A stretch of 64,000 bases of DNA, taken from NCBI GenBank assembly GCA_008704415.1, contig VXIS01000233.1, positions 1 through 64,000 on the forward strand, given 5' to 3'. Below the pieces are notes generated by a model that was not told the origin of the DNA, did no database searches, and worked only from the letters and a program-made list of their open reading frames with translations. The stretch is from Sphaerosporella brunnea. Its lineage: Eukaryota; Ascomycota; Pezizomycetes; Pezizales; Pyronemataceae. A program made the translations under genes and the position numbers. This document shows, piece by piece, positions 1 to 64,000 of the stretch; positions within the stretch are counted from its first letter, which is position 1, and the number at the start of each line of letters is the position of its first letter.

Positions 1-519
1 TGATGGCCAGTAGCATCCGGATTTCTCCTCCCGAGAGCCGCGGTGAAGGGGGTGGGGTAGAGCAAGGAGCGCAAACCTAAAGCAGCAAAACTGACCCCCA
101 AGGGCTTTTGATTCTGGATCAGATATATGGGATCTATAACCAATACACGCGACAAACAAAACTGGTAATGTGGTCCGCTGTGTGCAATCTTGTTTACCGG
201 TCAGATATGGAATCAATTGTAAAAGTCGTTCCAAAAAAATTAAAAAAAAGCCAATTGCTGCTCCGAGCCTTTCCCCAAGCCTGCGGTCTCGGCTTGACAG
301 GGCATGTTATAGCACAAGTCGAAGCTGGCTCGGCCGGGAGCGGGGCATGGAGGACCCTCCTTCCTCTCATGGTCGCGGCGGCTTGTCGGCTTGGCTCGCG
401 TTTTGTCCATCACTACTTCGAGGCCCTTCAGTCTTGCAATTCAGGTGGCCTCGGTCTTTTGCTTTGGTGGTGATATCGGTTCGGCTTTTCATAGTTTGAG
501 TTAGCGAGCGCCGCCACGC
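1..519. other. Stretch without a recognised gene
   Basis: Open frames on both strands are short, overlap each other and match no family I know. The right edge abuts the 3' end of the decayed LINE that follows. Confidence 0.5.
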
Positions 520-1550
520 CCTGACTTTGCTTTTTGTTTTGTTTTGGTTCAATCATATTGCAATCGGCCGCTTGCGGCTATGGCATAGGTAAAAACAGAA
601 TCATCGCTACCCCGAGGCTCGGGGTCCGACTGTGGGCCTGCTCCTCCGAAGGAAATAAAATCAAGGAAATCGCCAAAAGTATACAGAAAGGACTGTGTTT
701 CACGCTGTTCCCTCTCCTTGCCCTTCCCCCTCTCCTTACCCTTCTTTGTGCCCTCCTGGGAGTTGCGCGTTGTCCTATGGCTTTGTGTTGCCTGCCCCTC
801 CTCTTATGTAGAAGTCGACGCACACAGCTCCGTCACCGGCCACTTGGGCCCAGGACAGGACGCTCTTCCCGGCTGACTGTGCCGCAGTACGGCCCGAGGG
901 CCGCCATGCCCTTCTTTCTCTCAACTTTCCTCCATCCCTCTTTCGCCTCAGCCCTCATAGGGGCGGGGCGGACGGGGCTGGTTCTTCGGGCGTGTTCAGG
1001 CGTTGGGCGTAATCGAGACCACTGCGTCGATCGGCCCTGCATGCTTCGAATGCATCAGGGAGGGGGGGGGGAGATCTCCCATGCGTGCTTTGTCGGTTGC
1101 TGCGCCAGGGCTAGGCGCCGTGACCGTTTACGTTCCGTCTTTGTCGCAGAAGGTGCAGTTGCCGGCATTTCCGCCGCCGTCGTTGCTGGCGGGGGCGGGG
1201 GTGCGGACAGCCTTGGGGTGGCAGAATTGGCGACCCATAGAGGGGGGGACGTCCGGGTCGACGCGTGTGATACCATCATGGTTCGAGGACTTATCGCTTC
1301 GAGCCCTTTGAGCCGAACCAGAAGCTCATCGTTCTGTGCAGAGAGCCGGTCGACCGTACCTCTCAGCTCAAGTACGATCATGACCAAATTGGCCATGATG
1401 GCATCGTATCCTTCCTTGAGGGCAGCGAATTTCCGACCCAAAGGTCCTTCGACCTCGGTGGGGAGAGGGGGTGGGGAGGCCGGAGGGGTGTACGCGCCCA
1501 CGTCCTGCATCTCCGCATCGCGCGTCCTCACTTTGCTCAGTACCATATGA
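520..1550 (-). mobile_element. Internally deleted LINE (ORF1 start plus 3' end)
   Basis: Read on the minus strand, an open frame starts at 1546 and runs to 1055 (163 residues). It has a predicted helical, coiled-coil-like segment around residues 40-85 (LRGTVDRLSAQNDELLVRL), then a Pro/Ala-rich stretch and a basic patch, as in LINE ORF1 (gag-like) proteins. No reverse transcriptase follows. Instead, at about 600-525, comes a short 3' tail with a CCGCAAGCGGCCG hairpin-like motif and an AAAACAAAAC tract. The same tail lies downstream of the LINE RNase H at 41.7-42.8 kb and at 17.49-17.53 kb. I infer one LINE family and an internal deletion that removed the rest of ORF1 and all of ORF2. The tail match is seen directly; calling the coiled-coil frame ORF1 is inference. 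Confidence 0.5.
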
Positions 1551-2528
1551 AACTCTCACGACTGTCGCAGACAACTATTCAACTTCGCTAACGTCAATTG
1601 GCATCACTTCAAGACCTCGTCATAATGCTCAATTGACCGGATTGGTCACGACGTCACTCAGGTCGCCGACATAGTCCAGCAGCACGAAGATACCTTGTAC
1701 AGCCGAGCACGGTGGAAAAAGGCAAGCTCGAGTCTCTGGGCTCGCCAGTGTGATGTCTAGAGATATGCAGGTGAGGGCACGTGCGGGGAGGAGGCTGCTC
1801 GGTCTCCTGCACCTGATACCTTGACCGAATTAAACGACACGACACAGTTCGGCGAAACTACAGCTCAATTCCCGACTGGCACAGAGACGAAGAGAAGAAA
1901 AGGAAGAGGAACGTGTATGATCTGACAGAATAGCAGTACCTAACAATCGACCTATAATGACCCTCCACGCCGCCGAATGCCATTGTACTCGTACAAGGCG
2001 GATCATAAACCACACAGACATCCCAACACTTAATCCGGCAGGGCTGTGATACCCTGATCTCAAATCGCCAGCACGCCATCATACATCGCGCCCCCCCCCC
2101 CCGTGGATTTTATTCCTTCATACATACCTATTATCTACGTCTTTCAACTGTCGTCGCGCTTATCAATCCAATTTCCCCGTTACAAACATGCAGCAGGTCC
2201 GCATCCTGGGACAGGTCAGCCATTACTCAACACCACGCCGAGAGCAACCAAGCCGAGGACTCCACTGCTGGCTCAGACAGTTTTTTCCAGACACAGATAC
2301 AGAGTCAGATTCTGCGGGATGCTCACTTGGACCCGTGCGAACCGTCACTCACAAACAGACCTTGCGGACGGCCAAAGAACAAGAAGAAGCAAGCGCATGC
2401 GCAAGTATCAACCACTTAGACAACAGAACAAGCGTGTGAAAGAGGGTCGCGATGAAGTTTCTGACCGCACGCGCCACGACGCTGCGGGGTTTCGGGGTTG
2501 TGGTGGCACGCACGGCCATGATGCCCGT
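1551..2528. other. Noncoding stretch with a poly-C run
   Basis: No open frame here looks like a gene. A run of about 13 C lies at 2090-2102. Part of the left end may be 5' leader of the adjacent minus-strand LINE. Confidence 0.4.
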
Positions 2529-3393
2529 ACTTGTATCAGGGCTGTCAATAGTCCGGCCGGCCGCCAGGTCAAACAGGGCCCCACGGAGTGGGTCAGGTCA
2601 GGCCGGTGATGTGGCAAGCCCGACAGGTTCCGGCGGCATAAGAAAAACCTGGATATCTGATAGGTGCCGGCCGGTGCCCGGTATCCTGAATTAAGGTCGG
2701 GTCGGTCCTGAATTAAGGTCGGGTCGGTCATTGTGCAGAACGCGGGGCCACAAAAAGCGCTTCTCGTTCTGTTTCCGCCGCAGCTAAAGCGTCGGTCGCA
2801 ATCAAAAGACGGGTCGATCCACCCCAAAATCAGCGACTCGGACGAGAGTCGGAGGTTCAGCTTAATGCGATTCCAGCGATGTCCGCTGAAGCAGAACGTG
2901 TGTTGAGCGGGTGAGAGTCTCCTTTCAAGTTGGTGTTGATGGAAGCATCACTAACAATTCCCAGGGCCGATTCCCCATTACGGATCAGCACGGTTCCCTG
3001 GGAGACGATGTTATCGAAGCCATAGAATGCCTGAAATCCTGGGCGAGGGAAGCTCGCGCGCTCTCAAATTCATCAGGTGGAGCGTATGCTGAGTGACCTG
3101 GAACAGCGGGCGGCGGAGATGGAGGGTAGCTGGAGGTCCTTCAGGTTGTTGAATCTGTATCACGGGTTCATGTTTCTTTCCTTTGTGTATGTGTAAGCAA
3201 AAAAATACAGATGCCTGGCGGGCGCGCGGGCGCAGGGTACTTCTGGGCCTGACAGGTGCCCGTAGGCGCCTGGGTCTCGATCCAAAAAGCCTGGTCCAAA
3301 CGGGCCGTGATTTTAAAAGCCCGTTTCAATCAGTCCGGTTCAGGCCGCGCTCAAAGCCGGACTGGCCGGACTTTTGACAGCCCTGACTTGTAT
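2529..3393 (+). mobile_element. hAT-derived non-autonomous element B1, with 8-bp target duplication
   Basis: The element spans 2537-3385. Its ends are inverted repeats: the left starts CAGGGCTGTCAATAGTCCGG, and the right ends with the inverse (CCGGACTTTTGACAGCCCTG). It is flanked by identical 8-bp copies of ACTTGTAT at 2529-2536 and 3386-3393, the target-site length of hAT transposons. The interior keeps scraps of a hAT C-terminal dimerisation region: MSAEAERVLSG near 2880, then GDDVIEAIECLKSWAREA near 3005, then QIHQVERMLSDLEQRAAEME near 3070, all with stops or frameshifts between. It encodes no active transposase. Related copies are B2 (27.4 kb), B3 (39.9 kb), B4 (8.3 kb) and B5 (window end). 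Confidence 0.88.
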
Positions 3394-4637
3394 CCGCGCG
3401 ACATAACTAGAGTACATAGCTAGCAATAGAAATCAACTGTGATCAGGGAAGTACCGTACTTTACGCTCGCCTTAGGTTGTGGTATTGTGGACCACTCAAA
3501 AATTCGCCGGTATCCTGCTCTTTTCAAAAATTTCGGGGTGGTATGCTGGACATATGGCATTTTTTCTTTACGCATGGAGCTTGTATGCATGGGACAGGAG
3601 TGGTGTAGAGTGGGGATATGGGTCCCAGTGCTGGATGGTGTAGAGCTACGATTCAGGTTGAGTGACGCTTGATGTACCTAGCTTGATAGACACCCCGAGT
3701 CGACCCCCGAAAAGGCACGCGGCTCAGGCATTGTGGATTTGGTGCGTATTTGCTGAAAGTCATGACGAAAGAGGACCCGGGTCTGAGCTCTCTGCGCAGA
3801 CATGGTAACCTTCAAGGTATTGGCAGCTGGCTATAGCGGAGCCATGCAAGCTGGTCCAAGCTTTCCACAATCCATACAGGCGATTTTTGACAGCCAGCAC
3901 GCAAGGGCGGGAACAGTGAGAGCGGAAAGCGCTGGATTGTAAAGCGCATCTGCTTGATGCTTGTTTTGCTCTGATTTCCGACGCGGGGATGACGGCTTTG
4001 ATTGTGGTCGTCCATCTCCACCCATCTCCACCAACCGGGGACGTGAAACGACGCGGTTTATATGTGCCTGCACTATATACTCATCCCAACACATTTCAAC
4101 CCATCCCGTCTCATCTATGTCGTGCCATCTATCATCCCACCCGCGATGTTGCGAGGTTGAATCAATGTTAGAGGTCTGTATATCCTAGGTTCTCCGGGAG
4201 ACGCCACCGCAATCTATTCTAAGAGTCGGTGGTTGCAAAGGCAAAACAAGAGTGACAGGTCTGGTCGGGGGTTCACCCGGAGTGGTGGGGGACGGTTGGG
4301 GGGGCTGCAATCATGCTGTGCCGACCGGGTGACGTGCGAAGGTGTCAGCAGTTTCTTTTCACTGCCGGCACACCATACTCTGGGATGTTAAAGTGGGTAT
4401 TTGAGCATTGTCGCTCACTCGGAGTGAGTCGAGTGGAGAACCCTATTGGCGACCTACCAGCCCTAACCCCCCCGCCAACAATAAGTCAACCACGCTGTGA
4501 GAAAACCAGAGCCGTTCCTCCACACCACACACCTCGTCTTGACACCACAATCCTGAAGATATGGAAACCGCGGCGAATGCACTTCACCAGACACGATTTG
4601 GCGTCCCGTTGTGGCAGCCATATTTACCAACACCACG
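3394..4637. other. Stretch without a recognised gene; probable promoter side of the next gene
   Basis: Only short overlapping frames occur. The last few hundred bases precede the start codon at 4638 and presumably hold its promoter and leader; I saw no distinctive motif. Confidence 0.4.
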
Positions 4638-5749
4638 ATGAGTGCACCTATCAGGTGTCGACCCGCACCTGCGTTCGGCTCCTTCGACATCCCCCCCGAC
4701 TCTGAGACTGTGCGCAGCGAACAGTTCATTCAGTTTGAGCTGTACGCGAGGTCGTTCGGAATCCAAGTTCCGCCGCTGAAGTTTGTCGTACCCGGTGATA
4801 ACAGGATCTATTTCATACCCTCGGAATATTTGAAGACATACGGGGTGAGTTTCGGTCACTCGTGCCCGCAAACTGGCGATGGTCGGTCGAGCGTAATGAA
4901 GCTGACCTCAGCATCGAACCCAGGACATGAAAATGGCCGTCGCCGACAAGCTGCAGATAGATGTGGACGGGGTGCTCGATATGAGCCTCGAACCTATTCA
5001 GCCGAGCGATTGGAATATCGTATCCAGAAGCTGGCCGTACTGTCCTCGGGAAATTCACCGTGGTCGGTCAGCCAATGTTTTCAGACCCTGTCCTCACAGT
5101 CGTGTGGAAGTCGAAGAGTCTCGCCATCAAGATCTGGCTTCCATGTCCAAGGAGAATCACCGTAGGGGAACTTCTTGGCATCGTGCAAGGATATCTGGGT
5201 CAACTGATGGATTCACCATTGGATTTGCCCCTGGTTCCCCGATTGACCAGCTCCGAACTCTGCAAGCTTCGCATAGAGGATGGTTCTCCCTCGGACCTGG
5301 TGGACTTCGTGCGAAAGAAGGGCTGCGCCGAGTGTGTGCAGCAACCAACGGTGTTTGTGGGGATTGTGGGAATCGACGAAGCGGTGACTCACTCGCATTC
5401 CACCGAAGGCATGGAACCGCAGATGGTCTACGTGGTCGTGCAGAACCTGTGGATGATGGTGCCATCTAGGGTGCAGCCGAGGCCTGATCTTGTGGTTCCC
5501 GCAAGCCTAAGCGTCAGCCAAGTCAAAGCCATGATTGAGCAGGAGTTTTGGGAAACGCTGGGACTGGGGGAGGAAGAGGACAGAGCTGGAGTTCTACTTC
5601 GACATAACATGGTCTCGGCGGCGCCCGAAGGGCGCTGGGATGAAATCGCCGATCAGGACTTAACGGCTGTGGGAACCATGCGCATGGCCGTGCGCTCGGT
5701 TCTGACATATTATCGGCGACGGCCAGTGACTGTACTCTGCGACGCATGA
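4638..5749 (+). CDS. Three-exon hypothetical protein (about 326-330 aa)
   Basis: I do not recognise this protein. Proposed exons are 4638-4844, 4924-5019 (or from 4912) and 5072-5749. Intron 1 starts GTGAGT at 4845 and has two possible acceptors, ctcag/4911 and cccag/4923. Both keep frame and follow a GCTGAC branch-type site. Intron 2 (5020-5071, 52 nt) is GTATCC...GTCAG. All junctions are phase 0, and each exon is open in a different raw frame, so splicing restores one continuous frame. The ATG at 4638 is chosen because the longer open frame begins only at a GTG (4611). The product begins MSAPIRCRPAPAFGSFD and is mixed alpha/beta in look, with no signal peptide or membrane segment. A helical, acidic patch (VKAMIEQEFWETLGLGEEED) lies near the C-terminus. 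Exon structure is inferred from frames only; the third exon is the safest part. Confidence 0.55.
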
Positions 5750-6581
5750 TCCTCCATTTACACGCGCAATTGAGTATACTTATCTGAGCCCCCGAACTCT
5801 CGCAGTGAGATTTACATTCGCGTGCACTATCGGTCTCGCCATTCTCGTCTAGCCAGCCGTCACCACAGACCCATAAACGATACGCAGCGTGCTCATTGTG
5901 AGATCTGGTCACCATATATCATCCAAGGATGAACTGTAACGGTGGGTTAGATAGCGATGTAGTTAGATTCAGTTTTGGAGCTGGCGGAACAGTTTCTGGA
6001 GAGATTTTGGCCATTGCTGGTGCCAACTTCGATCCATCGGCCGGTGTCGGTGTCGTATCACTTGCGAAGATCAACCGTGGTCCCTCGGAGCTCCCTCGGC
6101 CCTCGCTACAGCAAGTCAAAACTCTACACTCATCATTCATCAACCCCTCCGTGGAGCGCGTAGAGACGGGAAAAAAAAAAACCCGGACCCAATACCATAC
6201 CGATGATATCGCCCTACATTGATCCCTTCATACCCGAACATACAACATGGGCTCGAGAATGCAGCTGATTGATTCATGATGGACGCGCAATGTTTATTCG
6301 CATATGAGGTTAGTGCCGCACCAAGGTCAAACAACCCAAACGCTACTATTACCAATATTCAATATCGACAACGAGTGAACACTCATGTGGCGACCACACG
6401 GTTGTGGACGATAGGTTTCACGCAGTGGACACTAAGACGTAGGTGAAGAGATATATTGCAAGGTACAGAGCTGAGTGCGAGTCGCTGCTCCTCAAGAGGC
6501 AGAAACGAGCAGTAGTATATCTGGTTCATGCGCGGATGCCATGTCATTCGCAGATGGTGGAATGCTGCATTGCTCAACAGA
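5750..6581. other. Intergenic stretch, 5' flank of repeat A1
   Basis: No gene-like frame. A run of 11 A lies at 6171-6181. The segment 6380-6400 (tgtggcgaccacacggttgt) resembles a palindromic motif near 50918 in the 5' flank of copy A4, so part of this flank may be repeat-derived. Confidence 0.4.
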
Positions 6582-7500
6582 GATCCGAGTATGAACGGGT
6601 GTAACAAAATATAACTAGGGTATGTGTAGAGATACCCTAGGGTTAGAGGTAATTTAGCCGCTTGGTTGCGCCTCTTAAAGGATAGAAACAAGCGCCAGGC
6701 TCCGAACCTCGCAATCAACACTGCTACACACGCTCTTGACCACACACCGCGTAAACTCAGCAATATCTCTTCATCAATACCATCAAACACCTCGTCCTTC
6801 TTTCTTTCCATCTTCCGTTAACCATGGCCGAATCCAGCTCAAATGGCCGAATCCAGCTCAATGGCCGAATCCAGCTCCATGGCTGAATCCAGATCAATTC
6901 AGGGACGCGCTCGGGCTAATGGCGCCGCTAGCGCGGCTCCCGCTGCTAAAGCTGAAACCCCTCAAGCCACCGGTATCTAACCACCTGTTACCTTCTACCG
7001 AGCCTTGCCTGACAACTGCACAATAGTTCTGTCGCCGCCCACCATTCCTGCGTCTGATACCAGGAAAGCCAAGCGCAAGGCCAAGGTCAAGGCCTGGCGC
7101 AAGGCCTGGCGCAAGGACAATCGCAAGGTGAACCCCCAGACCCCAACAACCCACAGCATTCGTTCTGACATCATCAGCAGAAGGATAGGCAGCGGGAAAA
7201 GAAGGTCACGGGCGAAACCGCAGTCACCCCGGCACCGGCGTCAGTTCGTCAAAAGAGTGGGTCCATTTTCGTCGATGTGTCTCATTGTACGGGCATGGAC
7301 GTCTCCTGGAATCTCGCCCCCGATGGCACTGTTGCCGGAATCACCTGCTCATTTCGTGGATCGAAGTCTTAGGGCGCTCTCATATTGTTTCGTCTTGTGT
7401 TGTGGAGGTTGTTATGGGTGGCTATTCTGGGTACGCAATAAATACATCGCGTTGGTCTGTCAACTGGTGGGTTTGGTGCCTTGCAAACGTGGAATAGTGG
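6582..7500 (+). repeat. Repeat unit A1 carrying a small spliced gene
   Basis: The unit begins GATCCGAGTATGAACGGG, the start shared with copies A2, A3 and A5 (A6 has it with one base changed; A4's is degraded). Two inverted repeats follow. The first, at 6614-6641, is ctagggtat...ataccctag. The second, at about 6656-6697, is a longer arm pair cgcttggtt...aacaagcgcc around a ctcttaaagg centre. The leader (caatcaacactgctacacacgctcttga) is also shared. The right boundary is approximate, because similarity to other copies fades after the stop codon and an AATAAATA polyadenylation-type signal near 7437. Confidence 0.75.
6843..7372 (+). CDS. Family A small protein, copy A1 (140 aa, two introns)
   Basis: Function unknown. 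Exons are 6843-6972, 7027-7127 and 7181-7372. Intron 1 (54 nt) is GTATCT...CTGAC...AATAG. Intron 2 (53 nt) is GTGAAC...CTGACATCATCAGCAG. Spliced, the product has an N-terminal MAESSS repeat region, an Ala-rich stretch, a basic central block rich in Lys/Arg (KAKRKAKVKAWRKAWRKDNR) that could be a nuclear localisation or nucleic-acid-binding region, and a C-terminal exon ending IFVDVSHCTGMDVSWN...TCSFRGSKS. One extra A within the first MAESSS unit breaks the frame from the upstream ATG at 6824, so the ATG at 6843 is used. Unspliced RNA would stop at the TAA at positions 6-8 of intron 1. The gene model is supported by six loci sharing the same intron lengths, phases and positions. Confidence 0.72.
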
Positions 7501-7680
7501 GCTATAGTCAGATAGAAACAGCAGATTTAAATACCGGTTCTCCGCATCATGTAGTTTTCTTGAGAAGAATTCAATCATGCGATCCACCATAGATTCATTT
7601 TTATCTGGCTGCACTTGTCGCAGACTTCCACGGATCGCAAAGTCTGAGGCGTCCGTTTCAATCAACAATTGATGATTTCC
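7500..7680 (-). pseudogene. Ty3/gypsy RNase H fragment
   Basis: The minus strand from about 7668 encodes LIETDASDFAIRGSLRQ followed by IEFFSRKLHDAENRY. This matches the RNase H region that follows the reverse transcriptase in Ty3/gypsy polyproteins (typical pattern: ETDASDxAIGxxLxQ ... FxSRKLxxAExNY). Nothing upstream or downstream in the polyprotein is kept. The same fragment recurs at 53.6-53.8 kb, and its side sequence recurs at 50.9-51.05 kb, each time next to a family A unit. Confidence 0.65.
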
Positions 7681-7859
7681 TTTCTCTGCTGACCGCGTAT
7701 TGGAGTGGATTTACTCAAGGCAGCGATGATTCATGGCGCTCCGCCGCACGAGGAACATCACATCAGAGATAGACTGATAATGCTGCCGACGAAGCGCGCA
7801 GAATGTGACCTCGTTCGACCTCCTCCGTCGATACAACCTGCCGCACTGGACAACGTTTA

Positions 7860-8280
7860 GCAATTCAAGCCGAAGCTCGAGCTTTGCAGGCTCGGCTCAC
7901 CTCACCGAGCCTAAGTCGTGATGATCCGAGCCGCAGTGAGCCTACCCCTCGGCTCAGCTTGCGCCGGATCATGTCCATCACTAGATGGAGGTGCAACCGA
8001 TGTAAGTATACTGCATGGAGCGACCGGATGGCATGGACAGCGCTGACCGCAGGTCTCAGCGGGCCGGAATCCAAAGACCGTCGCAAACTTCGCAATTGGC
8101 TTCTACCAAGAACCCACTGGAGCATCTGCGAGACAAGCACGACATTGGTCGCAACGGCATCCAGTCTGCAGCTTTCAACAGAGCGTCAGGCGCGTATCAA
8201 CGCGCTGAGCGGCAAGCCGCACCCCCCACGTTCCACTACCAGCTAACCGAAATGGGCCTCACAGCCAACAGCGATCCGTA
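7860..8280 (+). pseudogene. BED zinc-finger fragment of a hAT transposase
   Basis: The plus strand carries ITRWRCNRCKYTAW near 7977-8020 and, in another frame, NPLEHLRDKHDIGRNGIQ near 8110-8165. Together they give the C-x2-C...H-x4-H layout of the BED-type finger at the start of fungal hAT transposases. Frame changes between the parts may mark an intron or decay. The left edge (7865-7950) is rich in ctcgagc/ggctc motifs like hAT subterminal repeats. It is joined head to head with B4, so the two are probably separate fragments. Confidence 0.5.
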
Positions 8281-8879
8281 TATATCAAGGAAAGAAACAT
8301 GAACGCGAGATACAGATTCAGCAACCTGAAGGACCTCCAGATACCCCTGCATCTCCGCCCCCGCTGTGTCAAGTCACTCAGCATACGCTCAACCTGATGG
8401 ATTTGAGAACCCGCCGCACATACCAGATCTTCCATCGCCCAGGATTTGAGGCATTCTATGGCTTCCATAACATCGTCGGACTTGCGAGATTTGTGAGAAA
8501 AACGTCAGCATTTGCGCTGCGCCGTATTCCGACTCTCATCCGAGTTGTTGTTTTTCGGGTGGATCGAGCAGTCTTTTGATTGCGATCAACGCTTTAGCTG
8601 CGGCGGAACGATTAGTGCTTTTAATGCCCCGCGTTCGGCACAATGACCGACCCGACCTTAACCCGAAGAGACAACGCCGGCGGGGAAAGAAAGATTCAAC
8701 CATGCCGCGGTCTACTGTTCATGCTCCGCATTCCAGTGATGTAGGCAGGAGCATGCTTCGATAATATGACCGTGGGGTACTAGTATATCGCTCACTGACA
8801 ATCACTCGATGATGCAGCCGTTGCAGCCTGGCCGGCCGGCCGACGCGGCTGGCTATTTCGGCGGCTACTGACAACCCTG
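8281..8879 (-). mobile_element. Truncated B-family hAT element B4
   Basis: In reverse orientation this repeats the B1 interior: MEAIECLKSW and SQIHQVERMLSDL on the minus strand at 8468-8370, and gaccgacccgacctta near 8646. The outer end at 8879 is an inverted-repeat terminus (...actgacaaccctg), the inverse of a CAGGGTTGTCAGTAG start. The other terminus is missing: similarity stops near 8290, where the BED-finger fragment begins. The terminus directly abuts the end of repeat A2. Confidence 0.65.
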
Positions 8880-9980
8880 GATCCGAGTATGAACGGGATT
8901 TTTAAGTGTTGGGACACGGTAAAACCTAACGCACGTCCAGGTACGCCCAAATAGCTCACAAGAATTTGTAATATACGGAAGCTGCTCTCTCGTGCAGATT
9001 TCAAGTGTGCACAATAATCCGTGATTTTTCATGGATCTCAGCCGTACCAGCGACGACAACCTTTCCCTCCAAACACCACATCACCATTTTTTGACGCATT
9101 CCGTCTCCTCAGCCCTGGTAACTGCCAACACGCCCCGTTATTTTGCCGATTTTTTCGTTTCGCTGGACTCCCGATTCTTTCTCATCTCTTCTATGTTTTC
9201 GCGCGAGCTAGGTGCAGCCACGAAATGTGAATACAACTCCTGAACCGGTGTCGTTGGGTTTCCAGGCGATCTCCATGCCTGTATGATTGGAACAGTCGAC
9301 GAAAATGGACCTAGGTTTTTGACCAGCCGACACCGACGCCGGTCCCGCGGTGACTGCGAGGTCATTTTCGGGCTTCTTTTCCTGCTGGCGAGCCTTCTGC
9401 TGATGATGTCAGAGCGAATGCTGTCGGTTGTTGGGGTCTGGGGGTTCACCTTGCGCTGAGCCTTGCGCTTAGCGTTGCGCTTGGCTTTCTTGACATCAGA
9501 CGCAGGAATGGTGGGCGGCGACGGAACTATTGGTTGGTTGTCAGGCAAGGCTCGGTAGAGTGGAAGAGGTAGTTAGATACCGGTGGTTTCAGAGATTTCA
9601 CCGTCAGCAGCGGCAGTCACAACCGCAGCGTCGTCAGGAGCGTCAGGAGACGAAGTAGCAACCGCAGTGTCAGGAGCAGTCGCACCCGCAGCGCGACCCT
9701 GAAACAAGCGGCGAATGAAGGCGGCCATGACGTCAAGCGAGAAGGAAGAAGAAGGAAAAAAAGGAGAGATGCAAGACGAGACGAAGGGAGGCTGTAGATG
9801 CTATGGATGGAGTCGGAGTCGAGAGCAGGGTATGTACAAGTGTTGATTGCGAGGAACGGAGCCTAGCGCTTGGTTCTGCCTCTTGAAGTGCAGAACAAAG
9901 CGCTAGCTCTTACATCTAGCCCTAGGGTATCTCTACAGATACCCTAGTTCTCCCTTGTTACACCCGTTCATACTCGGATC
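8880..9980 (-). mobile_element. Repeat unit A2 with 18-bp terminal inverted repeats
   Basis: This 1101-bp unit starts GATCCGAGTATGAACGGG (8880-8897) and ends with its exact inverse complement (9963-9980). It is therefore bounded by perfect 18-bp inverted repeats and carries one family A gene on the minus strand. Inside the 5' end (read on minus) are the two family palindromes: 9920-9947 (ctagggtatc/gataccctag) and 9863-9907 (agcgcttggttctgc/gcagaacaaagcgct around ctcttgaa). The 3' region of about 310 bp is shared with A5. I see no clear target duplication. TIRs suggest a DNA-transposon-like or MITE-like unit, but only this copy shows both ends. Confidence 0.65.
9208..9728 (-). CDS. Family A small protein, copy A2 (137 aa, two introns)
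   Basis: Function unknown. Exons on the minus strand are 9728-9581, 9526-9450 and 9396-9208; introns are 54 and 53 nt, same phases as the other copies. The N-terminus is MAAFIRRLFQGR, like A3 and A6, followed by an Ala/Asp/Thr-rich stretch. The middle is Lys/Arg-rich (KKAKRNAKRKAQRK). Exon 3 is the class with IFVDCSNHTGMEIAWKPN and ends FTFRGCT, like A1 and A5. The 5' half therefore belongs to the A3/A6 subfamily and the 3' half to the A5 subfamily, which points to recombination within or near intron 1. Both introns and the full frame are intact. Confidence 0.72.
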
Positions 9981-10158
9981 ACTATGTGACTACCATAGTT
10001 TCGGTTTCATCATGTCTTGTGCTCACTCTGCGATATGGCTTACACGATTGTAATACTCCCGCTTGTGCAAATCGATCCTGCAGCAGAGTCAATCAGGTAT
10101 ACACACAGTTTTTCCATCAGGTCATCAGTGGGATCAGTGCATGCGCCCTCCGGAACCA

Positions 10159-10845
10159 CCACCAACCAGTGTTCCGTACGGTCCGTCCAGGACTGCAGAC
10201 CGGATCGGACCGGCTGGCACGATTCGATCCAGTCCGCCATGGCGGAGGACCACCACGATCCAGTATGATCCAGTCCGCGGGTGACAGGGACGGGGAAAGA
10301 CCGTAGTCGACTGCAGTCGACTGGATTATCAGTAAGGTTGTAATGTGTATGATAGTACCCGCTGAATCGGGGGACCCTTTCTTAGCCACGGTGAAAAAAA
10401 ATTTGAATCCCTTCGCCACCGGAAAGTCTCTCATCTCATAAATTAGGCGTCGTCGTCATGGTGTGTTCATAACCCTTCACAACCACCTCCGGAGATCTAC
10501 AGGAGCTTGATGAAATGCTCGAGGCACTGTCCAGAGCGGAGCTTGAGAAAAGAAAACAGAAGGGTGGGGGGGTTGAAGAGCACACGACCGTGAGAGCGGG
10601 ATAATGGAATGATAGGACGGCGGAATGGCGGCCATGTATTTGTAGAAAATCGACAACTGATATTGCACAACATAAGGGTTGACTGTGGACATGGTCGATT
10701 GCAGTCGACTGCAGCCGGTCCAGGCCGCAGTACCAAAAAGACTGTCGGTCCTGGTCTTTCCTGAAGACTGGATCGTCACTTGCGATCCAGTCCGGTCGAG
10801 AGTCAGGACGGGACCGAACGGACCGTACGGAAGGCTGCCACCAAC
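10159..10845. mobile_element. Non-autonomous hAT-like element C2 with 8-bp target duplication
   Basis: The element spans 10167-10837 (671 bp). It starts CAGTGTTCCGTACGGTCC and ends with the near-inverse GGACCGTACGGAAGGCTG. Identical 8-bp CCACCAAC copies flank it at 10159-10166 and 10838-10845. The subterminal parts are dense in short ggactggatc/gatccagtcc words and a GTCGACTGCAGTCGAC palindrome (10303-10320, again near 10690-10710). No transposase is encoded. CAGTG termini and 8-bp duplications fit hAT. Related: C1 (20.5 kb) and a truncated copy C3 (38.6 kb). Confidence 0.82.
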
Positions 10846-11097
10846 ACCGTGTAAGCAGCACTGGAGGCGTAGGCATTGGCGCAGTAGGTGCCGTCGAGGT
10901 CTATCCCACTGCTGATGGCAATCATGTGGCGTGGCCCGGCTGCAGATAAAAATCTGAGTGGGGTGCCGCTATATGAATACAGAGAGTATACTTCCTGCAT
11001 TGGCAGGGATAATGAAACTTGATGAGAGCATGCTACGACTTTACCCTCAAGAATTCTCAACCACCCACCGTCACTCGCGATGGTGGTCCAAGAAACC
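10846..11097. other. Short intergenic stretch
   Basis: The stretch between C2 and the acidic-repeat gene has no recognised signal. It could hold a first exon of the following gene, which lacks an ATG in its open frame. Confidence 0.3.
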
Positions 11098-12283
11098 CTA
11101 ATTCCAACTCACCCTACGTGCGACCGAGGTCGGCGAGCCAGATGATGTTGTCCAGCAGGCGGATGACCTTGCCCATACGCCCGATGAGAACGAACCCGTG
11201 GGTAATGGCGATGTTGTCCAGGATGACGTCGACGACCATACGCGCGATGAGAACCAACTCGTGGGTAATGCCGATGTTGTCCAAGCTGATGACTTCAACA
11301 GTTCGTCCGCTGAGCCCCAACTCGTGGATGAGGAGGTTGTCCAGGATGACGTCGACCATACGCCCGATGAGAACGAACTCGTGGGTAATGGCGATGTTGT
11401 CCAAGCTGATGACTTCAACCGCTCGTCCGCTGAATCCAACTCGTGGATGAGGCGGTTGTCCACCAAGCTACTGGCGTCCACGATTTGCCCGCACAGCAGT
11501 CGAGGGTTCGGACCCGTTGGTATGGATCGCTCCCAGCGATGGGTACTGATCGGTCTTTACGATCCGAGCCGCCAGCACGCGTCGTTTTCAGGTACCCCAG
11601 TCCCGGACTCCGGGATCGAGGGATGTGATCTATGGTCGCAATGAGGTGTGCAGCTTCGACACTGTTTGTGTCGTTTCTGAATTCGCTACAAGGATGGCGA
11701 GCCTGCTGGCGCAGCGGGACGAAATGCGTCCTCTCGTGATGTTTCTCCGCGGCCAGTCCAGAAGCGGAAAGGGCTGACGCGCAAGATTCAAGAACCTTTA
11801 GAAGGCGCACAGATCTCCATCACTTCGATTGAAGGTGATGCGGCCCCACGTACCCATCCGAAGGACAAAGCCAGAAGGGAGAAACTCACGCCGAGATTTC
11901 TCGACTTCGTGGCCCGCTGGTCGAAGACTGCGAAGACCCCGGCGAACGAGAGTTCGTCACCAGCGGTTGTTGCCTATAGCATGGACGGTCTTCTCTTGCT
12001 CGACATGCCAGGCGGAGAAGAGAGTGGAGCACGTCCCGCGGAAACTCGAATGATCAACACCACCAATATGGAGGTGTTGGCTACTCTTGATGCTTTCCAT
12101 TGCGGGAAGGTCTCCCGAAGCTTCTCACGCAGCCCCGCTGTGAAGTTCGTCTTGGACACATTAAAACGCCCCGGGGTGCGTGTCCTTGTTGCCACTGTAG
12201 TGCGCGATACGGATGTCGGCAACCCAAAGGCTATCGGGCCTTTGCAGGATCGATTCTTGAGGCAGCCGGCCAAGCGGGCTTAG
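11098..12283 (+). pseudogene. Decayed or misassembled gene with acidic 20-residue tandem repeats
   Basis: About five tandem units of about 60 bp (11139-11450) encode alternating acidic repeats of type DVVQxDDVDHTPDENELVGNG and DVVQADDFNxSSAEPQLVDE. The repeat frame has no ATG after the stop near 11098. A one-base loss near 11436 shifts the frame, which then continues as LVDEAVVHQATGVHDLPAQQ. A possible intron (11602-11651, GTACCC...TGTGCAG) leads to DTVCVVSEFATRMASLLAQR. After another one-base shift near 11777, an open stretch to 12283 reads LTRKIQEPLEGAQISITSIE and ends PLQDRFLRQPAKRA. The late part looks coding (TMEVLATLDAFHCGKVSRSF-like segment, no stops). I know no family for it. It could be a live gene with unrecognised introns or sequencing errors. 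Confidence 0.42.
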
Positions 12284-12717
12284 CGGCATATGTTGTTTGG
12301 CGCATACTGACAACAGCTCAAGCAGGGTGTTTGTTTTGATGCGAGTGAGAGGTCAGGTTGACGTTGGTAAGATGGTTGGTTAAAAACCCCGTGCTTCATA
12401 TGAACTTACTGACAGGGCAGCGGCGGAGGCAGGGAGCGAGGCTGAGTCAGTACCTTTTTCCTGGTGAAGCTATTAGGGGATTCAGGTTTTTTAACGGCTG
12501 ACAAAATGCCCGTGCCGGGGAGGAACTATATAGTGTACATAGGAAATATACGGCATGTACACTGAATGCAGAGAAAATGCGCGACTACACAGGACTTGCC
12601 AAGCATACGTCGGTCCGCGGGGATAGCCTTTGGCGAGTCGTTCGTGCAAGAAGCTTTGGGTCCGTGTCTTGAACCTGGAACCACACGCACATACAGGCAT
12701 GGTGGAGCTCCGCGGGG
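12284..12717. other. Intergenic stretch
   Basis: Short frames only; nothing recognised. Confidence 0.4.
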
Positions 12718-13140
12718 CCACCCCACACAATCACCATCTATGGGGGGATAAATCTGAATACAGCGGGAGACAGAGCGTCCTTTAATGCCCTATATTTGCC
12801 GGTTTCAGCTCATTCCATTGAGAGTAACAGCTTCCCGCTATTGTTGAAACGGACAGGACATAGGACCTCCGCGGGGCCACCCCACACAACAACCATCTAT
12901 GGGGGGATGAGTGTGAATACATAGGGAGCAAGAGCGTTCTTTAATGCCCTATATTTGCCAGTTTCAGGTCATTCCAGCTATTTTTGAACCGGACAAGCCA
13001 TTGGACCTCTGCGAGGCCACCCCACAAATCCACCATCCATGGGGGCACAACTCTGAGAACAGAGGGAGAAACGGCGTTCTCTAATGCCCTATATTTGCGA
13101 GTTTCAGCTCATTCCGTTGAGAGTAACAGCCTTAGCACGA
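12718..13140 (+). repeat. Three tandem units of about 140-150 bp
   Basis: Units start at 12718, 12867 and 13007, each with ctccgcggggccaccccaca (third unit ctctgcgagg...). Each continues through an accatctatggggg motif and taatgccctatatttgc, then gtttcagctcattcc. Units 1 and 3 share attccattgagagtaacagc; unit 2 lacks that piece. No open frame crosses all units, so this looks like a short noncoding satellite. Confidence 0.8.
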
Positions 13141-13936
13141 GGTTTCGCCGCCGGTACCCTCAAGCCGACGACCCGTCCCACCCTCCCGCTCCCAACTCCA
13201 GGACCTCAACTGCTGTCCCGAGCACACGCGATCCGGTAACGCAAAACTGTTCTGCGAGTACACACAAGCACTCCTTGCATTCAAAAAGATCGGGAGAGCG
13301 CTAAACAGTCCGGGTTACCGCACACCACCAAAAAAGCCGCGGCGAGAACCATAGGCTGGCAAAGAAAAATCAGTAGCTACCCCAAAATTTCTCCAAAAAG
13401 ATTGAATCTAGGCTCAAAAAAAAGACATGATGCTAGATGATGATATGGAGGCGCAAAGCACACTAATTCAAGGAAGCGTTCCCCGAATAAAGAAAGAAAG
13501 GTCGGAATAGACCGAAATCGGTGATTCGATTTTGGCGGGTTAGTGTTACCCGCTCTAGTGTAGCGCTGTCGCGATCTTTCTGAATTCATCGAGTATACTT
13601 AGGCCAAGCACGCGCAACTGAGGATGCTGGCGTAGAGTCGTGACCAGCGATCGAATGGATAACGCTGGCGCCAGCGCGATCTGATCTAATCTGATCGCGA
13701 CAGTCACGTTGTCAAATCTAATCGATTCACACAATCGGAGCCCCGCGCATCTTATCTTATCTTCGCTTGATCGTTGTCAGATCGCATCTTATCATCCACG
13801 CGTGTCGTGAAGCGCACCTCGTCGCCATGACAACGCGACGAAATCAAAACAAACAAAGCCCCACCCACTGCACGCACCACCGCAAACACATTCAACACGC
13901 AAACCCATTCAACACGCCCGCCGCTTCTTCCCATCG
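13141..13936 (+). promoter_or_regulatory. Upstream region of the FunK1 gene with GATA-type motifs
   Basis: Noncoding. The last 200 bp hold repeated GATA-type sites: atcttatcttatc at 13749-13761, cgcatcttatcatcc near 13784, and gatctgatctaatctgatc at 13678-13696. A similar cluster (tcgcatcttatcgtatcc, cttatcgcatctcatc) occurs at 37890-37930 without an evident gene behind it. GATA factors bind such sites in fungi; use here is inference. Confidence 0.35.
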
Positions 13937-16405
13937 ATGACGTCCTCGCTCGGCAAGCGTCCTCGGGCTGAAGAGCACACACCGTCGCGTCCTTCACCGT
14001 ATTCCTCGGCGCGACCCGCCCCCTTCCATTCGGCCTCCGTGAATCCATCCCCCCCGCCCTCCCCGCTGGCTCGCCCGCTGCCACCACCTCCCCCGCGCTT
14101 CGACGCCGCACCGTCCTCGTCATCGATCAGCCGCGATGCACCGCCGCGAGCCAGCTTTCCTCGGACGCCGTCGGTCACCGATCGTCAGGCGTGGCCCGCG
14201 CACCGCCAATCGCGAAAGCCTAAACGCGCCTCTTTCGCGCCGCCCGCGGAGAAGGAAACGCCCTGCAAGCGCAACTCGGAAAGCGTGCGCGAGCACGCGC
14301 ACAACGTTGAAGGCGCGCGCGCGGACCCGTCGAAGACTCGCCGAAGCGAGATGGACTTGCTGCTCTACGATGAGCTGTACGGCAAAGTCGCCTTCGGAGT
14401 TGGCGACATGTGGCGCTCGTTTCCCGTCACCGAGTCGGCGCGCGCGATGCTGCAGTACGCGATCGAACGACGTCTCTACGACCCTGGCGCCGGCTGGACC
14501 GCGTGGCCGGCGAATCCGACGGAGCCCAAAGTGCTCGGCTTTCTGCTGGAACTGCTCTCCGCTCTGCGCGCTGCCAGCGTGTGGCCGAGTGCGGTCGACA
14601 CCTTCGAATACGTGCCCGCAGGCTCAGTCGTCCTCGACGACGGCGATTGCGAGCGCAAAACGGACGTTGTTGTTGTCGGGCCGCACCATGACGGGCAACG
14701 GGATCTGTCCTGGTTGGATGTGCGCATTGTCGGCGAGCTGAAGTCAAACCCGGCCAAATCGAACCTCGACGACACGATCCTCCAGGTGGCGAACTACGCG
14801 CGCGAAGTCTTCGGCTGCCAGCCTAATCGCCGCTGGGTGCCCGCGTTCACGTTGTGCGGGTCCGACCTCCGTGTCTGGCGGTTTGACCGTGCCGGTGCGT
14901 GCGGATCCTCCCTGATCAACATCCACGACGAACCGGGGCAGTTCTTGGCCACCATCACCTCCTACGCCACGATGAGTGCCGCAGATGTCGGCTTCGACCC
15001 TTCGATTTTGTTTCAGACCGAGACGGGTGAGGTGGTGTTCGACCCTACCGTGCACTGCAGCCTCGCAGCCCCGCCGGCCGACGACGACGCGGACATGCCG
15101 GACGTGGTTCCTGCGCCGGATTCGCAGGGCGATGAGGAAAACCCCGAGTGCCAACCCGCTGCGAACGACCGTCTCCCCACCCCTCTCGATTCCTACCCTT
15201 ACGTCTATGTGCCGGCCGCAATCCCGGAATTCCCGGCCGCCACCGAGGGCCTCACGCTTCCGCACGGCTCGCTGTCCTCGTTTCCGTGCACTGCCTGGAC
15301 TGCGCTGTCGCTGCATCCGGAGCCGATCTCTCGCCGCATCGCCATCGCCACCCGTGGAAGTGTTTGTTGGAAGGCTCGTCCCCGCGAGGAGGGCCCGGGC
15401 TCACCGTGGCTGTACGTGGTGAAAGATCAATGGCGCTCGTTCGAAAGAGACCCTGAGGGTTGCTTCCTTGGGTTGGCTGAGGAAGGGACCGAAGGCGTGG
15501 CCCGCTATATCTGGCACAGCGATCTGTGCGTCCCCCTGTCCGCGGGTCGGCTGCACCTCGACGAAATCGCCAACCTGCGTCCTGCCTCGGCTGTGTCAAC
15601 GTGTTTCAACGCCGCCGCCGCCGCGCAATACCCGGCTCCCACCAAGACCAGCACAAATTTGTTCCACGCTGGACACACCTGCGATAATCGGGTCCACACG
15701 CGGCTACTCAGCGGCCCGGTCGGCCGGCCCCTGCTGCAATTCGGCACCTACACAAATCTCCTCCTGTGCCTGAAGCAGGCGATCGAAGGGCACAGATACA
15801 TGTACACCAAACACGGCGTCCTCCACCGCGACGTGAGCAAAAACAACATCCTCCTCCACCCGGCCACGCCGGGTGGTTTCTTGATCGATTTCGACCTCGC
15901 CATATTCAACGACCGCACCCGCACCAGCGGCGCCGCGCACCGCACCGGCACCTTCGATTTCATGGCGTTGGATGTGCTCCTGCCCCGCCCGGGCCTGGTC
16001 CACACCCCGCTGCACGACCTGGAAAGCTTCTTCTACGTCCTGCTCTGGATCGGCATCTACTACACAAAGTCGGGGCAACGCCGCGACCCGCCCCCGCGGC
16101 ACACCATCTTCAAGCCGCCCGCGCCGGGCGAGGCAGAGCCGTGGCAAGCAGCGAGGAACAACAAAACGACGCACACGCTGCCCGCAAACTTCAAAATCTT
16201 TGTGCTCCCGACTCTGGAGCCTGGCGCACGAGAGTGCCTGTCGGGTACGTTGAACGCATGGCGGAGAGTGATGTTCTCCTTTCTATATGCCGACGAGGAG
16301 GAGGAAGGTTCGGGTGGAGGTGTCACGGAGGAGGTTATCGCGCAGCGCTATCGAGAAGTCATCGCTATTTTGGAGAAAGGGATCGCGGAGTTGGGTGGGC
16401 GGTGA
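13937..16405 (+). CDS. FunK1-type fungal protein kinase (822 aa, intact)
   Basis: This is a complete, apparently intronless protein kinase of the FunK1 family, an expansion known from mushroom-forming fungi whose substrates are unknown. Residues 1-135 are Pro/Ser-rich and disordered, with basic clusters (KRPR, RKPKR) that could direct it to the nucleus. A conserved FunK1 N-terminal region follows, with VRIVGELKSNP near residues 263-271 and FTLCGSDLRVWRFDRAG near 308. The kinase core has the catalytic loop VLHRDVSKNNILL (HRD at 630-632, Asn 637) and the metal-binding segment as DFD (651-653) instead of the usual DFG, a FunK1 trait. Then come GTFDFMALDVL and the family signature HDLESFFYVLLWIGIYY. 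An acidic/Gly stretch lies near 785. It is GC-rich and much better preserved than the relative at 24.2-25.7 kb. The ATG at 13937 is the first in frame. Confidence 0.93.
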   Translation: MTSSLGKRPRAEEHTPSRPSPYSSARPAPFHSASVNPSPPPSPLARPLPPPPPRFDAAPSSSSISRDAPPRASFPRTPSVTDRQAWPAHRQSRKPKRASFAPPAEKETPCKRNSESVREHAHNVEGARADPSKTRRSEMDLLLYDELYGKVAFGVGDMWRSFPVTESARAMLQYAIERRLYDPGAGWTAWPANPTEPKVLGFLLELLSALRAASVWPSAVDTFEYVPAGSVVLDDGDCERKTDVVVVGPHHDGQRDLSWLDVRIVGELKSNPAKSNLDDTILQVANYAREVFGCQPNRRWVPAFTLCGSDLRVWRFDRAGACGSSLINIHDEPGQFLATITSYATMSAADVGFDPSILFQTETGEVVFDPTVHCSLAAPPADDDADMPDVVPAPDSQGDEENPECQPAANDRLPTPLDSYPYVYVPAAIPEFPAATEGLTLPHGSLSSFPCTAWTALSLHPEPISRRIAIATRGSVCWKARPREEGPGSPWLYVVKDQWRSFERDPEGCFLGLAEEGTEGVARYIWHSDLCVPLSAGRLHLDEIANLRPASAVSTCFNAAAAAQYPAPTKTSTNLFHAGHTCDNRVHTRLLSGPVGRPLLQFGTYTNLLLCLKQAIEGHRYMYTKHGVLHRDVSKNNILLHPATPGGFLIDFDLAIFNDRTRTSGAAHRTGTFDFMALDVLLPRPGLVHTPLHDLESFFYVLLWIGIYYTKSGQRRDPPPRHTIFKPPAPGEAEPWQAARNNKTTHTLPANFKIFVLPTLEPGARECLSGTLNAWRRVMFSFLYADEEEEGSGGGVTEEVIAQRYREVIAILEKGIAELGGR

Positions 16406-17479
16406 AGGCTCGTCCACGGCGAGGGACGTGGAGGGAAGGAGAGCCACCGATGCGCCCTACCGAGGAGCTTGGCAGTTCATTCTGCCTTCAGATGCGCTCG
16501 ATCGTGGTGGTTTCATGCACAGCAACGGCGTCTGGCGGCGATGCGGGGAGATGAGGGTTTGTCAGGGCGCCATGTCAAGGTATGGTTCACAACGCAGGTG
16601 GAGACGGCTGTGGGGCATCTTATTCCGTGCGACGTTTGGAGGAGCGGGGGTAGTCATTATGAAGCTACGGATCTTGGTAGAAGCCTTTTTTTCTTTTGTG
16701 TTTTTTTGTTTTGCGGCTGGCTATACGGGCGATGGGTGGGTGGTTGGTAATTGTTGCTTTGGTAGATACTGGAGAGACCGGGTTGTGTTTTTGTGAGCGA
16801 GCTGGTTGGAATGCCGGTGGGAGGTTAGGCGGTCTAACGGATGTACGTTTTGCCAGCGGGGGCGTAGTGTTTGGAGGTGGGTTGTTGGGGGTTGGTTGCA
16901 ATGGAAACAGCAATAGTTTGTCAGGCAGGGTGAGCCCGTTCGCACTGGACAATCTCCGACCGACCCGACGGGAATTGGATCTTTCGATCTCTCGCGGTCA
17001 ATCAGCCGCCGGCCCCGCTGCAATCCATCACAGTGACGTAACACCGCTTCCCGCAACATGACCAGCGCGAGGTTGCTGCCCTCTTTCAGTGCCGCTCGAA
17101 ATATCACTGCGCCCATCTGACGGTGCTCTCGCCGCCGTCAGAATCGCTTGCGATATCAACGGGCCCATTTAAGGTCTAGTTAGTGCCGCTTCCAACACGG
17201 ACTTGACAGTGTTTCTTCTCGCCGTGGAGTACACACCCCCCACTGGTAGACGTAGCCGCCGGGACGGGAGAAAGGGCGAGGAGAGAGAGCGAAAGGGATT
17301 CATTCTTCCGCACTCACGGTGAACGTCGACGTCACTCACAATGACATGGCAGAAGTCGGCAAGCAGAAAGCAGATACCGAGTCACGACCTGCGGTATCCA
17401 ATCACCGGCTGGAATGTCAGAGGGACCCTCGTTCCTGATCGACTGCTGCCCGCGGCGTCTTCAGTTCCAAGCCTGGTTT
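16406..17479. other. Downstream region of the kinase gene, no gene recognised
   Basis: T/G-rich 3' sequence follows the kinase stop (16670-16900), then mixed sequence. The open frames are shadows or low-complexity. Confidence 0.4.
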
Positions 17480-17535
17480 TGTTTTGATACTGTATTCGGC
17501 CGCGTGCGGCCATGAGATATGTAGAAAGCGGAGAC
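17480..17535 (-). mobile_element. LINE 3'-tail fragment
   Basis: The minus strand reads catggccgcacgcggccgaa then tacagtatcaaaacaaaac. This is the hairpin and AAAACAAAAC tail also found at 41.76 kb behind the LINE RNase H and at 0.55-0.6 kb. No coding part is attached; probably a severely 5'-truncated insertion. Confidence 0.55.
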
Positions 17536-20500
17536 CATGTTACACCCTAGGCTTACCCCCACAGCCGGTGCCTGCGGCTCTCCTGAGGTATAGCCTCAAC
17601 TGATCCCGGTGAGGTTGCTGGTCACCCGAGGCGGTGTGCAGCCTTCCAAACAGGCGGCTGCGGCGGCTAACGGGCCTCGACCACCGTTTCGGGAATTTGA
17701 CACGCTGGTGTCCTGTCACAGTGCCCTTGGCATGCGGCCGCACTATCCCCTCTTCTCCTCGGCGCCCCGCCGCTGTATTTCGGTGCCCGCCGCCCCGCCC
17801 AATTGTACGCTTGGCCACTAAGTACCCCTTGAAACTGTCACAGGTCGAGGCCGTCTGTTCAGCAAGGTTAACAGCGTAGTTGCTGACGCCATCGGCATGT
17901 ACCACGCTGCCCTGGGCGCAGGTTCCAGTTGCCCGCAAAAGATAAAGCACAAGCGCGGAATTCCGACAGGTCCTCTTCACGATGAGCAAACCTGGTGTGC
18001 TATGAATAGGGATATGTACTAAATGTTGATCTTAGTTTGCCCGGACGCAGAGCGGAAGATACCTGAGCTCCAACTGCGCGGATAATATTGACAAATTGTC
18101 AGCCGCCGATCTGTACATTTTCGTCACCTTCACCGGGGACAACGAGTCCAAGAGCCGCGGCCTGATCTCCACCCGCGATGACCATCAGTCATTGATCAAG
18201 GAGTGTTCGAAGGACATGCACAGGTCCACAGTGGTGAGCTGGATGAGACGGTACAGGTTGGTGACGTGAGAGGCAAATGAAGGCGTTTAGAGAGGCTTAG
18301 GCCGTCAAGCAGACTCTCCAATTGGACCATTCTGGCGAGAGTAGGTCCCAAATCTGGAGGTAGTGTCGAAGCACGACTGGCGGAACAATTCTCGTATCTT
18401 GAGGCCTAGACAATGAACTGCAAGCGTGTAAATGATGAAAATAATGTCCACAAAAATGGGCGAAGTCGGTTCAGCTCGGGTTTTCCGTGTTGCGCCGCCG
18501 CAGCGGCACGCTTTGCTCCACATAGAAAGTGATCTGGGCAGCGGGCGCGGCCCCTGCGGGCGATCGGCTCAAGTCTCTCCACAATCATGTCCCTACTACC
18601 GGCAGTGGAAACAACCGTGGATCGGAAGGGGCCAGGATGTGAAAATACTTGCGGCCAACGCCAGGCATGAGCAGTTGGAACATTTCTCTGGCACGGGAAT
18701 GGTGCTGTCCCCAGAGTGATCTGCAGTGTACCCAGACCACGTACGGAGTGCAGCTTGGTACTGACCATGGTTTCCAAGCGAGCTTCGTCGCGCTTCTTCA
18801 CCGCGTTAGAAAGTGCCTGCGCAGAGTTTTGAACTTCCACACAAGCCATAAGGTCAGCCCAAACATTTTACCTGTTGAAGGCAATTGGTCAGGTCCCCTG
18901 CAGCAGTACAAGAAACGACTGCTGCTCCAATGATGGCCGTAACCTCTTTGTGGCAGAGCTGTGACCGACTGGCATTTCCTCGAACACTTGGCCCGTTGTG
19001 GTGGCCATACTCCCTGCAATGGTCTCTACCCAACACCTACTGAACCTTGGCCACAAGCGTTCCTCTCTCTGCCATGTATCCCCGACGATGACCACAATTC
19101 CTTGGTAACTCCGGCGAGGACCTGCGCAGTCAGCGTGCTCTGGTATAGCCGCGTGCTCCCCAACCAGGGTGACGGCGTCCAACCGCGGTTCTGTAATGCG
19201 GAGAAGCTGCGTCGTGGCTTAGCGCAGTCAGCGCAGGCTCGTTGTAGGGGCAGAGCGCCACCTGCTCCGGATGACAGATGGTAGCCTATGGCCATGCGGC
19301 TTCTTACCCACTGGCGAGGACGGACGTCCTTGGCCGCGAAAGCGTAGGTGCGTGAACGCATTCAGACCAGCGATTTGTGCAGAGCCGGCTGGCCGCCCCG
19401 TCTGAGTGCTGAATCCCTCATACGAGTCTCTGCCAACCCCGGCCGAGTCATGACCTCAGAGCCCGTCCCATTGCTGACTGATTTCCCAACCCCATCGTGG
19501 TGCTGAACTCCGTCTATGTCCCTTACGAGCGCGGCAGCTCCGTCCGTAAGCAGCACACTGACAAAATTGTGCGATCCTGTTGTCCCTGGCGCGGCAAGCC
19601 TTGCAATGCCACGATGCCCATGATCACACTGGTGAATTGCAGATTCGTAGGTACATGTGCATGCAGTGCGGTTCATCTTCCGCAGTGAGCCTCGGCTAGT
19701 GCTTTCCTCCGGCGGGTGGCTGGTAGACCGCGGTGATGTATTTGAGACTCAACAAACGATGAGAACTTGAAACCGAACAAATAACTGTGAAAAACTAAGA
19801 ACCAAAACCGTGAAATCCAACGTATACGTTTGCCCCGAGGGGCGAGAGTTGGTGACCCGATCGCTCCAACCCCGAGCCCGCGGGCCGAGCCTAAACTCCT
19901 CCCAGCCTCGCCCGTGGGCAGAGCTACAGGGAAATGGAGCAGAGGAAGAAAAGGGGGTGTCGGTGATCGGGCAGAAAACTGTGCGAAGACGTGCGGTCTG
20001 AGCTGAGGAGACGATTCCGGACGGGGTCCTCGGGCCCGATTTAAAGGGCCTCGAGGTCCGTCCAGATCCTCCCACTCTTCCAGCGCTGATCCGCCACAGC
20101 CCCTTTCCCGGCACCTGGACCGTTCCTTCCTCCAAGCGCAGACCCTTCCATGAGGCCCAGATCCTTCCATACCGTCAACCGCCCAAATCCTCCTGCTTCC
20201 TCAACCGAGGGGGGCCAGCCCCTCCGTCCGCACTAGCCCGCAGCCAAGCTGCACCATGTATACCTACGCTGTCATCGCGTGGTGGATGCCACCGCTCTGT
20301 GTATTCGAGATTGGAACCTGTGTATTTCAGATTGGATCCATGGGTTCCGGGAACGTGCACCATATGCATTGTGACAACAACACAGGCGTTGCCGCAGGCA
20401 GGGACGCCCAAGCTGGACGTGAACGAGACGAGGGGGCAGCTATGCCTATCACAGAAGATCGCGCCGCCGGCTAGTTTCACAGGCGCTATTCAAGGCGCTC
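17536..20500. other. About 3 kb without a recognised gene
   Basis: Minus-strand frames at 17540-17989 (149 residues) and 18406-18849 (147 residues; a helical-looking VKKRDEARLETMVSTKLHSV near its start) are the longest, but neither matches a family I know. They overlap frames on the other strand. Coding remnants are possible. Confidence 0.3.
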
Positions 20501-21338
20501 CAGTGTTCCTCACAGTCCAGTCTGATCAGTCCCGAGCGCGGACCGGGCCTGGACCGCATCATGCAGTCCAGTCCGAGAGATTGACCGGGACCAGCACTCC
20601 TTTGGGGTGGCATGGACTGGACCGCCTGCAGGTGATCCAGTCAACCGGATACTTCCTGCGGAGTAATTTATTACATAAGGAGTTTAAATGCAAACCGGGC
20701 GCGCCCTCCAAACCCATATACCAAACCCGGGCCACAGAGTTCAGAAACCCTGCGCACGCTCCAAACCTCCTTTATGCCTCATACTAAGGCGATTCAACCG
20801 TGCCCCCATTGAGTTGCCGCATACAGAGCGCATTTAGCATCTCCTCAAGCTCTGTAATCTCAGCATGTCTCGCGCTGATGAGCCCATACCGGTACTCAGG
20901 GTCCAATCTGGCACGTAGTGAGTGACTTACAGCTTGATGGCAATTGGAGTTTTTATTCAGGATCTCAGGGCCCAGCGCGAATGAGACGTGCGTTGATGAC
21001 GTTCGGAGGTGGTTGTTTGCTTGCTGTGAATTGCTTGTGTCCGGAGGTCAGGGAGGATCTTTGTTTGAAGGTTCACGACGTTCAAAGGTGGTTGTTTTGT
21101 GTGGTAACTGCGGAAGGCTCACGATGTTAGGACTGCCGATGGCGTGGCACCCAGATTGAATGGAAAGATCGAAATTTTCCGCGGCAGTAGTGGTGTAGTC
21201 ACGGTGGCAAAGATGGAGATTTTTTCTTCTCAATGGCGGACTGGATCGCTTCAGTGATCTGTCAAGTGCCGACTTGACTGGACTATGGCAGACCGTCCAG
21301 GCTGGCCTGCAGACCGCTCCGGCCCGTGAGGAACACTG
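20501..21338. mobile_element. C-family non-autonomous element C1
   Basis: It starts CAGTGTTCCTCACAGTCCAG (20501) and ends GTGAGGAACACTG (21338), 13-bp inverted termini. The subterminal zones carry the same ggactggac / gatccagt words as C2 (20510-20650, 21240-21300). The flanking 8-mers do not match, so the target duplication has decayed or the ends belong to different insertions. No transposase coding seen. Confidence 0.65.
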
Positions 21339-22207
21339 ACGGCGGCATGTATCAGTTGTTTTGCTTGGGACGTGAGAAGGCGCAGGTGATCGAGAGAGTC
21401 TGGGATGTTGAGTGTCACGTGCACAATGAATTAAGGATGATCGGGTTGAGGGACCTAGACACGCGAGGTGTCGAGGTGATGTTTGGTTCAGAAGTGGATA
21501 CTTGAGCAACATGGTAATTGGAGCCCCGCGGTTGGGTATGTGCCTTTCATGGGAAGTGCTCTGAATGGGAAAACACCAAGATTCGTTTCAACTTGGTTGC
21601 TATCATGCGATGTCTAACTGGGACCTATCGGAGCAAACATGGTACAACTACTGCTATGACAAGCGGGCGAGCAGGTGCCGACCGCAAATACTTGTGCGTA
21701 TTTCTTACGTTCCCATCCGGCATTTGGAATAGCACGACTACAACGTGCCGTTACCTCCACTGCTTCGGTTATCGTTAAGTCAACCTGTAGATGGTTTTGG
21801 GCTTATTGAATATCACGGTATGGATTGTGAGAATTTAGTAGATAGACTCTGGTCAACTGTGACCTTTGGTTCGTGTGGTGGGAGAATAATTACCTGGTCT
21901 ATTCTCCGCAGCGGGTCGGGAAAAATATAGACTACTAAGAAAACAACCAGAAAAGAAACCATACAAAATGCCGAAAACCCGTCTACCGTAAATCTGAATC
22001 ACGCGTCTGCAAAGGTTGCCCCTAGCCCAGTGGAACCGGGTCCGGAGGCTGAGCTTCGGGAGGTCTAAGCCAGCCTTTGGCCCAGCCCCGTAGCCCAGTG
22101 CAGGGCTGAACTCCTCCCAAACCGCACCCAAGCGCGACCCGTAGCGGAGAGACGAAGAGGAGTCGCAAGGGGCGAAATCAGCGACGCTAGTTCCTCGCGG
22201 GGAATCT
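21339..22207. other. Stretch without a recognised gene
   Basis: Short frames only. 21700-21950 is moderately AT-rich. The right side leads into the tail of the recombinase pseudogene on the minus strand. Confidence 0.35.
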
Positions 22208-22980
22208 CTAGACCGGAGCAGCGGCCCGCGTAGCTTGAGCAATACTGCTTTGTAGCCTGCGTGACATACCCAGCAGCTGCTCAGGATGGACCTCAATATA
22301 TCGCCTATAGGCATCCGACCGCCAGCCCCCCCGCAGTTGTATGTCATGGTCGGTAAGCCCAGCGATGCGTGCACCAGTGGGTGCGCCTCGTCTAAAGGAG
22401 TGTCCAGAGTAGGGCCAGTGACCCCGCGATAAGTGAAGCATAGGCGCAGGGAACGTACCACATAGTACCGGGAAAAGGGCTGGTTGTGAAGACCGGCTGG
22501 AGAGAGTCAAACCAATTGGGATGCCAACCCTCCATGGTCAAGGCAGAGAGGTTTAGAATGGCGGCAAGCGGGCATGCCAGATCGGAGGCGGGAAAGATGG
22601 TCAGTGTTACTCCATGATCGAAAGGGTCTGTTTCAGAGCTGGGTAGGGTCAGAAGGAAGCGGTGAGCTTGAATGTTGACTGAGCGCCAGGTGAGGTGCCA
22701 GCGGGCAAATTCCAGTCCATCGTTGAGGGTGTATTCCGCCTAGGTAAACTCGCTAACTCGGAGGAACCCTGCAAATTCGAGGCAGAAGGCAGAATAAAGA
22801 GTGGCCTGCAGAAGGTCTCCACGCCAGCGGGGCGAGCACTGCAGAATCTTCAGAACAACGTTGCGAGTAATTGGGAGATGCTCCTGAGTGTCTGCTTCTC
22901 TATGACAACGCCGAGCACGATTGATAATCCGCTAAATGCGAGGGTGATCGAAGATGCTATCTGTAGGTAAACCCATATCA
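22208..22980 (-). pseudogene. Tyrosine recombinase pseudogene (Crypton- or DIRS-type)
   Basis: On the minus strand, frame pieces run in order. First comes HLPITRNVVLKILQCSPRWR, then FCLEFAGFLRVSEFT with the first catalytic Arg, then an in-frame TAG. Next is LEFARWHLTWRSVNIQ, then FLLTLPSSETDPFDHGVTLT, and CPLAAILNL. After a frame change comes WPYSGHSFRRGAPTGARIAG, then DIQLRGGWRSDAYRRYIEVH. The H-x2-R in GHSFRRG and Tyr in SDAYRRYI fit the H-R...Y box of tyrosine recombinases as found in fungal Cryptons and DIRS-like elements. At least one stop and one frameshift make it inactive. I saw no terminal repeats or reverse transcriptase nearby, which leans towards a Crypton-like source, but that is not settled. 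Confidence 0.75.
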
Positions 22981-23676
22981 ACGTCGAAACTGCGGAGCAA
23001 AGTGACATAGCTTTTCATAGTTGCTGGCTTTACTCCAACACCAATGGAAGCTATCCAGCACCTACAAGCTGACGCTTCAGTTCGGAAACATTGGTGAGGT
23101 CTGGATCGACGCCCTAGTCCACCTCTCCTTCGTCACGGATGAAGGCCGTGGTTTGGTAGGCGGGGGTTGCGCGAGCGCGAGCCATGTGTAATGGTTGGTT
23201 GTCGACCGGTTGACAGAGAAGAAGAGTGGATAAAAGAACAGAAGAGCGAGGATGCGAAGACGAGGTGCAGTGCTGGCGATCGGGAGGACCCTCGAGGGGT
23301 TGACCAGGCGGTGCCCTTTCATAGGGGCTGGCCAAGAGTCTTAGGTTTTTCGTGGACTCGGCCTCCGAGCTGCCAGCACTATCCCCGCCCATCACTTGCG
23401 CCTTGGTGCTGCTCCGTCCTACTAGCTCCCAGTCTAACTGCCGATATAGTTAGTGTATGCCATGACACCGTGACTCAACTCACAAGTTGCAGGGAGCATT
23501 TTTTTCCATAAATTGCAAACAGTTGCGGAAAACCTTTGTAGACCTCTTGTATAAAACACAATATGATCACGAGTGGTGGAGGTCTCTGCCATGGAATACT
23601 TGCGATGCCTTTTTGTAGTTATGTTATGAGTCAAGTCTCGTTCTGTCATTTCGTAGGAGTGTTTTTGTGTACGTGA
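22981..23676. other. Stretch without a recognised gene
   Basis: Minus-strand frames at 23077-23395 overlap a plus-strand frame at 23167-23511; none is convincing. An upstream part of the recombinase pseudogene could lie at the left edge. Confidence 0.35.
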
Positions 23677-24095
23677 CATGGAATTGATATGTCTAACACC
23701 TTTCCTGTACAATTAACAAGCTTACCTTTATGCGCGCCAACCTGATACGTCAAAAAGATACGTTTTGTACACTGTTTAGTCACAGCTTATTGACTGGACC
23801 CCCAGTGCTCGTTTGAAAACCACAAACCCATTTTAGGCATGGAGTTGATCCGTCTGACATCTTTCATGACCGATTAGGACGATTAGCTGTATGCGTATCA
23901 ACTTGACACGTCCATAAACAATCGTTTTGCACACTTGCTCGACATAGCTTATTGACTAGATCCCCAGTGCTTGTTTGAAGACGACTAAATGATTCTAAGC
24001 GTGCAGTTGATGTGTTTGACACAGAAGATACGTCTTCAACACTTCCTAGTCATAGCTTATTGACTAGACCGCCAGTGCTTGTGTGACCCAGAATA
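23677..24095 (+). repeat. Three tandem units of about 160 bp (third deleted inside)
   Basis: Units begin near 23677, 23837 and 23999, each with a gcatggagttgat-type start. Each ends with cacagcttattgactagacc then ccagtgcttgtttga. The third lacks about 70 bp of the middle. Noncoding; ends just before an A13 run at 24129. Confidence 0.75.
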
Positions 24096-24155
24096 GTTTT
24101 TGTAATCTCGATGTGGCACCACAATTCAAAAAAAAAAAAACACTCTACGCTGGTA

Positions 24156-25712
24156 TCAGGCTCGTTTCATTGTTTTCCTGGCGCAGAGCAATGGGGGCAT
24201 GATGGCAGTCAATGTCAACAACTGGTATCCAGATGCATAAGCCTCGACCCCCTCAGTAGCGTCGGCAATTACAACTTCTGTTTCCTCTTGCGCCGCCTTA
24301 AATCCTAGATCTAGCGCGCGGATAAGGGAAGCATATACTGCACAGCGCACCACATCAGCTTGCACCTGCGTTCGAGCACAGTCCTGTCTTCCCGGCCACA
24401 TCACATCCCCCAATTTTGCGGCTGTAACAGGCTGTAGTCCGCCCCAGGTGGCAAACACTTTGCAGCGCCGCTTCTGCTGGTGGCAGAGACGTACAAGAAG
24501 GACTGCAGGACGTCCATGTACGTATGGGACGAAGCCATGCCGATGATCAGGAATTCGTAGGTGCCGGTACGCTTCGGTGGAGTAGTGCTGGTTGCGAGAT
24601 TTGGAAGCCCCGCTATGCGGGTGCGTGGGCAGAAGGAAGTTCTTGGTGTCGATATCGCGGTGCAGGAGTTGTGCCTTTTCGTATAGTGAGCGGTGGCTGC
24701 GTACACGCAGGCGATCAGGATCGTTGTTGATGTGAAGGTGATTTCGCGCAAGGCACATCACGGTCCGGTTGTAGATACGGTTTGGAATCAACTTTACCTC
24801 CGACCCTCCATCAACGGTATCGTGCTCCCAGCACTGCGATTGTGCCATTGGAGTGTCGAGCGCTGAATTCAAGTCCGACTCTCGTTCTTCAAATGCAGTG
24901 AGCGAAAACTGATCAGAGACGATGCCGGCGGCACGTGTAAATGTCCAGCAGCGCATCTTGTCATCGATAACGGAGGATCACAACCTTCTCGCGCAGATCG
25001 CCGAGTCTCTTCTCGGCTTTGAGCTCACCGATCACCAGCACTTTAGACCAGTCTGCAGGCTCGTGAGCGTCCGGCGTGCGATTGCGCTCAGCAGCAACCT
25101 CAGCCGCCAGTGCGGTTTCTCCAACGATAGCCAAACCAGCGGTTCAGTCCTCCGCTCGATATCCCTCGGCCTCGTCGGCTGATCGTGCATCGCCGGGAGG
25201 GACCCGGGGCGTCTCGGAAGGCTTTGGGTACATTAAGAGCTCTACCTTCCGCTCCGCGTCCTCACGTAGCAGCGACGTATCACCAGAGGCGCGCCACAGC
25301 AATGCGCTGTCGTGATTTTGACAAACGTTGTCGCAATATTGTTGGAACCACGTAACTACGGCTGCGTCGTGTGGGATAGCAGGGAAGGGCGGTACGTAAA
25401 TTGATTTGACGACCACCTGGTTGAATATGTGGAGGGACGAGCATCGAAGGAATCGTCCGCAACAGGCGGGAAAAATTGGTCCAAGAACCCAGCAAAGCAC
25501 ATCCACAGATGGTGTTCCATCTCCATTTTCAGGCATGGGTCCACGTGCTTGCGCCGCCGAACGACCTGTTTCTGGCTGCGGGTATTCAGATTACGCGGTG
25601 CGATCATCAGAGTCCGCAGCTTTGGATGCTTGATGGCTGATTGAGCGCGGCACGAGACAAGCGCCCACGGGAAGTTTGGCTGTACAGCAGCGGTGTCGCT
25701 GGACAAAGTCAT
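24156..25712 (-). pseudogene. FunK1 kinase pseudogene
   Basis: Minus-strand pieces follow the FunK1 order across several frames. FLDQFFPPVADDSF lies near 25480. Then come SIYVPPFPAIPHDAAVVTWF and LLREDAERKVELLMYPKPSE (25400-25220), and KVLVIGELKAEKRLGDLREK near 25000. The catalytic loop is kept as LLHRDIDTKNFLL near 24670, and RTGTYEFLIIGMASSHTYMD, then VLQSFLYV, near 24540. It ends in a helical tail to 24156. Stops and frameshifts separate the pieces, so no full kinase can be made. It is clearly diverged from the intact copy at 13.9 kb (Ile after HRD, Leu-rich tail), so it is not a recent duplicate. Confidence 0.75.
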
Positions 25713-27408
25713 GCACTATTCTGCTACGCGCGTGATCACATAGGAGTTGCAAGTATAGCGCCTATCTGCTGGGTGCAGCTTAAATTTCAGGTTATACGGT
25801 AGGCTCGTACGATGTTGCGGACCACGACAGTTGGACATAACCGAGTCGTCCAACGTGGTTGTTAAGCTGGATGCCAGCCGCAGATGCCGGTGACACCCTG
25901 TGCGATTCTTGCGTAGACGACAGCTCCCTATTGCACCGCAGTTCGGTTAATTGGACGGTGGTTGTCGTGAACCATCCTGGATGAGAAACAGAAGTAACAG
26001 ACGGTGTTGATGGGCTCGTGTTTGTTTGGGGAGATGGATACTGTCGAGCGTGGGTTCTCTCCGGCTCGTCAACCTTTCGAGCAACGGCAACGCGCTGTTG
26101 AAATTTCCTTTCAGGTTCTTCCTCCCTATTCTGAACCCCTGCCCACGTTCCATCGGCTTCAAGGGTTCATCGTGTAGCTGCTGCGAGCTCTTTGACTCAC
26201 CCCGTGGCCGCTCGATGACTTGCCTGCTGAATGTGCGAAGGGTTTTCCACTTTCTCGGCTCCAAGACGCTTCTCTTCTTCCAATAGCTCAAGCTAGTTGT
26301 GAATAGAAGGTCGCTGAGTTAGTGGGGTGAACTGGCTTGTCAAAAAGATAGCCATCTGCAGACCAAGACCGTGTTGCATTGAAGCCCCGATTAGCAGTGC
26401 TCCATACTACATATTGGGTGTCCTCCCGTCACTCTAAAGGGACCGGATAGATCAACCGCCCACCCACGGAATAACAGGAAATCCACCTTATTTGTGGCAT
26501 TCTATGACCGCCATGTATACCGCGTCAATAGGCATAGTCCACACCTGGTGTTCTATTCATTGGATATATACGGAAACCGTAAGCGGTTGTTTGTTGTATG
26601 CAACATCGATCCGTTCTGCCGCCACAGAATGACGGGAAGTCATCCTTTCGGGCCCAGACATTCCAGTCGTCGTTGTGATTGCGACTTCCATTGCATCAAT
26701 TTTCTCCACCAACACAAGCACCGCTTTTCGACGTCTGTCTCCGCATGCGTCTTGCACGATCCTTGCATTCTGCTCGCGGCGGGACGACGGTCTCACGCAG
26801 TTTGTTTGTAAAATCAGTGCTGTGTCTGCCTATCCAATATGAACCTTTTATACATCCTTATCGTTCAGAACACAGACATTTAGGGTTTTTCTGCAACGTT
26901 CATGGATGGTAATTCCCGACCCTCAACCCTCAAGCCTCAGCCCATCACCCCATCACTCGCATTGTCAGTTCGAAGGCTAGCTCAAACCTTTGCGGAACAA
27001 ACAACAAGCGCAGGCATCGTCAAATGGAAGACCAATAAGTACCTTTCGTGGCTACTTTGCGGACCAGAGGACCAGGGTCCTCCATTCACCCCGTCATCCT
27101 GTTACCCGGTGACCCCGCCATCTACCCCAACATTCACCTGGTGATTGCTGCCGTCACTTACCCGTGACCACATCACACTGTCACCGCGTCACCTGGAGAA
27201 ACCGTGATCCATCACCGTATCATTCACGCCGTCACCCCGATCATGTTTCGAGGTGTTTGCGACAGTCGCAAAGCAATACCCCCATTGACACACAACAACA
27301 ACTCCAGTGCAGCAAAGCATATCGTCTAACCATTTCCAGTTTCCATGATCTCACATGGCTTTTTGTGATTCTGTTGGAAATAGGGGTTCATTTTTCCCGC
27401 AATAGACA
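25713..27408. other. Stretch without a recognised gene; TCACC-rich zone
   Basis: 26950-27250 is rich in irregular gtcacc/ccgtcac words (for example tgtcaccgcgtcacc), a degenerate simple repeat also seen near 59640-59820. No convincing frames. Confidence 0.35.
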
Positions 27409-27920
27409 GTGGGTTTCAGGGCTGCCAATAGACGGGCCGGCCCGTGGGGCAAACGGGGCCCCACAATGTGGGTCAGGCTGGGGCGTGCACCTGGTGCTTT
27501 GGATAGGTTCCGGGCGACACTCTCCAGGTCTGGATGTCTGATAGGTGCCTCGGGGTGCCGGTTATTCGGCGAATTCCTTGGTGCCGATAATGGGGCAACC
27601 TCCGAGCGCACCAACCCCGGCATTTGAGGATGGATATCAAAGAGGTGCGTGTTGGGGAGAGCAATTGTAGATTGTGCGGGCCAATGCTGACCTCCTCTTG
27701 AGGTCCTTGTATTGGTTAAACATGGTAGATAATTCAGGTGCCTGGCGGGCCTCACGGACATCTACATGTCGCGCTCCATCCGGGGCCCGTGGGCACCTGG
27801 ATCCCGGTCCAAGATGTGTGGTCCAAACGGGCCTCGATTGGAAAAGCCCGTTTAATTGAAATGGGTTCAGACCGCGCCGAAAGCCGGACTGGCCTGACTA
27901 TTGGCATCCCTGGTGGGTTT
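27409..27920. mobile_element. B-family element B2 with 8-bp target duplication
   Basis: The element spans 27417-27912 (496 bp). It starts CAGGGCTGCCAATAGACGGG and ends with the near-inverse of this (...GACTATTGGCATCCCTG). Identical 8-bp GTGGGTTT copies flank it at 27409-27416 and 27913-27920. It keeps the subterminal parts of B1 (gggccccacaatgtgggtcagg on the left, agcccgtttaattgaaatgg on the right). It has lost the dimerisation-domain remnant, replaced by unrelated sequence around 27560-27720. It is a pure non-autonomous derivative. Confidence 0.85.
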
Positions 27921-30900
27921 TAAGGTGAATAGGCCTCGTATGCCAGCTGGTAGAGTATTAGAAGGGTCCATAAAGATGATTGCGTAGCAGGCATGTGAGT
28001 CTGAAGGCTGCTGGTTGCCTCCAGGGGTGGTTTGTGGGCACGCCGGAGTGGTTCTGCGAGATCTGGGTATTAGTCGCTCGTTTTGGGTCCTTGCAGGCTA
28101 GTTTTGACCCAGAACGACAACCGTCATCCTCCAAATCACGATGAGCAGATACGATTGTAAAAGCGATCTTGTTGCGCTGCTTGTGAAGCTACCTGTCTGC
28201 CATGTTCCGCCTGAATGGCTCACACTCCTCGCCGTTTGAACTGTCAAGAGCTGACTCACACTCGTTGTCTCTTTGAGGGTATAGAGTTAACAAGCTTGAC
28301 ATTCTATCACTCGGGGGGTGTACGCCTGGTCGTGGCCGTGGCTTTTGTTGGCGCACCTTCAGGGGCCCCGTAATCGACATCATTTGGCTTCCAACCTGGA
28401 TTTGTACGATCATGGTGATAGTCATCGACATGGGTGGCATACTACAGAGAAACCGAAACCGCAAGAGCAGTGATTGGTCAACAATTGTTCATATCAATGA
28501 ATTGAAAAGGATGTCGGTATTCATATTGCCTGGCACGAGAGTGGCAATTGACAGTGATTTTGACTGGCTGTGTTTCAATCATTCTTAGAGGATGTGATTT
28601 TGGATGGATTAAATGAGGCTGTCGATATCAGGACGAACAGCAAAGGAGGTAATTCGATCAAATGCGAGAGATGAATGCTTCCACTGGTAGGTAGTAGGAC
28701 GCGCGGGGTGTTGAAAGATGATCACAAAGCCACAATTGTATGGACTGAATTAAGCGAGTACAACCTGTGAGGCTGAGTGGCTGGAAGTAGTAGGTAATAA
28801 AAGAAGATTCATTTATGCAGGAAAGGAAATTATTAGTTTCATAGTGCGGTGGGCAAGGTATATTTTATTCCGTTTACGGCACCTGTTACCGAGTGGCTCT
28901 TTGCATTGCGTTCCACTACCTCCTCACATTGCCGCAGCGGATACAGTGGAGCTGAGATGAAGGCCTACACTGTCCGCAGGGAATATCAGTTGGGAATCTA
29001 CTTACCAGCTCTAAACAGGTTACGGAAAGGGTCCACAAACGCCCTTGTATGGGATTCGATCTTCAAGCCCATGAAACTGTTGTGTGGGATGATGTACAGT
29101 GTGTGATGGGATTACCGTTATGTGGTGAATGATACTACTGTGGCCCCGCAGGTACCTGTCAATTCTCTTGCGCTGTTGCCATCTTACTGCTTGATAGCAA
29201 TGCCGACGTTTGACGGTACACGCCACTTTGGACTAGAGTCGCACCATCAAGCGGCACCGGTTTCACGTACGCCTCCGCCACTCGAGGGCCTCTGCCCTGA
29301 ACTTGTACCTAGGGTTTTGCCAGGTTGCCTGTGTGCTGCCATTTCGCCGTTGTCGGATTTGCACTATCAATCTGTTGCAATGATGCTCGGTCAACATACG
29401 CCGTAACCGAACTTCCACCAACTGAACAGTCCGCGCTGTTCAGCCTTTTCTGCGCTTCGCGACCAGATCCGCGTTTTCAATTGCACCGGTAGCTGCATGA
29501 CTATAACTGAACCACTGCTGCCATTGTGTGCAGCACACAGGTTCACCGCCCCTTCACCTAAACTGAGATCAGCATTGCCGCCAGGAAGAGTCTGCAACCA
29601 AACAATCTACTATTGTCTATGGCGGTGTTAAAATATATATGAATTTGTGCAATCTGGATGCTATGGGAATCTTTGATGGTTCAGAATTTTTAACCTGCCT
29701 CACCTGTTGCGAGTTGCAATCTGCTGCATCGCCTGGACTGTAAGGGTTGGGTCCAGCTTAATGGCCAAAGGAGGCTGTCGACCAACCATCCAACTACCGC
29801 CCACCAAACACTCTACTCTACTCTCGATGCATACCTCTGAAGCACCTACTCACATCACTGCTGTGGTGGCGACGATTTAAGTCGGTGTGTGAGTGGACAT
29901 TGAGTTTGTAGCGGAAGTGGGCATTGCATAGGCACTCAATAGAACAGGATGATTTTGTCCGCCACCGAAACTCTTCTACGATGGAGATTTGAATGAACAC
30001 ATAATTTCTAACTTCGGAGCCGCCTTGCACCTATTACAATGTTATTTGCATCTTGTGGAAGATGTTCTTTGAACTAACGGATCAGAATGCTGTCTCCCCT
30101 GTTGAAAGAATACGAGTGTTTTGTGCGATGGTGGTGCGGGGAGCAGGGAAGTGTTTGACGTTGAGGTTTTCCATCGCGCAATACACCGAGCGTACTGATA
30201 TGCGGATTTAGTATTTGCGCAAGGAGACCAAGATGCCAGCAGTGTGCACGGAAGCCACTCCACTGTTGCCGATGCATACCAGCAAAGTCTAACAGCACAC
30301 GTTGCATCATAAATGACTCCGCACGGTCTGGAAGGTTTGGGAGGGTGATTTGGTATAGAGGGTAACAATGTGAAAAGACTGGCATAATTGAATATGTCAG
30401 AGATTCCAAGATTGAAAACACCGCATTGCCCTCGGCACGGGACTGGCAACTACTTGGTCAAGGTGCCTGATTTGTTTTCTTGCCTGGGTTTGAGTGTGAC
30501 CGGCTGTTTCTCCGTTGTAGTTAGGAAGCAGGTTCAACAGCGGTTTTATCAGCACCCGGTGAGCTTTGAATTGTCGATAATATACATTAGCGTTTTGATT
30601 CACCGTGCAAAACTTTATTGGTGTGGTTATTGATTCATTTTTATTTCTTTTGGCATGCAGCCTTTCGGTTATGGCTATATAAACGTGAAAGAAGAAGCAG
30701 TACGAAAACAACAATCATTTGGAATAGTAAACATAGGGAACACCGAAATTGATACATAATCAACACAGGGCATTATATATTCATCTAGTCATTGATATAT
30801 GGCGTCAACGTCTTAGCCTTCCATAGGGTGATTAGTAAGCAGTGTAGTTCCCAGCACACGCGCCGTTCCTCAGTTGAGGATACCTTTTTCTCCGCCCTTC

Positions 30901-33900
30901 CCAACTATTCATTTCCCGCAGTATACTCCTCCTCCTCCCCATTCTGCTGCCCACTGTTATTTTCCTTGCCCCCCCAACGCCTCTTCCCTTATCCCCTCGT
31001 CCTCTGAGTCATCGGAATCTGGAAACCGCATGAAATACCTGGTTGGAAATGAGCGCTCTGAGGGCACTGAACTGGAGAGTGTGTGGAATATGCGAGGGGC
31101 AACTTGTGCCAGCTCCGTCGAAAAGCGCCCCATTTCCTCCCAAAGCTGCACCGCATCCTCCACGCGACGCCAGACGGAGTTCAGTTGGGTGAACATGTTC
31201 TGCCAAGCCGTCAATTGGACGTATTTTCTCACAGCCATTGCCGCCCGGACCAGTGCGCCCATCGACCGCAAAGAAGCTGTTATACACGCCTAGATCGCGG
31301 TATTTTTGGGCGAAACCTTAGAAATATTTCAGTCTCGAACGTATAAGCTACGCAGGCGAGGCGAAAGGTTCGATCCCTAGACCAGATGAGTCAAGTCCTA
31401 TCCAAGAGCGCCTTGCACAGTTGACTGTTGCAAAATATTTATGAAGCAGCACAGGACAGGTACTGTGCCATTTGATGCTGCTTCTTTGATGGCTGCGGCC
31501 TTAAAAATATTGTTCCCAAGCCGACTAGGCCTCACTGAGGGAATTCCATAGATATTGCCGGCTGTTCTCGGAGCAATCGTCGCCGGAGATCTGTACAAGC
31601 CGACCAGCTATTCGACCGTTGCTGAGACGAAGTTCTCCGATTACCCTGGGATCAAATGCAGACCAAAATGGGCACGTACTTACAATTTGCATGTTTGAAG
31701 ACATTCACTGCCAGAGGAGCCGGTGCTTCACCACACCTGTGCAATGATTGACCGGCACACTCGGTTCGAGGAAGATGCGAGAGGCCATGTCAGCCGGCAA
31801 TGGACATCGATGTCGGAGTAAAAGGCTTAGCAGTAGGCACCAGGAACACCACCGCGGTAAAATGCGACCCGAACAGGCCGCTGGTGTGGATATTCCACAG
31901 TTGATGCATTGCTTCGGGGTGAATGCAGCTATTGAGTGTGAGGCAACCCCGATATGGCACTTGGATAGCGATGGGAGATCCATCCTGGAGAAAGACGGCG
32001 ATTTTGGGTGATTGATAGACCTGCACAACCCGGACTGTACACCTCCAACGTCAGGGCCTACCCACAACCGCATGACTCCACGTAGGACAGGATGCCCAAG
32101 GACTCCAGAACTTCACATATGGCTTTTAGACAACCAGCAGTTTCTCAATGATGATCGTTAAGTATTCGTTTTCAGGTGACCCTTTTCACCGAAAACACGG
32201 GGTATTGCACTGCGTTCTGCCGGGGAATGAGGTAACGGTCAATCCGGAAAAGAGCCACGTAATAGAAAATGACTTGTGGTTGTTAGATACTTATATTTCA
32301 TGCCCTCCCTTTTATACTCCAGGAGGGTAAAACAGCGGAACCCACAGTTCGTCCGCTCCTGGCTCCATAAAATCATTTGCTCGGAGCGTGATTTTAGTTG
32401 CCGATATTGTTTTGTGAGAGGCGCAGTCACATTCCGTCGCAGCAGCAGAATTTTGCCTCCCCTGTGAAAGTGCCTCCGCATAGGCATTCAAATTCCAACA
32501 GGCACGCAGAGCAGAGGCCCCAGGTAACTATGGCGATCGCCGGAGTTTGGAATCTTTCAGCCGAAGACCCCTACCCTCCTTCCTGCGCACCCACCAGCAG
32601 ACTAATGAGAGGCTCCTCCCACCCGCCGAACAATCTTGCATGGCGCGCTGTCAGATTGAATTTTCTCGCCGGACCCAGCATTGCTGCTTTTGCTGAGACG
32701 TTCAAGCGCAGCTGCCCCTTCATCAAGGCATCTACCAGCATATTTGCTTGCGGGAACCACGCGCATTGAAATTCTCACGCAACTGGTCGTCTACTGTGGT
32801 GAGTCCGAGGAAGCTGATGCAGGGAATGAGGCACAAGCAACAAAAATATCGATATTCATTCGAACAATCATAGCGACAAAGAAGCATCACATTTTGGCAT
32901 GCCTGCGGTCAGAGCGCCTCGATAGCAACACTCTCCGCCAACCCTAGCTGTCACCGTAACCACCGTTGGCCGGTTCGCAGTGACGGAAGGTACGGTGTGC
33001 GTGTGTAATGACGTTCGTTGTCCGCAGCAACAATTACAGATCATGGCAGACCCTCCACTCATCCCCAGCCAAATTCTGGCCGCCCCTTTGTTGATGCTAT
33101 CTCACGGGTCAACTGCGGCCACCCGCTTTCCCGGCCCTCTGCCTGGAGTCAAAAACGAAAAACCAAAAGCAACAAAAACGAGTGTAATGAACCCCCTGTT
33201 CACCCTTCCGCACTAGAACTAGAAGCCTGCTGCATTTACTTCTCTTTCTCCGTCTTCTCCGAGAGTCTCAGGCTGCGTGCCGTACTCGGCTTGGTGAAGG
33301 CGGCTTCTGCGCCGGCCCACTGTTCCTACCACAGCAACCAACATTCGGCATCGGCTGTGGGTGGTGCAGACTGTGGCTCACTACGGACGTTCGCCGGAGC
33401 CTGGGGACTAATGGACAAACATTACAAACAACTGCTATGAGCGACCAGTGTGATTCAATGGCAACATGTTCATCGCTGTAGTTTTTTTTGCCATTCTGGA
33501 TAGGGAATTGTGAGGTTTGGATCTATTATAACTTTCCCTTGCGACGGATAGTCCAGCAGCTTGGCAACACGACGTGCAGATGTGCACCAGCACGTTGGCG
33601 TCGTAGGAATGTATACGTATATTGCGGGAATGGACCGCCCGTCAATGGATATCTCCACTTCCACGGTGGGAACCTATGGTTCCAGACCCCGCCCGATTGC
33701 ATTTCTGACCCCCAGGGATTCCTCACAACTCCCAGCCAACGCAGACCTCACTGTACTCCGCGTCGATCCCCTCCAACAATCTCAACCTCATCAGCTCTCT
33801 CCGCATTGGCGGCTATATGCCGCCTGCGCTCCTTCATCGCAGCCAGAGCTTCGCCGGCTTGCTGGGTGGGCAGCTGCACGCTGCTGACCGCGCGCTCGCT

Positions 33901-36462
33901 TGTAGTACATCAAATATCGTGCCGGTGTATATATTGTACTCACGGATTTCCGACGGACAAGCGTGGCCACAGAGTCGTCGTTAATGGCGGTGAATTCCTA
34001 GTCCTTTGCATTGGAAGTGATTCGAGGGTGGATTGGGCTCGCGAGGGCGGAGCTTCCGAAGCTGTTTCACAGCATCCTGCGTAAGAGGTTACTGGCTTCA
34101 CGGCAAACGCGACCGTCGGCGCTGCCTTCGCCGCGGTAGCACTCGTCGCCGAGCGGGTGGGAGCACTCGGAGGATGGAACCGGTTGTGGCACGGCGGACG
34201 TGGTATGCCAGAACTATGGGGCTGTGGATGACGCGTCGTCGCGTGTCGGTATGGTGACGGAGACGGTGGCTCGGTCGGCCCGCGCCGTGGCGTGGATGGA
34301 TACTGTCCGGGTAGGAAGTGAGGCGATTTTGTGCTGGGAGAGTGACATGTTCGGGGCAGCGGAAATGGGGTGAATGCTGGGAGAGGGAGTAGTTCAGTAT
34401 TGCTGTTGTTGTTGTCTTGTTGATCACGCGCATCAGCCTGTGGATTGTCATAATCGTAATGCTCATTATCGTCATATCGTCATCAGCATTATCTGGCGTA
34501 CTCTCCTGCCGCGTGCCAGAGCCAGGCGGACTTCTAGGCAGCGTATCACCTCTTGGTCGTACCTCACTACCCGACCGCGTATGGCCCACGCGGTGTTGAT
34601 CGCCGGCGTCACATCGCAGGACCAAGGCCAACGCGACCTAGAACCAGCAGTCGCCAAGGTTGCACGCTCGTTGTAGCACATCGATACGCTAGATGCGGCA
34701 AATTTGCAGGTCCGCTGGCAGAGGAGGGTTGTGCATCGGCGGCCCAACCAATATCAAAATTGTCAGCTTCGTCGGGATTTTGATGTCGGGTTGCTGTAGC
34801 GTGGGGTCGGTCCCGGCTGATTTTGGCTCGTGGTTGTTTGTTCGCCGCAGCATGGTGATGATCGTAACGTTTATGATGATGATCGAGTTGGTGATGCGCG
34901 ATGCAGGCGGGTTGAATGTGGCAGGGGCTTGTAAACACAAACCGTAGCTGCGGGGTTGGGAAAACAGACATGCGAGGATTGTATCATAATTTCGCTGTCA
35001 CCGTTTGGGCCGCGAAAGGGTCGACATAATGCTCTTTTAGCCAAAACATGTCGGCGCTAAGGGTGGGTGATGGTTATTGATGATTGTCAAGACACGCACC
35101 CGACTGCCACCTTACGTCCTCAAACTCGCGATATTTTGCAGACATGATGGTCAAAGATGCAGCATCGACTTCGATCAGAGCCGCAAATGAGGCATTTCGC
35201 CGACAGCCCACTTTTGCCCTCCTGAAGCGCAAATCCTCAGAGGTTCTAGCCACGGCACCACGTAGGGGTCCGTGACAGCACGGATCCCGTCCATCCTATA
35301 CTCCGCGTGTAGGGTTCGGAGCATTGAGGGGTCGGTCAAGCCTGGAAGAGGATAAGAGGTCTGGGGTAGATAGAGCTCCCTTCCTTCCTTCTTCTTTAGA
35401 CAACACGTTCGCCACTAAACGTCTCACGTCTCACCCTACACCGCTGAAGCAGACCACCTTCCCGCCAGCTTTGAAGAACCACCGAATGACGCTAGCTTGC
35501 GTGTACCTACCAACTCGTTACCGGGCATGCAATCACGGCACCTTGCCTCCAGAAGACGCTTCGGAAAAGACACTCTGACGACTGTTGGATTTGCCATTCA
35601 GGTAAGCCGCAGACGAGGGTCCCTCTCCATGGTTTGCGGCAGCTGGGTTCCACAGCGTGGCGCGCATTGGAGTTCTGTGGCGAATGGGCGTGGATGGAAG
35701 CACCGTGCGCGCAGGCGGCAGTCAATGGCGGAGCTGTTTCCGGAGGAGAAGGCCACCCCGCATATCTTGCAGTTTCTGCGAGATGCTAAGATTGGTCAAT
35801 CCGTTGCAGTGGTGAATATCTCGTCGTGCTCGGCTGGAGAGTAGTCAGAGGGGTAGGAGTCCCTCGGACCTGGTGACCATGGCTTTCTTTTATGTTCTTT
35901 TGTTACGGCCACGTTTCTTTACTTTGCCGTCTCTTCTCTATTTGGCCTTCTGCTAGTTGGACGGCCGCAGTTGACCCATAAGATCACATTGATAACCTGA
36001 TTGCAAACAAAAACCGAGGCGACCCCGCGTGCCACAATGATTAAATATTGGAGCGTCATCACCTCAAAAAACAGGCTCTTTGGATGTGCACCGTGCTTTG
36101 AGGAGGGGTTTATGTCACCCAGCATTTCAGACGAAAGTTACGTAAGGATTGTCAATGGACAAACCATATTGTGACGTAACCCTTATGCACAAACAACTAT
36201 TATACTACAATTACCAGGTTATAACCATGATGTAACTCGATTTTTTGCACATAACGTTCATAACGAAAACATCTGCGGCGGCGATGCCCCTCCACCCCTA
36301 CGCCGCCGATGGTGTTATATTATCCGGCGACGCACCGCCACAGACCCCCCAGGTTCTCCATCCACCAACACCCCACTTCTCCATCCACCCGCACCACTCG
36401 CTACGGCGCGGCTGACTCAGCTAGCCCACTGCGCGCGGTTAAATTCAAAGTTCATACAACTC
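27921..36462. other. About 8.5 kb with no recognised gene or element
   Basis: I read both strands and found only short overlapping frames (mostly under 140 residues) with no family match. 28.1-30.8 kb is more AT-rich than the rest. A string ggttcgatccctaga at 31368 resembles a tRNA B box, but no tRNA fold fits around it. Old, unrecognisable transposon sequence is likely; unique regulatory or spliced coding content cannot be excluded. Confidence 0.35.
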
Positions 36463-37363
36463 TTACATGACTACCCCGTCACCCCTGCTAAGGTAAGTAT
36501 GATATATCGATATGCATGATCGGCGGCTGAATCGCCCGTACTTCATAATTTGACACGTCAACCCCCAGAGATATATTATCATGACAACTTGGTACTTCGG
36601 TATTTGCGCATCCTCCATCAACCCGGGACCACGGCATTCCCCAACTTCTTGCACGCCGCCGCTGTCGACGCCGGTGGGAGAGAAAATTCTTTCCCTTTTC
36701 AGTCCGCGCGGAATGGATATCCCGCCAAGTTCTGCAACGCGTTTTTTTGCCCCAATCGCCATTGACGCCGTCGCTGCTGCGGCGCTCGTGTCGCTTCGCA
36801 ACATGCCTGTTCCACCGCTCGTTCCTGCACCATCCGTCGCTCTATATCTTCCCATCTGTCCTTTCGGCAGTGTTCGCCACCAAAGATATCCACAATGGTA
36901 GCCTCAGTTCCCTGCGGAGTTTCAACATGTCGGCGAGGACCCTGGGATCGTAACCTTGCAATCGTGCCACCGTAATGGATTCCGTGGGTTGCCGCAAGGC
37001 GGATACCTTGCGGATATCTGTCCCCTGTATATCACGTAGATTAGGTCTGTCACTATCTGCACCTACATCTGGTGTTTCAGGAAAATCTCGTCTACCGCGG
37101 GCTGGCGGTCGTGAGAGCTGGCAGCAATCGCAACTGAGTCTGGGCGAAAGTGAGCAGCTTCGATGGCGCCCTGACGCGATCGGCGGGGCAGCATCTGGTT
37201 TTGCGGTTGTTCTGTGAGGTCCAGCACCGAGAGCAATGAACGCGCGCAATCCCGCTGTCGAGGCATGTGTTAGAATTGTAGCAGTGCGTTCGGCGAAGTC
37301 AACACCAAAGGCATGGCGGGTTTGAATGGTAGGTATCGCGACAAGCTGTGGGTTTGTGAGCAC
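36463..37363 (-). other. Possible coding remnant on the minus strand
   Basis: Two adjoining minus-strand frames (37363-36842 and 36855-36463) have protein-like stretches: SALRQPTESITVARLQGYDP followed by LADMLKLRRELRLP, and MAIGAKKRVAELGGISIPRG followed by KRERIFSPTG. They overlap by a few codons in different frames. This may be one gene broken by a frameshift, or two exons, or chance. I recognise no domain. Overlapping plus-strand frames are weaker. Confidence 0.25.
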
Positions 37364-38585
37364 ATTAGTTGTTCAAGCGGTGCTGATACTGGAACGGACA
37401 CAACGACCCGCCGGCCGCGATGGCTTCGAGGCACCTGATCTATGTATGGTCATCTTTGCGATCGTATTCTAGATACCACTGGCAATCGTCGAGTGAGAAT
37501 GAAGTTTCCGCAATTGCAGCGCGCATCAAGCGTTCACATTGCCTGCTCCGCTCGTATAGGCTGCAACGATGGTCTCCGTGCTACGGATAGTCTTACCATT
37601 TCGATGCTGATCTTGAGCGCGCGAAGATAGACTGATCGCCAGCGGTCTCGTTGCGCGTAACAGATTTGAGAGTCGGATAGGCCTGCAAAGAGGCTTCGTA
37701 GGGACATTGTGTCGCTCGAGTTGGCGACATGTCGTGGCGGGAGCCAGTGGCGACGGCGGTGTTGGCGGGGCGAGTAAGACGAAACCAAAACGGTTGGCAA
37801 AGCAACGTTCGTCGTCGTCGACAAGCAATCAACATATGCATAGCAACGTTATATAATAAGACCGCTGCACGATGACTACCGCGCAGTTATCGCATCTTAT
37901 CGTATCCGATGTGACTTATCGCATCTCATCACATCAAATCTGGGCTTGTGTCATCTCCTGCAGCACCACCGCCCAAAACGAGTGTCCAAATACAATGCCC
38001 GCCCAACAACGAACGCCACAACGCTCAATTTTTTTTCCAAATGTATTGTTATGAATTTTCTGCTGAAGTGTGGTGCTGCTGTCGGTCTGTCGATCTGTTC
38101 GCATTGCCCGCGGTGTACGATGCCATCCGCGCTGTGTAAAAATGCATCGTATGTGCTAGTTCTGACCCGGGCGTCTGAATCTCTGCCTGACTTTTGGCTC
38201 CAACCGAACCCGTCGTCAGAGCCGCAAACAGGCCTTCTTTCGATCCTCCATCATGCTGGGCTGAGTGTAATACTGGCTACCTGGGAGAGTTCTCCTCATT
38301 CTGACCAGCATCCAGTGCGGCCTACACCTTTTTGCAGCGCGTCGTTTGAACCATGGCCTTTGTGACCTGGCGTTGCTCGACACCTTGCGGGTACCGTTCG
38401 GATGTCTCACTCACAGCCAAATGTTTGCCTGTTGGCTGTGTTTGCCTGTTGGCTGGTTGCGAGGCAACAACGGGTAACCCTCAGGTCCTCAAGGTTCCCC
38501 ATTACAGTGCCTTGGACGATACTGGAGACGCCAGAATAACTGAAAATTACCCGGACCAATCCTTAGCTTCGGACGTGAGAGTCGC
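37364..38585. other. Stretch without a recognised gene
   Basis: Contains a second GATA-type cluster at 37890-37930 like that upstream of the FunK1 gene. Frames here are short and overlapping. A short direct repeat (tgtttgcctgttggctg twice, 38422-38456) is present. Confidence 0.35.
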
Positions 38586-38660
38586 CATGGCGGACCGAAT
38601 CGGGTCGTGCCAGTCGGTGCGATCCGGTCTGCAGTCCTGGACGGACCGTACGGAACACTG
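38586..38660. mobile_element. Truncated C-family element C3
   Basis: Reads as the inverse of the first 75 bp of C2, ending ggaccgtacggaacactg at 38660. The next bases gttggtgg are the inverse of the CCACCAAC target duplication of C2. The insertion is therefore the same event as C2, and the segment reaching through A3 is an inverted duplicate of the C2-A2 segment. The rest of the element is gone. Confidence 0.72.
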
Positions 38661-38852
38661 GTTGGTGGTGGTTTCGGAGGGCGCATGCACTGATCCCACT
38701 GATGACCTGATGGAAAAACTGTGTGTATACCTGATTGACTCTGCTGCAGGATCGACATCGATTTGCACATGCGGGAGTATTACAATCGTGTAAGCCATAT
38801 CGCAGAGTGAGCGCAAGACATGATGAAACCGAAGCTATCGTAGTCACATAGT
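38661..38852. repeat. Duplicated 5' flank shared by A2 and A3
   Basis: About 190 bp nearly identical, in inverse orientation, to 9981-10166. It has an open frame in both copies (conserved SEGACTDPTDDLMEKLCVYL stretch) continuing into the C element, but I see no start context or domain that would make it a gene. It may just be young duplicated sequence. Confidence 0.7.
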
Positions 38853-39790
38853 GATCCGAGTATGAACGGGTGTAACAAAATAGAACTAGGGTATGTGTAG
38901 AAATACCCTAGGGTTAGAGGTAAGTTAGCCGCTTGGTTGTGCCTCTTAAAAGGCAGAACCAAGCGCTAGGCTCCATTCCTCGCAATCAACACTTCTACAT
39001 TCTTCAGCAACCGCCGCTCTCGACTCCGACTCCATCCATAGCATCTGCAGCCTCCCTTCGTCTCGTCTTGCATCTCTCCTTTTTTTCCTTCTTCTTCCTT
39101 TTCGCTTGACGTCATGGCCGCCTTCATTCGCCGCGTCTTTCAGGGACGCGTTGCGGGTGCTGCTGCTCCTGACACTGCGGTTGCTACTCCGGCTCCTGAC
39201 GCTCCTGACGACGCTGCGGTTGTGACTGCCGCTGCTGACGGTGAATTCTCTGAAGCCACCGGTATCTAACTACCTCTTCCACTCTACCGAGCCTTGCCTG
39301 ACAACCAACCAATAGTTCCGCCGCCGCCCACGATCCCACGGTCTGATGTCAAGAAAGGCAAGCGCAAGGCCAACCGGAAGCCCAAGGCCAAGGTGAACCC
39401 CCTGACCCCGACATCCAAGAGCAATTGCGCTGACATTATCAGCAGATGCCTATCGAAAATGACAATCCTCGGAAGGTTCCCAAGCTCGAGAGCAACACCC
39501 CGGAATCGGCGTCGGCATCCGCGTCGGCGGTTCAGGGAAACACCACGTCCATTAACGTCGAGGTGCACAATTATCAAGGCGTGGACATTGGCTGGAATAT
39601 CAACGCCAATGCCACTGTTTCTGCGGTTACCTTCTCGTTTGGTGGATCGACGTCTTAACGCACTCTCATCATGTTTCGTCTTGTCTTGTGGAGGTTTCGA
39701 AGCGGGGTTCATTGTGGCTACGGAATCAATATGTTGCGTCGGTGCTTACATTCATACCATTCGCTGTTGTTGTGCAAATATCCACTTCGA
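38853..39790 (+). repeat. Repeat unit A3 carrying a small spliced gene
   Basis: Begins GATCCGAGTATGAACGGG, then the two palindromes (38885-38912, and 38928-38970 with cgcttggttgtgc/ggcagaaccaagcg around ctcttaaa). The 3' side matches A6 up to gcaaatatccacttcga (39790) and then diverges abruptly. That gives a shared right edge for these two copies, different from the A2/A5 3' end. Confidence 0.75.
39114..39658 (+). CDS. Family A small protein, copy A3 (145 aa, two introns)
   Basis: Function unknown. Exons are 39114-39261, 39316-39392 and 39446-39658, with introns of 54 and 53 nt (GTATCT...AATAG; GTGAAC...CTGACATTATCAGCAG). The product starts MAAFIRRVFQGR, followed by an Ala/Asp-rich stretch. 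The middle is basic (KKGKRKANRKPKAK). Exon 3 begins MPIENDNPRKVPKLES and ends with a likely beta-rich segment, SINVEVHNYQGVDIGWNINA, then TFSFGGSTS. No signal peptide or membrane span is visible. The closest copy is A6, differing at few residues. Read without splicing, the exon 3 frame appears as a separate 70-residue frame, which would mislead automatic annotation. Confidence 0.75.
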
Positions 39791-39924
39791 GAACAGCGCC
39801 ACTTGATGTAACGTGATATGTACGTTGCAGTCAGGGCGTATGTGTGTGAAACACGGCGCAGTAAAGTAATGGGAGGAGGCAGTGGGTTCAAGTAGTAACA
39901 TAAAGAGAGAGGGTGGTAGGTTGG

Positions 39925-40584
39925 CAGGGCTGTCGAAAGTCCGGCCAGTCCGGCTTTGAGCGCGGCCTGAACCGGACTGATTGAAACGGGCTTTTGAAAT
40001 CACGGCCTGTTTGGACCAGGCTTTTTGGATCGAGACCCAGGCCCCTGAGAGCACCCGCCTGGTCCAGAAGTACCAGGCGCATGGCGGGCCCGCAAGGCAC
40101 CTGTAGTTTGTTGCTTGCACATAGATCAAGAACAGAAACATGAACGCGAGATACAGATTCAACAACCTGAAGGACCTTCAGCTACCCCTCCATCTCCGCC
40201 GCCCGCTGTTCCGAAATCTTTGGATTTGTTAGCATAACGTCAGCCATATTCATCCGCCTCTTTCCGGACCTGTACTTTCTGGGTTACACTCCGTCGAACT
40301 TGCGAGATTTGTGAGTAAAACGTCAGCATTTCTGGCAGACTCCGCTGTATTCCGACTCTCAGCCGAGTTGTTGTTTTGGCGTAGATCGAGCACGCACCGC
40401 GTTCGGCACACTGACCGACCCAGCCTTAATTCAGGATACCGGGCACCGGCCGACACCTATCAGATATCCAGGTTTTTCTTATGCCGGCCCGAACCTGTTG
40501 GGCTTGCCACATCACCGACCCGACCTGACCCACTCCGTGGGGGCCCGTTCGACCTGGCGGCCGGCCGGACTATTGACCGCCCTA
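39925..40584 (-). mobile_element. B-family element B3 (reverse orientation)
   Basis: It starts CAGGGCTGTCGAAAGTCCGG and ends ...CGGCCGGACTATTGACCGCCCTA, the inverse of the left end of B1. The interior matches B1 read backwards (QIHQV region lost, but caggatacctgaat/gaccgaccc and ccgacacctatcagatatcc parts kept). Flanking 8-mers (taggttgg / tagtgggc) are only about half identical, so the target duplication has decayed or the right edge is a base or two off. It sits about 10 bp before the start codon of the next gene. Confidence 0.78.
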
Positions 40585-40593
40585 GTGGGCCAT

Positions 40594-41032
40594 ATGTCGG
40601 TGAAAGAGTTCCACATTATTATCGACCAAGCTGATCAGATGCGTGCGCACCGCAACCAAGCTGCGCACTCGGTTTCGCCGGAGGATGTGTGCCTGGCAAT
40701 CCTCTATTCTCCGTGCCAGATACGGCGGGGCCTCATGTCATTACGTTTCAAGCAGTTCTGGGGTGTGACCCCAGAGCAGTATGAGGCTTTGCCTGACGCC
40801 GACAAACAGCTGATGAGTGGGCGCCGAATGGAAAACGGTATGTAACTGCAGGATGCGGAGAGACCAAGTGCTAACATGCAGTGTTTCAGCGGACGACGAG
40901 ACTCTGCAGCAGCCGTGCGACGCCCTCCGTCAGGAGCTTCCAGATGGGGAGGAGGATCTCTTGCCATCCGCCAGAGAGACACTGGAAGGCGAAGCGGGCG
41001 ACGGTAAACATCTCGACTCCAAGGATGAGTAG
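40594..41032 (+). CDS. Hypothetical two-exon protein cut at its 5' side by B3 (128 aa as kept)
   Basis: Unrecognised. Exons are 40594-40837 and 40890-41032. The intron (52 nt) is GTATGT...GCTAAC...TTTCAG, with a good branch site, and splices in frame to the stop at 41032. The product starts MSVKEFHIIIDQADQMRAHR, is helix-rich and soluble, and ends in an acidic/Lys-rich tail (GEAGDGKHLDSKDE). The first ATG after the transposon is used; the frame runs open back into B3, so the original 5' part of the gene may have been separated or replaced by the insertion. It could be a functional short protein or a truncated remnant. Confidence 0.55.
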
Positions 41033-41749
41033 GGCAAACCCCGTCACGAGGAAGATGTCGATCCCAAGGGCGCGGCCTAGGAGTCTGCTTTCCCCAAGAC
41101 TGCATCGGAAGTGGAGCGGTGGGTGCCGCCAGTTTCGGGCTCGCCGAGAAGTCAGGGATCTACTCTCGAGTTGTAGTGGATATTCAAACTAGATATCAAT
41201 CTCAATAGAAGTGATCATTGTCGTTCCTTTGGCCAAAATTAGTGTTGAAGCGAGCGGTGCCATTCCACGCTTCCCACCAGCCTGAATTGCTCGTCGCTCA
41301 CGACGTGCTACCCGCGCCGCCTCACCCCGGCCGTTTGACCTGGGTGTACACGTCCTGCCCGTTCCAATGCCGCGCAATCTATTGGCGCTGTCGCTGTCGT
41401 TGCTGCGGTTGATGTGCGCGGAAACAGCGCCTCCTGCTATCTCTCCTGCGGTGGCAGGTTGACACACCTACGGCTGTTCTGAAGACCAACCCCCCTAAGT
41501 CCGGCAACAAACGCCATCTTAGCAGCCTTTCGCGGCATCCACGTGGGCACTTTACGGTACACCAGCCTTCTGCGGCGCATACCGACCGAGGTGACTCAGC
41601 ACAGGCCTGCACCCAGCGTCCTCCCGGGACTGCGCTGCGTTGAAATACCCACCGTTTAACCTCCCAACAGCCTTCTTACGGGTCCTGGCGGCGCTCAATC
41701 CCTAGCCGGCGACGCCGCACGTCCTGGCGTTCCACCGATTCAGCCATTG
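41033..41749. other. Stretch without a recognised gene
   Basis: Short frames on both strands only. The right end reaches the 3' terminus of the LINE that follows on the minus strand. Confidence 0.4.
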
Positions 41750-42815
41750 ACCGTTTGTTTTGTTTTAATCATCCTGTATTCGGCCGCTTGCGGCCATGAC
41801 ATGGGGCTATATACACAGATCTGCTCTTGAACCTCAAGTGTCCACAGACGGGCGTGATCTGAAAGGCGCAGCAAGGAAAATCGTAGCTGGTAGAATAAGA
41901 CAGAGGAAAGACAAAGGGAAACACAAAGGGAAGGATGCCAATTCATAATCATTCTTGTGGCTTCTCCGGCCACCTGCCCACTTGCGTGCTCGCCAAGAAA
42001 CCAAGGATGGCCTCAGTACACCTTGCATCTGCCAGCATTTTGGCTACAGGAGTGGAGGTCTTCTTCCATCCCTCCTTGTCATTCCCTCTCGTCGCCACAC
42101 CGATGGCCTTCCACAGGATGTCCTGATCTTTTCGCCACTTGGCGCATCTGTTGGTGAGGTGCTCTCTTGTTTGCTTGGGCGCCTTCCGGCACCACCAGCA
42201 CTTGTCGTCCGTCCTTCGGCCCGTCCACATGATGTATGAGGCCGTGGGCGCCTTGTTGAGGCGGAGCTGGTAGGATCGGGATGCCAGTGCCTTCGAAGCC
42301 TTTGCCGCTGTCTTGTCCCACTTTGCCTTGCGCTTGTAGTAGGACTTGGCCTTGATCTGCTGGCTGAGCCATGCATTCCGGTCCTTTGATCTGGCGTCGG
42401 TGACTAGGTGTCCGATGTGTGCTAGAGAGGTGACCGCCATGGTGTGAGGTCTGTCGAGGTGATCTCTTGCGGCGGGTTTGGCAAACTGATCAGCCATTTC
42501 GTTGCCTGGGACGCCCTTGTGTCCTGGCACCCATCTGTATTCGACAGATGGGTGCCCATCTGAGAGAATGCAGCTTGGCTTCGGCCTGGCAGATGCGCGG
42601 CAGTAGCCACTGGCCTGCACCCGGGTCGCCGTGCCTCAAACGTTTTAGGGCCGCCTGGGCGTCCACAAAGATGTGCACGGTGCCAGGCATGCCTGGCGGG
42701 GTCTGACGCCGAAGTCGGGACCTGACATGAGCGCTCCGTAAGGCCATCTCTAGGCTGGCGGCAATGCCAAACAATTCTGTGCCAGTGTTTTTTGATGACG
42801 ACGAACGTCAAAAAT
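41750..42815 (-). mobile_element. 5'-truncated LINE: RNase H, zinc-knuckle tail and 3' end
   Basis: On the minus strand from about 42800, NTGTELFGIAASLEMALRSA and VHIFVDAQAALKRL are the first part of an RNase HI domain. After a frameshift near 42560, SVEYRWVPGHKGVPGNEMAD then QFAKPAARDH gives the WVPGHxGxxGNExAD motif (frame 42620-41949). A zinc-binding CWWCRKAPKQTREHLTNRC follows, typical of LINE ORF2 C-termini that carry RNase H (Tad1/I-like groups). The 3' UTR has the ggccgcaagcggccgaa hairpin and ends gattaaaacaaaacaaac near 41755. Reverse transcriptase and endonuclease are absent, as expected of a 5'-truncated copy. Confidence 0.8.
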
Positions 42816-43449
42816 TAGACTTCATCATCTGCTGCCACTCAGCGACAGTAACCAACGTGGTAACGACCACGCCTGCCAAGGTCAACCAACTGATACCACC
42901 TTGGTAATAACGGTCAAACTACGGGCCATGCGATCTGCCCCTGCGCGTTATCGACAACATAGACGGACCACTGCAGGAGACAACGCAAGCACGCCTCACA
43001 CCCAGGAAAGCAACGCAAATAACTCACATGCTCTAGACCTCGGGTCGTGCGATTTCATGCGCACGCACTTCATGCTCCCCCGCCAGCGCTTCCCACTCGT
43101 GCTAGACCTTTCACATGTGCCCGCGTGGCGACCGCATCAGCCTGCCCATTTTGCGCCTGCGGACGCACCATACCGTGGATAAGATGGGTTCAAAACAGCC
43201 CTCGCATGGAGTTCAGGAGGTGCCTGGCGCTTCGCAACCAGATGCCGGCGTCGCCCGCGCGGCACCGAGGGTGCAGACTTTGGTTATGGCTCACAAAGCA
43301 CGTGGGGCAGGCGTACACTGATATGAGGGAGCTCAACGTATACATACGCATGAGAGTTGACCAACAACGTCGTCCCTCGGTATTCCATACGCACACAACA
43401 TACCTAATCCCGCCCTCGCTATTACAGTCCTTGCTGTCATATTTTAGTT
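42816..43449. other. Stretch without a recognised gene
   Basis: Follows the LINE break point. Frames on both strands are short and unconvincing. Confidence 0.35.
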
Positions 43450-44850
43450 TTGTTTCAGTTTTTTTTGCTCAGTCCCCCTCCCCCGCCATACCCGATGTTC
43501 CGTCGATCTTGTCGCACACGCAGAGCGGCCAACCCGCACCCTGTTGTTAAGCCCTGCCCGTGCAGCCCCAGCCCTGGTCCCATCACCAATCCACCTCATC
43601 AGTATCTACTCAGACTAATCCCGCGGACCCAGCCGCAGTCCTATCACCACAACCACGCCCTTCCAATCTGCTGCGACAAATCCGCCAGCCGCATCGCCAG
43701 TCCCAGCCGCAGCAGAAAAAAACACACCCTCCCAATAACCCGCCAGCGTCAGCCCCATCACCACGGCCGTCGCAACCCCAATCGGCTCCGCCTGATTAAC
43801 AACGCACACTTTCAATCTGTACCGCCGCCGCGACCGGGGGGTGTTTCAACTGCGCGCCACTGTGGCTGCGCTTCACCGTTGAAGCCGTCACGAGCGCCGC
43901 GCGTCGGGTGAAAGCGCACTGCCCCAAGAACGCCCATTTGGCGATAGTGCCTTCGCGCGCAGCCGGGAAAATGTCACGCTTCAGCAGCCATCGGAAACAA
44001 GCTGCGCAGGGTCGGCGTGAACTGTCGGTCCGCGACGTCGCGATTGCAGGTTGTAGCGGTGGGAGCGAGACGATGGGTCCCCTGCGGGGCACTGGCGTTT
44101 TCGGGGGTGGCTGTCCTCGGATCTGTCGTGGCGGCGGTCTGAAGCAGGCACGCTGTTGAGGTGAGTATCGATCGCGTTGGATCAGACGCGAGCGCGTCAG
44201 TTGCCGGTGGACATCACCCTGCAGAAGGAACACGACGACGACGTGGCGCTGACCTCCGAGCTGGGAGTGGCCGAATTCACCGCGCGCTCGCTGACGGCTC
44301 ACGTGGACTGGGCGCTGCGTGCGTGCCGATACTGTCTTCGCGACCGCGCCGGCCACGGCGTTGACGGTCTCAAGGCCGATCGCGTCGCGCTGAGGTTCTC
44401 GGCGCGAGAGATCCGCCTGGTCGGGGGTATCAAGGTATCCTGGAAGTGGCGCGCGAGCTGGCGGAACGCGCCCAAAGGCACCACCGACGATGTGGAGCAC
44501 CGCCAGGTGCTCAGCCAGGTGCACGCGTACATGAATGCCACCGGCTGCAGGTCGGGGGACGTGCACACGACCACGAGTTTGTTGCCGTGCAGCGCGGCCA
44601 GAGGTGGGGGAGACATCCGCGTCGCTGAGGCCGCGGCGTGGGACGGCGTGGTTTTTGCACTCGCTAGCGGCTGGCAGCGAGTGGCAAATGGCGAGAACTA
44701 CGAGTGTCCGGATCCAGCTGGATCATCAGGAAATGGTCCAAATATATCGATGCGGCCGGCCACGTTCAGCCGCTGAATGTCGTGACGCTGGAGGAGTATG
44801 CGCAGCTGTGGTTCGTCAAGACGGACGGGAGATACGTGATGCCACTTAGG
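43450..44850 (+). pseudogene. Decayed GC-rich gene of unknown type
   Basis: A Pro/Gln-rich frame (43560-43799) is followed by a GC-rich region. Its best frame (44177-44776) contains DITLQKEHDDDVALTSELGV, then FTARSLTAHVDWALRAC, then VLSQVHAYMNATGCRSGDVH. In a second frame DHEFVAVQRGQRW (near 44570) and in a third SSWIIRKWSKYIDAAGHVQP, then LNVVTLEEYAQLWFV (44705-44820), continue it. The pieces fit the order of a nuclease-like domain seen in fungal proteins (Q-x3-YM...G...GVxT-x4-VAVxR), but this is a weak guess. Several frameshifts are needed. Confidence 0.35.
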
Positions 44851-45829
44851 GCAGGATTTTTTTTTTATTTTTATTTTTTTTTCCTCAGCTGCAACTGGAA
44901 AGGACACTTTGAGGGCCACGATGCCAACGAAAGTAGGGCTCTCTTTGCCGGAAGCAACGTTCTGTACCGACAGCAACTGTCTCTTTGGCGAAATCGGCTC
45001 GCTTTTCGGCGACATGAGCTCTTTCCTCGGCGAAAGCATTTCGCCACAGCGATGACCCTGTATCCACAGGCCATGGCTGCAGAACTGTAGCCGCTTCTGC
45101 TGCTGCTGCTCCGTCTCCGGCTGCTTGTCCTTCCCCTTCCACGGGTCCTGTGGCTCTCCAGGTCAAAATGTGCTACCTGTCTGTACTCTCTATGAAATGA
45201 GCTCAAACTTACAGCTATAGAGCATCGAAGGACGCTCATCCTTTCCCTTTATTCAAATCTATCCCCGCGTGGATGGCTGTTATTGGGGGTGGCCCCGCGG
45301 CGGGTCCTGCGGCGCTCCGGGTCAAAATGTGCTACCGGCCTTTACTCTGTATGGAATGAGCTCAAACTTACAGACATAGAGCATCAAAGGACGTTCATTC
45401 TCCCTGATTCTTTCTCCTCCCCCCCCCCCCCGGCGTGTGCGCGCCGTGCGTGGCTTGGTGTTGCACGGTTGTGTCTGCCGCGACGTGGCTCGCGCCAAGG
45501 ATATATCGCGGTGGGGTGCAGCGCGGCGCTCAAGCACACGCGCGCGAGGAGCGTGGTGTACAGCGGGTTTGGTTCGGCGGTGGGAGTTCCAAGCGACGCT
45601 GGTCCGTGAAGCCTGCGGGGCTGCAAACCGCTTTTGCGCGGCAGCGCTCGAATCGAACCCGCGCATATACGTTTCGGTTCTGGGTTCCTCACTTGCTCTA
45701 CGGTTGAAGCCGTAACTCGCCGTCAATTCTGAAATATATACCCATCTATACATGGAATAGGTTGCGCTGTGAATTTCTTGGCTATCTTAAATGACATCGA
45801 TCGCGAAACCCGTACAACCACGCGATAAA
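44851..45829. other. Stretch with a 98-bp direct repeat and no recognised gene
   Basis: Includes T-rich runs at 44859-44881 and a C-run at 45419-45430. A tcgaatcgaacccgcg string at 45647 resembles an inverted tRNA B box, but no tRNA fold could be built. Confidence 0.4.
45144..45400 (+). repeat. 98-bp direct repeat, two copies 159 bp apart
   Basis: Copies at 45144-45241 and 45303-45400 share ggtcctg.ggc.ctcc.ggtc then aaaatgtgctacc, and then gagctcaaacttacag.cata then gagcatc.aaggacg.tca. Each contains an aaacttacag string that would serve as a splice acceptor, so they might be duplicated gene-edge or leader sequence. Nothing coding recognised. Confidence 0.7.
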
Positions 45830-46246
45830 CTACAGCGCCTTGACTTCCAGGACGACTGAGAACGCCTCCTTGCGGGCAAAGAAGAGGTCCGTCCAGAACG
45901 CGTAATCCTCTTCATCGATGATGTGGACCATGGACCCACTGAAGCACTCGAAGCGTCCTCTGAGGAACTTTACCTTCCGCGCGAGCAACCTCTTCATCTG
46001 GTTGAGCACGCTTGCGAGCCCCCTCTTGATCTTCGCGACTGGCAGGTAGTTGTGAAAAGTTTCGTTGCCGACGCACAATCGGACGCTCACACAGACGATC
46101 TGCGGCTGTCGCATGGCGTCGATCGCGGCGTTGACAGGCGCGGCGACGGGGGCAATGGCATCGATTGCGGCGTAGACGGGCGCGGCGACGTCTTCGCTTA
46201 TCCAGGGGAGGTTGGGGAGCTCATTCTCTTGCGGTTTCGGCCCCAT
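45830..46246 (-). CDS. Hypothetical protein (138 aa)
   Basis: A single open frame on the minus strand, ATG at 46246, stop at 45830. The product starts MGPKPQENELPNLPWISEDV. It has a short internal duplication, AAPVYAAIDAI and AAPVNAAIDAM (about residues 21-45), then a mixed segment VSVRLCVGNETFHNYLP, a basic helix-like stretch (KRGLASVLNQMKRLLARKVK) and an acidic-aromatic end IIDEEDYAFWTDLFFARKEA. No family is recognised and no signal peptide is visible. Earlier exons may exist: the region upstream (46.3-47.1 kb, minus) has other open frames and a G14 run at 46278-46291. Confidence 0.5.
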   Translation of the reverse strand: MGPKPQENELPNLPWISEDVAAPVYAAIDAIAPVAAPVNAAIDAMRQPQIVCVSVRLCVGNETFHNYLPVAKIKRGLASVLNQMKRLLARKVKFLRGRFECFSGSMVHIIDEEDYAFWTDLFFARKEAFSVVLEVKAL

Positions 46247-47536
46247 GGTGTCGAAGGTAACTGTGTGTATGGTCAGCGGGGGGGGGGGGGGGTTGTTGAG
46301 GTGATGGTAGCGGTACTAACAGCGAGGTAGGGATGCGGTCGGTGGGAGCGGCGATGTAGTTGCAGAAGGAGGCGGTTGGATTGGCTGGTTAGGACTGCGG
46401 GAGATGTGGGATGTGGTAAGGGTTGTCAGGCGTAGGGTTTGGCGAGTGCCGTTGCTATGATTCACCCCATACGGCTGTGAATCAAGGACTGTCAGTCTGA
46501 TGTGTGTCAAAAGCAATCTCAAGTGGTCAACTACCATCAATGATCGTTTGGAGCAAATGGCTCGGCCGGCGCGCTCCATGGCCGTGGCTGTCAGAGTCTC
46601 CACGTCGACTTGCACACCCCAAACGTGATCGAACGCACTGCACAACGCTGCGGCGGTGTGGCGGTGTGGCTGTGTGGCTGTTGCCCGTGCTGTTGCGGCT
46701 CTGTTCGGTTGCTGCTTATCGATGATCCACGGCGGCATTTGGTTAGTCAGCCCGTTGCCGTGCCAACCGCTCCCGCAACAAACCCAGCGCCAGACAACAA
46801 CAAACAAAACCGCACATCGCGTGTCAACTCGACGCGGATCGGCCCGAATGGGGCGACGCGGGAGGTCAGCGAGGACGCGGCCACGTGCGCACGGTGTATG
46901 CGATGTCTTCGCAGCTGTGTCGCGTGTCGCGCGTGTTTTTTCCGCGTCCGGCAGTCGACGCGACGTGAGGAGGCACGGCGGTGACGTCGGCTAGGAAGGA
47001 CTCGAGCGCGATGCCGGATACACGTTTGCGTCGGATCGTGCGGTTTCGCGGTGTCTTCGGCGGTGTCTTCGGCGGGGTCGCGACGGACGGTTTACGGCGC
47101 GGCGCCATCTTTGTTGTTGCTGTTGCTGTTGTCGGAGTGGTTTGCGAGACGTCCGTACGCAGATCCAGCACCCGGCGCTTACAGGTTGCCATGGCAACGA
47201 GCTCAGCCACACGTCGCCTTTCAGCCGTGTCCGGGTTGCAACGCAGCCGCATTGCGAATCGCAGCCAACGACGATCAAGGCAGATGGGGCGTGCGCCGCC
47301 GTACGTTGCTGCATAAACTTGGCAACCGGCCTTCTACGGTGCTGTGCGGCCAATCGTACCGGGAAACGCCAAATGGTTACCCAAAGCCGTGCGTTTGAAA
47401 CATGTTTGTCGCTGTGAGGTGGCGACATCGAAACGTCGCGAGGATGTGTCTGGCGCAGGAGCAACAGACGGTACGGTTGGAATAACGGCGAGGTTGATTG
47501 AGTTGTTGGAGGGAAAAGTAATCACACCTCGGCGTC
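46247..47536 (-). other. Possible upstream exons or unrelated frames
   Basis: Minus-strand frames at 47108-46866 (MAPRRKPSVATPPKTPPKTP..., basic and Pro-rich) and 46807-46316 (VWGVQVDVETLTATAMERAG...) could be exons. A plausible 46-nt intron lies at 46545-46500 (GTAGTTG...GACTGACAG). I cannot join them confidently to the 138-residue frame downstream or to each other. Confidence 0.25.
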
Positions 47537-48190
47537 GTGCAGCTTGAGTTGCGAGAAGCCAGCGAGACCCGAGCCGCAGCGATCGCATGGCGCGAGAAAC
47601 CCACCAAAGACCCACGCAGACGTGGCGGGGAAAGAAGCATCAGATCATCAAGATTAGGCGGGGAAAGGGACACGGGATTGATTCCTGGCCATACATTCCG
47701 CACATCTGCCGTCCAATCCTGTGGTCCGAGTGTCAACTCCTGGCTGCCGAGAATCCTGCCTTCATCCTGATGGAGGACGGTGCGGCCTCACATGGCTCCG
47801 GCTGCACGCGTCAGCCAGCACCGAGTGAACGAAGGAGTCAGAAAGATGGATTGGCCACCCAATTCTCTAGATTTTAACCCAATCGAACGCACTTGCGCGC
47901 ACATGGGGAAAAGAATTCAGACGCGCCGACGGTCCGACCGGATTGCAAGTGTTAAGGATACGAAGCGGGTTTTACGGGAGGAGTGTGATGAGATCACGAT
48001 TGAGGAAATGAATACCGAGATTGTCAACCTTATCCAGCGGTCCATCAATGTTAACGGTGGAAATAAGTACCAGCTTTTCCCCTCTGGACCTCCTTCTCTG
48101 ATATTTCCTTGCTGGGTTTTTTCCTGCTTTCCTCACAGCTGCAAATTCGAAAACGACACCAATTTTTTATTCGTGACCGGCATGCTATTG
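47537..48190 (+). pseudogene. Tc1/mariner transposase remnant, C-terminal half
   Basis: Frames 47537-47770, 47587-47877 and 47780-48063 together cover the C-terminal half of a Tc1-like transposase: ELREASETRAAAIAWREK, WPYIPHICRPILWSECQLLA, then AFILMEDGAASHGSG (second catalytic Asp), then MDWPPNSLDFNPIERT (third catalytic acidic residue), ending EEMNTEIVNLIQRSINVNGG. Frameshifts occur near 47800. The N-terminal DNA-binding half is missing. The 3' side resembles that of the copy at 52.2-53.4 kb (gacaccaattttttattcgtgacc). Confidence 0.72.
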
Positions 48191-48474
48191 GGTAGCTTTT
48201 GAGTAATTGCGCGAGCGCTCTCGTGGTGGAGGATGTTCTCCAAGCGCCGGGCCTGGGTGCAAATCGTGCAAATGCCAGTGACTCCTAGGTTCGGATGTAG
48301 TGGCCGAGTTTTGTCAGAGGCTGCAGTATGGTGATTACGTGATAGCTAGTGATTACCTAAATGTGATTTCTGCCATCGCAACCTAACCCTAACACACGAT
48401 CTGCTCACCGCCTTCCTGCTCCACCGCTCAGTGAACAACCACCACCGTCTCCTACCCATACCACCTCTCACAAA
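48191..48474. promoter_or_regulatory. Upstream region of the 48.5-kb gene
   Basis: A short noncoding interval between the Tc1 remnant and the start codon. Contains aacctaaccctaacac at 48379, a telomere-like string too short to mean much. Presumed promoter. Confidence 0.3.
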
Positions 48475-49919
48475 ATGGCTACTACCAAGCGGGCATTCCC
48501 CTCCTCCTCGATCCTTGCACCCCCGACCCCACCAAACTCATCGCCCCCGCCACGCGACACCCACAAGTCTCCCGTCCGCAAGGTCCCCGCTGGAACGCAG
48601 GTGGAGCAGCCGCTCTGGGAGTATCTTGAAGCCTTGAAGACTGTCCCCGAACAGAGTCGCACTTTTTCACTGAGCCACACCGGATACCAACGCTTCCTCT
48701 CACTCCTCGACGGCAGCGGAACACCAGCCGGTCTTCGCCCAATCGACGGTACGTTAGCGGTTTGATTCTTCTCCTTTTCACTTAAACCGATCGCTAATGA
48801 TGTCGCAGGTAGAGTTGCTGACTCTCTGCGCCACGACTACAACACGGCGGCGGAAAAGCTTACCATCCGTGCGATGCCGAGTGCAGTTCACGACGCTATC
48901 GCAAATTTCATGATCCACGCGATGGCCGACATGTGCACTTCCAGATTTCTGACCAAACCAGAGTCTCGTATGGTCAAGGTCATCATCGGCACTGATGTGC
49001 GACTGCCGACCGACCGCGCCCGCCTGCCCGTGCACAAGGCTGCCGGCATCGTCAAGCAGCCAGATATTGCATTCGCTTGCTGGAAAGAGGTGTTTCCACG
49101 CATTGTCTTCGAGATCGGATTTAGCGAGTCAGTGCCCGCACTGGTGGAGGATTGCCAGCAGTGGCTGCAGCGTTCACAGGGACATGTCAAGCGTTGTTTT
49201 CTGCTCAGTATCCGTGAGCGCGGCATATCACGTGCGATCGAAGACGATGATCACGATGCGCCGTCTCCCGTTGGGTCACCGCGCGAGCCAAATGCCGAAG
49301 ACTTCATCGATGCCCTTGATAATATTGATATCGACCAGTGGGTCGGCCCGTTGACGGCGTTTCTTGAAGAGTATCGGTACAATCCCCAGACGCACAGGGC
49401 AGAACAAGTGGGATCTCGCATCGTACGTAATTTCCAACCGGCATTGGTTCCGCGCAGGCTGACACACAGCCGCAGTATATCATACCGGATCCAGAGCGAG
49501 TTCCACAACCCGGCGACACCGATATCAACATCGAGGATGTTATATTCGATATAAATGACCTGCTTCCAGGGATCCCTGCAGACGACCACCGCACATTCCG
49601 GCTGCGACTGGAAGAACTGGCGGAGTACTTGGAGGAGGCGCGTTCTCAACTGGCACTGCGACGAATGATGGAACCAGAGTCCGAACGAAACCCCGCTGAC
49701 CGCAACGATGCGGATTATGTGCCTTCGCCGGATGGGAGCAGTGATGGGGACGATGCTCAGTGTTCAGATGACAGTGCGGGTGCTGATGGCAGCAATGATG
49801 TGGTCGACGCGTCTTCCTCTGATGATATGCAAGGTTCTGAGGCTAGCGATAGTGAAGTCACCACTCCCTTACATGATAGTGGAGACGAGGAGGAGGATGA
49901 TGTGGCGAGGAAGCACTAG
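48475..49919 (+). CDS. PD-(D/E)XK-like hypothetical protein (443 aa, three exons)
   Basis: Exons are 48475-48748, 48809-49422 and 49476-49919. Introns are 60 nt (GTACGT...TCGCAG, with GCTAAT branch) and 53 nt (GTACGT...GGCTGAC...CGCAG). Splicing joins three frames into one and ends in a natural stop. Residues 1-45 are Pro/Ser-rich. A folded core follows, including QPDIAFACWKEVFPRIVFEI (PD at 176-177, Glu 193), then GFSES and LVEDCQQWLQ, then GHVKRCFLLSIRE. This order fits the restriction-endonuclease-like (PD-(D/E)XK) fold found in expanded fungal families; whether the active site is complete is unclear. A Glu-rich helix (LRLEELAEYLEEARSQLALR) and a long acidic Ser/Asp-rich tail end it. The ATG is the first in frame. 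Nuclear or chromatin-associated action would be a guess. Confidence 0.8.
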
Positions 49920-51097
49920 CCGCCTCCCTGTTGCGCATTGTGATCGGCAGGTCGTTTCATAGATCATGCGCCCTGGAAAATCTCATCACCGATTTCGTTG
50001 ATTCTATTTTTTTTTTTTTCGTTCTGTCGGCTATTGTGCCCCTTCCACACAGCGAAATTTGCAGCATACCCTCCCACCCACTCAGATGGCTTTTTCATGC
50101 GCCACGGTCCCCTGACACATGACCTCACAGTATGGACCGGGACAATGAGCCTCGTGGCAGTCAAACCCGCGGGCATCTACCCTGGCCTAGCTATCGTGCG
50201 AAGGTTTCAAACTGCGCTTCAAGAAATGGTGAACTCAGCCTGCAATGTTCGTATCCGAGCACTTTGGCAAGAACCAGGCAAAGCAGTCGAAGCCCGAAGA
50301 CAATGAAGTATGAAGTTGGGCAAAGCCACAACGGCTGTCGAGGCCTCTGTCTGCCTGCATGTCCGCAAAATTGGATCACCGGAGATAACTCTGGCGACGC
50401 CACGTGTCACAACCTAAGTAGCCAGTCGAATCGACGTGCGCCGCTGCCTATGCTGTGGGATGCCCTAGTTACCACTCAGTTCAGTTCAACGCGTCGCAAC
50501 CAAACGCGCCACATGTAGAGGCTGTTAATGTTACCAGTCCGTCGATACAGCGCGTCGGGTGGAGAAGCCAGGGTTCCGGTAACCCCGGTAACGGGCATAC
50601 ATAGATGTGCAACTTTTTTTTATTATTACCATTATTATTACTATTAAGTAAGGTAGTATTTGGCTGGGTAATTTGCGGTGTATGGTAAATAAAAAAACGG
50701 ATATTATGCCCCATACCGAGTGGATGTAGTTGGGAAATGGCATAGAATTGTATCGATCCGTGCGGGTGCTGACGGTGAAGTGAGACGGTCTTGCCTCCTG
50801 GACTCTAACTCACTACCTCCTCTCTTTACTTTGCCGCGCCGTGTTTCACACGCATACACCCTGACTGCAACTTACATGTGACTTTACGTGAAGTGGCACT
50901 GTACTGATGACTCCACGCCGTGTGGTCACCACACGGCTGTTCACTAGTTTAGGTACAATCACCAGTTGTCGATCGCATATGGTGGAAACAGCAGTTCGTC
51001 GCGTACTTTGAAATGCCGTGTTTCCGCACCGTGTAGGTTTCATCACTGCACTATTATGACGGTCCGGTGCTGTCTGCCTACACCACATTGCATCCAG
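49920..51097. other. Intergenic stretch; right part is 5' flank of A4
   Basis: No gene recognised. T-run at 50009-50019. A near-perfect palindrome, ccgtgtggtcaccacacgg (50918-50936), resembles one near 6385. The part 50940-51040 resembles the gypsy-remnant side sequence at 53575-53690. Confidence 0.4.
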
Positions 51098-51985
51098 GTC
51101 TGTGTATGAACGGGTGTAACAAGGTAGAACTGGGGTATCTGTCTTAAAACGCAGAACCATGCGCCAGGCTCCGTCCCACGCAATCAACACTTCTACACAC
51201 GCTCTTGACACACACAGCGTAAATTCAGCAACATCTCTCCATCCATACCATCAACAACCTCCCTGCTTCGCGCCTTCCATCTCTTCTTTTTTTCCTTCCT
51301 CGATGTCTGTTGATATCATGGCCGCTTTCATTCGCAGCTTAATTCAAGGACCCGGTCCGGCTGCTGCTGCCGCTGACGCTGCAAACGCTGCAGTTGCGAC
51401 TACGGTGGCTGACGCTCTTGACGCTGCTGTTTCGACTCCCGCTACTGACGGGGAAACCTCTGTAGCCACCGGTATCTAACTACCTCTTCCACTCTACCGA
51501 GCCTTGCCTGACAACCATACAATAGTACCCTGGCTTTCAGCGTCAGGTCGGTCCGACGATGTCAAGAAACACAAGCGCAAGCCCAAGCGCAAGTGCAAGG
51601 CCAAGGTGAACCCCCTGACCCCGACAACCAAGAGCATTTGCTCTGACATCACCAGCAGATGCCTATCGAAAATGACAATCCTCGGAAGGTTCCCAAGCTC
51701 AAGAGCGACACCAGTGCTTCCGACAACGGGCTCGCAGCCACCCCGGGATTGTCGTCGGCGCCGGCGGTTCAACGAAACACCAGGTCCATTAACGTCGATG
51801 TGCCCAATTATCAAGGGGTGGACATTGCCTGGAATCTCGACGCCAATGGCACTGTTTCTGCAGTTACCTTCTCATTTGGTGGATCGACGTCTTAGGGCAA
51901 CTATATCGTGTTTCGTCTTGTGTTGTGGAGGTCTCGATGGGTGTCTGTTCTGGCTACGCATTCAATATATGGCATCGGTCCTGAC
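51098..51985 (+). repeat. Repeat unit A4 carrying a small spliced gene
   Basis: Starts with a decayed form of the family start (tgtgtatgaacgggtgtaac). A deletion has removed the first palindrome and one arm of the second: cttaaaacgcagaaccatgc remains at 51143. The leader, gene and first about 90 bp of 3' sequence match the other copies. The sequence after 52015 is the inverse of 53555-53602. Confidence 0.7.
51318..51895 (+). CDS. Family A small protein, copy A4 (156 aa, two introns)
   Basis: Function unknown. Exons are 51318-51471, 51526-51605 and 51659-51895; introns 54 and 53 nt. An in-frame ATG at 51303 would add five residues. The N-terminus is MAAFIRSLIQGPGP with a long Ala/Asp/Thr stretch. 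The middle is DDVKKHKRKPKRKCKAK. Exon 3 begins MPIENDNPRKVPKLKS, carries a ten-residue insertion relative to A3, and ends SINVDVPNYQGVDIAWNLDA then TFSFGGSTS. Exon 2 differs at its start (VPWLSASGRSD instead of VPPPPTIPRSD), showing divergence with frame and splice sites kept. Confidence 0.72.
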
Positions 51986-52199
51986 GGCTGGTTTGCTCTT
52001 TGAACGGGAAGATAGATTTTAGGTACTCGCCAATTTCAAAATACTTCAGACAACTGGATTTTACCCGGCTTTGAACTGGGTACAGGGTCAGGTCGGGGCC
52101 TAGACGAGCGACCCCGCTCCCAAGCTCCCAAGCTCGCCCTGAGCTTCCGAGTCTCAACTATCCGTGTCGCTATCAAAATATTCAATCTCTTGACCATAA

Positions 52200-53400
52200 T
52201 GGCGCGTTCAATAGTCCACAGAGGTATGTTATGGAGCCCAGAGGAGGTTGAGGAGCTAGAGGAGCGGAGCTGACTGGACGCTGCACGTAGGGCCTGATGT
52301 CAGTCACTCCACGACGTCGCGCAACTGTTATCACACTGGCAAATATCGGCTTCCCTTTTAGAAAAATAGAACAAATGACCGGTGTCAAAATATCAACCGC
52401 ATACAGCACTTTTCCGCACTCTGTAAAAAATGCGACGCAGAAGCGGATTCACGCTATTGGCTCGGCGCTGAGTGGACCAGGTGGAGAGCAGTCGCGCGAT
52501 GCCGAGCAGGCGCGCAATGCCGAGCATGAGGAAAAAAAAGGGCGAGGGAAGAGATGATCTAGACGATTTTCTAGCCCTCAGTGTACTGCGGCTGAACCTA
52601 CGTGAGTCCGAGACCCCGATTGTACTTGAGTCCGGTCCGGAGCTGTGGCTTCAAGAGCTCCTCTCACAGGATGTTTTGCATCAAAAAAAAAAGAAATGGT
52701 CGCCCACAGTCTCATACCGAAGCGGAGAAGGATCGACTCGTCGCCACGGTAAAGCGAGACTTTAAGACACGGCGGATGCGGCTTGTAGATTGGCGACGAG
52801 AAGCAGGTCTCTCTCATGTTAGCGACACGACAGTTTTCAGGGCACTTCAGAAGCGAGGGCTAAAGGCCTACCGAGAGGAATGCAAGTTTATCCTTTCAGA
52901 AGGGAATACGAAAATCCGTTTGGTCTACTGCGAAGCTCGTCAACATTGGGAGGCCGACAAGGGGTGGGCTAATTGCGGCTTTACGGACCAGATGGCAATC
53001 AAAGTGGGTGGGATGTTTGGTGTGTGTTTGGTCTGGAGAGATAAAAGTGAGAAGTGGCACGGCGATGGTGTTGGAGCAAAGGAGAAGCAAGGACCGTCAG
53101 TTATGTGCTGGAGGTTTATTATGTGGAATTATAAGGGCCTTTCTACGTTTGGGACCCGCAAACAAAGGAAAAGCGCGAGGCGGCTCCGAGAGAATCACAA
53201 CAGTTACGGAGATGAAAAGAGTATTGCAAGAAGAATGTGATAAAATTACTATTGCAGAAATCAATAGGGAAATTGCAAAGCTGCCAACAATTATGAAGCG
53301 CTGCATTGAGGGAAATGGTGGAAATAAATATCACGCTTGAAGTGTGTTGGATGTGGTGATCTCAGGCTGTTTTCCCGCTTTTTTTTTTTTTTTTTTTACC
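52200..53400 (+). pseudogene. Tc1/mariner transposase with internal deletion
   Basis: The piece at 52297-52450 (VTPRRRATVITLANIGFPFR then KIEQMTGVKISTAYST) is a helix-turn-helix DNA-binding start. The frame 52602-53150 continues with RLVDWRREAGLSHVSDTTVF then RALQKRGLKAYREE (second HTH), and WANCGFTDQMAIKVGG (first catalytic Asp region). It then jumps at GLSTFG (near 53150) to the C-terminal tail: VTEMKRVLQEECDKITIAEI then NREIAKLPTIMKR, ending GNGGNKYHA at 53340. The segment with the second Asp and third acidic residue is deleted, and frames are broken in two more places. Tail similarity (NGGNKY) links it to the remnant at 47.5-48.2 kb. Confidence 0.75.
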
Positions 53401-53554
53401 GCACAATTTCGCTTTCTATCTGCACTTAATTCTCTCTATGTTCCGCTTTTGTTTCAGCAGACTCTCACTTTTTTGGACCACAATTGAGGAAGATACCATT
53501 TTTTTCGTGACGTTATGTCTCTCCTGCGGAATTGCCAGGGGTCGCCTGGACAAT

Positions 53555-53960
53555 CGGTGTCGAAAGCCGGGTAAAATCCAGTGTCCGAAGTATTTTGAAA
53601 TTGGCGAGTAGAATCACCAGTGGTCGATGGCATGAGGTAGAGACAGCAGTTGGTTTCGCAACTTCAATGCCGGATTTCCGCATCATGTAGTTTTCTAGAG
53701 AAGAATTCAATAATGCGATCCACCAAAGATTCGTTGTTATCTGGCTGCAAGTATCGCACAGTTCCACGTCATATAACAGGCGAGAAAACGAAATTTCATG
53801 TTCATCGTGCACGATCTGGGCGATAACAACCTGCACGCCGCCGGTGAGAGAAGCTGTCGCAGTGTCGCCAGTTTGTGGATGGAACTGTCCTGATGTCACC
53901 CGTTTTTCAAAACTCGTGTTTCCATTGAGTTGGGCGGTGCCTCTGCCTTGCACCAAATCA
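53555..53960 (-). pseudogene. Ty3/gypsy RNase H fragment, second copy
   Basis: The minus strand at about 53760-53690 reads LQPDNNESLVDRIIEFFSRK then LHDAEIRH, the same RNase H piece as at 7.5-7.7 kb, here with a stop after it. An open minus-strand frame (53956-53513) in another phase covers it but has no domain of its own. The flank runs directly into repeat A5. Confidence 0.6.
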
Positions 53961-54040
53961 GCTTCGTTGCTTTCATCGCTCAGGGTGATCCAAAGTGATT
54001 GGTCATTGGCTGGTGGTGGAATGGTGTATTACTCAATAGA

Positions 54041-55643
54041 GATCCGAGTATGAACGGGTGTAACAAAATATAACTAGGGTATGTGTACAGATACCCTAGG
54101 GTTAGAGGTAATTTAGCCGCTTGGTTGCGCCTCTTAAAGGGCAGAACCAAGCTCTACGCTCCGTACCTCGCAATCAACACTGCTACACACGCTCTTGACA
54201 CACACCGCGTAAACTCAGCAACATCTCTTCATCTATAACATCAACAACCTCGTCTTCTTTCTTTCCATCTTCTTTTACCATGGCCGAATCCAGCTCAATG
54301 GCCGAATCCAGCTCGATGGCCGAATCTAGATCAATTCAGGGACGCGCTCCAGCTGTTGACGCGTCTGCCGAGACTACCGCTGTTGACGCTGAGAACACTG
54401 AAACCCATGGTATCTAACTACCTCTTCCACTCTACCGAGCCTTGGCTGACAACTACACAATAGTTCCGTCACCGCCCACCATTGCTGCGTCTGATGTCGA
54501 GAAAGCCAAGCGCAACGCAAAGCGCAACGCAAAGCGCAAACTTCAGCGCAAGGTTAACCCCCAGACCGCGACAACCAACAGCATTCGTTCTGACATCTTC
54601 AACAGAAGGCTAGGCAGCAGGAAAAGAAGCCGGCCGCAGTCACCACGGGACCAGCCTCGGTGTCGGCTGTTCAAAAGCCTGGGTCCATTTTCGTCGACCG
54701 TTCCAATTATATGGCCGAATCCAGCTCAATGGCCGAATCCAGCTCAATGGCCGAAGCCAGAGCAATTCAGGGACGCGCTGCGGCTGCTGACGCCTCTGGC
54801 GCCACTCCCGCTGCTAACGGTGAAACCCCTCAAGCCACCGGTATCTAACCACCTGTTACTCTCTACCGAGCCTTGCCTGACAACTACACAATAGTTCCGT
54901 CGCCGCCCACCATTCCTGCGTCTGATACCAGGAAAGCCAGGCGCAAGGCCAGGTTCAAGGCCTGGCGCAAGGACAATCGCAAGGTGAACCCCCAGACCCC
55001 AACAACCAACAGCATTCGCTCTGACATCATCAGCAGAAGGCCCGCCAGCAGGAAAACAAGCCCGAAAATGACCTCGCAGTCACCGCGGGACCGGCGTCCG
55101 TGTCGGCTGGTCAAAAACCTAGGTCCATTTTCGTCGACTGTTCCAATCATACAGGCATGGAGATAGCCTGGAAACCCAACGACACCGGTTCAGGAGTTAT
55201 ATTCACATTTCGTGGCTCCAACTAGCTCGCGTGGAAACTGTGGTAGGCACTGTAAGACGGCCGTGATGCGCGCTTCTGACATTTGGCAGGTGGAGGACTG
55301 GCTACTACTACCCGACGGATTTTTCAATGGCACGAAATAAGTCTCATCTGCCTCAAGACGACAATATTACACAAAAAGATAGAAGAGATGAGAAACAATT
55401 GGGAGTCAAGTGCGACGAAAAAATCGGCAAAATAGCGGTGCGTGTTGGCAGTTACCAGGGTTGAGGAGAAGGAATGCGTCAAAAAGTGGTGATGTGGTGT
55501 TTGGAGGGACAGGTTGTCGTCGCTGTTACGGCTGAGATCCATGAAAAATCACGGATTATTATGCACGCTTGAAATTTGCACGAGAGAGCAGCTTCCGTAT
55601 ATTACAAATTGTTGTGAGCTATTTGGGTGTACCCGGACGTGCG
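54041..55643 (+). repeat. Repeat unit A5, tandem-module version, cut by a hAT element
   Basis: Begins GATCCGAGTATGAACGGG with both palindromes (54074-54100; about 54117-54156, cgcttggttgcgc/gcagaaccaagc). It contains two gene modules fused in frame. From 55320 it shares the about 310-bp 3' region of A2. It stops at gacgtgcg (55643), exactly where the hAT terminus begins, so its own 3' terminus (about 45 bp by comparison with A2) is lost. A 5'-end promoter copy is present only for the first module. Confidence 0.75.
54280..55225 (+). CDS. Family A fusion protein, copy A5 (243 aa, two modules, four introns)
   Basis: Exons are 54280-54409, 54464-54552, 54606-54840, 54895-54983 and 55037-55225; introns 54, 53, 54 and 53 nt. 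Module 1 (MAESSS repeats, basic block NAKRNAKRKLQRK) runs into its third exon as far as SIFVDRSNY. There it passes, in frame, into the first exon of a second module (MAESSSMAESSSMAEARAIQ), which then has its own two introns and a full C-terminal exon ending IFVDCSNHTGMEIAWKPN...FTFRGSN. The centre exon is 235 bp and open throughout. Frame sums work: 732 coding bases including the stop. No in-frame stop arises if all four introns are removed. Intron 2 of module 1 begins GTTAAC instead of GTGAAC. Expression is inference. Confidence 0.7.
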
Positions 55644-56097
55644 TAGTGTTGCGCACGAGCGACGGCTCGAGCAAAAAGCTCGAGCCGCGAGCACGAGCCC
55701 GCTCGAGTCTATGTATTTTTGAGCTCGAGTGCGCTCGATCGAAAGGTTTTTGAGCTCGAGTCGGACTCGAGTCATTCGAGCTTTCTAGATAGCAGCAGGT
55801 TTCACCGCCAGTACCCTCAAGTTGACTCCACGTCCTAAATCCACCCCGCTCCCCCCCCCGCTTCTACAACCACCCCGCTCCCCCCCCCCTTCTACAACCA
55901 CCCCGCTCCCCCCTCTCCCCCTCCCCCTCTCAACTCCAAAACCCCAACTTCACCCGGACAACCTCACGGATGCGAGCCAACCAACCGCCAGCGCTCAGCG
56001 CACGTATGGAAGAAGATGCCATGCGAGCATTCAACAAAGACCTCAGTGGACGTTGGGGTAAGGAGCTGCTTTTCTCACCGCCGTTGACCTCACTCTA

Positions 56098-56532
56098 ATG
56101 GCTCTAGATACCTTGCATGCTGCCGCTGGGGCGCAGACGCTCAGTGGAGACGCAACCTCACCATATACCGCCTTTCTCTACGCCCGTAGGATATTATTTT
56201 GTGAGGAGGTTGCAGGGACCGCTCGCAGACAGTCCACAAAAAAGACGGCAACAGAGGAGCTCTCAGGATCAGAGGCAGACCCCGGAACGGAGGCAGACCC
56301 CGGAACGGAGGCTGATACTCAACAACAGCCATCGCCCAAGCGACGCAAAAAGAAGCCGGGAGCAAGTGCGGATAATAAGAGGCCTATAGAACTGGTTCGA
56401 TGCTGCCATAGCCACAAGACGTGGGGTCCATATCGCTCCAGCTATACAACCACCACTGGTTTTAAGCGACACATCGAGACGAAACACCGCAAAGTCCCCT
56501 TCAAGGAAGCCTCCGAACAGAAGATGATATAA
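56098..56532 (+). pseudogene. hAT transposase N-terminal part (BED finger)
   Basis: About 144 residues with an acidic/Thr-rich linker containing a tandem DPGTEA repeat (PGTEADPGTEADPGTEAD), a basic stretch (KRRKKKPG), and the BED-finger residues CCHSHKTW...H...H near residues 97-137. It stops at 56532, before any catalytic domain. The start used by the frame is an in-frame ATG at 56098; earlier coding in another frame (55990-56060) may be a first exon. Confidence 0.65.
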
Positions 56533-56785
56533 GAACTCAGCAACCGACTCGGTAGAGGTACCGGTGGCACATTGCAGCCCATAGCAGCACACCTTGGACA
56601 AATGCCACCCAAGCAGGTCTCGGCAGGCAGGCAGGAGAGCGGTTCTCAGCAAGCAAGTACCGGCAGCTGCTAGCAGAATTCATTGTTGAATCAAGCTCCG
56701 GTTTTCGAATTGTAGAATATCCCCATCATTTCACTGTCTTATTTCCTATCTCAACGGAAATGCTGCCCTCATTGGCCGAGACTCA

Positions 56786-57307
56786 GTGCGGCGGGATACG
56801 ATCGAAATCAAAAACAAGTACCAGGAAAAGCTGCTGGAGGAGATCCAAAGCCATGTGGGTTCAAGAGGACAGAACACTGGATATTTAAGCCTTACAATGG
56901 AGGCATCAGAGAGTACACGTTATTTGTGCGAACCCCCGGTGGACTTAAAGACCGACCCGCTTCACTGGTGGAAGCTCAATCAGGACCGATTCCGAACTCT
57001 TGCAAGAATGGCACGAGATTACCTAGCGATATGTGCCTTCAGCGTACCCTGCGAGCAACTCTTCTCAGTGGCTGGTGACATAATCACCAAGAAGCGGAAC
57101 CGTCTTCTCGAAGAATCGAGTCGCATTCTTCTACTGCTCAAGCATTGGTTGAAGCAGACGGATGTGAAACCCTGGGAAATATGGGGATATGAGGAGGCGG
57201 AGCACGAACCAGCACCGACTGGTGACCATGATGCAGCGGAGGGTGTTGAATCGGACATTGAAGGTTCGCTGAACTCCTCTTCGGGTCTCTCAGACTTATC
57301 CGATTGA
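56786..57307 (+). pseudogene. hAT transposase C-terminal part (dimerisation domain)
   Basis: The 173-residue frame has VDLKTDPLHWWKLNQDRFRT then LARMARDYLAICA, leading into the hATC dimerisation core around residues 85-120 (SVPCEQLFSVAGDIITKKRN), then an acidic tail (GVESDIEGSLNSSSGLSDLS). It is well preserved, but the RNase H-like catalytic residues are not here. The gap to the BED finger is only about 250 bp, far too short for the usual core. Confidence 0.7.
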
Positions 57308-57547
57308 TTTGGGATTGATCTGCGCACTTTATACTCTCATAGATAATTTACATTGCCCTGCAACAGCTCCCGCTGTCCCGACCTCGGACCCGCGTGCGTC
57401 AAAATGTGATTTTATATATGGCGGGCTCGAGCTTTAGCTCGAGCTCATGCTTCCCCGGCTCGGGCTCGTGAGTCGAGCGTCAAAATCGCACGAGCGGGCT
57501 CGAGTCTACCCGCGAGCTCGACTCGACTCCGCTCGTGCGCAACACTA

Positions 57548-58249
57548 TTCCGAACCATCAATGAAGTGCCATAGACCCAGCTGCATAAGCAGATCGCTGA
57601 TGTCTAGCACCCACGTCTTATAGTTATGCTGGTTGAGATTGACGGTGGTCGTAATCGCAGCGGTGGTGGACATGGCGACGTTCTGGTGCGTCGGCGGTGT
57701 GGGTGATGACCGATCAATGAAACTCCGGGTGGCGTTGAAAGTGCAGAAAAGAAGAAAATTGTGGCAAGCAAAGGGTGGTGCCGGCAAGCGAGCGGATGAG
57801 CGAGAGTATAGGACTCTAGAGCTCAAAGAGGAATCGAGGGGACGAGCGAGAGTAAAGGACTCTAGGGCTCGAGAGGATGAGCGAGAGTAGAAGACTCCAG
57901 GGTTCGAGAGGATGAGCGAGAGTAGAAGACTCTAGGGCTCGAGATGATGAGCGAGAGTAGATGACTCTGGGGCTCAAACTCATCGTGATACCAATAGGAA
58001 AGACGCTCAGAAGAAGCGCAAGAGAGGACTCATAACCTGTTGAACGACGAGGTCGAGAGAGGAGATGAAACTTAGTTCTCTATCCGACGCCGGAGGGCGA
58101 GCTTCGGGCCTTTATATACAGCACCGCGTGGGCAAAACAACAGGAAGAAGGGCAACTATCAGCCTACGGCAAACGGAAACAAGAAATCTAGACCCACGGT
58201 CGCCACCCGAAAATCCTTCACGGTTGCCACCCGAAATCATTTTCCAACA
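57548..58249 (-). mobile_element. 5' end of a Ty1/copia retrotransposon (LTR, primer site, gag start)
   Basis: On the minus strand an LTR starts TGTTGGAAAATG (58249), with tatataaagg near 58110, and ends about 57990. A ttggtatcacgatgag stretch follows that fits a primer-binding site of the TGGTATCA type (initiator-Met tRNA). The leader holds four to five about 35-bp tandem repeats (57800-57970, cgagccctagagtc-ttctactctcgctcat). The gag start, ATG at 57674, reads MSTTAAITTTVNLNQHNYKT then WVLDISDLLMQLGLWHFIDG. The element is cut at 57548 by the hAT terminus D1. No downstream gag-pol or second LTR is in the window. Confidence 0.78.
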
Positions 58250-61200
58250 GTTACTGTTCAGATGGCCGAGCTATGGCTAACATCGCCCTCTCAACCACCC
58301 CCTCCCCATCCGGCAGCCCACTACATCAGCCTGGCCTCGAGCTAACCTGGGCGTTGTAGTCCTAGGCCTCCTGGATGTGTCAATGTATTACTCTCGTTGC
58401 CTTGCTTCCTGGAGTTCAACTAGTACAGTTAAGACCGACATTCCCTCCTCTGGTTTCGTCGTCCGCACCTCCACCCTACCTGGTGCATGAATAAAGCTAT
58501 CTAGACGCCAGCTTAGCATGGAATAGGTGCTTTAGTGGTTCCATAATCCGCAGAAGGTATCGCGACCGTTGCTGTTGTTGCTGGTCTTCAACAGGTTGGA
58601 TATATCCAAAATCCTCCCTCCTGCGCCCACGCACCAGCTGCTATCCTTCTTGCTTCCATTGAAAGATACATGGGCTGCGAGGGTTCTTGCTATCCTGGTA
58701 AACGCCCTGGACCTGATGCCAACGTCGTCGTTTTCACTGAGTTTGAATTGAAGCAGTAGTGTGTGAAATCGGTTCCTCTGACGCCCCTCGCACCTGTACG
58801 CATTCTCTCTTGAACTGGCAACTGTTTGTAAGGAAAGGCCAATCATGAACGCGCTGAATGTGTCTATGGTATCAATGTTTCCACTGCATATGAATTGATA
58901 AAATTTGCGCTTCCTGCTGCCTGACTACGTGTACGTGTGCCGTGTTCGTAGCTAGGGCATATTGACGCGGTCAATGGAGTGTGGCCATCGGCGTACTTGC
59001 AGTATCTAAGCTAGTAGCTGTGTGTTCAAAATATCTTAAGCCCTTAGCCGCTGTTATTCCCCACCTCGTGTTGCCTCATTACCTTTATCTGGGCGCAGTT
59101 GGACCTAAATCTAATTGTCCTAGTAGGACCTATACTGCACTGCATGCTGCTGTTCAACCAGTCGAGATATGGTCAAAACAACTTTCAGCTGCCTGTAACC
59201 CTAGTAGCTGCACCAGGCCACCTTTTACATTCCGAGCAGTTCTCCGAAGGATAGTAAGTGTGCTGGATCAGCTTTGTCTATCGTCGTGCTTGCTAATCAA
59301 CGGGTAGCGTTTTGGTCACAATATCCTCCTGCTGCACCGGCTTGTATCCCCCTCACTGCTGGGACCCCACAAGGCTGGACTGATTCATATTTCACATGGA
59401 GTTAGTTGACCTCCTCATTTTGAATGCGATAAATCTTTGGCAGTCATCGCCGAGCTTGATGGTATTGAACTGGCCGAAGTATAGTGCGCTAGTACTTGCT
59501 TCCTGAATACTTCTGACTGGCCGGAAATTAAGCTGGTTGTAGTCACGCTAGGCCTACTAATTGCGGTGAATCTGATGCCACCGTGGTAGGTTTTACCGCG
59601 TATAATGTGCTCAAGTTATGAGTGAAATCACCTTATTCTGCACCGCTGGCCGACTACCTGTACCTCACTGCGTCAATTGCGGCGTCACTGGCACCAGTTG
59701 CTCCCTCACCTGTTGCGTCACCAGTGTCCCTGGTGCCGCCTCTCCTCTGAGCCCTGTGACCTCGTCTCACCTCTCGTAACCACTCCTCACCACTCGCCAC
59801 CTGTCCTCACCTCACCGCACTATACCCCTGCTGACCCCGTTGCGGCGGTTCGCAGCCAACACGAACTACCCCAAGCTAGGCCTCCTCCACAGCACCTCCT
59901 GCAGCTTCATATCTCTGAGGCCCAATCCAAACCTTCCTTGCAGCTCGCACTGCAACCCCGACCGGTGGGCGCCATCCCTTGGGGTCTGCATGTGCGATGT
60001 CACTTGTGGAGCCATTGTCAACATCAAGAGACTCGGATACGGCAACTTCATCCTGCCAACTCGACAATGAGAGACTAGATCAGGAAGACCCGCCAGCGCA
60101 CCATGTGTTCTTATGCCATTCAGCGGAGCCGACTCCGGCAATAATACTGGACTGGAGGAAAAGAGTCGCGCTGTGGTTTAGGGTCTGTCAATTTATCCAA
60201 CAGCTCGAATTTGTGAGATTCACTGCATACCCCGTGTTAAAAAAATGCATTCCCAATTGCTCAGCCCCCGATTTACCCAACCGGTTGGACGTCCTACCTG
60301 TTGAAGACCCCCACAATGGCCGCTTCACCTGCTTCACCACCATGATCTGCTACAGAATCGTGGATCTCCCCCCCAACTCCCGCTCAGACTCCGTTATGCT
60401 CCCGCTGCCAGCAATGTTACGGAGCGTGATATGCACTCGTTCCATGACCCTCACCGTGACCTTCACGTCTTCAACAACGTGGGTTAGCTATAACTGTCAC
60501 CTCTCAACAGCACCTCTCTTGCAGCACTCCCTTCTGTGCATCTCACGACACGCCTTCCGGAAAGACCAATGTTGTGCCACTACCCGCTCCGTGGCTTCTA
60601 TCGGCTACCACCGTACCCATACCCATCACAGCGAGCTCAGCTAGAGAGGCAAATGATTCGGCGCTATTCGCAACAACACCGAAGCCCGTGGAAGCTATCA
60701 TAAACGCCTAGGTGAAAGCCAGAGTCCTTCTCATGCTTTGGACCAGCTTCTGCGCCACGTCTACTCGTTTGGACACTGCACCATCTGTCCGGGAGGAGAA
60801 ACGTAAGACCAGGCGGTTGAAATACCAATGAGTGCATTAAAAGTCTGCGTTCAAACGACGCGAGCGTGGTTGGACACAGACCGGGTATTATCACATGGAT
60901 GGATGATAGGAAACCTCGCAATCATCGAGATCAACACGACTGCAAGAATTTGTGGAAGGTTCTCGGTGCCGGCCGGTTGCCAGTGGGAATAGCAATTGTA
61001 GCAGTGAGATGGCAACAGGCCGATGATAACATGGGGGTTTGTGAACTTAGTTTTCGCAACTGGAAGATGGGGAACTTGGCAACTTGGACTAGAATCCGCT
61101 TTTGGGTCTATCGGTTTTTGTTCACTGCTTGGTGTTTCGAATTGCAGCGTCCAATCTTGCTGGCAAACATACCAGTCAGATCTTGCGGTAGGGTTACCAA

Positions 61201-62399
61201 GCTCCGGAGGGGCTACGCCTGCGGCCTGCGGTGGCAGCAGTGCCGCAACCACGCCGGCTCGGCAATGAAAACCTCGGGCGAAGTGGCCTAGTACAAACGA
61301 GGGAACGATGTTTCCAATTTCTCGCCTCCCGTATAAACGTTCGCACGGCAAAACTTCGACTTGGTGAAAACTACATTGAAACCTCGCCGGTGCCAAAACA
61401 TCGCCTTCCCCAAGGCCAACCTAAAACCTCCCCGGTGCGATCTATCCCCGCCCTACGACCTGCATTCTTCCAATGCACTCACTCTGCGGAAGCAATAATA
61501 TGCTCGGTCAAACTGGCAGTGTGGCTGTTTTGATCACTGGCTTGGCCGCTATAAAAATGCGATGGAGACGGAGAAAATAAAGGAACCAAAGATTGAGAGT
61601 TCGCGATAGACGCTGGCTTGTGAAATCGAGCAGTGATTGGGACTACTGATGAAGTCGCAGTTTCAGTAATCAGTGATCTGGCTGAACGACGAGAAATCAC
61701 TGCAGTTACGTGGCCACTGTGGAACGGGCAAGAGGTGTGTTTGCACTGCGCCCGATAGTCAAACTGACCCACCTGCTTTAGACTCTTTCCACCGCTGTTG
61801 GAAATTGCTCCTCGGGCCAGTTCGTTTGTAGCGAGAAAACTGTCCTGCGTCACCTGTACAAGTCTTGAGAAGCTTAGCTGCGTGACTCCCAAGTCAGCGG
61901 GAGGATTGCATGCGAGATGGGCAACCTCGGAAGCTTTGACCTGGCCGAAACACAGCCGCGCAGTCTTCGTCTATGAACCAGAACAACAAAACCTCAAGCC
62001 AGTTATTGAGGCCCTTGGTCCTCCGGAGCGGATCGTAGGAACAGCTGTTTGCGTCGCAAGGGTTGATTCATGATTCGTGCTTTCCGACGGATGTCGTAGA
62101 TAGCATATACGAAGTCAATAACGATGATTTGAAGCCCTTTAGAGATTATGACATGCTGGAATCGCCTGGCGTGATACTATTGTGATGCGGCTAGGCTGAG
62201 ATGAAGCGTAGATGGGATGTTATTTGATGCAGAAACCGTTCCTAACGAGCACGCTGTGGACGCTGTATTTTTGCCAACTTTTATGTAGCGGGTTTTGGGT
62301 ACAACACTTCACTCGCCACCAGCGGGCGTTGTGACATGCAGATATAACCTCCAGGCTGCTATCCATATAAAAAAAGGTGGGCGAGCTTTCACGGAAATA
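58250..62399. other. About 4 kb without a recognised gene
   Basis: Frames are short and overlap. A TCACC-rich zone lies at 59640-59820 (compare 26.95-27.25 kb). A minus-strand frame at 58846-58532 (104 residues; KLSENDDVGIRSRAFTRIA) and a plus-strand frame at 61798-62073 (91 residues; VYEPEQQNLKPVIEALGPPE) are the most protein-like, but I recognise neither. Confidence 0.35.
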
Positions 62400-62504
62400 A
62401 AACCAGACTAAAGCTCAACCATTTTTGATTGAGTGGACTGGAGCGAGCTCGTGCTCGCCGCTCGAGTTTTGTGCTCGAGCTGGCTCCGCTCGTGCGCAAT
62501 ACGA
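62400..62504 (+). mobile_element. Right-end fragment of a D-type hAT element
   Basis: Has the ctcgag/gagctcgtgctcg subterminal words and ends gctcgtgcgcaatacga (62488-62504), differing at two positions from the 17-bp terminus of D1. The rest of the element is absent. Confidence 0.6.
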
Positions 62505-62850
62505 TACCACAGCGGCGTGCCTGCAGAGATCCACCACAAATATGGAGACAACAATCAGTTGATGGCGAACCAAGATGAAGCATGGAAGCGACACCCGAAA
62601 GAATTCTCGTAGAGATACGATGGTGTTATCATTCAACGTTTAACGGATGGAATAGCTATCCCTGAGTGTGCGTCCTTGCAACAGGGGACGGTGCATCAAC
62701 GGTGTACACTTGGGGAATCATCACAGCTGCCCGATGCGGAGGTCTGGTCGGTTGGTCGTCACTCCCCCGTGCCGGTGGGTTTATCTTTCAAGTAGCGAAG
62801 AGTTCCAAAGAAGGGCAGGTTTTCCACGGCTGTATATTACAATTCGCCAT
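62505..62850. other. Short stretch between hAT fragment and A6
   Basis: No gene recognised. Its right edge marks the point where A6 and A3 stop being alike. Confidence 0.4.
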
Positions 62851-63784
62851 CGAAGTGGATATTTGCACAACAACGGCGAAAGGTATGAATGAAAGGACCG
62901 ACGCAACATATTTATTCAGTAGCCAGAATGAACCCCCCTTTGAAACCTCCACAAGACAAGACGAAACACGATGAGAGTGCCCTAAGACGTCGATCCACCA
63001 AATGAGAAGGTAACTGCAGAAGCAGTGCCATTGGCGTTGATATTCCAGGCAATGTCCACGCCTTGGTAATTGGGCACCTCGACGTTAATGGACGTGGTGT
63101 TTCCCTGAACCGCCGACGCGGACGCCGACGCCGATTCCGGGGTTGTGCTCTCGAGCTTGGGAACCTTCCGAGGATTGTCATTTTCGATAGGCATCTGCTG
63201 ATGATGTCAGAGCGATTGCTCTTGGATGTCGGGGTCAGGGGGTTCACCTTGGCCTTGCGCTTCCGGTTGGCCTTGCGCTTGCCTTTCTTGAGATCAGACG
63301 CTGGGATCGTGGGCGGCGGCGGAACTATTGGTTGGTTGTCAGGCAAGGCCCGGTAGAGTGGAAGAGGTAGTTAGATACCGGTGGCTTCAGAGAATTCACC
63401 GTCAGCAGCGGCAGTCACAACCGCAGCGTCGTCAGGAGCGTCAGGAGCCGGAGTAGCAACCGCAGTGTCAGGAGCAGCAGCACCCGCAACGCGTCCCTGA
63501 AAGACGCGTCGGATGAAGGCGGCCATGACGTCAAGCGAAAAGGAAGAAGAAGGAAAAAAAGGAGAGATGCAAGACGAGACGAAGGGAGGCTGCAGATGCT
63601 ATGGATGGAGTCGGAGTCGAGAGCGGTTGCTGAAGAATGTTGAAGTGTTGATTGCGAGGAATGGAGCCTAGCGCTTGGTTCTACCTCTTAAAGTGCAGAA
63701 CCAAGGGCTAGCTCTTACATCTAACCCTAGGGCACCGATACAGATACCCTAGTTCTACCTTGTTACACCCGTTCATACTCGGAT
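62851..63784 (-). repeat. Repeat unit A6 carrying a small spliced gene
   Basis: On the minus strand it starts ATCCGAGTATGAACGGG (63784), followed by the palindromes at 63722-63753 and 63667-63706 (agcgcttggttctac/gcagaaccaaggg around ctcttaaa). It is close to A3 along its whole length and ends at the same place (gcaaatatccacttcg). The 5' flank differs from A3's, so it is a separate insertion or duplication. Confidence 0.75.
62982..63526 (-). CDS. Family A small protein, copy A6 (145 aa, two introns)
   Basis: Function unknown. Exons on the minus strand are 63526-63379, 63324-63248 and 63194-62982; introns 54 and 53 nt. The product starts MAAFIRRVFQGR, has the basic block KKGKRKANRKRKAK, and exon 3 begins MPIENDNPRKVPKLES and ends SINVEVPNYQGVDIAWNINA then TFSFGGSTS. 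Against A3 it differs at only about ten residues, with no frameshift, loss of splice site or stop. An AATAAATA signal lies about 75 bp after the stop. Confidence 0.75.
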
Positions 63785-63910
63785 TACTGTAGAGCAATGC
63801 AGTATTCGTACTCCAGATCTCAACAGAGGTGAGCTCAAGCCGGAACCGGAAACCCAGAAGGAAAGAAAGAAGCAACGCAAAACGAGAACCCGAGGGAAAT
63901 CTGGTATATG
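63785..63910. other. Short 5' flank of A6
   Basis: No gene recognised. The first bases (ctgtagagcaatgcagtatt) resemble the inverse of the A1 5' flank near 6568-6580. Confidence 0.4.
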
Positions 63911-64000
63911 GGGCGGGTTGTCAAATTCATCAGGTTGAGCGTATGCTGAGTGACATGGAACAGCGGGTGGCGGAGCTGGAGGGGTAGCTGGAGGTCCTTC
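63911..64000 (+). mobile_element. B-family fragment B5, running off the window
   Basis: Reads aaattcatcaggttgagcgt then atgctgagtgacatgg, nearly the same as 3066-3140 in B1. It encodes QIHQVERMLSDMEQRVAELE from the coiled tail of the hAT transposase. The element continues beyond 64000. Confidence 0.75.

Follow-up and report, generated by a model that had tools for sequence, protein, structure and literature searches.

LTRs have been recruited as promoters at the mammalian NAIP locus, repeatedly so according to the title of the report (PMC1781489). The gene family described here, from the ascomycete Sphaerosporella brunnea, resembles NAIP in that the gene varies in copy number and has an LTR at its 5′ end; unlike the repeated recruitment at one known locus, it has one LTR type, a putative promoter, joined to an orphan gene with which it was likely co-duplicated (PMC1781489). 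GalEa and FunCo1 are copia retrotransposons of filamentous ascomycetes (Pezizomycotina) (PMC5445492). Like FunCo1, the LTR elements studied here belong to the Pezizomycotina and have a PBS complementary to an internal part of a tRNA. GalEa is without a PBS and that of FunCo1 corresponds to tRNA-Lys (ATTAAGAGTCT), whereas the PBS of the S. brunnea LTR family corresponds to the tRNA-Met anticodon arm (PMC5445492). Revolver, a transposon-like multi-gene family of the Triticeae, has 20-bp terminal inverted repeats and a length of about 3 kb (PMC3203089), whereas the S. brunnea family showed no regular repeats of this kind and has an LTR-like 5′ end.

A Two-Intron Gene Family Known So Far Only from S. 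brunnea

The window analyzed, a stretch of 64,000 nucleotides from contig VXIS01000233.1, contains seven modules at six loci, all of them members of one small two-intron gene family (Table 1). In module 1 the ATG encountered first (6824) lies in another frame, and the table gives the start of the fitting frame, at 6843. Genome-wide, 40 gene models were obtained from the S. brunnea assembly, duplicates and broken copies included (several are broken, e.g., C533, C190_258618, C574, and C632), and 26 of them passed filtering by splice sites, the frame of exon 2 and the length of exon 3. The sequence-only reading of this DNA had proposed a real family, which was borne out by the same-place introns of the seven modules and by an intron-1 core that had 51 genome matches at ≤3 mismatches and none for the reversed pattern. 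Transposon remnants were also seen close to family copies.

All 19 related database proteins came from S. brunnea (hits 11/11, 12/12, and 5/5), and the database protein searches returned no relatives in other organisms. Two of these proteins, P0001 and P0012, were identical to spliced models built here, and P0001, P0005, and P0006 are FN846DRAFT hypothetical proteins on the contig of the window. Hence, the expectation that annotation pipelines would miss the family was mistaken, since FN846DRAFT models exist and P0001 equals the spliced 39-kb model; the basidiomycete host that had been supposed is in fact an ascomycete. No published description of the family was found in the literature searched, which was mostly outside subscription journals.

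Table 1. Family genes and LTR matches in the window (positions are those of the window).
Feature	Position	Strand	Details
LTR remnant upstream of module 1, likely promoter	6581..6753	+	nhmmer, 8-repeat profile, E=1.7e-14
Module 1 gene, 140 aa	6843..7372	+	exons 6843-6972, 7027-7127, 7181-7372; introns 6973-7026, 7128-7180
LTR remnant upstream of module 2	9830..9982	-	nhmmer E=4.4e-15
Module 2 gene, mosaic	9208..9728	-	exons 9728-9581, 9526-9450, 9396-9208; database model P0006
LTR remnant upstream of module 3	38851..39002	+	nhmmer E=6.1e-14
Module 3 gene, 145 aa	39114..39658	+	exons 39114-39261, 39316-39392, 39446-39658; identical to P0001 (FN846DRAFT_893678)
LTR remnant upstream of module 4	51082..51223	+	nhmmer E=1.9e-8
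Module 4 gene	51303..51895	+	exons 51303-51471, 51526-51605, 51659-51895; database model P0005 with earlier acceptor
LTR remnant upstream of module 5	54021..54213	+	nhmmer E=1.1e-17
Modules 5a and 5b, in-frame fusion	54280..55225	+	four introns 54410-54463, 54553-54605, 54841-54894, 54984-55036
LTR remnant upstream of module 6	63639..63825	-	nhmmer E=5.3e-17; LTR-type 5′ end TGTTGAGATCTGGAGT at 63825
Module 6 gene	62982..63526	-	exons 63526-63379, 63324-63248, 63194-62982
Separate full-length LTR match	6403..6579	-	E=2.1e-25, model 1-210

Intron and Exon Structure

In all seven modules intron 1 was 54 nt (GT...AG, phase 1) and intron 2 was 53 nt (GT...AG, phase 0). Exon 2 measured 77, 77, 77, 80, 89, 89, and 101 nt, always 2 mod 3. 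The invariance that the sequence-only reading had attributed to the 54/53-nt introns held throughout the window but not genome-wide, where intron 1 was 54 nt in 38/40 models (53 and 55 nt in the other two), intron 2 was 53 nt in 36/40 (51, 52, 52, and 54 nt in the others) and GT...AG borders were present at both introns in 32/40. Intron 2 has an alternative end one AG earlier, giving 50 nt and one extra Gln; this tandem acceptor was present in 33 of the 40 models, and the earlier site was chosen in the database models P0005 and P0006. Four database models (P0007, P0008, P0010, and P0015) treat intron 1 as exon, and 12 of the 33 distinct 54-nt sequences were stop-free. Intron 1 as retained coding sequence was nevertheless rejected, because pN/pS in that frame (0.84) was near that of another frame (0.89).

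Module 2 is a mosaic, with its 5′ half from one subfamily and its 3′ half from another and the switch around exon 2. From the leader through intron 1 it was 92–100% alike to module 3, and in intron 2 and exon 3 it was 96–98% alike to module 5b, the 54.8-kb copy. The mosaic likely arose by recombination between paralogues.

Selection and Predicted Features of the Protein

Exon 3 is under purifying selection. Its dN/dS was 0.45 (0.31–0.63) and 0.53 (0.37–0.82) in the two subfamilies, and omega compared with 1 was 0.50 (p=2e-4) and 0.60 (p=0.017), the significance being only marginal for subfamily b, whose set includes the frameshifted C75_1178. Exons 1 and 2 had dN/dS near 1; selection on the protein, as suggested earlier, was thus seen for exon 3 only. 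Both introns changed more slowly than the synonymous sites of exon 3.

The earlier statement that the protein has no recognised homologue was upheld, as Pfam and PDB searches gave no accepted match. At E≤1 no Pfam match was obtained for P0008, P0012–P0015, and P0017, a precomputed Pfam assignment was absent in 18 of the 19 related proteins, and exon 3 matched only DUF1257 (E=0.058, below its cut-off). The best hit of the PDB profile search, a PRKR-interacting protein at E=0.13, was not accepted as a relative. The Myb_DNA-bind_3 match of P0018 was confined to the part downstream of the family region, and this Myb/SANT part probably stems from a fusion of gene models. A C-terminal beta-hairpin appeared in the predicted AF2 model, in line with the beta-rich C-terminus proposed before, in models that are themselves poor (mean pLDDT 55.6 and 58.9). 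The helical tail of P0012–P0014, P0017, and P0019 was presumed to be SAM-like, a candidate that was dropped when Pfam (C461 tail, P0012–P0014, P0017) and the PDB sequence search gave no match; Foldseek with the P0013 model returned no match at E≤0.001. No signal peptide was obvious by eye in the family proteins.

An LTR Remnant Lies Upstream of Most Copies

An LTR profile (nhmmer, model length 210) was built from eight LTR-like repeats, none of which leads into a family gene; three of them (L047, L056a, and L056b) lie near family genes. Six of the eight start with TGTTGA, L073 and L039 having CGTTGAG and TGCTGAG, and a final ACA was chosen as the 3′ cut in seven, L072 being cut elsewhere. L039 and L040 have a common upstream flank and the flanks are otherwise mostly unlike; with TG...CA ends and unlike flanks, the profile repeats have the features by which an LTR is recognised. 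Some gene copies likewise have common flanks. Candidate target-site duplications at the two solo LTRs checked, AACAT/AATAT (L075) and TAGCC/TAGAC (L073), agreed in 4/5 bases each.

Directly after four of the eight repeats (L039, L040, L047, and L056a) a somewhat variable primer-site-like string of the type GGTTATGAGCCCGGCGC was present, and both copies of L047 have it after the LTR. Its common form is reverse-complementary to the tRNA-Met anticodon arm at 17/17 nt, and the PBS junction was found at 71 genome sites at ≤3 mismatches (control 0). Nine RVT_2 matches lie no more than 8 kb downstream of a PBS site, five of them sharing its strand and four being on the opposite one. Four of the former lie 3.3–3.4 kb downstream (4/71 PBS sites, about 0.06 expected by hand arithmetic), all at PBS variants and not at the common form, and the fifth lies 5.2 kb downstream. 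The source of the LTR is likely a copia-related retrotransposon, the assignment to copia being weak. C624 was rejected as a two-LTR element, its pair not being a clean LTR pair. A stretch of C22 with 18-mer-like sites at 5903 and 9585 and a PBS at 9444 may contain a two-LTR element.

The profile matched all six window leaders, upstream of the gene and on its strand (E 1.9e-8 to 1.1e-17), and did not match the reversed window. Genome-wide, a same-strand upstream match at E<1e-3 was obtained for 30/40 models against 0/40 reversed controls; the other ten models had no match at this threshold. The 30 are not independent, as they include two second modules of fused genes, three duplicates, and C190_258618, whose LTR match overlaps a neighbour's stronger opposite-strand match; setting these six aside leaves 24/34. 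The match ended at model position 144–196 of 210 in 29/30 copies, the 3′ end being missing, and began at position 9–77 in 24/30. Since the matches cover only part of the model, the gene-upstream remnants are partial. The remnant probably serves the family genes as promoter.

The idea that the leaders share a conserved RNA hairpin was dismissed, as RNAalifold on 24 leaders (20 from the family and 4 others) yielded two pairs, neither backed by double changes; single leaders do fold when taken one by one. Rfam had no match in the window or in L075.

Origin and Spread of the Family

The upstream LTR remnant, the mosaic copy and the slow change of the introns are new with respect to the sequence-only reading. 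The explanation that we consider probable is that of an orphan S. brunnea family in which most readable copies have an upstream LTR remnant, likely copia-related and likely serving as promoter. The old, diverged copy C574 also has a same-strand upstream LTR match and, with an LTR upstream of 30/40 models including this one, the union of LTR and gene likely predates the expansion. The window copies have no PBS after the LTR and no regular 3′ LTR, and they keep their introns, from which we infer that the union multiplied as DNA, through segmental and ectopic duplication and not through reverse transcription. Transcription would begin in the LTR and the two short introns would then be spliced out, the product being a protein that is small and basic and whose N-terminus changes fast. 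A Lys/Arg-rich helix would likely keep the protein nuclear or attached to nucleic acid, and the short C-terminal beta-hairpin module may do the selected work, probably protein contact; because the AF2 models are poor, helix and hairpin contact are a guess as to mechanism.

A more far-reaching version, which is possible but rather doubtful, holds that a truncated LTR and a short coding unit fused into an orphan gene and became a self-perpetuating cassette, with the near-invariant introns as joints for exon swap, duplication and gain and with only the C-terminal hairpin under selection. The LTR would supply each new copy with its own promoter, and the exon changes at the introns would account for two N-terminal types, repeated exon–intron units and an added helical tail. 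If true, this would illustrate in compact form how a gene family confined to one species originates, in which a retrotransposon end offers a ready promoter, duplication spreads the union and conserved introns permit exon swapping. As the genome contains copies that differ in age, the order of events could be tested with public reads. Public RNA-seq data sets of S. brunnea, SRP214822 and SRP215074, are named in PMC6908789.

The duplicated LTR–gene union has to be weighed against readings in which the gene is part of a mobile or decaying element. If the frames were open only through the youth of the copies, and the protein unused, the family would be decaying repeat debris, as the dN/dS near 1 of exons 1 and 2, the broken copies and the nearby transposon remnants might suggest; yet exon 3 dN/dS is below 1 in both subfamilies, the splice, frame and length filter retained 26 of the 40 models, and the introns are slower than exon-3 synonymous sites, which makes this improbable. 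We regard as less probable still that these are non-autonomous LTR retrotransposons with the gene as cargo, spread by reverse transcription. The dispersed copies, most with an upstream LTR match, and the PBS that the LTR family has elsewhere in the genome would fit such elements, and so would the full-length LTR at 6403, head to head with the module-1 leader, which is on the strand of module 2 and lies 2.6 kb past its end, with the oppositely oriented module 1 between them. C190_257809 has a same-strand LTR about 0.4 kb past its stop, but this LTR is itself followed by a PBS. If module 2 is set aside, along with the LTRs of a next gene (modules 3 to 4 and 4 to 5), however, no window gene has a close same-strand downstream LTR, and two direct LTRs around a PBS with intronless cargo were not found among the window copies. 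Copies reverse-transcribed from a spliced sense transcript would lack the introns, so that the retention of both in 7/7 modules counts against this reading.

That an 18-bp terminal inverted repeat, GATCCGAGTATGAACGGG, marks a DNA transposon deserves hardly any credence. This 18-mer stands at 8880 (+) and 9963 (-), inverted around module 2, and likewise on C210. C210, however, is a 99.6% copy of the module 2 stretch, so there is one case only; a facing 18-mer immediately behind the gene is absent from the other window loci (one of six has it), the homology between modules 2 and 3 (97% over 185 columns) runs past the supposed element end, and the 18-mer is an internal piece of the LTR profile. 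It was rejected as a terminal inverted repeat, its facing copies not recurring independently. The close likeness of the introns might alternatively come from introner-type mobility, and both introns do diverge less between copies than exon-3 synonymous sites, with intron-1 units repeated within C461 (four), C254, C224, and C412. This is very improbable, as the repeated units bring an exon along, and therefore whole exon–intron units were duplicated; moreover, the intron-1 places read, all but six of the 51 (C421:1046, C434:200997, C605:94643, C623:36256, C623:94759, and C623:94894), lie inside the family. The intron-2 pattern had 56 genome matches; among those read, two intron-2-like matches outside the family, L069 and L070, end in AA, not AG. 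By eye, these two seem to lie within a retrotransposon open frame.

Gene Structure, Annotation and Genome-Wide Copies

The introns proposed from the sequence were confirmed in 7/7 modules of the window, with an intron 1 of 54 nt and an intron 2 of 53 nt, GT...AG ends and the same phases. Exon 3 of the module at 54.3 kb (5a) read in frame into exon 1 of the module at 54.8 kb (5b), so that these two loci formed a single four-intron gene. At the 6.8-kb locus the ATG at 6843 fitted, the first ATG being out of frame. The database protein P0001, “hypothetical protein FN846DRAFT_893678 [Sphaerosporella brunnea]” of this Pezizales ascomycete, was 100% identical over 145 aa to the spliced 39-kb protein (module 3), and P0012 (311 aa) equaled the five-intron model built here on contig C461. 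The family had therefore already been found by annotation, and the expectation that annotation pipelines would miss it was wrong. Three protein searches returned 19 different proteins, every one from S. brunnea, in agreement with the proposed lack of a recognized homologue. The modules are a real orphan family, annotated yet undescribed as far as the literature searched shows, no description of it having been found there. For the S. brunnea genome, 12,597 genes and RNA-seq of mycelium have been reported (PMC6908789).

In the database models P0007, P0008, P0010, and P0015, the 54-nt intron 1 is stop-free and was treated as exon. An in-frame stop ruled out this reading in 21 of 33 distinct sequences, and no coding signal was found in intron 1.

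An exon-3 search of the genome gave 49 matches, and an intron-1 core pattern gave 51 versus 0 with the reversed control. The 40 models analyzed had both an intron-1 and an intron-2 match, duplicates and broken copies included; this reading covered 45 of the 51 intron-1 places. The supposedly invariant intron lengths held for most copies but not for all of them (54 nt for intron 1 in 38/40, 53 nt for intron 2 in 36/40), and the CTGAC branch sites were likewise present in intron 1 of 37/40 models and in intron 2 of 37/40 but absent from the rest. GT...AG ends were found at both introns in 32 models, and 26 of the 40 passed a filter of a 54-nt intron 1, GT-AG ends, an exon 2 of 2 mod 3 and an exon 3 coding for 50 aa or more. 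Two copy pairs were duplicates. C179_260699 and C434_7950 showed no difference over 1,796 nt, nor did C210_51946 and C150_9449 over 1,784 nt. The former pair carries a long ESSS-type repeat array (MAESSS, IVESSS, TVESSS) near the N-terminus. Window positions 3883-12895, with modules 1 and 2 inside, matched C210:48500-57500 over 9,022 columns in inverted order at 99.6% identity, either a recent duplication or an assembly duplicate.

An LTR-Like Leader Upstream of the Genes

At every window locus, GATCCGAGTATGAACGGG (up to three mismatches) was found 206-261 nt ahead of the start codon used here. Its 16-nt core had 100 genome matches at up to one mismatch (reversed control, 1), and at sites not leading into a family gene there were repeats, mostly starting with TGTTGAG and ending with CAACA. 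Several of them were followed by a primer-site-like string (PBS) of the form GGTTATGAGCCCGGCGC, a perfect reverse-complement match to a segment of the tRNA-Met anticodon arm; this arm had nine genome copies, one checked with ARAGORN. The LTR-PBS junction occurred at 71 genome sites at up to three mismatches (control, 0).

A profile of length 210, modeled on eight LTR-like repeats not leading into a family gene (L047, L056a, and L056b lie near family genes; L039 and L040 have a common flank), matched 6/6 window leaders and nothing in the reversed window. Among the 40 models, a same-strand match (E<1e-3) was observed upstream in 30, versus 0/40 reversed controls, when up to 900 nt preceding intron 1 were scanned. 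After removal of two fused-gene second modules, one overlapping head-to-head match and three duplicates, the count was 24/34. An old copy on C574 also had such a match (7.8e-6). The match began at position 9-77 in 24/30 models and at 1-2 in 6/30, and stopped at 144-196 in 29/30, the broken C632 copy reaching 210; the last part of the LTR was therefore usually lost at the junction with the gene. The LTR remnant would likely serve as the promoter of the genes behind it.

At L074 (C556:249440-250900), a leader of family type preceded an open frame of another kind, about 190 codons long, at a distance of about 0.5 kb, and the LTR may thus be placed before other genes as well. Behind the 18-mer in stretch L044 (3037-3560) lay some five tandem copies of an approximately 90-nt unit, which is also present in L039.

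The LTR family is likely, though not proven, to be copia-related. The copia-type pol domain RVT_2 had 133 genome matches. Nine were located downstream of a PBS site at a distance of no more than 8 kb, five of them in the same orientation as the PBS and four in the opposite one. Four of the same-strand domains (C135, C345, C168, and C312) had their near edges at 3,268 to 3,414 nt, a narrow range for which hand arithmetic predicts about 0.06; however, the PBS ahead of each of these is a variant, ending in CTTCGCC or CTTCGCCACGAC, rather than the common form. The family unit itself is no ordinary LTR element, because the window copies showed no PBS after the LTR and no regular 3' LTR (module 2 alone having a same-strand LTR 2.6 kb past its end), and they retained their introns.

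Further features of the window are collected in the table.

Additional features located in the window
Feature	Position	Strand	Basis
Full-length LTR-profile match	6579-6403	-	profile search of window
Partial LTR-profile match	5906-5997	+	profile search of window
Tandem repeats, ~140-nt unit	12673-13111		
822-aa ORF, fungal protein kinase domain	13937-16405	+	PF17667, E=2.2e-96
Tc1/mariner-type transposase remnant	52602-53240	+	HTH_Tnp_Tc3_2, E=6e-7, slightly under cut-off
hAT dimerisation domain	56786-57307	+	E=1.2e-18
Tandem repeats, 35-nt unit	57829-57968		

Shuffling, Selection and the Predicted Protein

Module 2 resembled module 3 in its 5' half (upstream 97%, leader 92%, exon 1 93%, intron 1 100%) and less so beyond it (exon 2 79%, intron 2 83%, exon 3 71%), “exon 1” being here the 150 nt ahead of intron 1. 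Against module 5b the values were 81% for exon 1, 87% for intron 1, 84% for exon 2, 98% for intron 2, and 96% for exon 3, with 95% over 107 columns of the far 3' flank; the near flank gave an alignment of just 23 columns. By these identities, module 2 is a clear mosaic with its switch around exon 2. Across the 40 models, an AFIRR-type start was combined with an exon 3 of subfamily a in 12 and a MAESSS-type start with subfamily b in 13; three joined an AFIRR start to b (one being the C210 duplicate), and 12 fell elsewhere. Repeated exon-intron units were found on C461, C254, C224, and C412, and P0017 and P0019, which differ from P0012-P0014 in other respects, end in the same extra tail as those three.

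The selection on the protein suggested by the sequence-only reading was borne out for exon 3 but not for exons 1 and 2. In exon 3, subfamily a (9 copies) had a dS of 0.27, a dN of 0.12 and a ratio of 0.45 (0.31-0.63), and subfamily b (7 copies) a dN/dS of 0.53 (0.37-0.82); codon models tested against an omega of 1 gave 0.497 for a (10 copies, p=2e-4) and 0.595 for b (7 copies, p=0.017). The dN/dS was 1.04 (0.67-1.70) for exon 1 of subfamily a (8 copies), and 1.16 (0.53-4.62) and 0.98 (0.57-1.90) for exon 2. The introns had a K of 0.06-0.13 versus an exon-3 dS of 0.27-0.41; the dS of exons 1 and 2 was 0.16-0.29, most ranges overlapping those of the introns, while K was 0.26 (a) and 0.16 (b) in the LTR leader and 0.56 and 0.84 in the 3' flank. 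The introns were therefore clearly slower only when compared with exon-3 synonymous sites and flanks, which could reflect gene conversion or function.

The beta-rich C-terminus that had been predicted was reflected in the AF2 model of P0001 (11 sequences; mean pLDDT 55.6), with an N-terminal helix at 2-10 and a beta-hairpin at 120-141. The model of P0013 (16 sequences; mean pLDDT 58.9) showed a basic helix at 52-78, whose blocks had means of 78-94, together with a hairpin and helices at the C-terminus, and had no fold match in the PDB. We infer that the product would be a basic protein, located in the nucleus or bound to nucleic acid, whose contact module is the part under selection.

In its 3' portion, intron 2 resembled, with 2 mismatches in 25, a stretch in L069 (C638) and L070 (C348) inside an open frame that, judged by eye, is retrotransposon-like; a stretch of this type was perhaps the source of part of intron 2.
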